Positions 1 through 64,000 of a stretch of DNA of 64,000 nt are shown piece after piece (positions within the stretch are counted from its first letter, which is position 1; each line of letters opens with the position of its first letter). Source of the stretch: Stutzerimonas balearica DSM 6083 (GTDB taxonomy: Bacteria > Pseudomonadota > Gammaproteobacteria > Pseudomonadales > Pseudomonadaceae); assembly GCF_000818015.1 (NCBI RefSeq), contig NZ_CP007511.1, positions 3,110,501 to 3,174,500 of the forward strand, in the 5' to 3' direction. A program made the translations under genes and the position numbers. A model generated the notes under the pieces. That model saw only the letters and a program-made list of their open reading frames with translations. It searched no databases and was not told the DNA's origin.

Positions 1-182
1 TTGCCCAGGGCAATGGCGCGAATACGTGATTCGTCGAGGTGCGCCTGGACCTCGGCGAACAGCGAGGCTGATTCGGTCACGATCGACAGCGCCTCGCCGA
101 GCGCCGGCAAGCCGCCCTCGAACCGTACGTCGAGCACCGCGCCACGCACCGCCGTGATTCGCCCTTCGAGTGCTTCTGCCAC
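1..182 (-). CDS. atpD: N-ATPase (alternative F1Fo ATPase) beta subunit, N-terminal part, cut by window edge
   Basis: Read leftwards from a GTG at 180-182, which has an AAGGGG ribosome site upstream. The 60 visible codons give a rotary-ATPase beta-subunit amino end ([19 protein letters not shown], then [20 protein letters not shown]), i.e. the N-terminal beta-barrel before the nucleotide-binding domain. The LPALGEAL and AEVQ(A/Q)HLD pattern fits the N-type ATPase beta subunit better than the housekeeping AtpD; in that family atpD is the first gene of the operon, which agrees with a start here. The Walker A motif and the rest lie outside the window, so the N-type assignment rests on the N-terminus alone. 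Confidence 0.7.
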
Positions 183-281
183 CGCCGCTGGCCCCTTCTA
201 GGTCCAATGGGTCTCAGCAAAGTGCACTACCGGACAGGCGAACCCGCAAGCGCGGCGACGCCGCAGGCCATCACGGCACCA

Positions 282-593
282 TCATGGTGCGGTGGCGGTA
301 CGCTCCTGCACCAGCACCCAGGGTGCCACGACCACCGCCCACAGATCCGGCCGACGCTCGGCCCAGTCCATGGCTTGCTCGGCAGTCATCTTGGCCAGTT
401 CGCCACTGGTCAACCAGACTTCGACCTTGCTTCGATCGTCTTCGGCCACCGCGGTTGCCACGGCTACCAGGTCGGCCTCGCCTGCAACCCGTAGTAGAGC
501 CCCGCGTGCGAAGAACGGCTCGAGTTCTGGCCAGCTGATTGCCGCCGTCTCGCCCAGGAGCTTGGCATAGAGAGTGCTTGCTTCGTCGTTCAT
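282..593 (-). CDS. DUF2288 family protein
   Basis: A 103-residue protein starting STLYAKLLGETAAISWPEL and ending WAVVVAPWVLVQER, the conserved ends of the DUF2288 family found in many Pseudomonas genomes. No catalytic motif, signal peptide or membrane segment is visible, and no function is known for the family. It runs in the same direction as the ATPase gene 100 bp further on and is divergent from braC. A 7-bp-arm palindrome (276-290) overlaps its stop codon. Confidence 0.8.
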   Translation of the reverse strand: MNDEASTLYAKLLGETAAISWPELEPFFARGALLRVAGEADLVAVATAVAEDDRSKVEVWLTSGELAKMTAEQAMDWAERRPDLWAVVVAPWVLVQERTATAP

Positions 594-674
594 GGGGCTA
601 CCCGTCGCGAAAAGTGCGCAATGATAGCGTCGCCCGTCGTCGCTTCAAGCGAAGCGGTAACCGGCTGTGCAAAC

Positions 675-707
675 GTAGAAGACACTTCTACACTGTACCG
701 GTACAGT
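675..707. promoter_or_regulatory. Two adjacent palindromes upstream of braC
   Basis: Seen directly: GTAGAAG-ACA-CTTCTAC (675-691) abuts a perfect 16-bp palindrome ACTGTACCGGTACAGT (692-707). They lie about 85-118 bp before the braC start and just upstream of the divergent DUF2288 gene. The 16-bp site has the shape of a dimeric repressor operator such as a TetR-family site; the regulator is not identifiable from the window. Confidence 0.5.
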
Positions 708-792
708 TGCCGCACCGTTTCGGGACGTTCGCCCCTTAACGACTCTGCGACACGCAGGATCAAACAATTAAAACGATGCAAGTGGAGCGCTT

Positions 793-1911
793 ATGAAGAA
801 CAAGCAGCGTCTGTCGAAGCTATTTTTGGCCATGGCCCTGAGCGGTGCCGCCAGCTACTCGCTCGCCGCGGATACCATCCGCATCGCCTTGGCCGGCCCG
901 GTGACGGGTGCGGTCGCACAGTATGGCGACATGCAGTTCATCGGTGCCGAGATGGCCATCGAGCAGATCAACAAGGCCGGCGGGGTGAACGGCCAGCAAC
1001 TGGAAGGCGTTCGCTACGACGACGCCTGTGACCCGAAGCAGGCCGTCGCGGTGGCAAACAAGATCGTCAACGACGGCGTGCAATTCGTGGTCGGCCACCT
1101 GTGTTCCAGCTCCACGCAGCCGGCGTCCGATATCTACGAGGACGAAGGCATCCTGATGATCACCGCCGCCTCGACCAGCCCCGAGATCACTTCGCGCGGT
1201 TACCAGCTGATCTTCCGCACCATCGGCCTGGATAGCCTGCAGGGCCCGACCGCCGGCAACTTCATTGCCGAGCACATCAAGCCGAAGAACGTCGCGGTCA
1301 TCCACGACAAGCAGCAGTACGGTGAAGGCATCGCCACCGCCGTCAAGCAGACGCTCGAAGACAAGGGCGTCAAGGTCTCGATGTTCGAAGGCATCAACGC
1401 CGGCGACAACGACTTCTCCTCGCTGATCGCGCGTCTCAAGCGCGAGGGCGTGGACTTCGTCTATTACGGCGGCTACCACCCCGAGCTGGGCCTGCTCCTG
1501 CGCCAGTCCAAGGAAAAGGGTCTGAACGTCCGCTTCATGGGGCCGGAGGGCGTCGGCAACTCGGAAATCTCGGCAATCGCCGGTCCCGCTTCCGAAGGCA
1601 TGTACGTCACCCTGCCCAAGTCGTTCGACCAGGATCCGAAGAACCAGCAGCTGGTCGAGGCCTTCAAGGCCAAGAAGCAGGATCCGAGCGGCCCGTTCGT
1701 GTTCCCCGCCTACGCCGCGGTCCAGGTGATCGCTGAAGGGATCGAGAAAGCCGGCAGCACCGACACCGACAAGGTGGCCGAGGCGCTGCGCAGCAACAGC
1801 TTCGACACCCCGACCGGCACTCTGGAGTTCGATGAGAAGGGCGACCTGAAGAACTTCAACTTCGTGGTCTACGAGTGGCACCAGGACGGCACCAAGACCG
1901 AAGCCAAGTAA
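793..1911 (+). CDS. braC: Branched-chain amino acid ABC transporter, periplasmic binding protein
   Basis: A 372-residue periplasmic-binding-fold protein of the LIV-binding (Peripla_BP_6) family. Residues 1-25 form a Sec signal peptide with probable cleavage after SLA or SLAA, and the mature start DTIRIALAGPVTG is typical of BraC/LivJ. The two cysteines in DACDP and GHLCSS fit the disulfide of this family. It captures Leu/Ile/Val (BraC also binds Ala and Thr) and feeds the BraDE permease. The start has a GGAG site 6 nt upstream. It heads the braCDEFG cluster but a strong hairpin after the stop probably lets it be expressed at a higher level than the membrane genes. Confidence 0.95.
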   Translation: MKNKQRLSKLFLAMALSGAASYSLAADTIRIALAGPVTGAVAQYGDMQFIGAEMAIEQINKAGGVNGQQLEGVRYDDACDPKQAVAVANKIVNDGVQFVVGHLCSSSTQPASDIYEDEGILMITAASTSPEITSRGYQLIFRTIGLDSLQGPTAGNFIAEHIKPKNVAVIHDKQQYGEGIATAVKQTLEDKGVKVSMFEGINAGDNDFSSLIARLKREGVDFVYYGGYHPELGLLLRQSKEKGLNVRFMGPEGVGNSEISAIAGPASEGMYVTLPKSFDQDPKNQQLVEAFKAKKQDPSGPFVFPAYAAVQVIAEGIEKAGSTDTDKVAEALRSNSFDTPTGTLEFDEKGDLKNFNFVVYEWHQDGTKTEAK

Positions 1912-1930
1912 GGGATCTTCATCCAGTCGA

Positions 1931-1963
1931 CAAAGCCCATGCCACGGTATGGGCTTTGTTTTA
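1931..1963 (+). terminator. Hairpin terminator/attenuator between braC and braD
   Basis: Stem CAAAGCCCAT (1931-1940) pairs perfectly with ATGGGCTTTG (1949-1958) across an 8-nt loop and is followed by TTTTA. It lies 20 nt after the braC stop, where partial termination would give the usual excess of binding protein over permease. Confidence 0.8.
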
Positions 1964-2161
1964 GCGGCGGCCCCGCCAAAAGCATCGGGCCGCCCTGCCA
2001 GACCCAGGACCCCAACGAGCGGCCTCGACCCGGGCCCGCCTCGAACCGATGCCGTGCGTGATCCGCAGGGGATCGTACAGCCGTGACGCAGCGCCAGACG
2101 CTGCGTGTTCGATGCGTGCAGCGCGGCCGCCGTGAGGCCCCAGGTACTCCGGAGAGCAGTG

Positions 2162-3081
2162 ATGCCTGAGCTTTACCATTACCTACAACAGCTGATCAAC
2201 GGCCTGACCGTTGGCAGCACCTATGCCTTGATCGCCATCGGTTACACGATGGTCTACGGCATCATCGGAATGATCAACTTCGCTCATGGCGAGGTGTACA
2301 TGATCGGTTCCTATGTCGCCTTCATCGCCCTGATCGGCCTGGCGGCCATGGGGCTCGATTCCTTGCCGTTGCTGATGATCGGCGCCTTCGTCGCCAGCAT
2401 GATCGTCACCAGTGCCTATGGTTACAGCATCGAACGGGTCGCCTACCGGCCATTGCGCGGCAGCAATCGCCTGATCCCGCTGATCTCGGCGATCGGCATG
2501 TCGATCTTCCTGCAGAACGTGGTGCTGCTGACCCAGGACTCCAAGGACAAGGCGATCCCCAACCTGTTCCCGGGCAACCTCGTGTTCGGCGAGAGCACCA
2601 TGAACGGGGTGACCATTTCCTATATGCAGGTGCTGATCTTCATCGTCACCTTCATCGCGATGTATGGACTGACGCTGTTCATCTCGCGCTCGCGCCTCGG
2701 TCGCGCCTGCCGGGCCTGTGCCGAAGACCTCAAGATGGCCAACCTGCTGGGCATCAACACCAACGGCATCATCGCCCTGACCTTCGTCATCGGCGCGGCG
2801 CTGGCAGCCGTCGCCGCCGTGTTGATCAGCATGCAGTACGGCGTGATCAATCCGCATATCGGCTTCCTTGCCGGCATCAAGGCCTTCACCGCCGCGGTCC
2901 TCGGCGGCATCGGCAGCATCCCCGGCGCGATGCTTGGCGGCCTGGTGCTCGGCGTTGCCGAAGCCTTCGGCGCCGACCTGTTCGGCGACCAGTACAAGGA
3001 CGTGGTGGCCTTCAGCCTGCTCGTGCTCGTGCTGCTGTTCCGCCCGACCGGCATCCTCGGCCGTCCGGAGGTTGAAAAGGT

Positions 3082-3085
<4 letters not shown>
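2162..3085 (+). CDS. braD: Branched-chain amino acid ABC transporter permease (LivH family)
   Basis: 307 residues beginning [20 protein letters not shown]. An upstream in-frame start exists at 2105, but the ATG at 2162 has GGAG at good spacing and matches the family N-terminus. About eight hydrophobic segments are visible and the family loop near [17 protein letters not shown], which contacts the ATPase, is present. It forms the inner-membrane channel with BraE. The stop overlaps the braE start by 4 bp (ATGA), so the two are translationally coupled. Confidence 0.95.
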
Positions 3086-4334
<1,249 letters not shown>

Positions 4335-4338
<4 letters not shown>

Positions 4339-5102
4339 GTCGCCCGATTCTGGAAGTACGTGGCCTGACCATGCGCTTCGGCGGCCTGCTGGCCGTCAAC
4401 AACGTGGCCCTGAACGTACAGGAAAAGCAGGTGGTCTCGATGATCGGCCCCAATGGCGCCGGCAAGACCACCGTATTCAACTGCCTGACCGGTTTCTACC
4501 AGCCGACCGACGGTGAGATCCTCATCGAGGGCGAGGCTATCCACGGCCTGCCCGGCCATCAGATCGCTCGCAAGGGCGTGGTGCGGACCTTTCAGAACGT
4601 CCGGCTGTTCAAGGACATGACGGCGGTCGAGAACCTGCTGGTCGCCCAGCATCGCCACCTGAACACCAACTTCCTGGCCGGCCTGTTCAAGACCCCGGGG
4701 TTCCGCCATAGCGAGCGCCAGGCGATGGACTTCGCCCGACACTGGCTCGAGCGGGTCGACCTGGTCGATGTCGCCAACCGCCCTGCCGGCACGCTGGCCT
4801 ACGGTCAGCAGCGGCGCCTGGAGATCGCCCGCTGCATGATGACGCGCCCGCGCATCCTCATGCTCGACGAGCCGGCGGCCGGCCTGAACCCCAAGGAAAC
4901 CGAGGACCTGAAGGCCCTGATCGGCATGCTCCGGCAGGACCACGGTGTCACGGTGCTGCTGATCGAGCACGACATGAAGCTGGTGATGAGCATTTCCGAC
5001 CATATCTACGTGATCAACCAGGGCACGCCCCTGGCAGACGGGACGCCGGAGCAGATCCGCAATAATCCGGATGTGATCAAGGCCTACCTGGGAGAGGCGT
5101 AA
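4335..5102 (+). CDS. braF: Branched-chain amino acid ABC transporter ATP-binding protein (LivG family)
   Basis: 255 residues. Walker [10 protein letters not shown] at about 38-46, signature-like segment [15 protein letters not shown], Walker [15 protein letters not shown] and the H-loop in LIEHDMK are all present. It hydrolyses ATP to drive BraDE together with BraG. The start overlaps the braE stop and braG follows 3 bp after the stop. Confidence 0.95.
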
Positions 5103-5105
5103 GCG

Positions 5106-5807
5106 ATGCTGACTTTCGAGAACGTCTCGACCTTCTACGGCAAGATCCAGGCGCTGCACGAGGTGAACGTGCACGTCGAGCGGGGAGAAATCGTCACGCT
5201 GATCGGCGCCAATGGCGCGGGCAAGTCCACTCTGCTGATGACGCTATGCGGCTCGCCACAGGCGGCCAGCGGCAGCATCCGCTTCGAGGGTGAGGAGCTG
5301 GTGGGCCAGCAGAGCTGCGACATCATGCGCAAGGCGATTGCGGTGGTCCCCGAGGGGCGCCGCATATTTGCGCGCCTGACGGTGGAGGAAAACCTGGCGA
5401 TGGGCGGCTTCTTCACCGAGAAAGGCGCCTACCAGGAGCAGCTGCACAAGGTTCTGGAGCTGTTCCCTCGGCTCAAGGAGCGCTACCAGCAACGCGGCGG
5501 CACCATGTCTGGCGGCGAGCAGCAAATGCTCGCCATTGGCCGCGCGCTGATGAGCAAGCCGAAGCTCCTGTTGCTGGACGAGCCTTCGCTCGGCCTGGCC
5601 CCGATCGTCATCCAGCAGATCTTCGAGATCATCGAGCAGTTGCGAGAGGACGGCGTGACCGTGTTCCTGGTCGAGCAGAATGCCAACCAGGCCTTGAAGC
5701 TCGCCGACCGCGGCTATGTGCTGGAGAACGGGCACATCGTGATGCAGGGAAGCGGCCACGACCTGCTCACCGATCCCAAGGTGCGCGAGGCCTACCTGGG
5801 CGCGTGA
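5106..5807 (+). CDS. braG: Branched-chain amino acid ABC transporter ATP-binding protein (LivF family)
   Basis: 233 residues, the normal LivF length. Walker A GANGAGKST at about 35-43, signature MSGGEQQMLAIGRAL, Walker B LLLLDEPSLGLAP and the LVEQNANQAL H-loop variant typical of LivF are present. It is the second ATPase of the transporter and the last gene of the cluster. Confidence 0.95.
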   Translation: MLTFENVSTFYGKIQALHEVNVHVERGEIVTLIGANGAGKSTLLMTLCGSPQAASGSIRFEGEELVGQQSCDIMRKAIAVVPEGRRIFARLTVEENLAMGGFFTEKGAYQEQLHKVLELFPRLKERYQQRGGTMSGGEQQMLAIGRALMSKPKLLLLDEPSLGLAPIVIQQIFEIIEQLREDGVTVFLVEQNANQALKLADRGYVLENGHIVMQGSGHDLLTDPKVREAYLGA

Positions 5808-5815
5808 AGCCAAGT

Positions 5816-5844
5816 GCATGCCGGCGGCCTTCGCCCCGGCATGC
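5816..5844. terminator. Hairpin between convergent braG and dcd
   Basis: GCATGCCGG (5816-5824) pairs with CCGGCATGC (5836-5844), a 9-bp stem without a clear U-tract. Its place just after braG, facing convergent dcd, suggests transcript end protection or termination. Confidence 0.5.
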
Positions 5845-5882
5845 GGCCCTACCGCCACGCAGACGGCAGGCGCAAGGAGGGC

Positions 5883-6449
5883 TCACGCCCTCGGCAGCGT
5901 GACGCCGGTCTGCCCCTGATACTTGCCGCCGCGATCCCGGTAGGACACTTCGCACGCTTCATCGGACTGCAGGAAGAGCATCTGCGCCACCCCTTCGTTG
6001 GCGTAGATCTTCGCTGGCAAGGTAGTGGTGTTGGAGAACTCGAGCGTCACGTGGCCTTCCCACTCCGGCTCGAGCGGCGTGACATTGACGATGATGCCGC
6101 AACGCGCATAGGTGCTCTTGCCCAGGCATATAGTCAGCACGTCGCGCGGAATGCGGAAATACTCCACGGTGCGCGCCAGCGCAAAGGAGTTCGGCGGAAT
6201 GATGCACACCGGCCCTTTCACATCGACAAAGCTCTTCTCGTCGAAGTGCTTCGGATCGACGGTCGCCGAGTGGATATTGGTGAATACCTTGAACTCGTCC
6301 GCGCAGCGCACATCGTAGCCGTAGCTGGAAACGCCGTACGAGATCAGTCGCTCGCTACCCTCGGTACGTACCTGGCGCTCGACGAACGGCTCGATCATGC
6401 CGTGTTCCTGGGCCATGCGGCGAATCCACTTGTCCGATTTAATGCTCAT
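5883..6449 (-). CDS. dcd: dCTP deaminase
   Basis: 188 residues, the exact family length. It deaminates dCTP to dUTP, the main route to dUMP for thymidylate synthesis. The trimeric dUTPase-like fold is marked by [24 protein letters not shown], with the catalytic Glu just before [11 protein letters not shown]. The ATG at 6447-6449 gives the usual [13 protein letters not shown] start. It is a single gene, convergent with braG and divergent from the cold-shock gene. Confidence 0.95.
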
Positions 6450-6760
6450 GGCGGCGTCCTGATCTGGCTGGTTTCTGAGAATAAAAGCAGCGTGCATCTT
6501 ACCGGCGCCGTTGGTGCTCTCCAAGTCCGCACGAAGGGCGGAAAAGCATGGCCCCAGGCCAGCCCCGAGGCACGACCACACGCCACAGAAGGAAATCGAA
6601 AAATAAAGCTCGCTTTGCTGGAGAAAACGGGTATTGTTAGCCCGCTGTTGCTGCAAAGTGTCACCGTGAATCGCTCGAAACGACTTCCATCTCCTTGCAC
6701 ACAGTGTTGTCCGGGCTTCGCCCGAGCTTCTCCCCACAACCTTGTCCAAGGAGACATCAG
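6450..6760. other. Intergenic region between dcd and the cold-shock gene
   Basis: 311 bp with no convincing coding region. It must hold the dcd promoter and the promoter and leader of the cold-shock gene. A short hairpin (CGGGC-TTC-GCCCG, near 6710-6725) sits in the presumed leader just upstream of the AAGGAG ribosome site. Confidence 0.6.
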
Positions 6761-6970
6761 ATGTCCAATCGCCAAACCGGTACCGTCAAGTGGTTCAACG
6801 ATGAGAAAGGCTACGGCTTCATCACCCCCCAGAGCGGTGACGACCTGTTCGTTCACTTCCGCGCTATCCAGGGTGACGGCTTCAAGAGCCTGAAGGAAGG
6901 CCAGCAGGTTTCCTTCGTTGCTACCCGCGGCCAGAAAGGCATGCAGGCCGAGGAAGTTCAGGTTATCTAA
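6761..6970 (+). CDS. capB: CapB/CspA-type cold-shock protein
   Basis: 69-residue single cold-shock domain. The RNA-binding motifs RNP1 (KGYGFI) and RNP2 (LFVHF) are intact, and the C-terminus [14 protein letters not shown] is that of the Pseudomonas CapB/CspA group. It binds single-stranded RNA/DNA as an RNA chaperone. The ATG at 6761 follows AAGGAGA at 8 nt; longer in-frame starts upstream lack a ribosome site and would add a non-family tail. Confidence 0.93.
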
Positions 6971-6990
6971 CCTATCCTTCGGCTAGTAGA

Positions 6991-7016
6991 AAGCCCCGCT
7001 CATGCGGGGCTTTTTC
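6991..7016. terminator. Bidirectional Rho-independent terminator
   Basis: AAAGCCCCGC-TCAT-GCGGGGCTTTTT: an 8-bp GC stem with U-tracts on both strands, placed between the convergent cold-shock gene and apbC. Confidence 0.9.
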
Positions 7017-7070
7017 GTTTCTGCCGCCATGCAGCATGGGCCGCCGTGCTTACCACGGCGGCACCGCCAG

Positions 7071-8165
7071 TCAGTCGTCCGACACCGTGATGTTGGGCAT
7101 CGACTGCGCAATGATCTGACCGCTCTGGCTGATACGCGCGCCAACCGTACGAGCGACCTCCTGATAGATCATGGCGATCTGGCTTTCCGGATCGGCGATC
7201 ACCGTCGGGCGCCCGGCGTCCGCCTGACTGCGGATCGCCATCGAGAGTGGCAGCGAGGCCAGCAGATCGACGTTGTACTGCGCCGCCAGCTTCTCGCCGC
7301 CCCCCTCACCGAACAGATGTTCGGCGTGTCCGCAGTTGGAACAGATGTGGATGGCCATGTTCTCCACCACACCAAGTACCGGGATGTTCACCTTGCGGAA
7401 CATTTCCACACCTTTCTTCGCATCGAGCAATGCCAGATCCTGCGGTGTGGTTACGATGACAGCGCCGGTCACCGGCACCTTTTGCGCCAGCGTCAGCTGA
7501 ATGTCGCCGGTGCCCGGGGGCATGTCGATGACCAGGTAGTCCAGATCGCGCCACGCGGTCTGGGTGATCAGTTGCAACAGCGCACCGGATACCATTGGTC
7601 CGCGCCAGACCACCGGGGTACGGTCGTCGGAGAGAAACGCCATCGACATCAGCTGCACGCCGTGGGCCTCGAGCGGCACGAAGAACTTCTCGTCACGCAC
7701 CTGTGGGCGAGTGCCCTCGGCAATCCCGAACATGATGCCCACGCTAGGCCCATAGATATCGGCGTCCAGCACCCCAACCCGCGCGCCTTCACGCGCGAGC
7801 GCCAGCGCCAGGTTGGCCGCCGTGGTGGACTTGCCCACGCCGCCCTTGCCCGACGCCACCGCGATGATGTTCTTCACGCTCGCCAGTGCCGGCACCTGAT
7901 CCAGGGCCTTGTGCGGCTTTACCACGCAATCGACCTGCACGTCGGCACGCGCCACCTCGTCGAGCCCCTCGATCGCCATGGCCAGCATCTGTGCCCAGCC
8001 ACTGCGGAACAAGCCGGCGGCATAGCCCAGCTCGAGCTGGACGCAGACGCGATCGCCCTGGATCTCGATGGAGCGCACGCAGCCGGCGCTCACCGGATCC
8101 TGATTCAGATGGGGGTCGGTGTACTGACGCAATACGGATTCCACAGCTTCGCGGGTGACAGGCAT
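7071..8165 (-). CDS. apbC: Iron-sulfur cluster carrier P-loop ATPase ApbC/Mrp
   Basis: 364 residues. An N-terminal MIP18/DUF59-like domain (about 1-90) precedes the Mrp NTPase domain with the deviant Walker A GKGGVGKST near residue 107, the D-x-D region GVLDADIYGPS and the CxxC pair CSNCGH that bridges an Fe-S cluster in the dimer. It carries or inserts [4Fe-4S] clusters. It is divergent from metG, a pairing usual in Pseudomonas. Confidence 0.93.
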   Translation of the reverse strand: MPVTREAVESVLRQYTDPHLNQDPVSAGCVRSIEIQGDRVCVQLELGYAAGLFRSGWAQMLAMAIEGLDEVARADVQVDCVVKPHKALDQVPALASVKNIIAVASGKGGVGKSTTAANLALALAREGARVGVLDADIYGPSVGIMFGIAEGTRPQVRDEKFFVPLEAHGVQLMSMAFLSDDRTPVVWRGPMVSGALLQLITQTAWRDLDYLVIDMPPGTGDIQLTLAQKVPVTGAVIVTTPQDLALLDAKKGVEMFRKVNIPVLGVVENMAIHICSNCGHAEHLFGEGGGEKLAAQYNVDLLASLPLSMAIRSQADAGRPTVIADPESQIAMIYQEVARTVGARISQSGQIIAQSMPNITVSDD

Positions 8166-8346
8166 GGGTACTCCAAGAAAGACCGAGCAAAACAGACAGG
8201 CATGTTACTCCCTGGACCGAAATCGGCCCACCGGCGCGCAATGCTGGTGGTTGGACTATCGACACGGCAAGGCGTGCGGATGAAAAAAACCGGCTGCAGC
8301 TTTATAGTGCCGAGCTTTCTCCCAGCAATTGCGACTGCAGAAGCCC

Positions 8347-10389
8347 ATGTCCGAAGCCCGCAAGATCCTCGTCACCAGCGCCCTGCCCTACGCCAACGGC
8401 TCGATCCACCTCGGCCACATGCTCGAGTACATCCAGACCGACATGTGGGTGCGCTTCCAGAAGCTGCGCGGCAACCAATGTGTGTACGTCTGCGCCGATG
8501 ACGCGCACGGCTCGGCGATCATGCTGCGCGCCGAAAAGGAAGGCATCACGCCGGAGCAGCTGATCGCCAACGTGCAAGCCGAGCACAGTGCCGATTTCGC
8601 CGACTTTCTGGTCGACTTCGACAACTTCTATTCGACGCATTCGGATGAGAACCGTGAGCTCGCCGAGCTGATCTACACGCGCCTGCACGATGCGGGGCAC
8701 ATAGCGACGCGCTCGGTGACCCAGTATTTCGACCCCGAGAAAGGCATGTTCCTCGCCGACCGCTTCATCAAAGGCACGTGCCCGAAGTGCGGCGCCGAAG
8801 ATCAGTACGGCGACAACTGCGAGAAGTGCGGTGCGACCTACGAGCCGACCGAACTGAAAGATCCGCGATCGGCGATCTCCGGCGCCACCCCGGTGCTCAA
8901 GGACTCCAAGCACTTCTTCTTCAAGCTGCCCGACTTCGAGGCGATGCTCAAGGAATGGACCCGCGGCGGCGCGCTGCAAGAGTCGGTGGCCAACAAGATC
9001 GCCGAGTGGCTCGATGGTGGCCTGCAGGAATGGGACATCTCCCGCGACGCCCCCTACTTCGGCTTCGAGATCCCCGGCGAGCCGGGCAAGTACTTCTACG
9101 TCTGGCTGGATGCACCGATCGGCTACATGGCGAGCTTCCGGAATCTCTGCAATCGCCGCCCCGAACTGTCCTTCGACGCTTTCTGGAGCAAGGACTCGAG
9201 TGCCGAGCTGTACCACTTCATCGGCAAGGACATCATCAACTTCCATACGCTGTTCTGGCCGGCCATGCTCGAGGGCGCGGGCTTCCGCAAGCCGACCGCG
9301 GTGAACGTGCACGGCTACCTGACGGTGAATGGGCAGAAAATGTCCAAGTCGCGCGGCACCTTCATCAAGGCGCGCACCTATCTTGAGCACCTCAATCCCG
9401 AATACCTGCGCTACTACTACGCCTCCAAGCTCGGCCGTGGCGTCGACGACCTCGACCTGAACCTCGAGGATTTCGTGCAGAAGGTCAATTCCGACCTGGT
9501 CGGAAAGGTGGTCAACATCGCCAGCCGCTGCGCCGGCTTCATCCACAAGGGCAATGGCGGCGTGATGGTCGACGCCGATCCCGAGCCGGAACTCTGGGCA
9601 GCCTTCCAGGCCGCCGCGCCGAGCATCGCTGATGCCTACGAAGCGCGCGACTTCGCCCGAGCCATGCGCGAGATCATGCATCTGGCCGACCGCGCCAATG
9701 CCTGGATCGCCGACAAGGCGCCCTGGGCACTGAACAAGGTCGAGGGCAAGCAGGCCGAGGTACAGGAAATCTGCGCACTGGGTATCAACCTGTTCCGCCA
9801 GCTGGTCATATTCCTCAAGCCCGTGCTGCCCAATCTGGCCGCTGCCGCCGAGCGATTCCTCAACGTCGAGCCGCTCAGCTGGTCGGACCACGCAGCGCCT
9901 CTGGCCAACCACTCGCTCAACGCCTTTACCCCACTGATGACTCGCATCGAGCCCGCAAAGATAGACGCCATGATCGAAGCCTCCAAAGAAGACCTCGCCG
10001 CCCAGGCCACCGAAGCAGTTGCCCAAGGTAACGGCGAGCTGATCAAGGAGCCGCTGGCGCCGGAAATCAACTTCGACGCCTTCGCTGCGGTGGATCTGCG
10101 CATAGCCCTGATCGAGAAGGCCGAGTTCGTCGAGGGAGCCGACAAGCTGCTGCGCCTGACCCTGGACATCGGCGACGCCAAGCGCAACGTGTTCTCGGGC
10201 ATCAAGAGTGCCTATCCGGAACCGAGCAAGCTGGAAGGCCGACTGACGCTTTACGTCGCCAACCTGGCACCGCGCAAGATGAAGTTCGGCCTGTCCGAAG
10301 GCATGGTGCTGGCCGCAGGCCCGGGCGGCAGCGAGATCTACCTGCTTAGCCCGGACGCCGGCGCCAAACCTGGCCAGCGCGTCATGTAA
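8347..10389 (+). CDS. metG: Methionyl-tRNA synthetase
   Basis: 680 residues from [20 protein letters not shown]; an in-frame ATG at 8329 would add six residues foreign to the family. The HIGH motif (HLGH), KMSKS, the zinc-binding knuckle CPKC...CEKC near residue 145 and a C-terminal EMAP/Trbp111-like tRNA-binding domain (last 110 residues, [21 protein letters not shown]) are all present. This is the long dimeric form typical of gamma-proteobacteria. Confidence 0.96.
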
Positions 10390-10395
10390 CCTGGC

Positions 10396-10427
10396 CCTGC
10401 GAGCCGGTCACAAAGCCGGCTCGCAGG
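10396..10427 (+). terminator. Strong hairpin after metG
   Basis: A perfect 12-bp stem CCTGCGAGCCGG / CCGGCTCGCAGG with an 8-nt loop begins 7 nt after the metG stop. There is no U-tract, so it is a stabiliser or weak terminator before the next two genes. Confidence 0.6.
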
Positions 10428-10449
10428 CCTGACGCCCCATGGGAAAGCC

Positions 10450-10656
10450 ATGCGCGAACCTATCGATCCTTCACGCTGCCCGCTGTGCGGCCAGCCCAAC
10501 CAGTGCGCCGAATGCGAACCCGGCGCGGAACAGCCTTGCTGGTGCGTGTCGCTGACCATTCCAGCCAGCACCCTCGACCGCCTCCCCGACGCGCTCAGAA
10601 ACCGGGCCTGTCTCTGCCTCCGCTGCGCCCGCAGCGAGCCCTGCAGCGACGCCTGA
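10450..10656 (+). CDS. Cysteine-rich CWC family protein
   Basis: 68 residues with ten cysteines, arranged CPLCGQPNQCAEC ... PCWC ... CLCLRCAR, the signature of the small CWC protein family. The cysteines probably hold zinc; the role is unknown. The TGA stop overlaps the rsuA ATG by one base, so the two genes are coupled. Confidence 0.85.
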   Translation: MREPIDPSRCPLCGQPNQCAECEPGAEQPCWCVSLTIPASTLDRLPDALRNRACLCLRCARSEPCSDA

Positions 10657-11348
10657 TGCGACTCGACCGCTACCTCGCCAGCCGCGCACAACTCAGCCGC
10701 CAAGACGTCCGCCGCCTGCTGGCCGAAGGGCGGGCGCGGGTGAATGGCAATGTCGCACTGGAGACGGATCGAGAAATACGGATCTTCGACCGCATCGAAC
10801 TCGATGGCGAACTGCTGCAGCCTGGGAAAGCCGCTCGCTATGTGATGCTGCACAAGCCGGCCGGCTGCGTTAGCGCGACGCACGACACAACCCACAGGAC
10901 CGTGCTGGATCTTATCGACGAACCAGAGAAGCACGACCTGCACATCGCCGGGCGCCTGGACTTCAACACAACGGGGCTGATGCTGCTCACCAACGACGGT
11001 CACTGGTCGCGCCGCCTGACCCAACCGAGCAGCCGGCAAGGCAAGGTCTACCTGGTCGAAACCGAGGACGAGATTTTGCCGGAGTGCATCCCGGCCTTTG
11101 CCAGAGGCCTCTACTTCCGCTTCGAGAACCTCACGACTCTGCCCGCTCAACTCACGCTGCTCGGCCCGCGTCAGGCCCGACTGACCCTGCACGAAGGGCG
11201 CTACCATCAGGTCAAACGTATGTTCGGCCATTTCAACAATCGCGTGACCACGCTGCACCGCGAGAGCATGGGCCCACTGCAGCTCGACCCGGCGCTCCCG
11301 GCCGGCAGCCATCGCCCGCTGACTGAGCAAGAGGTTGCGCAGATCTAG
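10656..11348 (+). CDS. rsuA: 16S rRNA pseudouridine(516) synthase
   Basis: 230 residues, RsuA length. An S4 RNA-binding domain (residues 1-60, MRLDRYLASRAQLSRQDVRR) is followed by the RsuA/RluB/E/F catalytic domain with the nucleophilic Asp in AGRLDFNTTGL and the C-terminal EGRYHQVKRMF. It converts U516 of 16S rRNA to pseudouridine. It is the last host gene before the tRNA and the mobile element. Confidence 0.9.
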   Translation: MRLDRYLASRAQLSRQDVRRLLAEGRARVNGNVALETDREIRIFDRIELDGELLQPGKAARYVMLHKPAGCVSATHDTTHRTVLDLIDEPEKHDLHIAGRLDFNTTGLMLLTNDGHWSRRLTQPSSRQGKVYLVETEDEILPECIPAFARGLYFRFENLTTLPAQLTLLGPRQARLTLHEGRYHQVKRMFGHFNNRVTTLHRESMGPLQLDPALPAGSHRPLTEQEVAQI

Positions 11349-11423
11349 AGGCGACGCGAGTTACCGGAAAAATCATCATCGCCCTTCATTTCCCCCACGC
11401 CTTCTGGTAAAAAGGCAGCCGTC

Positions 11424-11497
11424 GCGGGCGTCGTATAATGGCATTACCTGAGCTTCCCAAGCTCATGACGAGGGTTCGATTCCCTTCGCCCGCTCCA
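11424..11497 (+). tRNA. tRNA-Gly (anticodon CCC)
   Basis: A 74-nt cloverleaf: acceptor GCGGGCG pairs with CGCCCGC, anticodon stem TGAGC/GCTCA encloses loop TTCCCAA with anticodon CCC, the T arm is AGGGTTCGATTCCCT, the discriminator is T and CCA is encoded. The integrase gene begins about 240 bp downstream in the same direction, the usual arrangement of a tRNA gene used as an ICE target. Confidence 0.95.
11480..11497 (+). other. Probable ICE attachment site (attL) in the tRNA 3' end
   Basis: The last 18 bp of tRNA-Gly correspond to the portion used by ICEclc-type integrases at glycine tRNA genes, and composition and gene content change right after it. The matching attR copy lies beyond the window, so the exact core is inferred. 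Confidence 0.6.
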
Positions 11498-11734
11498 CTG
11501 CATCATTCTGCGGACTTCCGCAGAAGTCCAAGAGAGTCTGCAAGTCGTTGCCACACAAAGACTTTTTCTCTCTTTGACGTTCTGCTGTGGTCCACTGCGA
11601 TCCGCCTACAGCCGGGACTTTTAAGTCCACAAACAAGTCCATTTTTGCGGGCGCGGCTGATTCCGGATTGTTGATGGAGAGGCGAGGTCGACGTGACCAG
11701 CATCTGGTTCCTGACTCATGTTCGGAGCAAGAGC

Positions 11735-13588
11735 ATGGCACTCTCAGACCTGGCCGTTCGACAGGCCAAGGCGACTGGCAAGGCATACACCCTCCCTGAC
11801 CTGGATGGCCTCTCCCTGGCCGTCACCGCTGCCGGTGGCAGGACTTGGCACTTCCGCTACTACTGGGCGGGCAAGCAGAAGCGGATGTCGCTCGGCACCT
11901 ACCCGGAGGTGACGCTTCGCGAGGCCCGCAGCCTGCGCGATGAAGCGCGCGCCCTGCTGGCCAAAGGCACCAATCCTCGCGATCACCGCAAGCAGAAGCG
12001 CACCGCTGTCCGGCTCGCCGACGAAAACACCTTCGAGGCGGTGTATCGCAAGTGGCTCAAGCATCGCGGGCTCAGCCTCAAGGAAGGCCGGCAGACGACT
12101 CTCTCGATCCTTCCGCGCATCTTCGACAAGGATGTGCTGCCGACCTTGGGCAAGCAGTCGATCTATGAGATCAAGCGGCCCGACCTCCTGGAGGTGATCG
12201 CCAGGATCGAGAAGCGCAGGGCGCTCTCCGTCGCCGAGAAAGTCAGGACGTGGTTCAACCAACTGTTCCGCTACGCGCTGGTGATCGTGCCGGGCCTGGA
12301 GCAGAACCCCGCCTTCGATCTCGATGTGGTGGCGCTGCCGCTGCCACCCGTCAACCACAACCCGTTCCTGCGCATGGCCGAGCTGCCAAGGCTGTTGCAG
12401 CGGCTGCGCAGCTATCGCGGCCGGCGGCAGACCCAGCTCGGGCTGCGGCTATTGCTGCTGACCGGCGTGCGAACCGGAGAGCTGCGGCAGGCGATGCCGG
12501 ATCAATTCGATCTGGACCGAGGGCTGTGGATCATCCCGCCCGACGTCGTGAAGCAACTCCAGGTGGATATGCGCAAGAAGCGGCAGCAGCCGAAGGACAT
12601 CCCGCCCTACATCGTGCCGCTGTCGATTCAGGCCATGGAGATCGTCCGGCACCTGCTCGATGAGTTCAAGCCGGCCCAGCGCTACCTGTTCCGGCACGAC
12701 AGCGACCTGAAGAAGCGCATCAGCGAGAACACGCTCAATGGTGCGCTCAAACGCATGGGCTATCAGGAACGCCTGACCGGACACGGTATCCGTGGCACGA
12801 TGTCCACTGCGCTCAACGAGATCGGCTACCCGAAAGTCTGGGTGGATGCACAGCTTTCGCATGTCGATCCCAACAAGGTCAGCGCGACCTACAACCATGC
12901 CGCGTACGTGGAGCAGCGTCGACGCATGATGCAGGACTGGGCCGATCGCCTCGACCTCTTCGAGCAGAACCAGGTCGAGGCGGCCAGCATGCCGCTCACC
13001 GTGCATCTGGAAGGCGTGCCCGCATTCCCCACTGAGCAAACCGCAAGCGCGCCCTCTACGCCGGTTGCCGCTTCGCCAAGCCTGCTCGTGACGAAGCCGG
13101 GTGACGCCATGCCGTTGGTTTCTGCCGCCGCACATCGGCTGCCGGCAGTGCCGCCCCAGCGATCGGCCGCGCCGCTGGTACCTTCGGACATTCAGCGCGA
13201 GAGAATGGATTTGTTCGATGTCTTCGAAGCGCCGCACAACCTTCCCGTCGCTGCGTTTGCCAAGATAGCGGGCAAATCCCGCAGGTGGATCAGCTATGAG
13301 ATCCAGGCGGGCAACTTGCTGGCTTTGAACGTGGGCAACCGCGGCCAGCGCGTGCCGGACTGGCACCTCGACCCGCTCAAGCACGAGCTGATCCAGTCTG
13401 TCCTGAAGCTGACCAGGGGTGCGGACCCTTGGCAGATCTACCATGCACTGCTGCAGCCGCGCTCGATGCTGCGGGGGCGCTCGGCACTGGAGGGCGTGAC
13501 TGCCAGCAATCTCGACAAGCTCGTCATGGCCGTGAGCACAGCGGTGAAGGAAAGCGAATGGACCCCGCTGCGGGTCGGGGTCGTGTAG
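11735..13588 (+). CDS. int: ICE tyrosine integrase (P4/ICEclc IntB13 type)
   Basis: 617 residues. The DUF4102 N-terminal arm-binding domain (LSDLAVRQAKATGKAYTLPD, then GKQKRMSLGTYPEVTLREAR) is followed by a core-binding and a catalytic domain with R in LTGVRTGELR, HxxR in HGIRG and the nucleophile Tyr in ATYNHAAYVEQRR. A roughly 200-residue C-terminal extension, as in ICEclc-type integrases, follows. The ATG at 11735 with GGAGC is preferred to an upstream in-frame GTG. It integrates and excises the element at tRNA-Gly. Confidence 0.93.
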   Translation: MALSDLAVRQAKATGKAYTLPDLDGLSLAVTAAGGRTWHFRYYWAGKQKRMSLGTYPEVTLREARSLRDEARALLAKGTNPRDHRKQKRTAVRLADENTFEAVYRKWLKHRGLSLKEGRQTTLSILPRIFDKDVLPTLGKQSIYEIKRPDLLEVIARIEKRRALSVAEKVRTWFNQLFRYALVIVPGLEQNPAFDLDVVALPLPPVNHNPFLRMAELPRLLQRLRSYRGRRQTQLGLRLLLLTGVRTGELRQAMPDQFDLDRGLWIIPPDVVKQLQVDMRKKRQQPKDIPPYIVPLSIQAMEIVRHLLDEFKPAQRYLFRHDSDLKKRISENTLNGALKRMGYQERLTGHGIRGTMSTALNEIGYPKVWVDAQLSHVDPNKVSATYNHAAYVEQRRRMMQDWADRLDLFEQNQVEAASMPLTVHLEGVPAFPTEQTASAPSTPVAASPSLLVTKPGDAMPLVSAAAHRLPAVPPQRSAAPLVPSDIQRERMDLFDVFEAPHNLPVAAFAKIAGKSRRWISYEIQAGNLLALNVGNRGQRVPDWHLDPLKHELIQSVLKLTRGADPWQIYHALLQPRSMLRGRSALEGVTASNLDKLVMAVSTAVKESEWTPLRVGVV

Positions 13589-13624
13589 TCAAACAACGGG
13601 CCGGTAAGGGATGGCCTGGACATT

Positions 13625-13701
13625 ATTCATATTAGTGATACTAATATTCATTTATGGTTTATTGACTATTAGAATACAGTCAATGATCATGGAACCATAA
13701 A
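13625..13701 (+). promoter_or_regulatory. nah upper-operon promoter region with candidate NahR box and nested palindromes
   Basis: Seen: ATTC-N7-TGAT (13625-13639), a LysR-type T-N11-A site centred 95 bp before nahAa; a perfect palindrome ATATTAGT-GAT-ACTAATAT (13629-13647); and nested inverted repeats TTTATGG (13651-13657)/CCATAAA (13695-13701) outside ATTGACT (13661-13667)/AGTCAAT (13678-13684). TTGACT at 13662 can serve as -35 with a poor -10 (GATCAT) 17 bp on, as expected of an activator-dependent promoter. NahR binding is inferred from the similar box in front of nahG. Confidence 0.6.
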
Positions 13702-13726
13702 ACATATAAATAAAGAAGCTAGATCT

Positions 13727-14713
13727 ATGGAACTTCTCGTACTACCGAACAATCGCCGCTTGCCTTTTGATTCCGGTGCCAACCTTTTGGAAGTGCTCCG
13801 TGAGCACCGTGTGGGTATTTCCTACAGCTGTATGTCTGGACGATGCGGTACTTGCCGCTGCCGAGTTATAGATGGCAGCGTCATTAGTTCGGCGGCGAAA
13901 AGCGGTGACTCAAATCGCATCGAAGAGCATTATGTACTCGCCTGTCAGTCAGTGCTCACCAGCAATTGCGCAATTGAGATCATAGACTCAGACGACATAG
14001 TCACTCACCCGGCGCGAATCATCAAAGGCATGGTTGTCGCCGTCGAGTCGCCCACTCACGATATTCGCCGCATCCGCATTCGCCTCGCCAAGCCCTTCGA
14101 GTTCTCACCCGGACAGTACGCGATGCTACAGTTCAGTCCCGAACATGTGCGTCCATATTCAATGGCTGGTCTGCCAGATGACCAAGAAATGGAGTTCCAT
14201 ATCCGCAAAGTGCCGGGCGGGCGTGTCACGGAGTATATTTTCGAGCACGTCCGCGAAGGTACAAGCATTAAGTTGAGTGGGCCTCTTGGTACGGCCTATC
14301 TGCGTCAGGCTCACACCGGGCCGATGCTGTGTGTGGGCGGCGGGACCGGACTCGCACCGGTGCTGTCGATTGTTCGCGGCGCGCTGAAGTCGGGAATGAC
14401 GAACCCCATCCACCTTTATTTCGGGGTGCGCAGTCAGCAAGACCTTTACGACGCAGACCGATTGAACCAACTCGCGGCTATCCACCCTCAACTGACTGTC
14501 CATACAGTGATCGCGACGGGCCCGATTAATGAGGGCCAGCGGGCCGGCCTAATTACCGATTTGATTGAAAAAGACATTCCCTCGCTGGCTGGGTGGAGAG
14601 CCTACCTGTGCGGCGCACCAGCGATGGTTGACGCTCTATGCACCGTCGCCAAAGATCTTGGAATATCGCCCGAGCATATTTATGCCGACGCCTTCTATCC
14701 CAGCGGGGTCTGA
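13727..14713 (+). CDS. nahAa: Naphthalene dioxygenase ferredoxin reductase
   Basis: 328 residues. A plant-type [2Fe-2S] domain (1-90; [11 protein letters not shown] and a later LACQS) is fused to an FAD-binding domain (RPYSMAG) and a NAD-binding domain ([15 protein letters not shown]). It passes electrons from NAD(P)H to ferredoxin NahAb. Sequence and gene order follow the NAH7/NCIB 9816 upper operon (nahAaAbAcAdBFCED). It is the first gene of the operon, and GC content falls well below that of the host genes. Confidence 0.93.
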
Positions 14714-14856
14714 ATTGCCCCGACCCTGCACCTCTGTACATCGAGAATTCATCAGGAAGACACTTAAATGAGCATCACTAACAACAGCCGCGTCTGAATA
14801 TTTAGGACAGCTGGATGATCTCTAACTCCATCATTACCCCATTTGAAGATAGCTTT

Positions 14857-15171
14857 ATGACAGAAAAATGGATTGACGCAGTCGCTCTTTATGAAATCCC
14901 TGAAGGTGACGTCCTCGGCGTGACAGTCGAAGGTAAGGAACTAGCGCTGTATGAAGTGGAAGGCGAAATCTACGCTACCGACAACCTGTGCACACATGGT
15001 GCTGCCCGCATGAGTGATGGCTTTCTAGAAGGCAGAGAAATTGAATGTCCTTTGCATCAAGGTAGATTTGATGTTTGCACAGGCAGGGCCTTGTGCGCCC
15101 CTGTGACACAGAACATCAAAACATACCCGGTGAAGATTGAGGGCCAGCGTGTGATGATTGATTTGAGCTGA
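14857..15171 (+). CDS. nahAb: Naphthalene dioxygenase Rieske ferredoxin
   Basis: 104 residues with the Rieske ligands C-x-H in CTHGAA and C-x2-H in CPLHQG. It shuttles electrons from NahAa to the oxygenase. The start at 14857 ([14 protein letters not shown]) matches the family; an in-frame ATG at 14815 has a better-looking GGAC upstream but would add 14 foreign residues. The 143-bp gap after nahAa contains only a 9-codon open frame. Confidence 0.93.
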
Positions 15172-15240
15172 GAATTTTAATAGGAGGCACCCCGGACCCT
15201 AGAGCGTAATCCCCCCCATTCGATCTCTTTAGGTGAAAAT

Positions 15241-16590
15241 ATGAATTACAAAAATAAAAACTTGGTGAGTGAATCTGGGCTGACCCAAAAACACCTGATT
15301 CATGGCGACGAAGAACTTTTCCAGCGCGAACTGGAAACCATTTTTGCTCGGAACTGGCTTTTCCTGACTCATGACAGCCTGATTCCGTCCCCTGGCGACT
15401 ATGTTACGGCAAAAATGGGGGTTGATGAGGTTATCGTCTCCAGGCAGAACGACGGTTCGATTCGTGCTTTCCTGAACGTTTGTCGTCACCGTGGCAAGAC
15501 GCTGGTACACGCAGAAGCAGGTAATGCTAAAGGTTTCGTTTGCAGCTATCACGGCTGGGGCTTCGGCGCTAACGGTGAACTGCAGAGCGTCCCGTTTGAA
15601 AAAGAACTGTATGGCGAGGCGCTCGACAAGAAATGTATGGGATTGAAAGAAGTCGCTCGTGTAGAGAGCTTCCATGGCTTCATCTATGGTTGCTTCGATG
15701 AGGAAGCCCCTTCTCTCAAAGACTACATGGGGGACGCTGGCTGGTACCTGGAGCCTATGTTTAAGCATTCCGGAGGGCTAGAACTGATCGGTCCTCCAGG
15801 AAAGGTCATAATCAAGGCTAACTGGAAAGCGCCCGCGGAAAACTTTGTGGGGGATGCGTACCACGTGGGTTGGACGCATGCGGCTTCGCTTCGCACAGGG
15901 CAGTCGGTCTTCTCGTCGTTAGCTGGCAACGCAGCTTTGCCCCCAGAAGGTGCAGGTCTGCAAATGACCTCCAAATACGGCAGCGGCATGGGTGTGTTGT
16001 GGGACGGATATTCAGGCGTGCACAGCGCAGACCTGGTTCCGGAATTGATGGCCTTCGGCGGTGCTAAGCAGGAACGGCTGAACAAAGAAATTGGCGAGGT
16101 TCGCGCACGAATCTATCGTAGCCACCTCAACGGCACCGTTTTCCCGAACAACAGTTTTCTGACCTGCTCGGGTGTCTTCAAGGTATGGCACCCGATCGAC
16201 GCAAATACCACTGAGGTATGGACCTACGCCATGGTCGAAAAAGACATGCCCGAGGATCTCAAGCGCCGCTTGGTCGACGCGGTTCAGAGAACGTTTGGGC
16301 CTGCTGGCTTCTGGGAAAGCGACGACAACGACAATATGGAAACGGAATCGCAAAACGCCAAGAAATATCAGTCCAGAGATGGCGATCTGGTTTCCAACCT
16401 GGGTTTCGGCGGGGACGTATACGGCGACGAGGTTTATCCTGGCATCGTCGGCAAATCGGCGATTGGCGAGACCAGTTATCGTGGCTTCTATCGGGCTTAC
16501 GGCGCGCACATCAGCAGCTCTAGCTGGGCTGAATTCGAGGATGTCTCTAAAAATTGGCATACCGAACTGGCAAAGACTACTGATCGCTAA
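15241..16590 (+). CDS. nahAc: Naphthalene 1,2-dioxygenase large (alpha) subunit
   Basis: 449 residues, the same length as the crystallised enzyme, so family numbering applies. Rieske ligands are C81, H83, C101 and H104; the mononuclear iron triad lies in NFVGDAYHVGWTHA (Asp205 bridge, His208, His213) and in GFWESDDNDN (Asp362). It is the catalytic subunit of the alpha3beta3 oxygenase that forms cis-1,2-dihydroxy-1,2-dihydronaphthalene. Local codon use is AT-richer than in the host core. nahAd follows after 15 bp. Confidence 0.96.
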   Translation: MNYKNKNLVSESGLTQKHLIHGDEELFQRELETIFARNWLFLTHDSLIPSPGDYVTAKMGVDEVIVSRQNDGSIRAFLNVCRHRGKTLVHAEAGNAKGFVCSYHGWGFGANGELQSVPFEKELYGEALDKKCMGLKEVARVESFHGFIYGCFDEEAPSLKDYMGDAGWYLEPMFKHSGGLELIGPPGKVIIKANWKAPAENFVGDAYHVGWTHAASLRTGQSVFSSLAGNAALPPEGAGLQMTSKYGSGMGVLWDGYSGVHSADLVPELMAFGGAKQERLNKEIGEVRARIYRSHLNGTVFPNNSFLTCSGVFKVWHPIDANTTEVWTYAMVEKDMPEDLKRRLVDAVQRTFGPAGFWESDDNDNMETESQNAKKYQSRDGDLVSNLGFGGDVYGDEVYPGIVGKSAIGETSYRGFYRAYGAHISSSSWAEFEDVSKNWHTELAKTTDR

Positions 16591-16605
16591 CAGACGAGAG
16601 GGACC

Positions 16606-17187
16606 ATGATGATTAATATTCAGGAAGACAAGCTTGTCTCCGCCCACGACGCCGAAGAGTTTCTTCGTTTCTTCAATTCCGGCGACGAGGCTTTGCAACA
16701 AGAAGCTACCACGTTGCTAACCCGGGAAGCGCATCTTTTAGACATTCAGGCTTACCGCGCCTGGTTAGAGCACTGCGTGGACTCAGAGGTGAAATATCAG
16801 ATTATCTCACGCGAACTGCGCTCAGCTTCCGAGCGCCGTTACCAGCTCAATGAAACCATGAACATTTTCAACGAGAATTATGAACAACTGGAAGTTCGCG
16901 TAGCGCATCAACTGGATCCGCAAAACTGGGGCAATAGTCCAAAGGTGCGCTTTACTCGTTTCATCACAAATATCCAGGCTGCAATGGACGAAAATGAAGA
17001 TTTGCTTCACATTCGCTCCAACCTAATTGTTCACCGAGCACGACGCGGCAATCAAGTCGATGTCTTCTATGCCACTCGGGAGGATAAATGGAAGCGCGGC
17101 GAAGATGGAGCGCGTAAGTTGGTCCAACGATTGATTGATTATCCAGAGCGCACATTCCAGACGCACAATGTGATGATCTTTATGTGA
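16606..17187 (+). CDS. nahAd: Naphthalene 1,2-dioxygenase small (beta) subunit
   Basis: 193 residues of the ring-hydroxylating dioxygenase beta family (cone-shaped NTF2-like fold), with conserved DIQAYRAWLEHC and FTRFITNIQAAMDENED. Structural partner of NahAc; no cofactor ligands. It starts with two Met codons, the first after GAGAGGG. Confidence 0.94.
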   Translation: MMINIQEDKLVSAHDAEEFLRFFNSGDEALQQEATTLLTREAHLLDIQAYRAWLEHCVDSEVKYQIISRELRSASERRYQLNETMNIFNENYEQLEVRVAHQLDPQNWGNSPKVRFTRFITNIQAAMDENEDLLHIRSNLIVHRARRGNQVDVFYATREDKWKRGEDGARKLVQRLIDYPERTFQTHNVMIFM

Positions 17188-17256
17188 CCCAATAATCGCC
17201 TTTACAAATGGTGACTGCTACAAGCTGTCCCATTGTTCAAAAGGAAATTTGTGTGT

Positions 17257-18036
17257 ATGAGCAATCAACAAGTCGTTTCGATAACCGGTGCTGGCTCAGG
17301 AATTGGTCTCGCACTGGTTCGATCCTTTAAGTCCGCCGGTTATTGCGTATCCGCTCTCGTACAAAACGAGGAGCAAAAGGCGAGCCTTTGCAATGAGTTC
17401 AAGGACGCACTCGAGATCGTCGTGGGCGATGTCCGGGACCACGCAACAAATGAGAAGCTGATAAAGCAAACAACCGATAGATTCGGCCATCTCGATTGTT
17501 TCATTGCAAATGCCGGTATTTGGGATTACATGCTTGGCATCGAAGAGCCTTGGGAGAAAATATCGAGCAGTTTTGATGAGATATTCAACATCAATGTCAA
17601 GAGCTATTTCAGCGGTATCAGGGCCGCCCTGCAGGAACTGAAAAAGACTAGCGGATCAGTGGTGATGACCGCTTCAGTGTCGTCCCATGCGGTCGGTGCT
17701 GGTGGTTCTTGCTACATCGCCAGCAAGCATGCGGTCCTGGGCATGATGAAAGCTTTGGCTTACGAATTGGCTCCCCACATTCGCGTCAACGCCGTAGCAC
17801 CGGGCGGCACTGTGACGTCTCTGAGCGGTCCCGCAAGCGCCGGCTTCGACAAAACTCACATGGAAAACATGCCCGGTATCGAGGACATGATCAAGGGTCT
17901 AACGCCTCTTGGATTTGCAGCCAAGGCCGAAGACGTAGTGGCACCCTATTTGTTGTTGGCGTCGCGAGATCAAGGGAAATTCATTACCGGGACTGTCATT
18001 AATATAGATGGAGGGATGGCGCTCGGTCGCAAGTAG
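17257..18036 (+). CDS. nahB: cis-1,2-dihydrodiol naphthalene dehydrogenase
   Basis: 259-residue short-chain dehydrogenase. NAD-binding GAGSGIG near residue 9, NAG in IANAGIWDYM, catalytic Ser in TASVSSHA and YxxxK in CYIASKHAV are present. It oxidises the cis-dihydrodiol to 1,2-dihydroxynaphthalene. The ATG at 17257 follows AAGGAAA; an upstream in-frame TTG is rejected because it adds a tail not found in NahB. Confidence 0.94.
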   Translation: MSNQQVVSITGAGSGIGLALVRSFKSAGYCVSALVQNEEQKASLCNEFKDALEIVVGDVRDHATNEKLIKQTTDRFGHLDCFIANAGIWDYMLGIEEPWEKISSSFDEIFNINVKSYFSGIRAALQELKKTSGSVVMTASVSSHAVGAGGSCYIASKHAVLGMMKALAYELAPHIRVNAVAPGGTVTSLSGPASAGFDKTHMENMPGIEDMIKGLTPLGFAAKAEDVVAPYLLLASRDQGKFITGTVINIDGGMALGRK

Positions 18037-18083
18037 GTTTGTCGCCTATCTTGAAATAATAACTAAATTTCTGGTAAAACCGC

Positions 18084-19535
18084 ATGAATACAAAATTGTT
18101 TATCAACAATGTCTGGGTCAATTCCAGTGACCAACAGACCTTCGAGCGAAAGCACCCCGTCAGTGGTGAGGTGATGACGGAGTGTGCAAACTCCACGGTG
18201 ATGGATGCGTTAAAGGCCGCGCAAGCTGCCCAAGAGGCTTTCCAGACCTGGAAGACTGTTGGACCTTCGGAGCGTCGCCGCCTTCTGCTGAGGGTCGCTG
18301 AGGTTATGGAAAGTAAAACACCCGAGTTTATCGAAGTGATGGCCAAGGAGGTGGGAGCCTCCGCTCTTTGGGCCGGCTTCAATGTCCAGATGTCAGCCAA
18401 TGTGTTCCGTGAAGCGGCATCGCTGGCTACACAAATTCAGGGGGAAACTATTCCGACAGACAAGTCTGACACGCTCTCAATGACGCTACGTCAGCCGGTC
18501 GGTCCGATCCTGAGCATCGTGCCGTGGAACGGCACCGCAGTGCTGGCGGCACGAGCCATCGCTTATCCGCTGGTCTGCGGCAACGCGGTGGTATTCAAAG
18601 GTTCTGAGTTTAGTCCCGCGACGCATGCCCTGATCACCCAGTGCGTGCAGGAAGCCGGGCTGCCTGCTGGCGTGCTCAACTATCTCAACTCTTCGCCTGA
18701 CCGTTCGCCCGAGATCGCCGACGCACTGATCTCAGCCAAGGAGATCCGACGCATCAACTTCACGGGCTCCACCCGCGTGGGCAGTATTATCGCGCAGAAG
18801 GCCGCGCAACACCTCAAGCGCTGCCTGCTGGAGCTCGGTGGCAAGTCCCCACTTATTGTTCTGGATGACGCGGACATCGACGCAGCTGTCAAGGCAGCGG
18901 TGTTCGGTAGCTTCCTGTTCCAAGGTCAGATCTGCATGTCCACTGAGCGCTTGGTGGTTGATGAGAAGATCGCCGACGAATTTGTCGCCAAGTTTGCCGA
19001 AAAGGCCAAGCGTTTGAGCGCGGGCGACCCATGCGTAACTGGCGACTGCATCATCGGCCCAATGGTCTCGCCAAATTCAGGCGAGCGGATCAATGGTTTG
19101 TTCAAGGACGCGATCGACAAAGGAGCCACAGTTGCCTGCGGCGGCATGGCCCAAGGTGCGGTCATGCCGGCCACGATCCTGGATCACGTCAAATCCAACA
19201 TGCGGATCTACGATGAGGAGACCTTCGGTCCCATCACTGTGGTGATCCGTTGCAACGGCGAAGCAGAGGCCATTCGCATTGCCAACGACAGCGCCTATGG
19301 CCTGTCGTCGGGCGTATTTGGCCGCGACATCAACCGTGCTTTGCGCGTGGGCATGTCCATCGAATATGGTTCAGTGCACATTAACGGATCGACTGTCCAA
19401 AGCGAGGCGCAGGCTCCATACGGAGGCACTAAGAACACTGGCTACGGGCGCTTCGACGGCCGTGCTGTGATCGATGAGTTCACAGAGCTCAAGTGGCTGA
19501 CCATCGAGCCTTTCGAGCAGCAGTATCCCTTCTAA
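18084..19535 (+). CDS. nahF: Salicylaldehyde dehydrogenase
   Basis: 483-residue aldehyde dehydrogenase. General base Glu in LLELGGKSP, nucleophile Cys in FQGQICMSTERL, NAD-site segments PWNGTAVLAARAIAYPLVCG and FTGSTRVG, and EETFGP are all present. It oxidises salicylaldehyde to salicylate, ending the upper pathway. Its position between nahB and nahC is that of the canonical operon. Confidence 0.94.
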   Translation: MNTKLFINNVWVNSSDQQTFERKHPVSGEVMTECANSTVMDALKAAQAAQEAFQTWKTVGPSERRRLLLRVAEVMESKTPEFIEVMAKEVGASALWAGFNVQMSANVFREAASLATQIQGETIPTDKSDTLSMTLRQPVGPILSIVPWNGTAVLAARAIAYPLVCGNAVVFKGSEFSPATHALITQCVQEAGLPAGVLNYLNSSPDRSPEIADALISAKEIRRINFTGSTRVGSIIAQKAAQHLKRCLLELGGKSPLIVLDDADIDAAVKAAVFGSFLFQGQICMSTERLVVDEKIADEFVAKFAEKAKRLSAGDPCVTGDCIIGPMVSPNSGERINGLFKDAIDKGATVACGGMAQGAVMPATILDHVKSNMRIYDEETFGPITVVIRCNGEAEAIRIANDSAYGLSSGVFGRDINRALRVGMSIEYGSVHINGSTVQSEAQAPYGGTKNTGYGRFDGRAVIDEFTELKWLTIEPFEQQYPF

Positions 19536-19562
19536 TAAGCACTAACTCCAAGGAATCAAACT

Positions 19563-20471
19563 ATGAGTAAGCAACCTGCAGTTATTGAACTCGGATACAT
19601 GGGCATCTCGGTCAAGGATCCTGATGCGTGGAAATCATTCGCCACGAATATGCTGGGCCTGCAAGTTCTTGATGAAGGTGAGAAGGACCGTTTCTATCTA
19701 CGTATGGATTACTGGCATCATCGAATCGTGGTCCATCATAACGGCCAGGACGACCTGGAATACCTGGGCTGGCGTGTGTCCGGAAAACCGGAGTTCGAGG
19801 CTCTCGGTCAAAAACTCATTGACGCCGGTTACGATGTTCGCGTCTGCGATAAAGCCGAGGCTCAGGAACGAATGGTGTTGGGCCTGATGAAGACAGTAGA
19901 TCCAGGCGGCAACCCGACCGAGATATTCTGGGGCCCCCGGATCGACATGAACAACCCGTTCCATCCCGGCCGCCCCCTGCACGGCAAGTTTGTGACTGGT
20001 GACCAAGGCCTGGGTCATTGCATCGTTCGCCAGACCGATGTCGAAGCTGCCCACAAGTTCTATAGTCTTCTGGGCTTGCGTGGGGACGTCGAATACCGGA
20101 TCCCGCTGCCCAACGGCATGACTGGCGAACTAACGTTCATGCATTGCAATGGTCGGGACCACTCCATTGGGTTTGGTGCCATGCCCGCTGAAAAGAGGCT
20201 CAATCATGTGATGCTTGAGTACACCGACATAGAGGATCTGGGATACACCCATCAACAGTTTGTAAAGAACGACATTGACATTGCCTTGCAACTTGGCATT
20301 CATGCTAACGACAAGGCGCTGACGTTCTATGGCGCAACACCTTCCGGCTGGCTCATTGAGCCCGGCTGGCGAGGTGCCAAGGCCATAGACGAAGCGGAGT
20401 ACTACGTTGGAGACATCTTTGGCCATGGTATCGAGACCACTGGCTACGGCATGGATGTAAAATTGAGTTAA
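19563..20471 (+). CDS. nahC: 1,2-dihydroxynaphthalene dioxygenase
   Basis: 302-residue type I extradiol dioxygenase with two vicinal-oxygen-chelate modules. Fe(II) ligands are the His in GLGHCIVR, the His in RLNHVMLEY and the Glu in GWLIEPGW. It opens the ring of 1,2-dihydroxynaphthalene to give 2-hydroxychromene-2-carboxylate. A roughly 400-bp gap without a gene follows. Confidence 0.94.
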
Positions 20472-20877
20472 AACTACAACCAAAGTTACAGGCGCAGGCT
20501 CTCTTCCAGATATGCGTTGGGGAAAATTACTTATGCTCCTGCAGTATTAATTTTCCCGATTTTGCTCCGGTTCACCCTCACATCGGGGCTGTAATAGATT
20601 ATGCAAGGATCGTGGCGAATGAGGATGCTAGTCTCAGTCGTTCGATGCAGATCATGCATGGGGCCCAGCACTGCAAGTTCATGTTGACTTAACGAGCGAC
20701 TGGCTCGTTAGTATTGATATCCGGAAGCTGTTCCTTAAACCGAACGTATAAAGGTGATTGGGCTCCAAGAGGCTACAGCTACGGTAACTCTAGATCCGTA
20801 ATTTGGAGTCGGTCGCGATTGGACAACGATTCTGACTAACCTAGTTCCAGCTTTTTTACCTAACCAAGAGTGTCTCC
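20472..20877 (+). other. Gap between nahC and nahE, no intact gene
   Basis: 406 bp with stops in all forward frames. In NAH7-type operons nahQ lies here; no intact equivalent is visible, only short open stretches. A ribosome-site-like AAGAG stands before nahE. Confidence 0.6.
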
Positions 20878-21882
20878 ATGTCGAATAAAACTATGAAACC
20901 AGCGCGTCTTACTGCCGAGGATATCCATGGTGTCTGGGCTATTATGCCAACGCCGGCTACTCCGGATGCTTCTAACTGGCGCAGCACTAACACAGTTGAC
21001 TTAAACGAGACTGCTCGCATAGTTGAAGAACTGATTGCGGCTGGTGTCAACGGAATTTTAAGTATGGGCACTTTTGGCGAGTGCGCTACGTTGACCTGGG
21101 AGGAAAAACGTGACTATGTTTCGACGATTGTCGAAACCATTCGTGGTCGCGTGCCTTATTTCTGCGGCACCACGGCCTTGAATACCCGCGAAGTCATCCG
21201 CCAAACTCGTGAGTTTATGGATATGGGCGCCAGCGGTACCATGCTCGGTGTCCCAATGTGGGTGAAGATGGACCTGCCCACAGCGGTCCAGTTCTATCGT
21301 GATGTTGCAGAGGCGGTACCGGAGGCTGCCATTGCGATTTACGCTAACCCTGAAGCCTTCAAGTTCGACTTCCCTCGCCCCTTCTGGGCAGAAATGTCCA
21401 AAATTCCGCAGGTAGTAACTGCCAAATATCTAGGCATCGGAATGCTTGACTTGGACCTGAAATTGGCACCCAACATCCGCTTCCTTCCACACGAGGATGA
21501 CTATTACGCGGCCGCACGCATCAATCCTGAGCGCATGACCGCGTTCTGGTCAAGCGGCTCCATGTGCGGCCCGGCTACCGCCATCATGTTGCGTGATGCA
21601 GTGGATCAGGCCAAGAGCAGCGGTGACTGGATCAAGGCCAAAGCCATCTCCGATGACATGCGCGCAGCCGATTCGACATTGTTTCCGCGTGGCGACTTTT
21701 CGGAGTTCTCGAAATACAACATCGGACTTGAAAAAGCACGCATGGATGCAGCTGGCTGGCTCACAGCTGGACCATGCCGTCCGCCCTATAACATCGTCCC
21801 AGAAGACTATATTGCTGGCGCCCTTAAGTCAGGCAAAGCTTGGGCCGCACTGCATGCTAAATACAGCAAGGAATTGAAGTAG
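20878..21882 (+). CDS. nahE: trans-o-hydroxybenzylidenepyruvate hydratase-aldolase
   Basis: 334-residue class I aldolase of the DapA/NAL family. The Schiff-base Lys lies in [19 protein letters not shown] supplies the pyruvate-carboxylate pocket. It splits trans-o-hydroxybenzylidenepyruvate into salicylaldehyde and pyruvate. The sequence follows NahE of NCIB 9816 nearly throughout. Confidence 0.94.
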
Positions 21883-22140
21883 TCCAACTCGATTGGTCTG
21901 GCGAAATGCTGGAAAAGACGCTGAACGATTTGAAATATATTAGATTAATCATATTTCTTGCGCTACTAGTAGGCGTCGCCAGTTCGGCAAATTTAGCTAA
22001 GACTGCTAGTCTCGCAGACTCGGGTGTGAAGTCAGGCTTTAGGAATACCGAATGAAGCCAGCATATCAAGCCGACGATGGGTGCCATCCTTGATGAGGCA
22101 ACCCACTGTTGGTTGGCTTAGTTTTTTGGAGTGTTTGATT

Positions 22141-22779
22141 GTGATTGTTGATTTCTATTTCGACTTTTTGAGCCCTTTTTCTTACTTGGCTAACCATCGC
22201 TTGTCGAAGCTAGCCCACGATTATAGCTTTTCCATTCGCTATCACTCGATTGATTTGGCGCGAGCCAAAATCGCCATCGGAAACGTAGGCCCCTCCAATC
22301 GCGATCTGAAAGTCAAACTTGCCTATTTGATGGTGGATTTAAAACGCTGGGCCGAGCTGTACGGATTACCGTTTTTATTTCCTGCCAATTACAATAGCCA
22401 ACGGATGAATGCTGGGCTCTATTACTCGGGTGCCGAAACGCAGACTGCTGCTTACGTGAATACAATATTCAATGCAGTTTGGGGGGAAGGTATAGCTCTG
22501 GACTCGGAAAGCCTGCTTGCCCTAGTGTGCGGGACTCTAGGGTGGGATCGCGCTGCTTTCGAGGAGTTTCTCAGCAGCGACGCTGCAACAAATGCGTATG
22601 ATGAGCATACCCAGGCCGCCATCGAACGTAAAGTATTCGGTGTACCAACGATGTTTTTGGGCGATCAAATGTGGTGGGGCAACGACCGTCTATTTATGCT
22701 CGAGAACACACTGAGGTGCGGCTGTAGTGCTGGAATAGCCGCCGCGGGGGAAACCGGAGTAAAACCGGTAACAGAATGA
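22141..22779 (+). CDS. nahD: 2-hydroxychromene-2-carboxylate isomerase
   Basis: 212 residues, kappa-class GST/DsbA-like fold. It starts at GTG 22141 ([18 protein letters not shown]), with GGAG 9 nt upstream. SPFSYLAN contains the catalytic Ser where glutathione binds, and [19 protein letters not shown] is the conserved C-terminal half. After RLFMLEN the last 22 residues differ from what is recalled of NahD in reference plasmids, suggesting a rearranged 3' end. The remains of an alcohol dehydrogenase gene begin one base after the stop. Confidence 0.9.
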
Positions 22780-22780
22780 G

Positions 22781-23185
22781 ATGGAAATCAAAGCGGCAAT
22801 AGTCCGTAAAAAAAACGGCCCATTCTTATTCGGGCATGTAGCTCTTAATGAGCTGCAGAAGATCAAGTTCTCGTTATATTGGTTGCGACCGGGTTGTGTC
22901 ATACGGATCTGATTTGTCGCGATCAGCATTATCCGGTTCCGCTCCCGATGGTTTTAGGGCATGAAGGGCCTGGTGTAGTTCCTGCTATTCAATCGTAAGC
23001 TTCGTGGAATCGTCGAAGATCAGTCGATTTCAGATATTTTTATTCCGAGGTTGGTGGAACTTTATCGCCAGGGGAAGTTTCTATTTTACAAGCTAATTAA
23101 GTTTTATCCTTTTGAGGAAATCAATCGAGCCGCCGAAGACTCGGAAGAAGGGGTCACGCTCAAGCCGGTGCTCCATATTGGTTGA
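22781..23185 (+). pseudogene. Decayed zinc-dependent aryl-alcohol dehydrogenase (XylB-like)
   Basis: The ATG at 22781 opens [15 protein letters not shown], the amino end of the benzyl-alcohol dehydrogenase family, then shifts frame. The +1-shifted continuation reads [20 protein letters not shown], holding zinc-site residues. A large internal deletion follows, and the C-terminus [16 protein letters not shown] ... [20 protein letters not shown] ends at a TGA at 23183-23185. About 400 of the expected 1100 bp remain, so the gene is dead. It was apparently cotranscribed with nahD. Confidence 0.85.
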
Positions 23186-23293
23186 AACGTGCTGGTAGAA
23201 TTACGCGGCTCGTGTGGGCTTTTCTAAGGTTGCGGGCAGTTTGCTTTTAGTGATGTTGTATCCCAAAAACAAAATTAATAAACGGTGGAACAT

Positions 23294-24694
23294 ATGATTA
23301 AAAAAAAAAATTTACTCAATAAAACAATTAGTGCTGCGATCTTGGGTATTGCGTCAAGCCATGCGGTAGCGACGGATGGTTTGATTTTGGAGGGCTTTGG
23401 CGCGGTTTCCAGAAGCATGGGCGGTACGGCTGTTGCTCATTATGTCGGGCCCGCGTCAATGATGGTCAACCCAGCGACAATGGACTTGTCTGATGCGACA
23501 GGTGAAATACTGCTAGGGCTAGATCTGATTACCACAGATATCAGCGCCACCAATCTTGGTACAGGCGAGAAAGCGTCATCAAGTCGGCATTCTAATAATA
23601 GAGGCCCCTATGTTGCCCCTCAGCTTGCTTTTATCCGTAAAGTTTCTAACTGGACCTTTGGCGCGGGCATATTCGCACAAGCGGGGATAGGGGTCGAGTA
23701 TGGGAAGGACAGTTTTTTGTCCCGCGGCGATATTGGCGGAATGGGCTATGCCGCCGATGCTGATACCGGCCTTGAGAACGCCAGTCGCTTGTTTATACTT
23801 GACATACCTTTTGCCGTGAGTTTTAAGATTAACGATCGTCTTGTTATCGGTGGATCGCTAGATGCAAAATGGAGTGGTTTGGATCTCGATTATTTGCTGG
23901 GAACGAACCAGTTGGGTAGTCTCGCCGGTGATGGGCGTGTGTCCGGTTCGCTGTTGGGCTTGATCGGCACTTTACCCGACCCGCGGGGTGTGCATTTGAG
24001 CGTTAGCCAAAACAAGGAACTTCCGAGTGGTGTCGATGGTTGGGGATACTCGGGTAGGTTAGGTTTGCTATATAAGATTACGCCAACGACCAAGTTGGGT
24101 ATCTCCTACATGCTCAAAAGCCATATGAACGACTTGAAAGGGAAGGGGACTGTTACCGCGGTAGATGGCCTCATCGGTAATGTGCCTATCGAGGGCGAGG
24201 TTCGTGTTTTAGACTTTAATACCCCTGCCAAACTTGACGTGGGTCTGAGCCACCAAGTTACGGACAAATTACTCGTTGCTGTTGATGTGTCTCGCGTTTT
24301 TTGGAAGGATGCCTGGAAGGATATAAAGGTAGGGTTTTCTAGTGATGTTGGTGATGTCGACTTAAGACTTCCTCAAAATGCCAAGGATCAAACAATAGTG
24401 GCGATTGGGGCTTCGTATGCAGCTACCCCGAATTTAACAGTGCGAGCAGGTTACCGTCAGGCGACGCAGCCCTTTAATGATGAGGGATTGTTGGCGCTAG
24501 TTCCGGGTATTTTGCGGAAACACGCTTCCTTGGGATTCAGCTACCAAGTATCAAAATCGGGTAGGTTCGATGCTGCGTATTCGCATGCCTTCGAGCAAAG
24601 TATGACCAATCGATCGGCTTACAACACCTCGTCGCCCGTGAGATCGTCCATGTCGCAAGATAATTTCGTCTTAGCCTATAATTATTCATTCTGA
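23294..24694 (+). CDS. FadL/TodX-family outer-membrane hydrophobic-substrate channel
   Basis: 466 residues. Signal peptide 1-27 (cleavage after HAVA), then the OmpP1/FadL N-terminal pattern EGFGAVSRSMGGTAVAH ... NPATMDL, many alternating beta-strand segments and a terminal aromatic residue (NYSF) for outer-membrane assembly. Relatives such as TodX and XylN carry aromatic hydrocarbons across the outer membrane, so uptake of naphthalene is the likely role. It starts at ATG 23294. It is downstream of nahD and could be part of the same transcript. Confidence 0.85.
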   Translation: MIKKKNLLNKTISAAILGIASSHAVATDGLILEGFGAVSRSMGGTAVAHYVGPASMMVNPATMDLSDATGEILLGLDLITTDISATNLGTGEKASSSRHSNNRGPYVAPQLAFIRKVSNWTFGAGIFAQAGIGVEYGKDSFLSRGDIGGMGYAADADTGLENASRLFILDIPFAVSFKINDRLVIGGSLDAKWSGLDLDYLLGTNQLGSLAGDGRVSGSLLGLIGTLPDPRGVHLSVSQNKELPSGVDGWGYSGRLGLLYKITPTTKLGISYMLKSHMNDLKGKGTVTAVDGLIGNVPIEGEVRVLDFNTPAKLDVGLSHQVTDKLLVAVDVSRVFWKDAWKDIKVGFSSDVGDVDLRLPQNAKDQTIVAIGASYAATPNLTVRAGYRQATQPFNDEGLLALVPGILRKHASLGFSYQVSKSGRFDAAYSHAFEQSMTNRSAYNTSSPVRSSMSQDNFVLAYNYSF

Positions 24695-24793
24695 TTAAAT
24701 CGCTATCGTGAGCATCTGAAGTTCGTACTAATTAATTTTAGCCGCTGTCTTTGTTGGCTCGATCTTCGGGGGCAATAGCGATCTGGTTGACTA

Positions 24794-25070
24794 GGATGGT
24801 CTGAAGTAGTCACGTATTTCTGGCTGACTTCAGCCCTGCCAATTTTAAAAGCGGCGATTCGTCTAAAAAACGATCGAATCATCCATTCTTTCTGGATTTT
24901 TAGCCGCCGCGAGCACCTCGCGGCGGCCATTTCCCGCATTACAGGCGCACCTCTCCTGTATTCGCCAGTAAATGTCGGCGCGCCATCCACAGGTTCGACA
25001 GGGCGAACAGCGTCACCAACTGCGCCGTGTTCTTCACCAGCCCTCGAAAGCGAACTTTGGTGTAACCAAA
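24794..25070 (-). mobile_element. IS5-family element, fragment A (left end plus transposase C-terminus)
   Basis: Begins with the inverted-repeat end GGATGGTCTGAAG and encodes, on the minus strand, the last part of the same transposase as the intact copy at 30520-31711. It stops at TAACCAAA, where an IS66 end takes over. Confidence 0.85.
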
Positions 25071-25101
25071 GTAAGCGCTCCATAAACCCACCTACCGCTA
25101 A
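25071..25101. repeat. 31-bp orphan IS66 left end
   Basis: Contains the full 19-bp terminal repeat GTAAGCGCTCCATAAACCC plus 12 bp, identical to the first 31 bp of the IS66 copy at 25514, and stops at CTAA where IS5 copy B begins. The preceding 8 bp TAACCAAA recur directly after the right IS66 end at 27582-27589. Confidence 0.9.
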
Positions 25102-25513
25102 GGACGGTCTGAAGTAGTCACGTATTTCTGGCTGACTTCAGCCCTGCCAATTTCAAAAGCGGCGATTCGTCTAAAAAACGATCGAATCATCCATTCTTTC
25201 TGGGTTTTTAGCCGCCGCGAGCACCTCGCGGCGGCCATTTCCCGCATTACAGGCGCACCTCTCCTGTATTCGCCAGTAAATGTCGGCGCGCCATCCACAG
25301 GTTCGACAGGGCGAACAGCGTCACCAACTGCGCCGTGTTCTTCACCAGCCCTCGAAAGCGAACTTTGGTGTAACCAAACTGGCGCTTGATCACCCGAAAC
25401 GGGTGCTCGACCTTCGCCCGCACCTGCGCCTTGGCCTTCTCGACCTTGCGCTTGGCTTTGTAGAGCGGGCTGCTCTTGCCAAGCTTCTTGTAAGTGCTGC
25501 GGCGTGCCGCGAC
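25102..25513 (-). mobile_element. IS5-family element, fragment B
   Basis: Second copy of the IS5 left end and transposase C-terminal region (minus strand), nearly identical to fragment A but extending further, to GCCGCGAC, where the IS66 element starts. Confidence 0.85.
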
Positions 25514-25557
25514 GTAAGCGCTCCATAAACCCACCTACCGCTAACAAGGTTCGCAAG

Positions 25558-27118
25558 TCAGGATGCAGTTGCTGGCGAGCAGTTCCATGGCAGCAGTGCT
25601 TCGCAGTCGTCTACGCTGCTGGCGGTCGGCAGGCGTTCGAGGATGTGGCGCAGCCAGGCGTAAGGTTCCTGGCCGTTGGCCTTGGCGGTTTCGATCAGGC
25701 TGTAGATCTGCGCGCTGGCCCTGGCGCCTTTCGGGGTGTCGCTGAACAGCCAGTTCTTGCGGCCGATGACGAACGGGCGGATGGCGTTCTCGGCGCGGTT
25801 GTTGTCGATTGGCAGGTGGCCGCCTTCGAGGTAGCGCACCAAGCGGCTCCAGTTGCTGGCCAGGTAGTTCACCGCCTTGCCCAGGGCGGTCTGTCCGGCG
25901 ACCTGTGGTTGGGTCTTGTCCAGCCAGGTCTTAAGTTGGTCGATGATCGGTCGGCTGCGCTGCTGGCGGGCGGCGAGGCGCCCGCTGTCGTCGGCTTCTT
26001 TCAGCTCACGCTCGATGCCGTAAAGCTTATTGATCAGGTTCAGCACGATGTCGGCGCGCCCGGTCTTGCCCTTGGGCTGCACCTTCTGTGCTTCGACGAA
26101 CTTGCGTCGCGCATGCGCCCAGCAGGCCAGGCGTTCGATGCCCTCTTGTGCGGCCACGGCGTTGTAGCCGGCATAGTCGTCAGTCATCAGGTAGCCGCGG
26201 TAGCCTGCGAGCAGGCGCAGCGGTACTTCCTGCGCACGGCTGGATGAGTAGTCGAACAGGATCACCGGTTTGTCGGGTGGCCCACCGCTTTGCACCCACA
26301 TCCAGGATTGCGTGGTGGGGTCACGACCCGGCTCATGCAGTACCTGCAGCCGGGTTTCGTCGCAGTGCAGCACCGGGTAGTCGAGCAGCCGGTCGCGCAT
26401 CAGGTTGATCACGGGTTGCAGCTGTTCGCCGCACTGGATTACCCAGCGCGCCAGGGTCTGGCGAGAGATGTCGATGCCGTGCCGGCTGAGCATCCTCTCG
26501 AAGCGGTACAGCGGGATGCCGTCGGCGTACTTGGTGGCCAGCAGCATCGCCAGCACGCTGGGGCTGGCCAGGCTTTTCTCGATCAGCTGGGCTGGCTTGT
26601 CGGCGGTGACCGGTGCCGCTTCGCAGGCCTTGCAGGCATAGGTCTTGCGGATATGGCGGATCACCCGCACCTGCATCGGGATGATCTCCAGCTGCTCGCT
26701 GGTTTCTTCGCCGATGGCCTGCTTGCGGCAGCCGCACTCGCAGGTCAGCGCGTGCTCGGGCAGTTCGTGAATGACGTCAATACGCGGTAGCTTGGCCGGC
26801 AGCGGCTTGCGCTTGCCACGGCGCTTGAGCGGCACCATAACCTCTTCTGCCTCAGCTCCATCACCGCCTGGCTCGTCAGTGCAAGCACCCTCTTCGACCA
26901 GCTCTTCGGCCTCGTTGAACATGGCCAACTGCGGCGAGTCGCGCATCCTCGGGGCTGCGCTCTGACTTCGGCGAGAACAGTTTGTGGCGCAGCAGAGCGA
27001 CCTGTTCCTGAAGTTGACTGATTTTGTTCAGATCAGATTGACGTGCCAGCAACACTTGCGACAGCAACTGTTTGAGCGCGTCGGGATCGTCAGGAAGGGT
27101 ATCGGGCACGGCAATCAT
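25558..27118 (-). pseudogene. tnpC: IS66 transposase TnpC, frameshifted
   Basis: The first frame (start 27118) gives the leucine-rich N-terminus [20 protein letters not shown] and [13 protein letters not shown]; the second frame, open to the stop at 25558, continues [18 protein letters not shown], a zinc-finger-like CECGC/CKAC region and the DDE-type domain ([24 protein letters not shown]). The join near 26940 needs a frame change, so unless this is a sequencing error or programmed shift the protein is inactive. Confidence 0.85.
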
Positions 27119-27137
27119 GGCCGTGGATTATACCGGC

Positions 27138-27494
27138 TCAGGCCACGTAACGCGGCGTCAGGACTTGATGAGGGCGGTTTCGCCAGAGGTCGATGCCGTC
27201 GAGCAGCCAGTTCAATTCGTCGACCGTCAGCTCGATGGGCTCATCGCCGGCATCGGGCTTGGTCTTGAAGCGCTCGGCCTCTAGGCGTTTGAGCCACAGG
27301 CAGAAACCATTACGCTCCCAATAGAGGATCTTCACCTGGTTGCGGCTGCGATTGAGGAACACGAACAGTACCGGGTTGAACACTTCCACCTTTATATCCA
27401 ACTCGACGAGTGCCGCCAGGCCGTTGATGGATTTACGAAAGTCGACAGGCTTGGGATAGAGATAGACCTTCTGCACCTTGGCGTCGGGACGCAT
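27138..27494 (-). CDS. tnpB: IS66 accessory protein TnpB
   Basis: 118-residue IS66 Orf2 family protein: VYLYPKPVDFRKSINGLAALV, then LFVFLNRSRNQVKILYWERNGFCLWLKRLE. It is needed for IS66 transposition together with TnpC. Intact. It begins at one of two adjacent Met codons (27497 or 27494). Confidence 0.9.
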   Translation of the reverse strand: MRPDAKVQKVYLYPKPVDFRKSINGLAALVELDIKVEVFNPVLFVFLNRSRNQVKILYWERNGFCLWLKRLEAERFKTKPDAGDEPIELTVDELNWLLDGIDLWRNRPHQVLTPRYVA

Positions 27495-27581
27495 CATGGC
27501 AGCTGCTCCTGAAAAGAAATCAGGAGCGCAGCATCGTCTGGCTATCGGTTCGTTTGAAGATGGGGTTTATGGAGCGCTTAC

Positions 27582-27737
27582 TAACCAAACTGGCGCTTGA
27601 TCACCCGAAACGGGTGCTCGACCTTGGCCCGCACCTGCGCCTTGGCCTTCTCGACCTTGCGCTTGGCTTTGTAGAGCGGGCTGCTCTTGCCAAGCTTTTT
27701 GTAAGTATTGCGGCGTGCCGCGACCTGCCAGATCACC
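27582..27737 (-). mobile_element. IS5-family element, fragment C
   Basis: Starts with TAACCAAACTGG, continuing the transposase coding sequence interrupted at the end of fragment A, and breaks off after GATCACC at 27737. Fragments A and C are therefore the two sides of one IS5 copy split by IS66. Confidence 0.85.
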
Positions 27738-28075
27738 CATAGGGCGCCGTCGAGAGCACATTGACACTGCCGCGCTTCGCGCCATGAAGCTTGCCGCGAC
27801 GATTGCGCTCCATGATCTTGGCGCGCTCGTATTCAGCGATCATGCCCTGCATCTGCAGCAACAGCGCCTCTTCCGGGGTCGCGCCGATGGCGTGATTGAG
27901 GAATCACGACCTCGACGCCGAACGCCGACAGTTCCTCGATGAGAAGAACCTGGTGCGCGTACTTTCGCGATAGGCGGTCCGGTGACAGCACGTAGAGACG
28001 CTCGATCAAGCCGAGTGCCGCAATCGATACGACCGGCAGTGATCTTGCGCAGCCCGCTTGCACATTGGTTGGCAA
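27738..28075 (-). pseudogene. Fragment of a serine site-specific recombinase
   Basis: Minus strand. One frame reads LIERLYVLSPDRLSRKYAHQ and LLIEELSAFGVEVV; after a frameshift near 27900 it reads AIGATPEEALLLQMQGMIAEY and KIMERNRRGKLHGAKRGS, the catalytic-domain end and hinge of a transposon recombinase. The N-terminus with the catalytic Ser and the C-terminal DNA-binding domain are missing, so it is dead. Confidence 0.8.
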
Positions 28076-28092
28076 CGGGGGAAGCTCATTAA

Positions 28093-28681
28093 GGAAACTC
28101 TGAAGAAGACTTCCTGATTTGGCAAAATGCCCAGACTCTCCACCCGCCCGAGTTTCCGATGAAACAGATCACTTTCGCCGACGCCGAGTACGCCGGTAAG
28201 CGCAAGCAGACCCGCAAGGAATTGTTCCTGATCGAGATGGATCGGGTTGTGCCATGGAAGGGTTTGATTGCCTTGATCGAGCCGCATTACCCCAAGGGCG
28301 AAGGCGGCCGACCCGCCTATCCGCTGATGGCGATGCTGCGCGTACATCTGATGCAAAACTGGTTCGGCTACAGCGATCCGGCGATGGAAGAAGCGCTGTA
28401 CGAGACCACCATCCTGCGTCAGTTCGCCGGGTTGAGCTTGGAGCGCATTCCTGACGAGACCACCATCCTCAATTTCCGCCGGCTGCTGGAGAAGCATGAG
28501 TTGGCGGCCGGTATCCTTGGCATGATCAATGGCTACCTGGGAGATCGCGGCCTGTCGCTGCGCCAAGGCACCATCGTCGATGCCACGCTGATCAATGTGC
28601 CGAGTTCGACCAAGAACAAGGACGGCAAACGCGACCCGGAGATGCACCAGACCAAGAAGGGTAACCAATATTACTTCGGCA
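28093..28681 (+). mobile_element. IS5-family element, fragment D (right end plus transposase N-terminus)
   Basis: Plus-strand copy, opposite to the others. The end GGAAACTCTGAAG is followed by the transposase start at 28159 (MKQITFADAEYAGKRKQTRK) running to YYFG at 28680. It is then cut exactly where a group II intron 5' end begins. About 174 of 326 codons remain. Confidence 0.88.
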
Positions 28682-29000
28682 GTGCGACCCGAAAGTCGCA
28701 TGGGTTTCTGTTCCGCAGGTTAACGCCCGACGGAACCGACTGTTCCACCACTCGTTCCCTACCCAGACAGGCGTGGCCGGTAACAGCCGGGTCTGAAGCT
28801 CTGGGACAATGTTACCGCCGATATTTCGGTAGGTCGAACCGCGAGGCCAGACTGAATCTGCCAGCATCAAGGCGGAGATTAGCTAGGGATGAGCGGGTAC
28901 GGCTAACACAAGTGAACCTCATATAAACGTCGTCATAGTGTCGAGCCTGCTGGAAATGACCTGAACCGGGCACCGGTTGCGTGATGCAACCGGCCATTCA
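28682..29000 (+). ncRNA. 5' fragment of a group II intron inside the IS5 copy
   Basis: Directly after the transposase sequence TTCGGCA comes GTGCGACCCGAAAGTCGCAT, the conserved 5' end (GTGCG) of bacterial group II introns, followed by structured domain I-like sequence (TTCCGCAGG, CCGGTAACAGCCGGG, AAGTGAACC). No reverse transcriptase, domain V or 3' exon of the transposase is visible, so it is a truncated remnant. The right boundary is approximate. Confidence 0.75.
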
Positions 29001-29246
29001 CGATGCTCTGCGAGCGCCCAAGTCGGCGTTCGGATGCCAAGGAGCTGCACTTTCGAATCCTGGCTCAGTCCGGATGAGTGTTTTTAGAGGTGCCCCAAGA
29101 GGCTTAGGCCATCAAGACCCAGGATGGTAAAGATTTCCACAACTCGCTTCCCGGTTAATCGCAATGCTGCTCCGCTTAGGTGAGTAGCATTGCACCACAG
29201 GTCTTCTACGGTAAATTACATTCCGAGGTGACGTAGAAAGCCCGCA

Positions 29247-30497
29247 TCACAACCAGGTGCCGCCCTGGCGTTCATCCGGCTCGTTGAGATCGCTAGCATC
29301 GAAGCCGTGGATCCAATCGAGGTGATGCACCATGGCATCATGAGATGCAAGACGTGCATCGCGCCGATCCCTCTCTTCACCCGGTGGCAAGTGCAACATA
29401 TCGCCAGTGGTCACGGACGCATACACAACTTTGCGCGCCCGGCCACGACGCAGTCGCTCGTAACGTTCAAAGGTTTCTGCAATCGACGCGGAACCCGCAG
29501 CGGCAATGCAGTCAGCAAGGACCACGGCATCCTCGATCGACTGGTTGGCACCCTGTCCATGGTGCGGTACTAGGGAATGTGCAGCATCACCGAGCAGCGT
29601 TACCCGACCTTTGCTCCAGCGGCCAAGGGTCATACGATAAACCATTCCCCATCGCTGATTTACTGTCTTCAAGGTGTTCGAAGCGATCATCTCGACGAGA
29701 GCAGGATGCCAGTCCTTGAAGAGGCGTAGCTGTTCACCGTCGTCTGTAGGCGCAGTCGACTGTTTTAGTGGCCAAGTCGTCGGAGTGCGCTCTACGAGAA
29801 AGAAATTGATGTCTCCTTTTCTGTCTCCGCCGATCGGGTAGTGAAGACAGTGGCCGGACTCACCCATCCAGAATTGAATAGCGGTCGGATCAGGCATGCT
29901 CGGTATTTTATCGATTGGAACAATCCCACGAAATGCTGTGTACCCCGCGTATATGTAATCTTCATAGCCGAGCATCAAATTCCGTACGGTGGAACGCATC
30001 CCGTCAGCACCGATGACTATATCGGCTTCCGCTTTGCTGCCATCCTTAAAATGTAACACTACCTGTTCGCCAGTGTCATCGATATTTACTAGGCGTTTAT
30101 TCAGGTGGATGCGTTCCATACCCACCTTGGTGGAGAGGATTCGTTGCAACTCGGCCCGGTGGATGCCGAGATATGGGCCGCCGAAAAGGTCTCGATACGC
30201 CAGCCCGCCGGCGTGCCTGCCGATTTCACGGCCAGTCTTTCCGTCCCGGTAGATCAAAGCAGAGATTTCAAACGCAGCCTCGTCAAACTCCTCGCCCAAA
30301 CCCCAGTGGTTATAATAAAAACGCGTGGCATTGGCGGATAATGCGACCGCGGCACCCACCTCACGCAACTCCTCCGCTTGCTCGTATATATCAACGTCGA
30401 TACCGTGGTGGCGCATCGCAATCGCAAAGGTCAAGCCACCGATGCCGCCACCGACCACAGCAATGCGGCGTATTTTATTGGTTTCTTTTTCATTCAT
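29247..30497 (-). CDS. nahW: FAD-dependent monooxygenase, probable second salicylate hydroxylase (NahW type)
   Basis: 416 residues, class A flavoprotein hydroxylase: GGGIGGLTFAI (FAD Rossmann, about 17-27), DG motif IGADGMRSTVR and GD motif LLGDAAHSLVPHHGQGANQ. It is distinct from NahG in this window and also adjacent to the nah lower genes, as NahW is in P. stutzeri AN10, where it converts salicylate to catechol. Start ATG 30497 with AGAGA upstream. An IS5 end lies only 22 bp upstream of the start, so the native promoter is gone. Substrate is inferred. Confidence 0.75.
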   Translation of the reverse strand: MNEKETNKIRRIAVVGGGIGGLTFAIAMRHHGIDVDIYEQAEELREVGAAVALSANATRFYYNHWGLGEEFDEAAFEISALIYRDGKTGREIGRHAGGLAYRDLFGGPYLGIHRAELQRILSTKVGMERIHLNKRLVNIDDTGEQVVLHFKDGSKAEADIVIGADGMRSTVRNLMLGYEDYIYAGYTAFRGIVPIDKIPSMPDPTAIQFWMGESGHCLHYPIGGDRKGDINFFLVERTPTTWPLKQSTAPTDDGEQLRLFKDWHPALVEMIASNTLKTVNQRWGMVYRMTLGRWSKGRVTLLGDAAHSLVPHHGQGANQSIEDAVVLADCIAAAGSASIAETFERYERLRRGRARKVVYASVTTGDMLHLPPGEERDRRDARLASHDAMVHHLDWIHGFDASDLNEPDERQGGTWL

Positions 30498-30519
30498 AAT
30501 TATTATCTCTTTCTTATAA

Positions 30520-31711
30520 GGATGGTCTGAAGTAGTCACGTATTTCTGGCTGACTTCAGCCCTGCCAATTTTAAAAGCGGCGATTCGTCTAAAAAACGAT
30601 CGAATCATCCATTTTTTCTGGATTTTTAGCCGCCGCGAGCACCTCGCGCCGGCCATTTCCCACATTACAGGCGCACCTCTCCTGTATTCGCCAGTAAATG
30701 TCGGCGCGCCATCCACAGGTTCGACAGGGCGAACAGCGTCACTAACTGCGCCGTGTTCTTCACCAGCCCTCGAAAGCGAACTTTGGTGTAACCAAACTGG
30801 CGCTTGATCACCCGAAACGGGTGCTCGACCTTCGCCCGCACCTGCGCCTTGGCCTTCTCGACCTTGCGCTTGGCTTTGTAGAGCGGGCTGCTCTTGCCAA
30901 GCTTCTTGTAAGTGCTGCGGCGTGCCGCGACCTGCCAGATCACCGCCCGGCCTTCATGTTCGGAGCGCTTTTCGACGCCCGTGTAGCCGGCATCGGCGCA
31001 AACGACGTTTTCGTCGCCGTGCAGTAACTTGTCGACCTGAGTGACATCCGCCACGTTGGCTGGCGTACCGACTACGCTGTGTACCAGACCCGACTCATCA
31101 TCCACTCCGATGTGGGCCTTCATGCCGAAGTAATATTGGTTACCCTTCTTGGTCTGGTGCATCTCCGGGTCGCGTTTGCCGTCCTTGTTCTTGGTCGAAC
31201 TCGGCGCATTGATCAGCGTGGCATCGACGATGGTGCCTTGGCGCAGCGACAGGCCGCGATCTCCCAGGTAGCCATTGATCACGCCAAGGATACCGGCCGC
31301 CAACTCACGCTTCTCCAGCAGCCGGCGGAAATTGAGGATGGTGGTCTCGTCCGGAATGCGCTCCAGTCTCAACCCGGCGAACTGACGCAGGATGGTGGTC
31401 TCGTACAGCGCTTCTTCCATCGCCGGATCGCTGTAGCCGAACCAGTTTTGCATCAGATGTACGCGCAGCATCGCCATCAGCGGATAGGCGGGTCGGCCGC
31501 CTTCGCCCTTGGGGTAATACGGCTCGATCAAGGCAATCAAACCCTTCCATGGCACAACCCGATCCATCTCGATCAGGAACAATTCCTTGCGGGTCTGCTT
31601 GCGCTTACCGGCGTACTCGGCGTCGGCGAAGGTCATCTGCTTCATCGGAAACTCGGGCGGGTGGAGAGTCTGGGCATTTTGCCAAATCAGGAAGTCTTCT
31701 TCAGAGTTTCC
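30520..31711 (-). mobile_element. Intact IS5-family insertion sequence
   Basis: About 1.19 kb between imperfect inverted ends GGATGGTCTGAAGTAG (left) and the complement of GGAAACTCTGAAGAAG (right), with one transposase gene. Fragments A-D are copies of it. Flanks are ATAA and TTAA, so a clear target duplication cannot be read. Confidence 0.88.
30665..31645 (-). CDS. IS5-family transposase
   Basis: 326 residues, complete. The DUF772-type N-terminal domain (ERIPDETTILNFRRLLEK) is followed by the DDE domain with Asp in GTIVDATLI, Asp in CADAGYTG and Glu in KVEHPFRVIKRQFG. Cut-and-paste transposition; intact and possibly active in trans on the related ends at 24794 and 28093. Confidence 0.93.
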   Translation of the reverse strand: MKQMTFADAEYAGKRKQTRKELFLIEMDRVVPWKGLIALIEPYYPKGEGGRPAYPLMAMLRVHLMQNWFGYSDPAMEEALYETTILRQFAGLRLERIPDETTILNFRRLLEKRELAAGILGVINGYLGDRGLSLRQGTIVDATLINAPSSTKNKDGKRDPEMHQTKKGNQYYFGMKAHIGVDDESGLVHSVVGTPANVADVTQVDKLLHGDENVVCADAGYTGVEKRSEHEGRAVIWQVAARRSTYKKLGKSSPLYKAKRKVEKAKAQVRAKVEHPFRVIKRQFGYTKVRFRGLVKNTAQLVTLFALSNLWMARRHLLANTGEVRL

Positions 31712-32071
31712 TTAACAGGGGCGGTGAGTTGCAGCGTCTCATGCCGTGGCGTGAGAGCCCGCTCTGACCACGCTCCCATTAATGATGCCGTTGGGTGAAA
31801 AATAGAGAAGGCTGTTATATAAGTAAATAAGCGAATTTGTATAGATATCATCGCCGGCATGAATATTGAGGGGAAAGTATGCAGCTGCATGTGTCAAGGC
31901 CGATGTAAAACTGACCCACCTGGGCTAACGTCGCGGCCTTGTCGAGGCTGCTTATGTTGATTAGAACGAGCAGCATCCGCACAGCGCTTTGAAATATCGC
32001 TCGCCGAGGGAATTCAGGCGCTTGGCAGTAGCATCAACGGGGAGTTGGTGTCCGGTTTGGTAGGGGCAAGT
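31712..32071. other. Gap between IS5 and an IS66 remnant
   Basis: 360 bp without a credible gene. TGTCAAGGCCGATGTAAAAC at about 31894 followed by TGACCCACC resembles an IS21-family terminal sequence; the rest is unassigned. Confidence 0.4.
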
Positions 32072-32294
32072 CCATCGAACTGGTTGTTTGCCGGGTCGCT
32101 ACGCAGCGGCAAACGAGCGGCGGCGATCATGAGCCTGATCCAGTCGGCCCGCATGAACGGACATGATCCGTATGCCTATCTCAAGGACGTGCTGACACGA
32201 CTGCCTACGCAGCGGGCCAGTAAGATCGGCCAACTGCTGCCGCATCAGTGGGTACCTGCCTGAATCACGCAAGGTGAGTTCGGCGTACGCTTAC
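32072..32294 (+). pseudogene. C-terminal remnant of an IS66 transposase with right end
   Basis: Encodes SNWLFAGSLRSGKRAAAIM ... DPYAYLKDVLTRLP ... LLPHQWVPA, the last 63 residues of an IS66 TnpC different from the copy at 25514, ending at 32263. The IS66-type end GTACGCTTAC follows at 32285-32294, 25 bp from the nahR stop. Confidence 0.85.
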
Positions 32295-32318
32295 GTATCG
32301 ATCACCCCGGATTGTCAC

Positions 32319-33221
32319 TCAATCCGAAAACAGCTCGAACATCAGTTGTCGCAACCAGATGTTGGCTAGGTCCTTGTGATATTTTGCGTGCCAGAACATG
32401 TTAATGGGGATTTCTGGTAGGTCGATGGGGATTGGCAGCACGCTCAAACCGAAGGGCTCTACACAGCAGTCAGCGAAGCGCTCAGGTACGGTGGCGAGTA
32501 GCTCCGTATGCTGGAGGATATGGCCGACGGCGACGAAGTGCGGAACCTCTAGGCGAATGTCCCGCCGGATGCCAGCTCGCGCCATATGGGAATCTACTTC
32601 GCCGTGGCCAGTGCTGGCGGCGATGACACGTATATGGCTGTAGGCACAGAAGCGCTCCAAGGTCAGTGGCTCTCTGGTGGCCGGGTGGTTCTTACGGCAC
32701 AAGCACACGTAGCGGTTATGGAGAAGCCGACGCTGTAAGAAGCCGGCCTGTAGGTTGGGTAGCAGGCCTACGGCCAAATCTACTGTACCGTCTAGTAACG
32801 ACTGTCCCAAACTCACCGAGCTGCCGCGTACCGTGCTGATTGTGCAATGGGGGGCCTTACGAGTGAGCGCATCTATTAACCGCGGCATGAAATATATCTC
32901 ACCAATGTCGGTCATGGCCAAGGTGAAGGTACGCTCGCTGGTTAAAGGATCGAAACGCTCTTCGTGATGTAGCGCTTCGCGCAGACTGTGCATGGCATGG
33001 GCGATAGGCTCAGCTAAATGTGCAGCATAGGGCGTAGGCTCCATGCCTTGGTGGGTACGCACGAATAGTTCGTCCTGCAGTGCGGTGCGCAGGCGCTTCA
33101 GGGCGTTGCTTACGGCAGGTTGGGTTAGGCCTAGGCTTTGCGCGACGATAGAGACACGCTTGTCGACCATCAACTGGTTGAATACTACCAGCAGGTTTAA
33201 ATCCAGGTCATGCAGTTCCAT
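32319..33221 (-). CDS. nahR: LysR-type salicylate-responsive activator of nah operons
   Basis: 300 residues. LysR winged helix-turn-helix at about 20-60 (LGLTQPAVSNALKRLR), then the effector domain with ERTFTLAMTDIGEIYFMPRL. It closely follows NahR of NAH7. With salicylate it activates the upper (nahA) and lower (nahG) promoters. It is divergent from nahG with a 155-bp shared control region, the canonical arrangement. It is the only LysR gene in the window, so it should serve both operons. Confidence 0.95.
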   Translation of the reverse strand: MELHDLDLNLLVVFNQLMVDKRVSIVAQSLGLTQPAVSNALKRLRTALQDELFVRTHQGMEPTPYAAHLAEPIAHAMHSLREALHHEERFDPLTSERTFTLAMTDIGEIYFMPRLIDALTRKAPHCTISTVRGSSVSLGQSLLDGTVDLAVGLLPNLQAGFLQRRLLHNRYVCLCRKNHPATREPLTLERFCAYSHIRVIAASTGHGEVDSHMARAGIRRDIRLEVPHFVAVGHILQHTELLATVPERFADCCVEPFGLSVLPIPIDLPEIPINMFWHAKYHKDLANIWLRQLMFELFSD

Positions 33222-33272
33222 GGAGCCTCGCTATGCTGTTGACGTGGTCCTGCCAGAGCGGCAGCATCGGAC

Positions 33273-33287
33273 ATTCTCACTATGAAT
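33273..33287. promoter_or_regulatory. Candidate NahR box upstream of nahG
   Basis: ATTC-TCACTAT-GAAT is a perfect interrupted palindrome with LysR T-N11-A geometry. It is centred 97 bp before the nahG ATG, almost the same distance as the ATTC-N7-TGAT box before nahAa (95 bp). NahR as ligand is inferred. Confidence 0.65.
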
Positions 33288-33376
33288 ATATAATATAGGG
33301 ATTAGTGTATTTATCAATAGTTATGGCTTCGCTACTGTTGGAGATATCCCAATAATAAAGTCATGACAGGTATTGC

Positions 33377-34690
33377 ATGAACGACATGAACGGTAAGAAA
33401 CCAGCCTTGCGCGTCGCTATAGTCGGCGGCGGAATTTCAGGCCTTGCCTTGGCATTGAGCTTGTGCAAACACTCCCATCTTAATGTGCAGCTATTCGAGG
33501 CTGCCCCGGCGTTCGGTGAAGTCGGTGCTGGTGTGTCCTTCGGGCCTAACGCAGTGCGCGCCATTGTCGGTTTGGGTTTGGGTCAATCCTACTTTCAGGT
33601 TGCTGATCGGACTCCGCAGCCTTGGGAGGATATTTGGTTTGAATGGCGGCGCGGTAGCGATGCTAGCTATCTAGGCGCCACCATTGCGCCGGGCGTAGGT
33701 CAGTCCTCTGTACACCGGGCTGATTTCCTTGACGCCCTAGTAAGACACCTTCCAGAAGGTATCGCCCAATTTAGGAAGCGTGCCACCCAAATCGAGCAGC
33801 AGGGTGATGAACTGCAAGTGCTATTCGCCGACGGCACAGAGTACCGCTGCGATCTTCTAATCGGCGCCGACGGCATTAAGTCAGCGCTTCGTAGCTATGT
33901 GCTGGAAGGTCAGGGGCTGGATCATCTAGAACCACGTTTTAGCGGTACCTGTGCATACCGGGGCATGGTAGATAGCCTGCAACTGCGCGAAGCCTTTAGA
34001 ATAAAGGGCATTGACGAGCACTTGGTGGATGTCCCGCAGATGTACTTAGGGCTCGATGGCCATATTCTTACCTTCCCGGTGAGAAAAGGCCGCATTGTCA
34101 ACGTGGTAGCGTTCACCTCCGACCGTAGCCAGCCGGAACCGACTTGGCCCGCGGACGCTCCCTGGGTACGGGAAGCGAGCCAGCGCGAGATGCTCGATGC
34201 GTTCGCGGGCTGGGGCGATGCCCCGCGCGCCTTACTGGAGTGCATCCCGGCGCCAACTCTCTGGGCACTGCATGACCTGCCGGAACTGCCAGGCTACGTA
34301 CACGGTCGGGTTGCCCTGATCGGCGACGCAGCGCACGCCATGCTGCCGCACCAAGGGGCCGGTGCAGGGCAAGGGCTTGAGGACGCCTATTTCCTCGCCC
34401 GGCTGTTGGGCGATAGTCGGACCGAAACAGGCAACCTCCCCGAGCTGCTTGGAGCTTACGACGACCTGCGCCGCCCTCATGCCTGTCGTGTGCAACGAAC
34501 CACTGTGGAAACCGGCGAGTTATACGAGTTGCGCGACCCCATTGTAGGTGCGGACGAACAGCTGGTGGGGGAAATACTGGCGACTCGTTTCGACTGGCTA
34601 TGGAACCATGATCTCGATGCCGATGTGGCTGAGGCCCGACTGCGCATGGGCTGGGAGGCGCATGAGCAAATTGCGCTGCGTCAAGGGTAA
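33377..34690 (+). CDS. nahG: Salicylate 1-hydroxylase
   Basis: 437 residues; FAD motif GGGISGLALALSLC (about 17-30), DG motif LIGADGIKSALRS, GD motif ALIGDAAHAMLPHQGAGAGQ. It decarboxylates and hydroxylates salicylate to catechol with NADH and O2. The sequence follows NahG of PpG7 closely (FEAAPAFGEVGAGVSFGPNA). It is the first gene of the lower operon, divergent from nahR. A 442-bp gap separates it from nahT. Confidence 0.95.
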   Translation: MNDMNGKKPALRVAIVGGGISGLALALSLCKHSHLNVQLFEAAPAFGEVGAGVSFGPNAVRAIVGLGLGQSYFQVADRTPQPWEDIWFEWRRGSDASYLGATIAPGVGQSSVHRADFLDALVRHLPEGIAQFRKRATQIEQQGDELQVLFADGTEYRCDLLIGADGIKSALRSYVLEGQGLDHLEPRFSGTCAYRGMVDSLQLREAFRIKGIDEHLVDVPQMYLGLDGHILTFPVRKGRIVNVVAFTSDRSQPEPTWPADAPWVREASQREMLDAFAGWGDAPRALLECIPAPTLWALHDLPELPGYVHGRVALIGDAAHAMLPHQGAGAGQGLEDAYFLARLLGDSRTETGNLPELLGAYDDLRRPHACRVQRTTVETGELYELRDPIVGADEQLVGEILATRFDWLWNHDLDADVAEARLRMGWEAHEQIALRQG

Positions 34691-35132
34691 GAGGCCGTGT
34701 CGATAGTGGCTAAGGTTTCGAAGGCGAGTAATTGAAGTGTTTTCTGCGAACGGGTTACGTGATGCACATAGGCTTGCGTTTAGTGCTAGGTGCAAAATAT
34801 CACTTTGTTTCAGCCGCTAGGCCGACGCCCATGGGAGCCGTTGGATCTGTAAATATAGTTAGATTCTGATCTAAGCACAGGCAGCCACCGCATTGGTGCC
34901 AGTGGACCGCAGATACCACGGTAACCCATTAGGATTTCATACATGCTGCGCCAAAGAGCATCGCTAGAGAGAACAATGCAAACCAATAACAAGAGTTCGT
35001 TCCGTTACACCTTAATAATCAGCGCTCCCGCGATGACAATCAATACTTCCCTAGCGATCGCCAAACTGGTCAGGACTTGTATTTGGAGGTCCTGCAGCGG
35101 TGCCCACTGACGCACATGTCGACGGAGGCGGG
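34691..35132 (+). other. Gap between nahG and nahT
   Basis: 442 bp. A small open frame (34953 or 34977 to about 35110, MQTNNKSSFRYTLIISAPAM) has no recognised relatives and probably is not a gene. No terminator is obvious, so read-through from nahG into nahT is possible. Local base composition is close to that of nahG. Confidence 0.5.
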
Positions 35133-35471
35133 ATGCCAACGGTCTTTGAAATCACTGTACGGCCTGATGGGGAGAGCTTCGTCTGCCAGCCGCAGCAGTC
35201 AGTGCTTCGTGCTATGGAGGCCCAGAACAAGCACTGCCTACCAGTTGGCTGTCGCGGCGGCGGGTGCGGCCTGTGTAAGGTGCGGGTGCTGACCGGTGAT
35301 TACGAATGCGGGCGTATGAGCTGCAAGCACGTACCGGTAGAGGCCCGCGAACAAGGCTACGCCCTGGCCTGCCGACTGTTTGCCCGTAGCGATCTATGTA
35401 TCGAGCGTTATTCAAAGCCGTGCTATGAAAATACGGTCGACCCACAACAAAGAGAAAAGGTGACGTCATGA
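35133..35471 (+). CDS. nahT: Chloroplast-type ferredoxin for catechol 2,3-dioxygenase reactivation
   Basis: 112 residues, XylT/NahT family: [2Fe-2S] ligands in [14 protein letters not shown] plus the Cys in YALACRLF. It reduces the inactivated Fe(III) of NahH. The ATG at 35133 has GGAGG upstream; the in-frame ATG at 35100 is less likely. The stop overlaps nahH by 4 bp (ATGA), coupling the two partners. Confidence 0.92.
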
Positions 35472-36391
35472 ACAAAGGTATAATGCGCCCCGGCCATGTG
35501 CAGCTGCGTGTACTGGACATGAGCAAGGCCCTGGAACACTACGTCGAGTTGCTGGGCCTGATCGAGATGGACCGTGACGATCAGGGCCGTGTCTATCTCA
35601 AGGCTTGGACCGAAGTTGACAAATTCTCCGTGGTGCTACGCGAAGCCGACGAACCTGGTATGGATTTTATGGGTTTCAAGGTTGTGGATGAGGATGCTCT
35701 CCGGCAACTGGAGCGGGATCTGACGGCATATGGCTGTGCCGTTGAGCAGCTACCCGCAGGTGAGCTGAACAGTTGTGGCCGGCGCGTGCGCTTCCAGGCA
35801 CCCTCCGGGCATCACTTCGAGTTGTATGCAGACAAGGAATATACTGGAAAGTGGGGTGTGAATGAGGTCAATCCCGAGGCATGGCCGCGCGATCTGAAAG
35901 GCATGGCGGCTGTGCGTTTCGATCATTGCCTACTGTATGGCGACGAATTGCCGGCGACCTATGACCTGTTCACCAAGGTGCTCGGCTTCTATCTGGCCGA
36001 ACAGGTGCTGGACGAAAATGGCACGCGCGTCGCCCAGTTCCTCAGTCTGTCGACCAAGGCCCACGACGTGGCCTTCATTCACCATCCGGAAAAAGGCCGC
36101 CTCCATCATGTGTCCTTCTACCTCGAAACCTGGGAAGACGTGCTTCGCGCCGCCGACCTGATCTCCATGACCGACACCTCTATCGACATCGGCCCGACCC
36201 GTCATGGCCTGACCCACGGCAAGACCATCTACTTCTTCGACCCGTCCGGTAACCGCAGCGAGGTGTTCTGCGGCGGCAACTACAGCTATCCGGATCACAA
36301 GCCGGTGACCTGGCTGGCTAAGGACCTGGGCAAGGCGATCTTCTATCACGACCGTGTGCTCAACGAACGATTCATGACCGTGCTGACCTGA
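35468..36391 (+). CDS. nahH: Catechol 2,3-dioxygenase
   Basis: 307 residues, same length as XylE, so Fe(II) ligands His153 (VRFDHCLLY), His214 (RLHHVSFYL) and Glu265 (NRSEVFCGG) line up. It opens catechol by meta cleavage to 2-hydroxymuconic semialdehyde. GC content appears to rise from the first half to the second half and stays high in the following genes, so the operon may be a mosaic joined near here. Confidence 0.95.
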
Positions 36392-36425
36392 TGGTTCGGT
36401 TCGACTTATTGCAGAGATTGCGCAG

Positions 36426-37886
36426 ATGAAAGAGATCAAGCATTTCATTAACGGTGCCTTCGTCGATTCGGCCAGCGGCCGCACCTTCGAGGACATCAAC
36501 CCGGTCAATGGCCAGGTGATCGGCCGCGTGCACGAGGCCGGCCGCGCCGAGGTCGACGCCGCGGTCAGGGCGGCACGCGCTGCGCTGAAGGGACCATGGG
36601 GGAAGATGACGGTGGCCGAGCGCGCTGAGATTCTGCATCGCGTGGCCGATGGCGTCACGGCGCGCTTCGATGAGTTTCTCGAGGCCGAATGCCTGGACAC
36701 CGGCAAGCCCAAATCCCTGGCCAGCCACATCGACATTCCGCGCGGCGCGGCCAATTTCAAGGTGTTCGCCGACCTGATCAAGAACGTGCCGACCGAAGCC
36801 TTCGAGATGGCCACCCCGGACGGCGCCGGTGCACTCAACTACGGCGTGCGCCGGCCCAAGGGGGTGATCGGCGTGATCAGCCCGTGGAACCTGCCGCTGC
36901 TGCTGATGACCTGGAAAGTCGGCCCGGCCCTGGCCTGCGGCAACTGCGTGGTGGTCAAACCATCCGAGGAAACCCCGCTGACCGCCACCCTGCTCGGCGA
37001 GGTGATGCAGGCCGCCGGTGTGCCGGCCGGCGTGTACAACGTGGTGCACGGTTTCGGCGGCGATTCGGCCGGGGCCTTCCTCACCGAGCACCCGGACGTC
37101 GACGCCTACACCTTCACCGGCGAGACCGGCACCGGCGAAACCATCATGCGCGCCGCGGCCAAGGGCGTGCGCCAGGTGTCGCTGGAGCTGGGCGGCAAGA
37201 ACGCCGGCATCGTCTTCGCCGACTGTGACCTGGACAAGGCCATCGAGGGCACCCTGCGCTCGGCCTTCGCCAACTGCGGCCAAGTCTGCCTGGGCACCGA
37301 GCGGGTGTATGTCGAGCGGCCGATCTTCGACGCGTTCGTCGCCCGCCTGAAGGCCGGCGCCGAAGCGTTGAAGATCGGCGAACCGAACGATCCAGAGGCC
37401 AATTTCGGCCCGCTGATCAGCCACAAGCACCGTGAAAAAGTCCTCAGTTACTACCAGCAGGCAGTCGACGACGGCGCCACCGTTGTCACCGGCGGCGGCG
37501 TGCCGGAGATGCCGGCGCACCTGGCCGGCGGCGCCTGGGTGCAGCCGACCATCTGGACCGGCCTGACCGACGATTCGGCGGTGGTCACCGAGGAAATCTT
37601 CGGCCCGTGCTGCCACATCCGCCCGTTCGACACGGAAGCGGAAGCCATCGAGCTGGCCAACAGCCTGCCCTACGGCCTGGCTTCGGCGATCTGGACCGAG
37701 AACGCTTCGCGCGCACACCGCGTCGCCGGGCAAATCGAGGCTGGCATCGTCTGGGTCAACAGCTGGTTCCTGCGCGACCTGCGCACCGCCTTCGGCGGCG
37801 CCAAGCAGTCGGGCATCGGCCGCGAAGGCGGGGTTCACTCGCTGGAGTTCTACACCGAGCTGAAGAACATCTGCGTGAAGCTCTGA
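36426..37886 (+). CDS. nahI: 2-hydroxymuconic semialdehyde dehydrogenase
   Basis: 486-residue aldehyde dehydrogenase: Glu in SLELGGKNAGI, Cys in ANCGQVCLGTERV, PWNLPLLLMTWKVGPALACG and EEIFGPCC. It oxidises the ring-cleavage product to 4-oxalocrotonate, the dehydrogenative branch. Very GC-rich third codon positions. Confidence 0.95.
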   Translation: MKEIKHFINGAFVDSASGRTFEDINPVNGQVIGRVHEAGRAEVDAAVRAARAALKGPWGKMTVAERAEILHRVADGVTARFDEFLEAECLDTGKPKSLASHIDIPRGAANFKVFADLIKNVPTEAFEMATPDGAGALNYGVRRPKGVIGVISPWNLPLLLMTWKVGPALACGNCVVVKPSEETPLTATLLGEVMQAAGVPAGVYNVVHGFGGDSAGAFLTEHPDVDAYTFTGETGTGETIMRAAAKGVRQVSLELGGKNAGIVFADCDLDKAIEGTLRSAFANCGQVCLGTERVYVERPIFDAFVARLKAGAEALKIGEPNDPEANFGPLISHKHREKVLSYYQQAVDDGATVVTGGGVPEMPAHLAGGAWVQPTIWTGLTDDSAVVTEEIFGPCCHIRPFDTEAEAIELANSLPYGLASAIWTENASRAHRVAGQIEAGIVWVNSWFLRDLRTAFGGAKQSGIGREGGVHSLEFYTELKNICVKL

Positions 37887-37897
37887 GGACCCAGACC

Positions 37898-38761
37898 ATG
37901 AACGCACCCCAGCAGAGCCCGGAAATCGGCCGCGAGATCCTCGCCGCCGGCTACCGCACCAACCTGCATGACCAGGGCGAAGGTTGTCCGCTGCTGCTGA
38001 TCCACGGCTCCGGTCCGGGCGTCACCGCCTGGGCCAACTGGCGCGGGATCATCCCGCAGCTGGCGCAGACGCGTCGGGTGATCGCTCCGGACATGCTCGG
38101 CTTCGGCTACAGCGAGCGCCCGGCCGATGCACGCTACAGCCAGGCCCGCTGGGTCGAGCATGCCATCGGTGTGCTCGACGCCCTTGGCATCCAGCAGGCC
38201 GACATCGTCGGCAACTCGTTCGGCGGTGGACTGGCGCTGGCATTGGCCATCCGTCACCCCGAGCGCGTGCGCCGGCTGGTGCTGATGGGCAGCGTCGGGG
38301 TGGCCTTTCCGATCACCGAGGGGCTGGAAATGGCGTGGGGCTACACGCCGTCGTTGGCCAACATGCGCAGGCTGCTCGATCTGTTCGCTTACGACCGCAC
38401 CCTGGTCAACGACGAGCTGGCCGAGCTGCGCTACCAGGCCAGCATCCGCCCGGGCTTCCAGGAGTCGTTCGCCGCGATGTTCCCGCCGCCACGGCAGAAC
38501 GGCGTCGACGATCTGGCCAGCAACGAGGCCGATATCCGCGCCCTGCCCCACGAAACCCTGGTCATCCATGGCCGCGAGGATCGGATCATCCCGCTGCAGG
38601 CTTCGCTGACCCTCGCGCAGTGGATTCCCAACGCCCAACTCCACGTCTTTGGCCATTGCGGCCACTGGACCCAGATCGAACACGCCAGCCGCTTTGCCCG
38701 TCAGGTCGAGGATTTCCTCGCCGAGGCGGACCGTGCGGCTCAAGAGGAAACACAGCCATGA
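37898..38761 (+). CDS. nahN: 2-hydroxymuconic semialdehyde hydrolase
   Basis: 287-residue alpha/beta hydrolase. Oxyanion region HGSGPGVTAW, nucleophile Ser in GNSFGGGLAL, Asp in HGREDRIIP and His in FGHCGHWTQIEH. It forms 2-oxopent-4-enoate and formate, the hydrolytic branch used mainly for ketones. The stop overlaps nahL by 4 bp. Confidence 0.94.
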   Translation: MNAPQQSPEIGREILAAGYRTNLHDQGEGCPLLLIHGSGPGVTAWANWRGIIPQLAQTRRVIAPDMLGFGYSERPADARYSQARWVEHAIGVLDALGIQQADIVGNSFGGGLALALAIRHPERVRRLVLMGSVGVAFPITEGLEMAWGYTPSLANMRRLLDLFAYDRTLVNDELAELRYQASIRPGFQESFAAMFPPPRQNGVDDLASNEADIRALPHETLVIHGREDRIIPLQASLTLAQWIPNAQLHVFGHCGHWTQIEHASRFARQVEDFLAEADRAAQEETQP

Positions 38762-39543
38762 ATCCAGAATTGATCCAGCAGCTCGGCGACGAGCTCTACC
38801 AGGCGATGGTCCAGCGCGAGACCGTCACGCCGCTGACCAGCCGCGGCTTCGACATCACCGTCGAGGACGCCTACCACATCTCCCTGCGCATGCTCGAACG
38901 CCGCCTGGCGGCCGGCGAGCGGGTGATCGGCAAGAAGATCGGCGTCACCAGCAAGGCCGTGCAGAACATGCTCGGCGTGCACCAGCCGGACTTCGGCTAC
39001 CTCACCGACGCGATGGTCTACAACAGCGGCGAAGCCATGCCGATCAGCGAGAAGCTGATCCAGCCACGCGCCGAGGGCGAGATCGCCTTCATCCTCAAGA
39101 AGGACCTGATGGGTCCGGGCGTGACCAATGCCGACGTGCTGGCCGCCACCGAATGCGTGATCCCCTGCTTCGAAGTGGTCGATTCGCGCATCCAGGACTG
39201 GAAGATCAAGATCCAGGACACCGTCGCGGACAACGCCTCCTGCGGGCTGTTCGTGCTCGGCGACCAGGCCGTCTCACCGCGCCAGGTCGATCTGGTCACC
39301 TGCGGCATGCTGGTCGAGAAGAACGGCCAGCTGCTCTCCACCGGCGCTGGAGCGGCTGCGCTCGGCTCGCCGGTCAACTGCGTGGCCTGGCTGGCCAACA
39401 CCCTCGGCCACTTCGGCATTGGCCTCAAGGCCGGCGAAGTGATCCTGTCCGGCTCGCTGGTTCCGCTGGAACCGGTCAAGGCCGGTGATTTCATGCGCGT
39501 CGAGATCGGCGGCATCGGCAGCGCCTCCGTGCGCTTCATCTGA
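38758..39543 (+). CDS. nahL: 2-oxopent-4-enoate hydratase
   Basis: 261 residues of the fumarylacetoacetate hydrolase-like hydratase/decarboxylase family. [17 protein letters not shown], metal-site acidic residues in [10 protein letters not shown] and [11 protein letters not shown]. It adds water to give 4-hydroxy-2-oxovalerate. A paralogue of NahK in the same operon, with which it forms a complex in related pathways. Confidence 0.93.
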
Positions 39544-39557
39544 TCGAGGACAGCCTG

Positions 39558-40481
39558 ATGAGCAAGAAACTGAAAGCCGCGATTATCGGCCCGGGCAACA
39601 TCGGCACAGATCTGGTGATGAAGATGCTGCGTTCCGAGTGGATCGAGCCGGTCTGGATGGTCGGCATCGACCCCGAGTCCGATGGCCTCAAGCGCGCCCG
39701 CGAGTTCGGCCTGAAGACCACCGCCGAGGGCGTCGACGGCCTGCTGCCGCACGTGCTCGAGGACGATATCCGCATCGCCTTCGATGCCACCTCCGCCTAT
39801 GTACACGCCGAGAACAGCCGCAAGCTCAACGAGCTGGGCGTGCTGATGGTCGACCTGACCCCGGCCGCCATCGGCCCGTACTGCGTGCCGCCGGTGAACC
39901 TCAAGCAGCATGTCGGCACGCTGGAAATGAACGTCAACATGGTCACCTGTGGTGGCCAGGCCACCATCCCGATGGTCGCCGCGGTATCGCGCGTGCAGCC
40001 GGTGGCCTACGGCGAGATCGTCGCCACCGTGTCCTCGCGCTCCATCGGCCCGGGCACCCGCAAGAACATCGACGAGTTCACCCGCACCACCGCCGGCGCC
40101 ATCGAGCAGGTCGGCGGGGCCAAGGAAGGCAAGGCGATCATCGTCGTCAACCCGGCCGAGCCGCCGCTGATGATGCGCGACACCATCCACTGCCTGACCG
40201 AAACCGAACCGGACCAGGATGCGATCACCGCATCGGTCCACGCGATGATCGCCGAGGTGCAGAAGTACGTGCCCGGCTACCGGCTGAAGAATGGCCCGGT
40301 ATTCGACGGCAACCGCGTCTCGATCTTCATGGAGGTCGAGGGCCTGGGCGACTACCTGCCCAAGTACGCCGGCAACCTCGACATCATGACCGCCGCCGCC
40401 CTGCGCACCGGCGAGATGTTCGCCGAGGAAATCGCCAGCGGCACCATTCAACTGCCACGTCGTGAAGCGGCACTGGCCTAA
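39558..40481 (+). CDS. nahO: Acetaldehyde dehydrogenase (acylating)
   Basis: 307 residues. Rossmann [14 protein letters not shown] near residue 12 and the catalytic Cys in [15 protein letters not shown]. It converts acetaldehyde, CoA and NAD to acetyl-CoA and channels its substrate from the aldolase NahM next to it. Confidence 0.95.
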
Positions 40482-40493
40482 AGGAGTCGCACC

Positions 40494-41534
40494 ATGAATC
40501 TGCAAGGCAAGAACGTCACCCTGCACGACATGAGCCTGCGCGACGGCATGCACGCCAAGCGCCACCAGATCAGCCTCGAGCAGATGATCGCGGTCGCCAC
40601 CGGCCTCGACGCCGCCGGCATGCCACTGATCGAGATCACCCACGGCGACGGCCTCGGCGGTCGCTCGATCAACTACGGTTTCCCCGCGCACAGCGACGAG
40701 GAATACCTGCGTGCGGTGATCCCGCGCCTCAAGCAGGCCAAGGTATCCGCCCTGCTGCTGCCGGGCATCGGCACGGTCGACCACCTGAAGATGGCGCTCG
40801 ACTGTGGCGTCTCCACCATTCGAGTGGCCACGCATTGCACCGAGGCCGATGTCTCCGAGCAGCACATCGGCATGTCGCGCAAGCTGGGCGCCGATACCGT
40901 CGGCTTCCTGATGATGGCGCACATGATCAGCGCGGAAAAAGTGCTGGAGCAGGCGCGGCTGATGGAAAGCTACGGCGCCAACTGCATCTATTGCACCGAC
41001 TCCGCCGGCTACATGCTGCCCGATGAAGTCAGCGAGAAGATCGGCCTGCTGCGCGCCGAGCTGAACCCGGCCACCGAGATCGGCTTCCACGGCCACCACA
41101 ACATGGGCATGGCCATCGCCAACTCGCTGGCGGCCATCGAGGCCGGCGCCTCGCGCATCGACGGCTCGGTCGCAGGGCTAGGCGCGGGTGCCGGCAACAC
41201 CCCGCTGGAAGTCTTCGTCGCGGTGTGCAAGCGCATGGGCGTGGAAACCGGCATCGACCTCTACAAGATCATGGATGTGGCCGAAGACCTCGTCGTGCCG
41301 ATGATGGACCAGCCGATCCGCGTCGACCGCGATGCGCTGACCCTGGGCTATGCCGGCGTATACAGCTCATTCCTGCTGTTCGCCCAGCGCGCCGAGAAGA
41401 AATACGGCGTGCCGGCCCGCGACATTCTGGTCGAGCTGGGGCGCCGCGGCACCGTCGGTGGCCAGGAAGACATGATCGAAGACCTCGCCCTGGATATGTC
41501 CCGGGCCCGCCAGAACCAGAAGGTGAGCGCATGA
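40494..41534 (+). CDS. nahM: 4-hydroxy-2-oxovalerate aldolase
   Basis: 346 residues, HMGL-like TIM barrel plus DmpG communication domain. Metal and catalytic segments [12 protein letters not shown] and [15 protein letters not shown]. It splits 4-hydroxy-2-oxovalerate into pyruvate and acetaldehyde in complex with NahO. The stop overlaps nahK by 4 bp. Confidence 0.95.
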
Positions 41535-42325
41535 ACCGTACCCTCAACCGCGAGCAGGTGCTGGCCCTGGCCGAGCACATCGAGAACGCCGAATTGCAGG
41601 CCCATGACATCCACAAGGTCACCAACGACTATCCCGAGATGACCTTCGCCGATGCCTACGACATCCAGTGGGAAATCCGCCGGCGCAAGGAGGAGCGCGG
41701 CAACAAGATCGTCGGCCTGAAGATGGGCCTGACCTCATGGGCGAAGATGGCACAGATGGGCGTGGAGACGCCGATCTACGGCTTTCTCGCCGACTACTTC
41801 AGCGTGCCCGACGGCGGCACGGTGGACTGTTCCAAGCTGATCCACCCCAAGATCGAGGCGGAAATCGCGGTGGTCACCAAGGCACCGCTGGTCGGGCCTG
41901 GTTGCCATATCGGCGACGTGATCGCCGCGGTCGACTACGTGATCCCCACCGTCGAGGTAATCGACTCGCGCTATGAGAATTTCAAGTTCGACCTGATCAG
42001 CGTGGTGGCCGACAACGCCTCGTCGACCCGCTACATCACCGGAGGCCGCATGGCCAACCTCGAGGAGGTCGACCTGCGCACTCTCGGCGTGGTGATGGAG
42101 AAGAACGGCGAGGTGGTGGAACTTGGTGCCGGCGCCGCAGTGCTCGGCCATCCGCTGTCCAGCGTGGCCATGCTGGCCAACCTGCTGGCAGAGCGCGACG
42201 AACACATACCGGCCGGCACCTTCATCATGACTGGCGGCATCACCGCCGCCGTCGCAGTAGCGCCGGGCGACAACATCACCGTGCGCTACCAGGGGCTTGG
42301 CAGCGTCTCCGCGCGCTTCGTCTGA
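41531..42325 (+). CDS. nahK: 4-oxalocrotonate decarboxylase
   Basis: 264 residues, same fold as NahL ([40 protein letters not shown]). It decarboxylates 2-oxo-3-hexenedioate to 2-oxopent-4-enoate, joining the two branches. A GC hairpin follows the stop. Confidence 0.94.
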
Positions 42326-42332
42326 GCCATCC

Positions 42333-42360
42333 GGCCGCCCTGCCCGGGCGGCCTCTTCTT
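42333..42360 (+). terminator. Hairpin with T/C-rich tail between nahK and nahJ
   Basis: GGCCGCCC (42333-42340) pairs with GGGCGGCC (42346-42353) and is followed by TCTTCTTC, 7 nt after the nahK stop. It may act as a partial terminator or as a 3' end stabiliser ahead of nahJ. Confidence 0.6.
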
Positions 42361-42373
42361 CAGGAGGCACACC

Positions 42374-42565
42374 ATGCCTATTGCCCAGATCCACATCCTT
42401 GAAGGCCGCAGCGACGAGCAGAAGGAAACCCTCATTCGCGAAGTCAGCGAGGCCATCTCGCGCTCCCTGGATGCGCCGCTGACCAGCGTGCGAGTGATTA
42501 TAACCGAGATGCCCAAAGGCCACTTCGGCATCGGCGGCGAAAGCGCCAAGGCCATTGGTCGATGA
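42374..42565 (+). CDS. nahJ: 4-oxalocrotonate tautomerase
   Basis: 63 codons; after Met removal Pro1 is the catalytic base ([18 protein letters not shown]), with conserved Arg in [11 protein letters not shown]. It isomerises 2-hydroxymuconate to 2-oxo-3-hexenedioate. A perfect AGGAGG lies 7 nt before the start. Confidence 0.95.
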
Positions 42566-42595
42566 ACCTGCCTCCTCCTGCACAGAGTCCGGCAC

Positions 42596-43036
42596 ATGAG
42601 AACAACGAATCAACGCTCGCTGCACTGGGAAGCCGCCTATGCCGCCACCCGTGCGGCCGTGGCACATGCAGAGAAGCTAGGCGTGCGCATTAACGTCTGC
42701 GTGGTTGACCACTCCGGCCTGCCGTTGGCCTATCTCCGCATGAACGGCGCCTTTCTACATTCACGGGAAATTGCCGAAGACAAGGCATACACCGCCGTGA
42801 GCTTCGGCTTCTCCACCCGCGACTGGCTCGACGTGCTGGGTGACAACCCGCGCCTGCGCATCGGCCTGCCAAGACGCGAGCGGCTGGTGGTGTTCGGCGG
42901 GGGCCTGCCGATCCTGCTCGATGGTGAATGCATCGGCGGCATCGGCGTCTCTGGGGCCGACGAGGGGCAGGACGAAGCCTGCGCGGCAGCGGGCTTGGCG
43001 GCCATAGGGCATCATGAGGCATCCAGTTTGGGGTAG
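42596..43036 (+). CDS. nahX: GlcG/HbpS-family protein (NahX-like)
   Basis: 146 residues: AAYAATRAAVAHAEKLG, then VCVVDHSGLPLAYLRM and GGIGVSGADEGQDEACAAAGL, the heme-degrading HbpS/GlcG domain. In NAH7-type lower operons a small gene of this kind (nahX) follows nahJ; its role is unsettled. It is the last gene of the nah transcript before transposon wreckage. Confidence 0.75.
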   Translation: MRTTNQRSLHWEAAYAATRAAVAHAEKLGVRINVCVVDHSGLPLAYLRMNGAFLHSREIAEDKAYTAVSFGFSTRDWLDVLGDNPRLRIGLPRRERLVVFGGGLPILLDGECIGGIGVSGADEGQDEACAAAGLAAIGHHEASSLG

Positions 43037-43159
43037 AGGCAGATTTTGACTTTCGCGCCCGAACGCATCATGCGGCTGGCTTCCAGAAGGGAAATCAGCA
43101 GCATTGATTGGCCTTCTGATCTCTTTAGGCGGTTTCGGTAATAAGCGGAGCGAGAAACA

Positions 43160-43630
43160 GATCAGCCGATGGATGCTAGGTCGGCAAGCCCGTTCAGTTT
43201 GGCGGTGGCAGATAGACCGTGGGCCAATGGCTGGTTGGCGGCGAGCAATTCCTGCAACTGCACGGCTTGGCCGCCCTTGAGGTGCTCAGCGTTGCGCAGC
43301 AGCAGCCAGCGGCTGCGCTTGACCACCTTGCGCGCTGGTTTGTTATCGCGCAAGGTGGTTGGCCTGGTCGACGCGGATACGGTCGATCACCTCACGACCG
43401 TAGCGCGCCACCCCATGGAACAGGTCGTACACCACTTCGGCTTGAGGGCAGTGCCGCTTCACTTCCAGGTCGAAAGCGGTGTTCATGTCCATGGCGACCG
43501 CCTCGATATGCCGGCAGTGCTCACCGAGCCACTCGAAGAATGGGCGAATCGCCTGGCGGCTGCATAGCGACAGCAGGGTGTGGGGGTTGGGATGTTTAGC
43601 GACTGCCAATCTACCCACTTCCTCGCCTGT
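43160..43630 (-). pseudogene. Remnant of an ISL3-family transposase (ISPst2-like)
   Basis: Minus strand: LSLCSRQAIRPFFEWLGEHC and VAMDMNTAFDLEVKRHCPQA (DDE segment), then a frameshift near 43350 to NKPARKVVKRSRWLLLRN and QELLAANQPLAHGLSATAKL. Both ends of the protein are missing. Confidence 0.8.
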
Positions 43631-43868
43631 TACTAATGAGGAACAAAGTATCCGAACATCGCAATAATATTCGCGGTATTGTCTGACATCATAAAAACAC
43701 AAAAGCATCAGCGTGTTATGGGTTTCACGGATACTTATCGGAAAACTTTTTGACTGTCCGGATACAAAATTTCGGGTTAGTAACTCGCTCTTTCCCCAGA
43801 ATCCGCGGCCGCCCATTATAAAGGCTGGACACGCTGGCCGTTCCATAAACTGGAAGAGGAGTCTCTTC

Positions 43869-45299
43869 ATGAACATCACTGCATCGGAACCGGCGTCCGG
43901 GCCCTGGAACCCTAAACGAATTCTGGCCGCGCTGCGCGCCGACGCCAGCATCGGCGAAGTGCTGGCGGGCGCCGACATCGAGGCCCGGTACCTGAACGAC
44001 TGGAGCGGCGAGGAAGGCGGCAGGCCGCTGGCCTTGGTGCGCCCGCACGACACCGCCGAAATTGCGCGCGTGATGGCATTATGCCATGCAGGACGCTGCC
44101 CGGTGGTGCCGCAGGGCGGGCTGACCGGCCTGGCCGGCGGTGCCACGCCGATAGAAGGCTGCGTGCTCGTTTCACTGGAGCGCATGTCCGGCGTGGTCGA
44201 ACTGGACCCTGCCTCAGCCACCATGACCGTGCTGGCCGGCACGCCGCTGCAGGTCGTTCAGGAAGCCGCGCAGGCGGCGGGCTTTCTGTTCGCGCTGGAC
44301 CTGGGCGCGCGCGGCTCATGCCAGATCGGCGGCAACATCGCCACCAATGCGGGCGGCAACCGCGTGATCCGCTACGGCATGGCGCGCGACCTGGTGCTGG
44401 GACTGGAAGCCGTGCTGCCCGACGGAACCGTGCTGTCCATGATGAACAAGATGGTCAAGAACAATGCCGGCCCCGATCTGAAGCATCTGTTCATCGGCAC
44501 CGAGGGCACGCTGGGCATCATCACGCAGGCCGTGCTCCGCCTGCATCCGGGCGTCTCGGGCGCCAATACCGCGTTGGTAGCCGCGCCCGATTTCGGCTCG
44601 GCCATCAAGCTGCTGCGCCATGCGCAGCACCTCCTGGGCGGCCGGGTCAGCGCATTCGAGATGATGTGGCAGGACTACTATGCCGCGGCCACAACCGCCG
44701 GCGGCATCGCCGCGCCGCTGCCGGCCACGTATCCACTATACGTGCTGCTGGACCTGCAGGCGGCCGCACCCGAAGAGGATGCGGCGCGCTTCGAGGCGAT
44801 GTTGGAACACGCGCTGGCCGAAGGCTGGATCGCCGACGCCGCCGTGGCCCAATCTCACACGCAGACCCAAGCCTTCTGGGAACTGCGCGATGCCATCTCC
44901 GAGATGCTGCGCACCTTCGCGCCCACCATCAACTTCGACGTGTCCGCGCCCATCTCGGGCATCGAGGAATGCGTGGCCCGGATGCGCGAGGCGCTGGCGC
45001 GCGATTTCCCCGGCGTTCGGGCGATCTACTTCGGCCACGTCGGCGACGGCAACGTGCATATCGTGGTGGGTTCGCTGCCGACTGACGACCGCAAGACCGA
45101 ACAGCGCATCGAGGCCGCATTCTACGCTATCGTGCGCAGCCTGTCGGGATCGGTCTCGGCCGAGCACGGCATTGGGCTGCACAAGCGGCCGTGGTTGCAC
45201 TACAGCCGCAATCCGGCGGAGCTGTCCTTGATCGCGACGGTGAAGCGCGCGCTCGATCCGCACGGGATCATGAATCCGGGGAAGATTCTGGCGTCTTGA
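43869..45299 (+). CDS. FAD-binding 2-hydroxyacid dehydrogenase (GlcD/D-2-hydroxyglutarate dehydrogenase-like)
   Basis: 476 residues: FAD_binding_4 domain (VVPQGGLTGLAGGATP; GGNIATNAGGNRVIRYGM; FIGTEGTLGIITQAVLR) and FAD-oxidase C domain ending GHVGDGNVHIVV ... SAEHGIGLHKRPWL ... DPHGIMNPGKIL. The family oxidises D-lactate, glycolate or D-2-hydroxyglutarate; the substrate here is not readable. It has very high GC and is flanked on both sides by transposase debris, so it looks like separate cargo rather than part of the nah operon. Confidence 0.85.
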   Translation: MNITASEPASGPWNPKRILAALRADASIGEVLAGADIEARYLNDWSGEEGGRPLALVRPHDTAEIARVMALCHAGRCPVVPQGGLTGLAGGATPIEGCVLVSLERMSGVVELDPASATMTVLAGTPLQVVQEAAQAAGFLFALDLGARGSCQIGGNIATNAGGNRVIRYGMARDLVLGLEAVLPDGTVLSMMNKMVKNNAGPDLKHLFIGTEGTLGIITQAVLRLHPGVSGANTALVAAPDFGSAIKLLRHAQHLLGGRVSAFEMMWQDYYAAATTAGGIAAPLPATYPLYVLLDLQAAAPEEDAARFEAMLEHALAEGWIADAAVAQSHTQTQAFWELRDAISEMLRTFAPTINFDVSAPISGIEECVARMREALARDFPGVRAIYFGHVGDGNVHIVVGSLPTDDRKTEQRIEAAFYAIVRSLSGSVSAEHGIGLHKRPWLHYSRNPAELSLIATVKRALDPHGIMNPGKILAS

Positions 45300-45612
45300 G
45301 TGGGGGTGGTGGCGGCGGTCGCCGCCTGATGGGTGCTGCAAGAGATTTTTTTGAAGAAAAAATTTACGGTCACCCCGTTTCTGCAATACTGACCAGCGAT
45401 GATTCTATGGCTTGCGTAAATCTATCCGGCGTCTCGTTTGGGCTGCCTCGCGCCACGATGAGAGTCGCGCCTGGTGATCCTGACAAGCCGGCGGCTTCGA
45501 AAGCCGTTTTTTATGTCAGGTTCTTCACCAAGCCGGTGGCCGTTCACGTCATCGGTTGTTCAGCATCGCAAAACCTGGAAGGGTGTTCCGTGGTACAGCT
45601 GTAATGGCCGGA
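45300..45612 (+). other. Gap between the FAD dehydrogenase and the IS110 remnant
   Basis: 313 bp without a recognised gene; a weak open frame (to 45604) has no family features. It contains the terminator listed at 45492. Confidence 0.5.
45492..45512 (+). terminator. Rho-independent terminator
   Basis: CGGCTT-CGA-AAGCCG followed by six T. It lies 190 bp after the FAD dehydrogenase stop and is the only good plus-strand terminator nearby. Confidence 0.8.
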
Positions 45613-46650
45613 TCAGGCGGCGTAGACGACTGGCCCTGCTTCGAATTCCGAGTGGTTGGCAGCGATCGCCCAGGCGATTCGGGCGAACTTGTTGGCCAGG
45701 GCGCACACCACTACATTCGAGTGATTCGAGCGGCGTCGCTCTCGTAGCGAACGGACCCAGTCGGCCAGGGCGCCCTGCTGATGCTTCAGGCGCTGCGGCT
45801 AGACCCGGGCGCATTGCACTAGAAGTCGCCGCAAATTCTTGTCCCCTCGTTTGCTCATCCCCAGCAAATTGGCTCGACCGCCGGTGCTGTGCTGGCGGGG
45901 CACCAGCCCCACCGATGCCGCGAAATCACGGCTGCCGCCATACTGCTTGCCATCGCCATTTCGGCCGATAACAGGCTGGCCGTGATCGGGCCGACACAGG
46001 GAATCGTCAGCAAGCGACTCCCCAGGTCATCTTCCTCAAGCTGGGTGGTCATTTCCTTGTCCAGTGCCTTGATCTGTCCGTCCAGATAGCGTGAATGCTG
46101 ATGCAGGCGCGTTAGGAGTGCGACCAGCCGAGGCGGCAGCTCATGCTCATCCAACGTGCTCGGCAGTCGTCTGACCAGCGATAGTCCCTTGGGCAGGCTG
46201 ATGCCGAACTCAAGCAGGAAACCGTGGGCCTGGTTGGCCGTCTTGGTACGATCACGCACCAGCGAATCACGCATCCGGTGCAATACCGAAAGCGTTTGCC
46301 GGGCCTCGGTCTTGGGCGAGACGAAGCGCATGCTGGGCCGCGAGGCGGCTTCGCAGATCGCTTCGGCATCAATGAAGTCGTTCTTGTTGCCCTTGACGAA
46401 AGGACGCACGAACTGCGGCGAGATCAATTTCACTTGATGCCCGAGCGCCGTCAGTTGGCGCGCCATAAAGTGCGCTCCGGCGCAGGCTTCCATCACCACC
46501 GTGCAAGCCGGCAGGATGCCAAGCAATCGCATCATTTGCTGGCGTGTCGCTTTCGTGCGAAAGATCTTCCGGCCAGAACCGTCTTTTCCGTATAGATGAA
46601 AGCTTTGCTTGCCCGGATCAATCCCTACCAGTGCAACTGCGCTCGTGATG
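45613..46650 (-). pseudogene. IS110-family transposase, broken
   Basis: Minus strand. The N-terminal DEDD domain is intact (AVALVGIDPGKQSFHLYGKD; MEACAGAHFMARQL; NDFIDAEAICEA). After LLSAEMA near 45955 the frame shifts to the Transposase_20 C-terminal region (GLVPRQHSTGGRANLLGMSK), and a TAG stands in frame shortly after VQCARV (near 45800). The coding frame can be followed to a stop at 45613. At least two lesions, so inactive. Confidence 0.85.
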
Positions 46651-46936
46651 ATGGCCTCCGAAATAAAACACCCTGCGAAAGTGTGCCCTCGGAGGGTGGG
46701 GATGACCATCTCATTAACCCGAATCTCGAACGCGCGGAACCCACCAGGCAGCAAAAGCCACCGATCTTCTCGGCATGCAGCCAACTACCCTGGCTGCTGC
46801 CCAGCTCCACGCTGATCCTCCGCGCCGTTTCGCAAACTACCGGTATCAGCCTGCATGCGCTTTTCATCCATGTATTCGAGCGTGCTGGACAGGCTGCTCG
46901 CGGCGACGGTCTTGCGGCTGCCGCCGCGTATCGACA

Positions 46937-48270
46937 GTAAGCGCCCCCCCCCCTTTTGCTCGAACACCCCGCCCTGCATCCTGTGCTTTTCCAGTAGGGG
47001 ATTTATATGGAAACGATGCACGCGCGCCGCGAGTCCTGGGCTCGGCATGTTCAGGCCTGGCAGGACAGCGGGCTGACGCAGTTGCTTATTGCCAGTAGCA
47101 TGCGCTCAAACCCGAGGCACTGGCCTACTGGATCAGACGCAGCAAGCGGGCGGCCACGCCGCTTACCCTGGTGCCCGTGGCAGCGGCAGGGGTGTGGCTG
47201 CTGCAGGCATGCCAGTGGCTGGCGGTTGGCGTTGCCGGCGGACGTCGATGCAAGCTGGTTGGCCGGATTGCTGCGGGGGATGGTCTGACGCGAATGCCGG
47301 CCCAGGTTTGGCTGGTGGCCGACCGATCAACATGCGCTTGGGGATCGACGGGCTTTGGTGCACCTTCAGCAGGCCCTCGGGCGACCACCCTGCGATGGCA
47401 CGACCTATGCCTTTCGCAATCGGCACGGCTCGCGGCTCAAGCTGTTGCAGTAGGACGGCACCGGTGTGTGGTTGGGTCAGCGCCGTCTGCATCAAGGCCG
47501 TTTTCGCTAGTTCCATGCCGCCGAATGCAGCGCCGCGCTGGTCAAGATCGGCGAAGACATCAGCGAGCAGCTCGACCTGATCCTGGCCAGGCCCTTCGTC
47601 CACCGGCACAGTCGCCCGCAATAAGCCTGCCGCCCGTGCGAAAGCATCAGCGCCGCGCCGGTTCCGCCAGCAGTGATCGAAGGCGGCATGGCCGCCCCTG
47701 ACCTGACCGCCTGCCGCTCTACCGCCTCGAACAGATCGCTGCCCGTGACGGCGTCACCCTGCCCGTTCGGCCCTCGCCGAGTGAGTCGGGCGCTACGGCG
47801 TGGCCTTGAGCCCCTGGTGGATCGGCTGCGCGCCTTATTGCTCCAACGCCAGGTGCTGCATGCCGATGAAACTCCCTCTGCAGCAACTCAATCCCGGCGA
47901 GGGGAAAACCAAACGCCCCTATCTCTGGGCCTACTCTGGGCCTACCGCAGCAACGACCTGGAGCCCAGTGACAGCCGAGGCCTTGCGGCGCATCGCCGAT
48001 CTCTATGCCCTCGATTGGCGCGCCCCCGCACTCGACGCGGCCGTCCGGCAGCTGCTGCGTGAACAGAAAGCCCTGCCCAAACTGCAGGCCCTACACGACC
48101 GGCTGCAGCTACCGCGCCGCCGCCATCCAGAGCGTGCTGGCCACCACCAGACTGAACGGTCTCGAGCCCGGCGCCTGGCTCAAGGACACCCCGGGAAAAA
48201 CTGCCCATCTGGCCCAACAGCCAGATCGAGGAGCTGTTGCCCCTCGGCGTCTCAACCTGAGTAACGATGG
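46937..48270 (+). pseudogene. Heavily decayed IS66-family element
   Basis: Begins with an IS66-like end GTAAGCG followed by a run of ten C. Traces in several frames: TnpA (METMHARRESWARHVQAWQD), TnpB (INMRLGIDGL) and TnpC (VLHADETPS; PGEGKTKRPYLWAYSG). Many frameshifts; no right end recognised. It marks the border between catabolic cargo and conjugation core. Confidence 0.7.
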
Positions 48271-48463
48271 GACGGCTGGACGCTCACCTTTTTTCATAAG
48301 ACGAGCCGAAAACGGGCACCTACCCACAGCATGGGTTCGCGGAGGCGGGCTTAACCGTGATCGGTTGCTAAATGGGGGGCGATGCCGCTCAGCATGCGCT
48401 TAATGCAGCTCACGACCTGCTCAACCTAGATTGCTAATTCCCGGCTTGGATAGGGGGCAGGTT

Positions 48464-50290
48464 TTACAGAGGGTTCGCGCTTGGTAAGAAGTCCTCATGC
48501 AGGAGCCGCAGGTATGGGTTGTCTGGCGGCGTCTCCTGGAACAGCGCATCCGGGCTGGCGAGCAGGTAGCCGTGCAGCCGGCGCGACTTGCGCGGCCCCG
48601 TGACTTCGCAGGTCCAGATGTTCAGCCCGCTCGGCTGCTTGCGGTGCTGTCCCAGCTTCTCGAAGCGCTTCTGTACCCACTGCCACCCCTCCAGCTTCTC
48701 CTGCTTGGCCAGCGCGACGACTTGAAGGTACTCCTGCGCGTAGCGCTGGAACACGCCGGGGCTGACGAGGTAGGTCGTACCGGCGACGGTATGCACCAGG
48801 GCCTTGGCGTCGTTGATGATGAGCTTGCGCGTCTGGATGCTCTGACGCAGCCAGGCCATGAAGTGCGCCCCGGAGGGCTCCGCGCGATCCTGGGAAGGCG
48901 CGAGGCCCATCTGCGGCGGGGGCACGGTCGAAGGGGCCGGCTCGGGCTCGGCAACAGGGGAACTCGGGATCTCCGGTGCCGTGGGTGGAGCGGTGTCGCC
49001 CAGCAGGTCGAGCAGCGCGGCCACGCCGGTGTCCATGGCTGCGGATGCGACCGGCGCCGTGCTCGCGGATGCAGCTTCGATGCCTTCCGCGCGCGGCCCA
49101 TCGGCCACCGCCGGCGCCTGCGGCGTCGGCTCCGCTTGTTCCTCTTCGACCTGCACACGGCCTGCGAACGGCGCCGGCCGGTCGGCGGCATCCCAGATCA
49201 TCGCCGGCGAGAGTTTCAGGAAGGTGAAGGCGTGCGACCAGCCGGCCTCGCTGGTGACCGCAGCCTTCCAGATCGCCTTGCCATCCGGCGTCGGTTGCAC
49301 GATGCCGTGATCCTGCAGCACGTTGAACACCGCCGTATTGCTCGCCGGGATGCCGTCGATGCCCTGCGACAGCAGATGTGCGCGTAGCTTGTCGGAGACG
49401 GTCTTGCTCACCAGCCACAGGGCGTCTTGGGTCAGCCAGCCGTCCGCCGGGCCGGCCTGGTTCAACTTGAATTCCTCCTTGAGCAGGTAGCGCAAGCCGT
49501 CGAGCAATTTGCGTTGCAGCGCATGCTTGGGTGCCGCCAGCGCCTTACTGGGATCGCCGCCGAGTTCCTGGGCGACCGATGCCTGGTCGGCCTGCACGAC
49601 CAGTTCGCCGAGCGTGCCGGCGTGCTCGTACTGGCCGGCCAGCACGTACAGCAGCGCGGCCCAGAGGTCGGGATAGCCGCTGAGCCAGTCGAAGATGTCC
49701 CGATCGAGAAGGCGCGCGTAGAGCAGCCCGGTGGCGGCGCTGTGCAGGCGGTACTCGCGCTCCTTTCGGTAACGGAAGCGGTAGGGCTTTCGCAGCGGGC
49801 CGTGCCAGGGATGCCAGACGCTGCCGTCGGCATGTTCGACGTGCAGATCGACCGCAATCTTGCCGATGTCGTGCAGCAGGGCCGCGTAGGCCGTGCCTGC
49901 GGTCCAGGCTTCGGCCTGGGCCGCCTGTGCCTCCGGCGTGACGCCCGCAGGCAGCAGGTATGACTGCCGCAGCTTCAGCGCATAGGCGACGATCTCCAGA
50001 CCGTGGTCCAGCATGCCGCCCGGATAGGCGTGGTGGTGGTTCTCGGAGGCCGGGAACTGCTGGACCAGCTCGGCGTAGCGCTCCAGTGGGGCGAGGTAGA
50101 GCGCGGCGAACTGTCGGCGTGAGAGCGATGTGCGCTGCCAGATGTGTTCCAGCAGTTTCTGCCGGCGCGGCGTGGCCAGCAGCGATGCGGCCGACTCCGG
50201 CCGCATCGACCCTTTTGGAGTTTCGATGCCGGAGGTGGGCGGTGTGCCGGCGGTGGGTGGCACCCGTTTGCGCTGGAACAGCGAGAGCAT
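48464..50290 (-). CDS. traI: MobH-family relaxase TraI of the ICE
   Basis: 608 residues, TraI_2/TIGR03760 family. An HD-hydrolase-like N-terminal half with HHHAYPGGMLDHGLEI and LLHDIGK, an acidic Pro/Ala-rich linker (about 380-470) and a C-terminal DUF1528-like winged domain (WLRQSIQTRKLIINDAKALV). It nicks the element at oriT and leads the strand into the recipient. Relaxases of this family characterise ICEclc and PFGI-1-type elements. A repeat-rich non-coding stretch lies immediately upstream. Confidence 0.92.
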   Translation of the reverse strand: MLSLFQRKRVPPTAGTPPTSGIETPKGSMRPESAASLLATPRRQKLLEHIWQRTSLSRRQFAALYLAPLERYAELVQQFPASENHHHAYPGGMLDHGLEIVAYALKLRQSYLLPAGVTPEAQAAQAEAWTAGTAYAALLHDIGKIAVDLHVEHADGSVWHPWHGPLRKPYRFRYRKEREYRLHSAATGLLYARLLDRDIFDWLSGYPDLWAALLYVLAGQYEHAGTLGELVVQADQASVAQELGGDPSKALAAPKHALQRKLLDGLRYLLKEEFKLNQAGPADGWLTQDALWLVSKTVSDKLRAHLLSQGIDGIPASNTAVFNVLQDHGIVQPTPDGKAIWKAAVTSEAGWSHAFTFLKLSPAMIWDAADRPAPFAGRVQVEEEQAEPTPQAPAVADGPRAEGIEAASASTAPVASAAMDTGVAALLDLLGDTAPPTAPEIPSSPVAEPEPAPSTVPPPQMGLAPSQDRAEPSGAHFMAWLRQSIQTRKLIINDAKALVHTVAGTTYLVSPGVFQRYAQEYLQVVALAKQEKLEGWQWVQKRFEKLGQHRKQPSGLNIWTCEVTGPRKSRRLHGYLLASPDALFQETPPDNPYLRLLHEDFLPSANPL

Positions 50291-50315
50291 GGCGAACCCC
50301 GGATGACGGGCTGCT

Positions 50316-50412
50316 CAGGGGCGCCTTTTGGCCTTTTCAGGATAGGGCCTTTCCCCTTGGCGCCCTTCCTTTGCCCCTTCTCAGCCCTTTGGCCTTTGTC
50401 GGAAGCCTTTGG
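50316..50412. other. Repeat-rich non-coding stretch beside traI, candidate origin of transfer
   Basis: Within 100 bp: GGCCTTT at 50330, 50346 and 50391 plus AGCCTTT at 50404, and an inverted repeat GGGCGCC (50319-50325)/GGCGCCC (50359-50365), in a strongly pyrimidine-biased strand. In ICEclc an oriT maps near its relaxase gene; function here is inferred only from position and repeats. Confidence 0.4.
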
Positions 50413-50493
50413 GTATAGGGCCGCTGCTGCGCGGGTGCCACGATGAATGCGGCATGGGGCAATCCCGGCAAGTGGGGCGCTGCGGGATGTTCG

Positions 50494-51414
50494 TCAGCTC
50501 TGGCCCAAGCCGGTGTCGAGGGCGGCGGATTGCGCTGCGAAGTCGTCGGGACGGCGCTTGCGGAAGGTTTCGAGATTGGCGAGCTTCCAGCGCAGTGCCG
50601 GCAGTTGCGCGGCGTGCTGGCACTGCACCAGCGACCAGTCCGGTTCTGCGCGCGCCAGCCCGCTCAGAAACTGCTTGTGCGCGGTGCTCAGTCGCTGTGG
50701 CAGCTCGCGCCGCATCCTGGCGCGAGCGTCGAGCAGTGTCTCCAGGGAGCAGTCCACTTCGGTCATGCCGACAAAGGCCCGCTCGTACTCGCCGGCGATG
50801 TCCTTGTCGTTGCCGAACAGCACTTCGTGGGGCGGCCGGTTGTGGCCCGCCAGATAGATCACGAAGCACTCGACCATGCCGTCGCTGATGCCGCCCGACT
50901 CAAAGAGCTGCCACACGTCGAACAGGTCGCGGGGGTGCTGCCGATCCAGCGCGGCCACCAGCTTGCTGGCGTACAGCTCGTCCGGTGCCAGAACCGGCAG
51001 CTCGAACTCGACGCCGAACAGATCGCTGGTCCTGGCGCTCAGCGGCCGCCGCTCGACGGGCAGCACACTGCCTCGGAACACGACGTTGACCTCGATCTTC
51101 ACCTGGTGGGCGTCGTTCTCGACGATCAGCTTGGTGTCCCCCAGGTCCTTGGCGCGAACCAGGCGTGTCTGCACGCCCAGCGGTACAACACGCGTGGCGA
51201 TGGCGGCCAGCTCCTGGTTGATGGCTTGCAGCGCTTCGTCGCGCGGCGTCTGCCACGGGAGGTACACCACGTCGATGTCCACCGACAGGCGCGGCATGTC
51301 CCGCACGAAGAGGTTGATGGCCGTGCCGCCCTTCATGGCGAAGATGTGGTTGGCGAACACGTCGGGCGCGACGGCCAGCAGCAGGCGAACGGTGTCCGCG
51401 TAGGTCTTATCCAT
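50494..51414 (-). CDS. AbiEii-type nucleotidyltransferase toxin
   Basis: 306 residues of the AbiEii/AbiGii family. MKGGTAINLF followed by LSVDIDVVYLP is the G-G-T...S-x-D-x-D nucleotidyltransferase active site, and LAPDELYASKLVAALDRQHPRDLFDVWQL is the conserved second half. Such toxins modify tRNA or other targets and give abortive infection or element stabilisation. The start overlaps the stop of its antitoxin gene by 8 bp (ATGGATAA). Confidence 0.9.
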   Translation of the reverse strand: MDKTYADTVRLLLAVAPDVFANHIFAMKGGTAINLFVRDMPRLSVDIDVVYLPWQTPRDEALQAINQELAAIATRVVPLGVQTRLVRAKDLGDTKLIVENDAHQVKIEVNVVFRGSVLPVERRPLSARTSDLFGVEFELPVLAPDELYASKLVAALDRQHPRDLFDVWQLFESGGISDGMVECFVIYLAGHNRPPHEVLFGNDKDIAGEYERAFVGMTEVDCSLETLLDARARMRRELPQRLSTAHKQFLSGLARAEPDWSLVQCQHAAQLPALRWKLANLETFRKRRPDDFAAQSAALDTGLGQS

Positions 51415-52165
51415 GAGGTCTCAGGCTTAGCAAGGTGCCGTCATCGAGCCGGCTCATCCAGCGCGTGTTGCTGCCGGTGCGAACCGGGTACTGCTCCAGC
51501 AGGGCATCGACATCCACGAGGCTGGTCTCGCGCGCCCAGGTGAGGAACAGGCGCACGGCCTTCACGCTGGCGCAGCAGGACAGCAGTTGTCCGAGCAAGT
51601 CCTTGCGGGGGGAACGCAGTCCATCGAAGAGGTTGCGGGCCTCTTCGAGGCTCTGCTTGACGCCGGCTTCGTACAGCAGCTCCAGAACGGCACGCTCGGA
51701 GGCAGCCACCCGCAGATCCTCGGGCAGGCCAGGCGGCGTGGTCAGGGTCTTGCTGGCCAGCGTCGTGTCCGGCCAGTCGAACAGGCGGGCGTGGACGTAG
51801 CGGGCCGGAAAGCGCGAGGTGAACCAGGCCGGCAACGCGAAACGACCGTCGCCCCACAGCACCAGCGTCTCCCGGCTGCCCAGGTTGTGCCGCACACCCT
51901 GCAGGGCCAGGGCGCTCTTGCCGCCGACGTGCAGGCCGGGCACACGCTGTTGCAGGAACTTCAGCGCACCGTAGACCCCGAACTCATCGTTCGGGAAGGC
52001 ATAGACGCCATGGGCCAGGCGCACGAGCCACCCGCCGTCGGCATAGTGGGCGGCGAGCTGGGGCGACACCCCGAACTGGCTCAGGGTGGCAAGGTCGAAC
52101 GGCGCCCCACGGGAGAGTCCCGCCTGCAGTCGCTTGATTACCTGGTGCCGAGAATTTCGATCCAT
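51407..52165 (-). CDS. AbiEi-type antitoxin/repressor
   Basis: 252 residues from ATG 52165. The N-terminal winged helix-turn-helix (LATLSQFGVSPQLAAHYADG, then GWLVRLAHGVYAFP) precedes an AbiEi C-terminal domain (VGGKSALALQGVRHNLG). It neutralises the toxin and usually represses its own promoter. Open frame extends 30 codons upstream without a better ribosome site. A perfect inverted repeat overlaps the chosen start codon, fitting autorepression. Confidence 0.87.
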   Translation of the reverse strand: MDRNSRHQVIKRLQAGLSRGAPFDLATLSQFGVSPQLAAHYADGGWLVRLAHGVYAFPNDEFGVYGALKFLQQRVPGLHVGGKSALALQGVRHNLGSRETLVLWGDGRFALPAWFTSRFPARYVHARLFDWPDTTLASKTLTTPPGLPEDLRVAASERAVLELLYEAGVKQSLEEARNLFDGLRSPRKDLLGQLLSCCASVKAVRLFLTWARETSLVDVDALLEQYPVRTGSNTRWMSRLDDGTLLSLRPHG

Positions 52166-52180
52166 GTTATAAAAATAACA
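52165..52180. promoter_or_regulatory. Inverted repeat over the AbiEi start, candidate autorepression operator
   Basis: TGTTAT-AAAA-ATAACA, perfect, beginning at the first base of the AbiEi start codon. On the minus strand it contains a TATAAC -10-like hexamer. AbiEi proteins are known to bind inverted repeats in their own promoters. Confidence 0.6.
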
Positions 52181-52388
52181 CAGAATCCAATCGACCCCTA
52201 GAGCCATTGCAAGAACGTGCATGGAAAGTAGCATAAGGTTTGATTTGTTGTGCATAATCTAATCGACCTACGACCCGAGCCAACCCGGCTCTGCCGGGCG
52301 CAACCCGCCCTCCTGATCGCGGTCTATGCTGGAGGGCAGGCCACGACCGGCCGCTCCGCGAGGTGAGGCACCACTGAAGCCGAGGCAT

Positions 52389-52760
52389 ATGAGCATGACC
52401 GCCAACACGCACAACGGGCGCTGGAGCCACCGGCTGGGCCGGGGGGCTGGCCGTGCCTGGCGTGGATACCTGCGCCGCGAGCAGCGTGTCGCCGGCTGGC
52501 TGGTGACGCGCGGGGTGCCTGCGGGCGCGGCGACGGCGGTGCTCTGGATCGTCAAGCTCGCCGTGCTCGGTGCGCTGCTCTACTCCGCGTTCTGGCTGGC
52601 CCTGCTGCTCGCCTTTGCGGTGACTGCTGCATGGCTCGTGCAGCACGACGACCCTGATCAAGAGGAACCGCAACCCGAGTGGAGGGAAGGCCCCAACGGC
52701 TTCGGGCTTTATGACAAGAGCGACTGGCGCATCGACCCGCATGTGACCGACGACGACTGA
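52389..52760 (+). CDS. DUF3742 family ICE protein
   Basis: 123 residues. A basic N-terminus (HRLGRGAGRAWRGYLRREQR) is followed by two hydrophobic segments (about 48-88) and an acidic tail (FGLYDKSDWRIDPH), the DUF3742 pattern seen beside conjugation genes of PFGI-1-class ICEs. Start at 52389 or 52395 (AGG at 9 nt from the latter). It is the only plus-strand gene within this core block. Function unknown. Confidence 0.82.
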   Translation: MSMTANTHNGRWSHRLGRGAGRAWRGYLRREQRVAGWLVTRGVPAGAATAVLWIVKLAVLGALLYSAFWLALLLAFAVTAAWLVQHDDPDQEEPQPEWREGPNGFGLYDKSDWRIDPHVTDDD

Positions 52761-52767
52761 ACGGCGG

Positions 52768-54291
52768 TCACTTCTTCGATACGGCGCTCATTGCCATACC
52801 AGCGCCACGCCCCCCAGCGCCCTTGGCGTCCGAGGTGGCGGTGGACAACCCCTGCACGATATTTCCCGTGCGAACGCCTGCCCAAGCCAATGCCATGACC
52901 CAAAACGTCGGCAGCACGATGAACATCATCGCCATGACGAAGTTCAGCAACATGTCGCCAAAGGCGTTGTTCAAACCGATCAACGGATCGAAGTTCGTGT
53001 GAGGCCTGTCCGCGCCAAACCCCCAGCCGTAGAGCGCATCCAGGATCGTGCTGTCGATCCAGCGCGCGAGCTGGAACCAGAAGTCCACGAAGAACAGCGC
53101 GAACTGGACGCAGCTCACCGTCACCACCGTCTTCAGGTCGTAGGTGCCGATCAGCAGCACCAGCGGGATGCAGATGACGAGCGCCATCTTGAGCATGGTC
53201 AGCACCATCGGCAGCGCCTGGCGCACCACGTCCATCGCAGGAAAGAAGCCCAGCGAACCGACGGTCAGACCCAGGTCGCTCGCGCCGCGCGTGACGATGT
53301 TCGGCAGCGTCTTGTCGATCTGGCCGCCGTAGTCGGTGTAGACGGCGCCCTGGTTCATCTTCTGCTGCCTCGGCGCGACCACGGCGCGGATCACCGAGTC
53401 ATTGACCTCGCTCTGCGACAGGAAGCCCACCCAGCGCCCGATGCGAGTCAGCAGGTCCGGGTCGACCTGTGCCAGCAGCCGGCTGCGCAGTCCCTGGCCG
53501 CCATCGGCCCACCACTGCCGGCAGGATGGATAGCCGCCGCCGCTGTCCACCTGTGCCAGACCCGCATCGCGGGTCGCGTCGTAGGGCCAGGCCGTGCGTG
53601 GGGTCTTGGCGCGATAGGTGTCATAGAAGCCGGGCGTGTCGAGGAAGTAACTCGACCCGATCCAGGTGACGTCGTTCATCTGCTCGTCGGAGAGCGTCGG
53701 CCGGTTCATGAACAGCTTGGCGCGCGACGGCCCGTAGCAGTCGTGCGTGAAGTCGGCGACCTCCTGTGCCAGCACCGGGTCGTCGATGCGCGTGGCATCC
53801 ACATCCATGCGAATCTGACGCAGGTCCGTGCCGCAGGGAATCGCCGCCACCGCGGAGCCCGTCACGGCTTTCGACAGCGCGTGCATGAAGAACCACCACA
53901 CCGGCACCAGCGCGCTCTGGTCGTTGAGCGCCGTGTAGACGTTGGACCAGCCCGTGTCGTTGGGCAGCGGGACACTGACCTGGCATTGCGCGGAGCGCGT
54001 GGTGTCGAACCTGATCGTGGCGAGATCCACCGGGATGAACGGGATGCCGGCGAACATGATGACCACGATCGCCACCCACACCCGGTTCTCGATGCGCATC
54101 GACGACAGCACGCCCTTGTTGCCCTCGTCCGCACCTTCGCTGCGGGCCTTGAGCCATTCCTGGATCACGATGGCCACGAACGGCAGCGCGAACACGCCGC
54201 TGGCCACGAGGATGCTCCAGATGCCGTTGTTGACCACCCAAGCCACCAGGGTCAGGTAATACTCCAGGTAGTCCGTGGTGTAGAGCGTCAT
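52768..54291 (-). CDS. TraG N-terminal domain mating-channel protein
   Basis: 507 residues, TraG_N family: membrane segments near the N-terminus (LVAWVVNNGIWSILVASGVF), periplasmic Cys-containing middle and three or more hydrophobic segments in the last third (LTMLKMALVICIPLVLLIG; FVMAMMFIVLPTFWVMALAW). It likely acts in mating-pair formation in the inner membrane. It convergently abuts the DUF3742 gene with 7 bp between stops. Confidence 0.87.
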   Translation of the reverse strand: MTLYTTDYLEYYLTLVAWVVNNGIWSILVASGVFALPFVAIVIQEWLKARSEGADEGNKGVLSSMRIENRVWVAIVVIMFAGIPFIPVDLATIRFDTTRSAQCQVSVPLPNDTGWSNVYTALNDQSALVPVWWFFMHALSKAVTGSAVAAIPCGTDLRQIRMDVDATRIDDPVLAQEVADFTHDCYGPSRAKLFMNRPTLSDEQMNDVTWIGSSYFLDTPGFYDTYRAKTPRTAWPYDATRDAGLAQVDSGGGYPSCRQWWADGGQGLRSRLLAQVDPDLLTRIGRWVGFLSQSEVNDSVIRAVVAPRQQKMNQGAVYTDYGGQIDKTLPNIVTRGASDLGLTVGSLGFFPAMDVVRQALPMVLTMLKMALVICIPLVLLIGTYDLKTVVTVSCVQFALFFVDFWFQLARWIDSTILDALYGWGFGADRPHTNFDPLIGLNNAFGDMLLNFVMAMMFIVLPTFWVMALAWAGVRTGNIVQGLSTATSDAKGAGGRGAGMAMSAVSKK

Positions 54292-54306
54292 GCCTGCCTC
54301 CCGGTC

Positions 54307-54660
54307 TCAGCCGTGCCGCAGCAGTTGGCTGGCTTCCAGCGCGACCACGGCGATCACGGCCGCGATCTCCGTGCGCAGCAGGCGCTGATGCGTCTCGCGG
54401 GACGGCTCCCGCCGCAACAGGCGCCGACGCATCCACCACCAGCCGTAAGCCGTCGCTCCGTAGAGGCACAGCCGCCACACGAAGAAGTGGCCGGCGTGCG
54501 CCTGCAGCCAGTGCTGCCAGCCCTCGACGCCGCCGACGACGTGGATGCCGGCGATGTTCACCGCCACCGCGGCGGCGACCACCAGCAAGGTCCACAGCAG
54601 CGCCACGCCGACGCGGCGGTTGAACAGCCATGGCAGCCGCAGCCAGGCCAGCCGGCTCAT
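54307..54660 (-). CDS. Small ICE membrane protein
   Basis: 117 residues with two hydrophobic stretches (about 17-40 and 60-75) and a basic loop WWMRRRLLRREPSRE. No named family recognised. It lies between TraG_N and the TIGR03755 gene, and its start overlaps the latter's stop (ATGA), so it belongs to the same operon. Confidence 0.75.
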   Translation of the reverse strand: MSRLAWLRLPWLFNRRVGVALLWTLLVVAAAVAVNIAGIHVVGGVEGWQHWLQAHAGHFFVWRLCLYGATAYGWWWMRRRLLRREPSRETHQRLLRTEIAAVIAVVALEASQLLRHG

Positions 54661-56063
54661 GGCGTACCGCTCCGCGGCTTCTGGACTTCCCGCAGACGGT
54701 CGCGCGTGGTGTCGCCCTCGAAGACGCCGCGCGAACCAGCAGCGCGGGTGCTGTGGCGCTGGATGATCGCCATCGCCGAGTTGCCGGCCAGCGTGCGCCG
54801 CAGCTCCAGCTCGGTCTTGAGGTTGTTGATCTCCTGCTCCAGCGCACTGTTCTCCTGGTCGACCGCCTGCACGGCCAGTTCGTTGGCGGCGACGTTCGGC
54901 TCCTTCTTGCCGGTCAGCAACGTGCGTTGCAGCAGCAAGGCCTTCTCCAGCACGCTGGACAGCGCCGCCTCCGACGCCAGGCGCTTGCCCAGCACGTCCT
55001 GGTCGGGTTCATCACGCAGGGCCTCGATCACGCCGCGGGTGATCGGCAGCGAGCTGCTGCCGGCCGCGTCGAGATTGGTCGGCGTCGTCGGCCGGGCGCC
55101 CGTCACCAGCTCCTGCAGCACCTGCAGCTTGGCCTCGTACTCTTCCTGGATCACTGGCGTGAGCCCGACGCCAGGCGTGGTCTGGGTCTTCGTGCAGTTT
55201 TCGCAGGTGCGTTGCTCGCGTTCGCCCAACACGCGGGTCGCCCAGTCCGCGGCCGCGCCAGGCGACGACCAGGTTTGGCAGGTCAGGCGGTTGCTGCAGG
55301 CGCTGCGCGCGATCGACGAGGTATCGGTGGCGCTGCGCCCGTTGAGCAGGTTGTAGCCCGCTCGCGTCACGTCGCCGACCACCTTGATCGAACTCTGGCC
55401 GGAGCCGCCCGCGTTGCCGCCGCCGACCCAGGGCACGCCGTTGTTCCCTTTGTTGGACTCGGCCTGCTCGATGGCGGAGACGGCATCGGTGCTGCTGACC
55501 GCATCCCGCAGCGCCATCCCCTCGGCGAGCTGGTCCCAGCCGGCCTGGCCGCCGGCCATGTCCGCCATGCGATTGGCGATGGCCCGGCAGGTCATCTTCG
55601 AGCGGTCGAAATCCAGGCGCGCCTGCAGGAGGCCGTTGGTGAGCAGGTTGTACAGGCCCGGGTCGGCGCGCTGGATGATCAGGGCCGGCAGCGAGGCCAC
55701 GGCGCTGGTGGCGTTCTGGATCACGTTGCTCATGATCGTTTGGAAGCCGTTGGTGATGCCGTTGAGCTGGTTCTGCAGTGTCGTGGTGATACTCATGTCG
55801 CCGCAGATCAGGTTGCTGTTCCAGCCGACGCCGACGCCGATGCTCTGCATGTTGCCGGCACCACCCATCGACACCGCCCGGCCGCCGCCGATGCTGTAGA
55901 GCACGTCGTCGCCGATCACGCTGCCGCTGACGTTCACGCCATTGGGGTCGATGCGGGTCTGCGCCCAGGCGACGCCGACGACCAGCGTGATGGCCGCCAC
56001 GAGCAGCGTGGCCCGCAGGGGCGATTTCGCGCGGCGCAGGAAATCAGGGAGGGAGGCGTTCAT
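54657..56063 (-). CDS. Integrating conjugative element protein, TIGR03755 (PFL_4711) family
   Basis: 468 residues from ATG 56063. Signal peptide 1-35 (ends VGVAWAQ). The secreted part begins RIDPNGVNVSGSVIGDDVLYSIGGG, with Cys pairs (ICGDMS; MTCRAI; CSNRLTCQT; CENCTKT) and a coiled-coil-prone C-terminal third (VDQENSALEQEINNLKTELE). Conserved T4SS-associated periplasmic protein of PFGI-1-class ICEs. Confidence 0.87.
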   Translation of the reverse strand: MNASLPDFLRRAKSPLRATLLVAAITLVVGVAWAQTRIDPNGVNVSGSVIGDDVLYSIGGGRAVSMGGAGNMQSIGVGVGWNSNLICGDMSITTTLQNQLNGITNGFQTIMSNVIQNATSAVASLPALIIQRADPGLYNLLTNGLLQARLDFDRSKMTCRAIANRMADMAGGQAGWDQLAEGMALRDAVSSTDAVSAIEQAESNKGNNGVPWVGGGNAGGSGQSSIKVVGDVTRAGYNLLNGRSATDTSSIARSACSNRLTCQTWSSPGAAADWATRVLGEREQRTCENCTKTQTTPGVGLTPVIQEEYEAKLQVLQELVTGARPTTPTNLDAAGSSSLPITRGVIEALRDEPDQDVLGKRLASEAALSSVLEKALLLQRTLLTGKKEPNVAANELAVQAVDQENSALEQEINNLKTELELRRTLAGNSAMAIIQRHSTRAAGSRGVFEGDTTRDRLREVQKPRSGTP

Positions 56064-56073
56064 CGTGGGTTCC

Positions 56074-57018
56074 TCACATGAAATCGACGCTGCCGAGGAA
56101 GACCTGGCCACGGCGCCGGCAGCAGGAGTACGGCCGCCACAAGGCCCAGGCGTAGTCGCCCTGCTGGGCCTGCACGCGGGTGCGGCTGTGCGGGAAGACC
56201 ACGCAACTGTTCGAGAGCGTGGGCGTCAGCTCCTGCCACTTGCCCGTCGAGGCGTCGGTCTCCATCAGCGCGCCGGCTGGCCAGTAGCCGTCGCGGGCGT
56301 TGGCCAGCAGGGGCTGATACACGTGAATCTGGTTGCGGCGCGTCACGATGTCGCCCGCGCGCTGCGCGACCACGGCGCCGCTCTTGTGGTCGTCGGTCTG
56401 GTGCAGGAAGCCACCGCGGGGATACACGTTGCCCCAGAGGTTCAGGCCGGTGCGCGTACCGATTTCGCGCCGGCCGGGGATGAGCGCTTCGGGGTAGAAC
56501 GCTTCCGGGATGTTGTAGCGCCAGGCGATCGTGTCGAGCGTGCTCAGCAGATACGGCATGAAGGCCGTGCCAGCGCCTTCGCAGGTGTAGCCGGAGGCGC
56601 TGGCGAACTGGCTGAACACCAGCCCGGCCGGATGGCCGATGACATCGGCGTTCTTGAACTTGGCGAGGTTGTTCTCGTTGTCGTGATTGGTCGTGCCGTC
56701 ACCGCCAGCCTTGGCGGTCGGGTTGGGCATGCTCATCGCCCTGACCTCCAGCCACGGGTTTTCGCCGGTGTTCGAGTAGCTCGACACCACCGCATCGGGG
56801 ACGTAGTGGCGCACCTTGACGGAGGTGCGAACCGAGCAGCCGAAGGGCGTGCAGTACAGCCAGTAGCAGATACCGACCACGCGGTATTCGAGGCAGTCGG
56901 GGGACAGCGCCGACGAGACGATGGTGGCGGTGTCCAGGGCGAACGTCGACGTGGCCGCGCTCAGCAGCAGCGAGGCGGCGGTGGCGCGCAGGCGCCGGCG
57001 TGCCAGCAGGAGGCTCAT
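56074..57018 (-). CDS. Integrating conjugative element protein, TIGR03756 (PFL_4710, TraU-like) family
   Basis: 314 residues. Signal peptide (MSLLLARRRLRATAASLLLS, cleavage before LDTATIV), then SPDCLEYRVVGICYWLYCT and a Cys-rich C-terminus YSCCRRR, resembling TraU of F-type systems. Periplasmic mating-pair factor. Its start overlaps the preceding TIGR03757 stop by 4 bp. Confidence 0.87.
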   Translation of the reverse strand: MSLLLARRRLRATAASLLLSAATSTFALDTATIVSSALSPDCLEYRVVGICYWLYCTPFGCSVRTSVKVRHYVPDAVVSSYSNTGENPWLEVRAMSMPNPTAKAGGDGTTNHDNENNLAKFKNADVIGHPAGLVFSQFASASGYTCEGAGTAFMPYLLSTLDTIAWRYNIPEAFYPEALIPGRREIGTRTGLNLWGNVYPRGGFLHQTDDHKSGAVVAQRAGDIVTRRNQIHVYQPLLANARDGYWPAGALMETDASTGKWQELTPTLSNSCVVFPHSRTRVQAQQGDYAWALWRPYSCCRRRGQVFLGSVDFM

Positions 57019-57458
57019 GGCTGCGTGCTCCGGTAGGCGTTGATGCGCGCGACGGCGCGGGGCACGTCGGGCTCGCCGTAGACCACGTAGCGTCGATCGA
57101 CCACCACGGCGGGAATCTTGGCGATGCCCAGTCCCCAGGCATCCGCGACACCTTGATAGGCGTGGCCGATGCGGCGCTGAAGGGCCTCGCCGCCGCCATG
57201 CAACCGCTGCCGCACCACGGCTGCGGCCTGTTGCGGGTCGGCCGGCAGGTGCGCGGCGAGTTCGACCTCGATGCGCGTGGCCTGGTCCAGCTCGATGATC
57301 CGCACGCCGGCCGGGGCCTGCACCGGATGACGGCTGTCGGTGACGACGAGCACGTCGGCTGCTGCAGTCTGGGTAAACATGAACAGCACTGCCCACAGTC
57401 CGGGCGCAATGCTGATGGTCGGCAGCCGGGGCGAAGCCTTGAAGACGGGGGCCGGCAT
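57015..57458 (-). CDS. Integrating conjugative element protein, TIGR03757 (PFL_4709) family
   Basis: 147 residues with a signal peptide (to about residue 34, TAAA) and a thioredoxin-like TrbC-type domain lacking CxxC (DAWGLGIAKIPAVVVDRRYVVYGEPDVP), similar to the F-plasmid TrbC family. First gene of the 57458-to-52768 operon. A 7-bp inverted repeat GAAACCG (57523)/CGGTTTC (57544) stands upstream and may mark its promoter. Confidence 0.85.
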   Translation of the reverse strand: MPAPVFKASPRLPTISIAPGLWAVLFMFTQTAAADVLVVTDSRHPVQAPAGVRIIELDQATRIEVELAAHLPADPQQAAAVVRQRLHGGGEALQRRIGHAYQGVADAWGLGIAKIPAVVVDRRYVVYGEPDVPRAVARINAYRSTQP

Positions 57459-57601
57459 ATCGGGCGTCCTTGGAGTCGATCAAAGTCACAGTCGACTTCA
57501 AGTGCCGATCTAGCGCGACAAAGAAACCGCATCCGGCCCCTGCCGGTTTCATACCCTATGCCGTTGTGAGCGTTGTGATTGCCTCCTGTCGGAGGCGGAG
57601 A

Positions 57602-58120
57602 TCAGGTGCGGGACGCTGAGGTGCCCGCGAACCCAAGAAACGCATGCTGTAAGCGAATCGGCATCGACGGCTTGGAGCGTGCATGTAGGCTCTGCCAAGT
57701 CCCGTCACTGATGTCGCTCGGGGCGAGGCGATCTACCGAGCGCGAAACTCTTCTCAAGTAAGCGTTGACGCCATCCGCGGATTCCGAAGGAGCGCCGGCA
57801 AGAACGTACCCCACCATGAAGCCGATAGCATGGTTCTCGCCGTACTTCTCCTGGATGAATCGATCCATGCCCTCGACGACGTACTCTCGACACAAGTGAG
57901 TGTCCGACCCGGCGATTCGTTTGCATTCGATGATCGCGTGCGGATCATGCTCCTGCGTGCGCAAGAAAATTTCGACGAACGCCAGCGGGATGTCGGTACG
58001 TCCGTCTGGCAGCATCACGTTGCTTTTGGATCGCGATTCCGTGCCAGGCAGCACCATGATCTGCTTCCACGGGGAGTTCTTCAGCGCAATGCGCATCCCG
58101 TCCCGCAGGCGCTCGGTCAT
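57602..58120 (-). CDS. PD-(D/E)XK nuclease-like protein of a putative modification cassette
   Basis: 172 residues from ATG 58120, chosen because GGAGAGG lies 5 nt upstream. MLPDGRTDIPLAFVEIF followed by HAIIECKRIAG has the layout of a PD-(D/E)XK core (Asp, then E-x-K after a beta strand), and GENHAIGFMVGYVL gives the next strand. No named family recognised. An alternative TTG start at 58273 would overlap the methyltransferase stop and add 51 residues. It is the third gene of the HTH-methyltransferase cassette; nuclease activity is inferred. Confidence 0.6.
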   Translation of the reverse strand: MTERLRDGMRIALKNSPWKQIMVLPGTESRSKSNVMLPDGRTDIPLAFVEIFLRTQEHDPHAIIECKRIAGSDTHLCREYVVEGMDRFIQEKYGENHAIGFMVGYVLAGAPSESADGVNAYLRRVSRSVDRLAPSDISDGTWQSLHARSKPSMPIRLQHAFLGFAGTSASRT

Positions 58121-58269
58121 GATTACCTCTCCAGCGTTGGCATTCACGTCCTCGGCTGCGCATGCTCGCTGCCAACCTGCGGCCAGTGTCAGCAGAATGA
58201 CCGCCACAACCTCGGGCTCAAGTTCAATGAACTCTCTGCCCAGTGCAGGAGGTGCCTCATAGGGGATCC

Positions 58270-61233
58270 TCAAACTTTGCCCCCTGAAAAGCTCTCCGCG
58301 ACCACTGCATCGGCATCTTCCAGTGCCGCTATGCCCATCCAGTAGCGCCGCGCTGCTGGCTTGATGATCACGACTTCGTTGCGTCCGTGTACTCGCAATT
58401 CCCGCTCTGCACTGAGCGCGGTCGCAATCTTGACTTTCAGGCGCCTGCCGATACGTGCCAGTACTTCACCCAATTCGCCTTGTGGTGCCACGACGCTCAC
58501 GCTCGCATTACCCGGCCCTTCTTCCAAGACAAAGCGCACGACGCGCAAGGCCGAACTGCTTGGCAAGTCGAGCACTTCGGCGCGCATGTGCCGCTTATTG
58601 CGAACGGAAAGCCAATCCTCGATAACGGACAGGAACGTCTTGGCATACGCCGTGACCTCAGTACGACTGTCCGATGGCTCCACGGATGATTCGCGGCCGG
58701 TTTCCCATTGCCACCCGGCGCGAAGGAGGCCGTCTCGAATGACAGTTCGGTCGGCATCGTTCAGTTCGTACAGATCGAAGACAGCTTCGTCCAGTTCAGC
58801 CCATCCCCTCTCGTCGGTGCCGTTGGCGCGCAGATTCTTCTCAATCTGCAGCAGGCGCTGGCCAGCCTCAGATTTCACTGCGCTCGTGAAATTAGGCACC
58901 GGTAGGAAGCTGAGGTCGCGAGCCAGCAGCTTCCTCTTGTAGATTCCAAACTCTGCAGCGGTCAGATAGAAGAACCATGTCGCAAAAGCAGAACTCAACA
59001 CGGTGGCAAGCAAATGTGCCGTCCGCGTGTGCCCTCTCGGAAGAGACACTGCGAAGTATGAGTTCGTGAAGACGAGATCCCGCTCGGAGACGGCCGCCAA
59101 GACGCGTGGACTCCCCAGAAGCATTTCCTTCACGATGAGAAGCGGGGCTTGATATATCTCCCGCGATCGTGGCCATTGTGCCTTCGATTGGCTGAAAGTC
59201 GGCAAATCATCGGGAATGTTGAAGTGCTGCATGTCTTTGACTTGCAGTACATCCAATCCTTTTAGCGGGCGAGCATCGCGCGTCTGATTCTCTGGGGCCC
59301 CGCGAATCAATCCAACCTGGAAGGTAGTGTCGAGTAATGAGAGTTGCTCGCCCAGATTTCTGTGGGCCGAAGTCAAGTCATCCAGCAATAGGAGGTCACG
59401 GCGCCGGCCAACGGCTGCTGCCTTGAGCTTCAACGGCTGTTCTTGGATTTCGTCGAGTGTCAAAGTGATGACGTCACTCGGCGCCACCTCGAACGAATGA
59501 GTCCTTGCACCGCTGGGCGTCCACGGGATCTGAACGACCGTGACCTGATCCGTTCGCTGCTTCGGTCGATGACGGGCAAAGAGAACCACTGCGGGCATGG
59601 CCGCTGTCGCGAAGAGCCAACTGCACAAATTGGACAGATTTACCAAGGTGATCGGAGCCACGGCTCGCATCACATGCTGAGCTGCTGCCATGCCGGTGCC
59701 GCTGCGGCTGAAGAACGGCATCGCGCTAAGAATGATGCCGAAACGGGTCTTCTCATGTGAGAACTCCGCCGCTCGCAACACGAAATCCAAGCCTTCACCG
59801 CGCGGTTGCGCAGGTACGCCCGCAACCCTGGTCTTGCGCCGCGCTTCGGTTCCTGTCTGCCCCCTAAAGCTCCAAGGGGGATTGCCCACGATAAGGTCGA
59901 ACTGCTTCAGCCCTGCCGGCGTCGCCAGCACGGCCTTGCCATCTCCATCACGTTCGACAGTACGAGCGTCACCGACGAGCAATGTCCTGCCGATCAATGG
60001 CTGGAACTTCAGGGACTGCGGTGGTTGCGGGTCAGGGTCCAGCTCAAGCGCAGCCAGGTACAGGCTGAACGCAGCGACGCGAATCGCGGCTTCGCTAATG
60101 TCTACGCCATACACCTGCCCGTAGAGCGTCGAGCGGATCAGCTCCCTCGTGGGCGGCTGACCTTGCGAGCGAAGATGAACCAAGCGCCGCAGCGCTTCGA
60201 CCAGGAAGACACCGGAGCCGCACGTCAAATCCAGCACCGACTCCCGTCCAGATAGACCATCCATGACCTCATCGAGGACCAGCGAGACGACGGACAGTCG
60301 CGTGTAGTGCACGCCGTTTCGCAACGCTTCTGTGCGCTTTCCTCCAGTCTGCGGCTCAGCATGTGCAAACTGCTCGTAGATCGAGCTGATGAGCTCGACC
60401 GGAATCACGTCGAACTGGTACGGGAAGAAGCTGAGTTGCCCGCTTTCAGGATCGACAGCCTCCAGGAACTCCGCAACCCGCGTCAAATGGTGAGCTGCTG
60501 GTGTCGTTTTCACCGACGAGGGCGGAAACATATCGCCGTTGAAGGTCTGGGCCAGCCATGCGAACAGCTTGCTGGTCGCTGGCCGGTCGCGCAGGATCGC
60601 CGGCAACGCCGTGCGGCCGCATACCCGCTTCAACCGCGCCGCACTGACGATCTCGCGGTCAATCAGGTACTGGGTGAAGATCACGCGCCCAATCAAGGCC
60701 TGCGCCGCATCGCGCGCGAGATTGCCTGCGACCAAATCGCGTTCGAGACATCCAAGGTCAGACAGGAGCTTCTGATCGACGCTGGTCTTGCGATCGATGG
60801 CCGGCACCTGGGCCCAGAATTGGCCCGTCTCGATCGCCAGTCGGCCGGCCAACTCGTCCAGTTCATGAAGCGAACCTTCGATGTTCTCGAAACGCCGAAT
60901 CAAATGTCTCTGGGCATCGCCTTCTTTCGCGGGTGTGCCGAAACCGTTGTACAGGTCGATACGCTGCGGCGAGATCACCCACAGCAACGGCGCGAACCCC
61001 TCGTTCCAGACCTCTCGTCGCCACTGGCTGACCAGATCGTCTGCAGGCGCGCTTTGCTCAAACTTGAAGTAGACGGTCAACGACGACGCGCTGCGCCACA
61101 ATGCGTCCGGAACAAAAACGCGGCCGTGGCGCGAGGACTGCGCCTCGGCCCCCAACCGAAGACCGGGCGCGGGTTGCCCGTCCGGCAGGTAGCCGGTTGC
61201 GGCGAGCACCTGTTCCAGCGTGGCAGTGTTCAC
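58270..61233 (-). CDS. Large N6-adenine DNA methyltransferase (Eco57I/type IIG-like)
   Basis: 987 residues. The N-terminal 200 residues resemble restriction-type domains (VPDALWRSASSLTVYFKFEQ; LWVISPQRIDLYNGF) but show no clear E-x-K. SAM-binding motif I VLDLTCGSGVFLVEAL lies near residue 335, catalytic motif IV IVGNPPW near 455, and a target-recognition-like C-terminal half follows. It methylates adenine in DNA; whether it also cuts is unknown. GTG start overlaps the HTH gene stop (GTGA). Lower GC than the neighbouring conjugation genes. Confidence 0.85.
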   Translation of the reverse strand: MNTATLEQVLAATGYLPDGQPAPGLRLGAEAQSSRHGRVFVPDALWRSASSLTVYFKFEQSAPADDLVSQWRREVWNEGFAPLLWVISPQRIDLYNGFGTPAKEGDAQRHLIRRFENIEGSLHELDELAGRLAIETGQFWAQVPAIDRKTSVDQKLLSDLGCLERDLVAGNLARDAAQALIGRVIFTQYLIDREIVSAARLKRVCGRTALPAILRDRPATSKLFAWLAQTFNGDMFPPSSVKTTPAAHHLTRVAEFLEAVDPESGQLSFFPYQFDVIPVELISSIYEQFAHAEPQTGGKRTEALRNGVHYTRLSVVSLVLDEVMDGLSGRESVLDLTCGSGVFLVEALRRLVHLRSQGQPPTRELIRSTLYGQVYGVDISEAAIRVAAFSLYLAALELDPDPQPPQSLKFQPLIGRTLLVGDARTVERDGDGKAVLATPAGLKQFDLIVGNPPWSFRGQTGTEARRKTRVAGVPAQPRGEGLDFVLRAAEFSHEKTRFGIILSAMPFFSRSGTGMAAAQHVMRAVAPITLVNLSNLCSWLFATAAMPAVVLFARHRPKQRTDQVTVVQIPWTPSGARTHSFEVAPSDVITLTLDEIQEQPLKLKAAAVGRRRDLLLLDDLTSAHRNLGEQLSLLDTTFQVGLIRGAPENQTRDARPLKGLDVLQVKDMQHFNIPDDLPTFSQSKAQWPRSREIYQAPLLIVKEMLLGSPRVLAAVSERDLVFTNSYFAVSLPRGHTRTAHLLATVLSSAFATWFFYLTAAEFGIYKRKLLARDLSFLPVPNFTSAVKSEAGQRLLQIEKNLRANGTDERGWAELDEAVFDLYELNDADRTVIRDGLLRAGWQWETGRESSVEPSDSRTEVTAYAKTFLSVIEDWLSVRNKRHMRAEVLDLPSSSALRVVRFVLEEGPGNASVSVVAPQGELGEVLARIGRRLKVKIATALSAERELRVHGRNEVVIIKPAARRYWMGIAALEDADAVVAESFSGGKV

Positions 61234-61706
61234 GCCCTACTCCGGATAGCTTCGGGTGGAAACGGCAACGCTGCCTGGCTCGGCGTCGGGACGATCGGCA
61301 GCATGTGCTGCTGAAGCCGCATGATCAACGGATCGAGCGGGATGACGAGAGTCGGTTGCGTCGGCGCCGGTCCAATCCCCTCGGGGCCGATATCGCACAG
61401 GGTCGCCGAAGTGGCCGTCACGAACGCCACGGACCCATTCAGCGCCAATGCGCTACTCGTGCCCAGCAACCGAAAGAGCGCGTCAACGCCGACGCTGACG
61501 GTGGCGATGTGCACTCCCAACGAGCTGACCAACTCATTGGTAACGGCCAAGCCTAGGAGATCCGCGAAGGTGAATCGGGCAGCCTTCCCGGTCTTGGACG
61601 CCAAGTAGGGCACGGTCTTGCGCCAATGCCGCACCGTTTCGACGGACACGCCGGTTAGCGTGCGCATCTGGTCCTGAGTGTACTGGATGGCGGTGACGGC
61701 AGACAT
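61230..61706 (-). CDS. MerR-like helix-turn-helix protein
   Basis: 158 residues from ATG 61706 (a TTG at 61721 is an alternative). YTQDQMRTLTGVSVETVRHW is a MerR-type helix-turn-helix that continues KTGKAARFTFADLLGLAV; the rest (LVIPLDPLIMRLQQHMLPIV) has no known ligand motif. First gene of the cassette and probably its regulator or specificity partner; coupled to the methyltransferase by overlap. Confidence 0.75.
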   Translation of the reverse strand: MSAVTAIQYTQDQMRTLTGVSVETVRHWRKTVPYLASKTGKAARFTFADLLGLAVTNELVSSLGVHIATVSVGVDALFRLLGTSSALALNGSVAFVTATSATLCDIGPEGIGPAPTQPTLVIPLDPLIMRLQQHMLPIVPTPSQAALPFPPEAIRSRA

Positions 61707-61868
61707 TCGCGTTGCTGGCAACTAGAAAATATGCAGATTCTGCCATGCAAAGGTGTGCTTCTCAACAGGTAAAGGCCGGTTCAGCCGCCTATCCCACAAG
61801 CCTTCCAAGCTTCCGAAAGTCGCGACCATCAGAGCGCATCGCGAACGTGTGGATAGGGGCAAGACGCA

Positions 61869-61891
61869 AGGCGCCCCCGGAAGGGGCGCCT
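61869..61891 (-). terminator. Hairpin after radC
   Basis: AGGCGCCCC (61869-61877) pairs with GGGGCGCCT (61883-61891), loop CGGAA, 5 nt beyond the radC stop on the minus strand. There is no U-tract. It separates radC from the downstream cassette. Confidence 0.6.
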
Positions 61892-61896
61892 GCGGA

Positions 61897-62391
61897 CTAC
61901 AACAAGCCGGCTTCGGCGAACGAGTACGGGCTGCCCTTGCCGACGATGAAGTGATCCAGCACCCGGACATCGACGGTGGCCAGGGCGCTCTTCAGCCGCT
62001 CGGTGATCACACGATCAGCGGCCGAGGGCTCGGTGTTCCCCGAGGGATGCTGATGCGCCAGGATCAGCGCCGAAGCGTTGAGCGCCAGCGCACGCTGGAC
62101 CACCACCCTCGGATACACCGAAGTCTGGTCGACCGTGCCCTTGAACAGCGGCTCGTAGGCGAGCACCTGGTGCTGGTTGTCGAGAAACACGACGGCGAAG
62201 ATTTCGTTCGGCTCCGCGACCAGTTTCAGGCGCAGGTAGTCGCGCACGGCGGCGGGACTGCCCAGCGCCGGACCGGCCTTGAACACGCGGTTCTCCAGCA
62301 GGGTGATGGCCTGCTGGATGATCCAGTCTTCGTGCTGGGCGGCGATCAGGGTGAGCGACTCCGGGCGGGAGTCGGCGATGGCAAGAGACAT
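61897..62391 (-). CDS. radC: RadC-family (JAMM/MPN+) protein
   Basis: 164 residues from ATG 62391. The metal site HxHPSGxxxPSxxD is intact ([19 protein letters not shown]). RadC-like genes are common on ICEs and prophages, with suggested roles in DNA processing or defence; the activity is not established. It lacks the N-terminal HhH region of housekeeping RadC, as usual for the mobile form. Confidence 0.9.
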
Positions 62392-62586
62392 GGCGAACCT
62401 CCAATGGATGAGATCGGAGGGCGCCTGCCCCAGGAGGGCACACCCTCCGGGGGACGATGGGGATGGAACAGGTGACGAGCGGGCATCCACCACCGCGGAT
62501 GCGGTGGCTGTTCGCGTCAAGGGATGCGATGCGAACGGGTTTCGATCAACGCGGACGAGCCGCGCCGCAGCCTTGAAGATCGATGG

Positions 62587-63330
62587 CTACCTGGGCATGT
62601 CACCGGCGACGCCGGCGGGCATGTCTGGGGAATGGGCGGGTTCGGCCGCGGTCGTGCTGCCGGCGGCGAGCAGGTCGATGGCCGACAGCAAGGCATCGCC
62701 TTCGACGGGACCGTGCAGCAGGAGGGTCTTGCCGGACTCGCGGTCGCGCAGTTGCAGGGCCGGCGTGGCCGCGATGCCCTGCTGTGCTGCTTCCGCCGCC
62801 TGGGCACGGATGACGGCATCGGGGCGCTCGCTGTCGAGACAACCCTGCATGGCCGGCGTGAGGTCGGGATAGCGCAGGCCCTCCGGCAGGCCCTGGCCGT
62901 CGCCACGGGTGTTTGCGTAGAGCCAGGCCACTGCCTGCCAAAGCGCGGCGTGTCCGCCCGTCTCGCCCGCGCACTCGGCCAGGCGTGCCCCGGCAGTCGC
63001 GGCCGGCTCGTGCATGGACAGCGGCAGGTGGTGCCACTGCCAGTTCACCTCGGGATGGGCGTCGATCCAGCGCTTGAGTTCGGGGAAGTAGGCCCGGCAG
63101 TACGGACACTCCAGGTCGGCGTAGCCGACCACCGTGAAGCGCGCATCGGCACGGCCATACAGCCAGGGCGGGCCAGCCGGTTTCGGCCCCTCGGACCCGG
63201 CGGCGGCCAGGGGCATGGACTCGGTTGCCGGATGCGGCGCGCGCAGCAGCATCCACGAGGCAACCGCAATCGTCACCACGATCAGCAGACCGATCCAGGG
63301 ATGACGGCGGGCGAATGAGGGCAGGCGCAT
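62587..63330 (-). CDS. DsbA/DsbG-like thioredoxin-fold protein of the ICE
   Basis: 247 residues from ATG 63330. N-terminal membrane anchor (HPWIGLLIVVTIAVASWMLL), then the thioredoxin fold with the CPYC active site in YADLECPYCRAYFPELKRWI and a cis-Pro loop IAATPALQL. It probably oxidises or isomerises disulfides of the Cys-rich mating proteins encoded alongside. 13 bp after the ATPase stop, same operon. Confidence 0.87.
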   Translation of the reverse strand: MRLPSFARRHPWIGLLIVVTIAVASWMLLRAPHPATESMPLAAAGSEGPKPAGPPWLYGRADARFTVVGYADLECPYCRAYFPELKRWIDAHPEVNWQWHHLPLSMHEPAATAGARLAECAGETGGHAALWQAVAWLYANTRGDGQGLPEGLRYPDLTPAMQGCLDSERPDAVIRAQAAEAAQQGIAATPALQLRDRESGKTLLLHGPVEGDALLSAIDLLAAGSTTAAEPAHSPDMPAGVAGDMPR

Positions 63331-63343
63331 CGTGTCGCTCCCG

Positions 63344-64000
63344 TCAGGCCAACGTATCCAGCGCCAGCGGTTCGATGCCCCGCGCACGGTCGATCTTCTC
63401 GGCCACGCGGAAGGCGGCGTCCAGCTCGCTGATGCCGTGCTGCTGCATCAACTGGAAGCGTTCGGCCTTCTCTTCGGGCTCGGTCATCGCCATCGCCAGG
63501 TAGAGGCTGGGCGGCACGGCGCGGAACAGCACTTCCATCGACTTGGACAGGATGACGCCCTCGCTGAACTTGCCGGCCTCCTTGCGGGCCGAGAGCATCA
63601 GCGCCTTCTGCGAAGCGTTGAGTTCGCGGAAGCGCGCGATCTTCTCGACTTCATCGGGCGGCATCGACAGGCAGATCCACCACTCGATCATGTTGAGCAT
63701 GGGCTCGGCCGCTTTCGGCAGGTCGTCCAGGTTCTGCGTGGCGAGCCAGAACCAGGCGCCGAGCTTGCGCCACATCTTGGTGATCTTGACCACGTAGGGC
63801 GCGAGCAGCGGGTTCTTCGTGATGATGTGGCCTTCGTCCGTCACGTTGATGATCGGGCGGCCCAGGAACTGGTCGCGCTCGGCGATGTTGTTGACGGTGT
63901 TGATGAGCGAGATGTAGGCAATCGAGAGTTGGGCGTTGTAGCCCTCGCGCGCGAAGGTGGCGAGATCCACGATGGTGATGTCCGCCTCGGGCCACGGCGT
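63344..64000 (-). CDS. Conjugative transfer ATPase (VirB4/TraC type, TIGR03744), C-terminal part, cut by window edge
   Basis: The 218 visible codons carry the Walker B segment INVTDEGHIITKNPLLAPYV and the following sensor region WFWLATQNLDDLPKAAEPML, which typify VirB4/TraC ATPases of ICE type IV secretion. Energises pilus assembly and DNA transfer. The Walker A half lies beyond position 64000. Confidence 0.88.
   Translation of the reverse strand, partial: TPWPEADITIVDLATFAREGYNAQLSIAYISLINTVNNIAERDQFLGRPIINVTDEGHIITKNPLLAPYVVKITKMWRKLGAWFWLATQNLDDLPKAAEPMLNMIEWWICLSMPPDEVEKIARFRELNASQKALMLSARKEAGKFSEGVILSKSMEVLFRAVPPSLYLAMAMTEPEEKAERFQLMQQHGISELDAAFRVAEKIDRARGIEPLALDTLA

Follow-up and report, generated by a model that had tools for sequence, protein, structure and literature searches.

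Naphthalene-degradation (nah-sal) genes have been reported on integrative and conjugative elements (ICEs) of the ICEclc type in CSV86, DSM 6083, AN10 and other strains (according to the available parts of PMC9298801, PMC10234333 and PMC8704644). ICEnahCSV86 of Pseudomonas bharatica CSV86T is described in PMC9298801, where its transfer to another species is cited; in the available part of that paper, CSV86 is the only strain for which transfer is validated among the listed nah ICEs, and Table 2 assigns the nah-sal genes of DSM 6083 to an ICE. According to the accessible portion of PMC10234333, both the upper pathway for naphthalene and the meta-cleavage pathway for catechol are encoded on the ICE predicted in P. 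balearica DSM 6083T, a strain able to grow on naphthalene and on salicylate. Since the element has been published for DSM 6083 (PMC9298801, PMC10234333) and its relatives are treated in PMC8704644, as far as the available text of these sources goes, it should be regarded as already known. From the latter source, likewise available in part, come two further points: excision and transfer were shown for ICEbph-salKF716, a sister element with the same 18-bp ends, and the int of ICEclc is 66% alike to that of ICEbph-sal. The DSM 6083T chromosome (CP007511) comprises 4,383,480 bp, without extrachromosomal elements (PMC4841123).

The window analysed here is a 64,000-nt stretch of this chromosome (positions 3,110,501 to 3,174,500), and coordinates above 64000 extend its numbering downstream (Table 1). 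A sequence-only reading had placed a tRNA-Gly(CCC) gene and an integrase at one end of a supposed ICE, where both are indeed found, and had predicted that the 3′ end of the tRNA gene would recur downstream as attR. The scan of the whole 4,383,480-bp genome revealed exactly two copies of the 18-bp repeat TTCCCTTCGCCCGCTCCA, both on the + strand: the one in the tRNA gene and a single further exact copy, first located in about 100 kb of DNA taken downstream of the window, as predicted. The reversed control of the repeat gave 0 matches in 4,383,480 bp and about 0.0001 chance copies are expected, thus ruling out a chance repeat as the origin of attL and attR. Measured from attL to attR, the element has 120,801 bp, of which the first part, 52.5 of 120.8 kb, falls inside the window; it runs on for about 68 kb beyond the window end, to 132280. 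Genes were called with a simple codon-bias script, gene starts being approximate, and the family-library scans covered only the named proteins among the element's 117 called genes.

Table 1. Features of the element and its target site in window numbering (extended where stated).
Feature	Position	Strand	Basis or remark
tRNA-Gly(CCC), integration target	11424-11497	+	ARAGORN
attL, 18 bp = 3′ end of tRNA gene	11480-11497	+	2 exact genome copies
Part of the predicted ICE within the window	11480-64000	.	whole element to 132280, extended coordinates
Tyrosine integrase adjoining attL, pointing inward	11693-13588	+	PRK09692-type integrase domain
nahAa, nahAb (14857-15171), nahAc, nahAd: naphthalene 1,2-dioxygenase	13727-17187	+	80-92% protein identity to NAH7
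nahB, nahF, nahC, nahE, nahD: upper pathway to salicylate	17257-22779	+	78-93% identity to NAH7
Outer-membrane transport protein adjoining upper operon	23285-24694	+	name from pLIB119 annotation, 99.7% DNA identity
Zone of insertion sequences separating the upper and lower modules: IS66 tnpB, IS5/ISAch1	25099-31715	.	names from pLIB119
Second FAD monooxygenase, amid insertion sequences	29247-30716	-	salicylate_mono model 170 bits, below 446-bit cut-off
nahR, LysR-type activator, amid insertion sequences	32319-33221	-	annotation of near-identical pLIB119 region
Lower (sal) operon nahG-T-H-I-N-L-O-M-K-J-X, catechol meta-cleavage	33377-43036	+	
MobH relaxase (TraI, PFGI-1 class)	48464-50290	-	370 bits, cut-off 200
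oriT-like region	50044-50419	.	94.7% identical over 376 bp to ICEnahCSV86 stretch
AbiEii/AbiEi type IV toxin-antitoxin pair	50494-52207	-	
TraG_N mating-pair protein	52768-54291	-	
TIGR03755, TIGR03756, TIGR03757 T4SS genes	54657-57458	-	all over curated cut-off
Insert: type IIG-like restriction-methylase + MerR-like regulator	57602-61706	-	
RadC-like + DsbA/thioredoxin-fold core proteins	61897-63330	-	same order in pKF715A
VirB4-type ATPase TIGR03744	63344-66223, past window end	-	1475 bits, cut-off 521
attR, exact 18-bp copy	132263-132280 (extended) = genome 3242763-3242780	+	

The same tRNA gene was then compared in the 19 best-scoring loci of 55 relatives searched. In nine of the 19, the sequence that immediately follows the tRNA agrees in register with 34-44 of the first 44 bp beyond attR (86-98% identity), as an empty site would. 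Six carry an ICE left end of this type at the same tRNA (1.5 kb at 96.7-100% identity). Neither an empty site nor this ICE was found in the remaining four, one of which ends at a contig end. The presence of both empty sites and related ICE left ends at one tRNA gene indicates that the locus is a shared insertion site. As a separate observation, the 44-bp stretch beyond attR resembles the terminator of the tRNA gene itself.

The upper nah operon (13727-22779), nahR and the whole meta lower operon lie between the ends, just as the sequence-only reading had it. When 22 NAH7 proteins (nahR not among them) were compared with the element, 21 were matched, 20 of them over full or near-full length, at 66-96% identity; nahQ, matched weakly and in part, is a remnant, and nahY of NAH7 had no match here. 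Seven of the eight lower-pathway proteins scanned exceeded the curated cut-off of the NCBIfam model for the enzyme of their step, the alpha/beta hydrolase NahN being the one under its cut-off. In the literature, NahR acts on both nah operons. Repeats of 415 and 593 bp lie within the insertion-sequence zone between the two modules, and the second FAD monooxygenase found there may be a NahW-type salicylate hydroxylase. The GC content was 52.48% for nah and 63.13% for sal vs. the published 52.18 and 62.11, a mismatch that probably comes from differing cluster borders. Among the 56 genomes of the genus searched, its own included, 5 have a nahAc of such closeness (E up to 1e-150).

The sequence-only reading had also assigned the conjugation genes to an ICEclc/PFGI-1-type core and set MobH, TIGR03755-57 and the VirB4-type genes at the far end of the element. 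The class of the core was supported and all these genes are present; their position at the far end did not hold, as the element continues for about 68 kb past the window. Curated cut-offs were exceeded by MobH, TIGR03744 (VirB4), 03745, 03746, 03747, 03748 (PilL2) and 03749-03752, as well as by TIGR03754 (TraD), 03755-03759, 03765 and RAQPRD, and the core proteins span nearly the full length of their models. TraG_N, a RadC-like protein, a ParA-like ATPase and TopB are likewise present in the element; no protein scanned matched a ParB model. Only one MobH relaxase in the genome is over the curated cut-off. A second, partial MobH match was seen at genome position 2287529, far outside the element.

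For the putative origin of transfer, we relied on the oriT coordinates and the GCCTTT/CCCTTT motifs given for ICEnahCSV86 in the available part of PMC9298801. The ICEnahCSV86 stretch was mapped from these coordinates, their orientation being inferred: mapped from the attR end it had no match in the element, and mapped from the attL end it matched a region that covers the beginning of mobH and the DNA immediately upstream of it. Clustered in this oriT-like region are five GCCTTT and two CCCTTT motifs, where chance would give 0.22 and 0.05, respectively, in 400 bp.

Large inserts occupy the core at 57.6-61.7, 71.7-89 and 95-107 kb. A BREX system lies at 71.7-87.7 kb (extended numbering), and we take its gene set to be "BREX type III".

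Insertion sequences and several inserts separate the integrase from the T4SS genes, and the core shared with the plasmid pKF715A was traced no further than the RAQPRD gene, beyond which 45 kb of that record consist of other genes. One might thus imagine two neighbours in place of one element: a nah-carrying integrase island and an unrelated ICE, or ICE remnant, owning the conjugation genes. That the conjugation genes could belong to a separate element had been named beforehand, next to a missing attR repeat, as a finding that would overturn the ICE, and neither was borne out. The integrase next to attL matches the PRK09692-type domain with E 7.2e-60 and 202.7 bits, under the curated cut-off of 434 for that model, and its relatives share 79-100% identity in 80 loci kept of the 423 found. 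The genome has 14 tyrosine-integrase matches, of which this is the only one inside the element, and the whole-genome scan showed no additional att core there. Moreover, pKF715A has the integrase, the sal operon and the MobH/T4SS genes in the same succession (94.7-99.4% identity), and two other chromosomes share the layout from att to att. Given the single integrase, the lack of an extra att core, the collinear relatives and the shared order in pKF715A, we rejected the separate-element explanation, which we regard as extremely improbable.

A decayed and immobile genomic island, which has kept its ends and genes and lost excision and transfer, deserves somewhat more weight and is nevertheless unlikely. 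Such a decay would fit the inserts seen within and near the core. Against it speak the nearly full model length of the core proteins, the identical att sites, a left end that matches copies at this tRNA in other species at up to 100% identity, and the fact that the matched nah and sal genes are open reading frames. We consider it very probable that the locus is the ICE for naphthalene degradation of P. balearica DSM 6083T, of the ICEnahCSV86 type within the ICEclc/ICEbph-sal family and with a working mechanism. Weighing against this explanation are the large inserts of the core, the genes lacking a close counterpart in ICEnahCSV86 or KOS6, the four loci with neither an empty site nor this ICE, the validation of transfer for CSV86 only (PMC9298801), and the statement of the authors of PMC10234333, in the available part of their paper, that their ICE predictions "should be confirmed". 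We are more certain of the identity and the ends of the element than of this whole explanation with the mechanism included, in which our confidence is held back because an island that had decayed would contradict a working mechanism. That the nah pathway is ICE cargo, as first read from the letters, agrees with the recovered attR, the one integrase inside, and the collinearity with ICEnahCSV86 and KOS6 from att to att.

By this explanation, the integrase would recombine the two 18-bp repeats, giving an excised circle and a restored tRNA-Gly(CCC) locus. MobH would nick oriT just upstream of its own gene, and TraD together with the TIGR037xx T4SS would export the strand. The upper operon converts naphthalene into salicylate; the lower operon takes salicylate, by way of catechol and its meta-cleavage, to pyruvate and acetyl-CoA, and NahR would control both operons. 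Excision, transfer and NahR regulation in DSM 6083T are proposed here by analogy with relatives and from known biology, and on the same footing we infer that the DSM 6083 element is self-transmissible.

Plasmid pLIB119 of S. decontaminans 19SMN4 bears a continuous 33.4-kb copy of 12651-46066 at 98.95% identity; judging by coordinates, one of the five nahAc carriers (G014, contig 2) appears to be this plasmid. Since the copy starts inside the integrase gene, the nah-sal cassette looks captured from an ICE, the cut integrase being the scar. These alignments suggest that gene traffic from such ICEs to plasmids, as in pLIB119, is likely.

Taken together, the results are in line with the idea that an element of a self-transfer type, entering different species via one tRNA site, can be the carrier of chromosomal nah loci in this group, a point already in print for CSV86, AN10 and DSM 6083. 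What is added here is the exact ends of the DSM 6083T element, the empty-site evidence in relatives, a map of the cargo with its defence modules, and the apparent capture of part of such an ICE by a plasmid.

As for known systems, plasmid NAH7 has the same upper and lower nah gene order, at the gene-by-gene protein identity given above; however, its carrier is a MOBF plasmid, whereas the DSM 6083 element is without a nahY match and an intact nahQ. ICEclc of P. knackmussii B13 belongs to the same core-gene family by its description in PMC8704644 (available in part), from which it is likened here; it uses tRNA-Gly(GCC) and another att sequence, in contrast to tRNA-Gly(CCC) in our case. The putative ICEnahAN10 of P. 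stutzeri AN10, also likened by description in the same partly available source, has nah operons, the same kind of core and att repeats. In pKF715A, of the ICEbph-sal family, the integrase region shows 99.4% DNA identity and the sal + MobH/T4SS segment 98.8% up to 57359 and 94.7% for 61897-66666; bph (biphenyl) genes stand in place of the nah upper module, and these shared parts follow in the same order, up to the RAQPRD gene, after which other genes come. The KOS6 element is collinear from att to att (72.5% covered, 91.9-99.7% identical) and has the type IIG-like module in common with DSM 6083, but not BREX and the 95-107 kb block.

ICEnahCSV86 is likewise collinear from attL to attR, covering 69.7% of the DSM 6083 element in aligned blocks (600 bp or more) that are 93.4-99.3% identical. 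With a threshold of 80% identity across 90% of the length, 78 of the 117 genes have a counterpart in ICEnahCSV86 and 88 in KOS6, leaving 39 and 29 without one, respectively. The 39 include nahC and TopB, both of which are full length in KOS6. The type IIG-like module, the BREX system and the 95-107 kb block are absent from ICEnahCSV86. The attR is an exact copy in DSM 6083, while the copy found in the ICEnahCSV86 contig has one mismatch (9th base changed); the published ICEnahCSV86 attR, in the available text of PMC9298801, has the change at the 13th base and thus differs from the copy found. The tRNA, the 18-bp attL, the integrase, the nah-sal cargo and the core order are the same in both elements.

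The naphthalene ICE at tRNA-Gly(CCC) carries a BREX system flanked on both sides by the T4SS gene blocks of the element. Its gene set, which we take to be type III, is preceded by a gene for a 67-aa protein with a mads_1 match, and two additional genes lie nested in the pglX-brxH interval.

Coordinates of features of the ICE and of its counterpart on pLIB119 (L003 and L096, handles of DNA stretches; window-extended, window numbering continued past 64000)
Feature	Position	Strand	Remarks
Type IIG-like restriction-methylase and MerR-like gene	window 57602-61706		inserted beside TIGR03757
BREX system	window-extended 71696-87674 (L003:7896 to L096:6774)		BrxF, BrxC, PglX, BrxH, PglZ, BrxA
Nested gene product, AAA/DUF3696 ATPase	between pglX and brxH		640 aa
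Nested gene product, no known family	L003:17149-18198, between pglX and brxH	+	349 aa
ICE copy on pLIB119	pLIB119 49856-83269 = window 12651-46066

The 349-aa nested protein had no significant match in Pfam or PADLOC. Within the family Pseudomonadaceae it was found in only one of 298 genomes, that of DSM 6083 itself; outside this family, 646 homologues were found (E up to 0.001), and the 120 listed are 76-91% identical and 346-363 aa long. The protein is a member of an unnamed, strongly conserved family, which may be a BREX accessory.

A 33.4-kb stretch of the ICE also resides on plasmid pLIB119 (NZ_CP007510.1) at 98.95% identity. This stretch starts within the integrase gene and was apparently captured by the plasmid from an ICE. 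Elsewhere in the DSM 6083 genome, a second, partial MobH match below the cut-off (2287529-2288017; open frame of 376 aa) has tyrosine integrases nearby (2298747 and 2304981) and is possibly a remnant of another element. Several genus relatives carry additional copies of the tRNA-Gly(CCC) 3′ end (27-47 bp) on the same strand, at distances of ~6 to 109 kb downstream, which suggests that other elements occupy this site there.

Among the related elements, the chromosomal KOS6 element shares the restriction-methylase/MerR-like insert with the DSM 6083 ICE, whereas ICEnahCSV86 lacks it.
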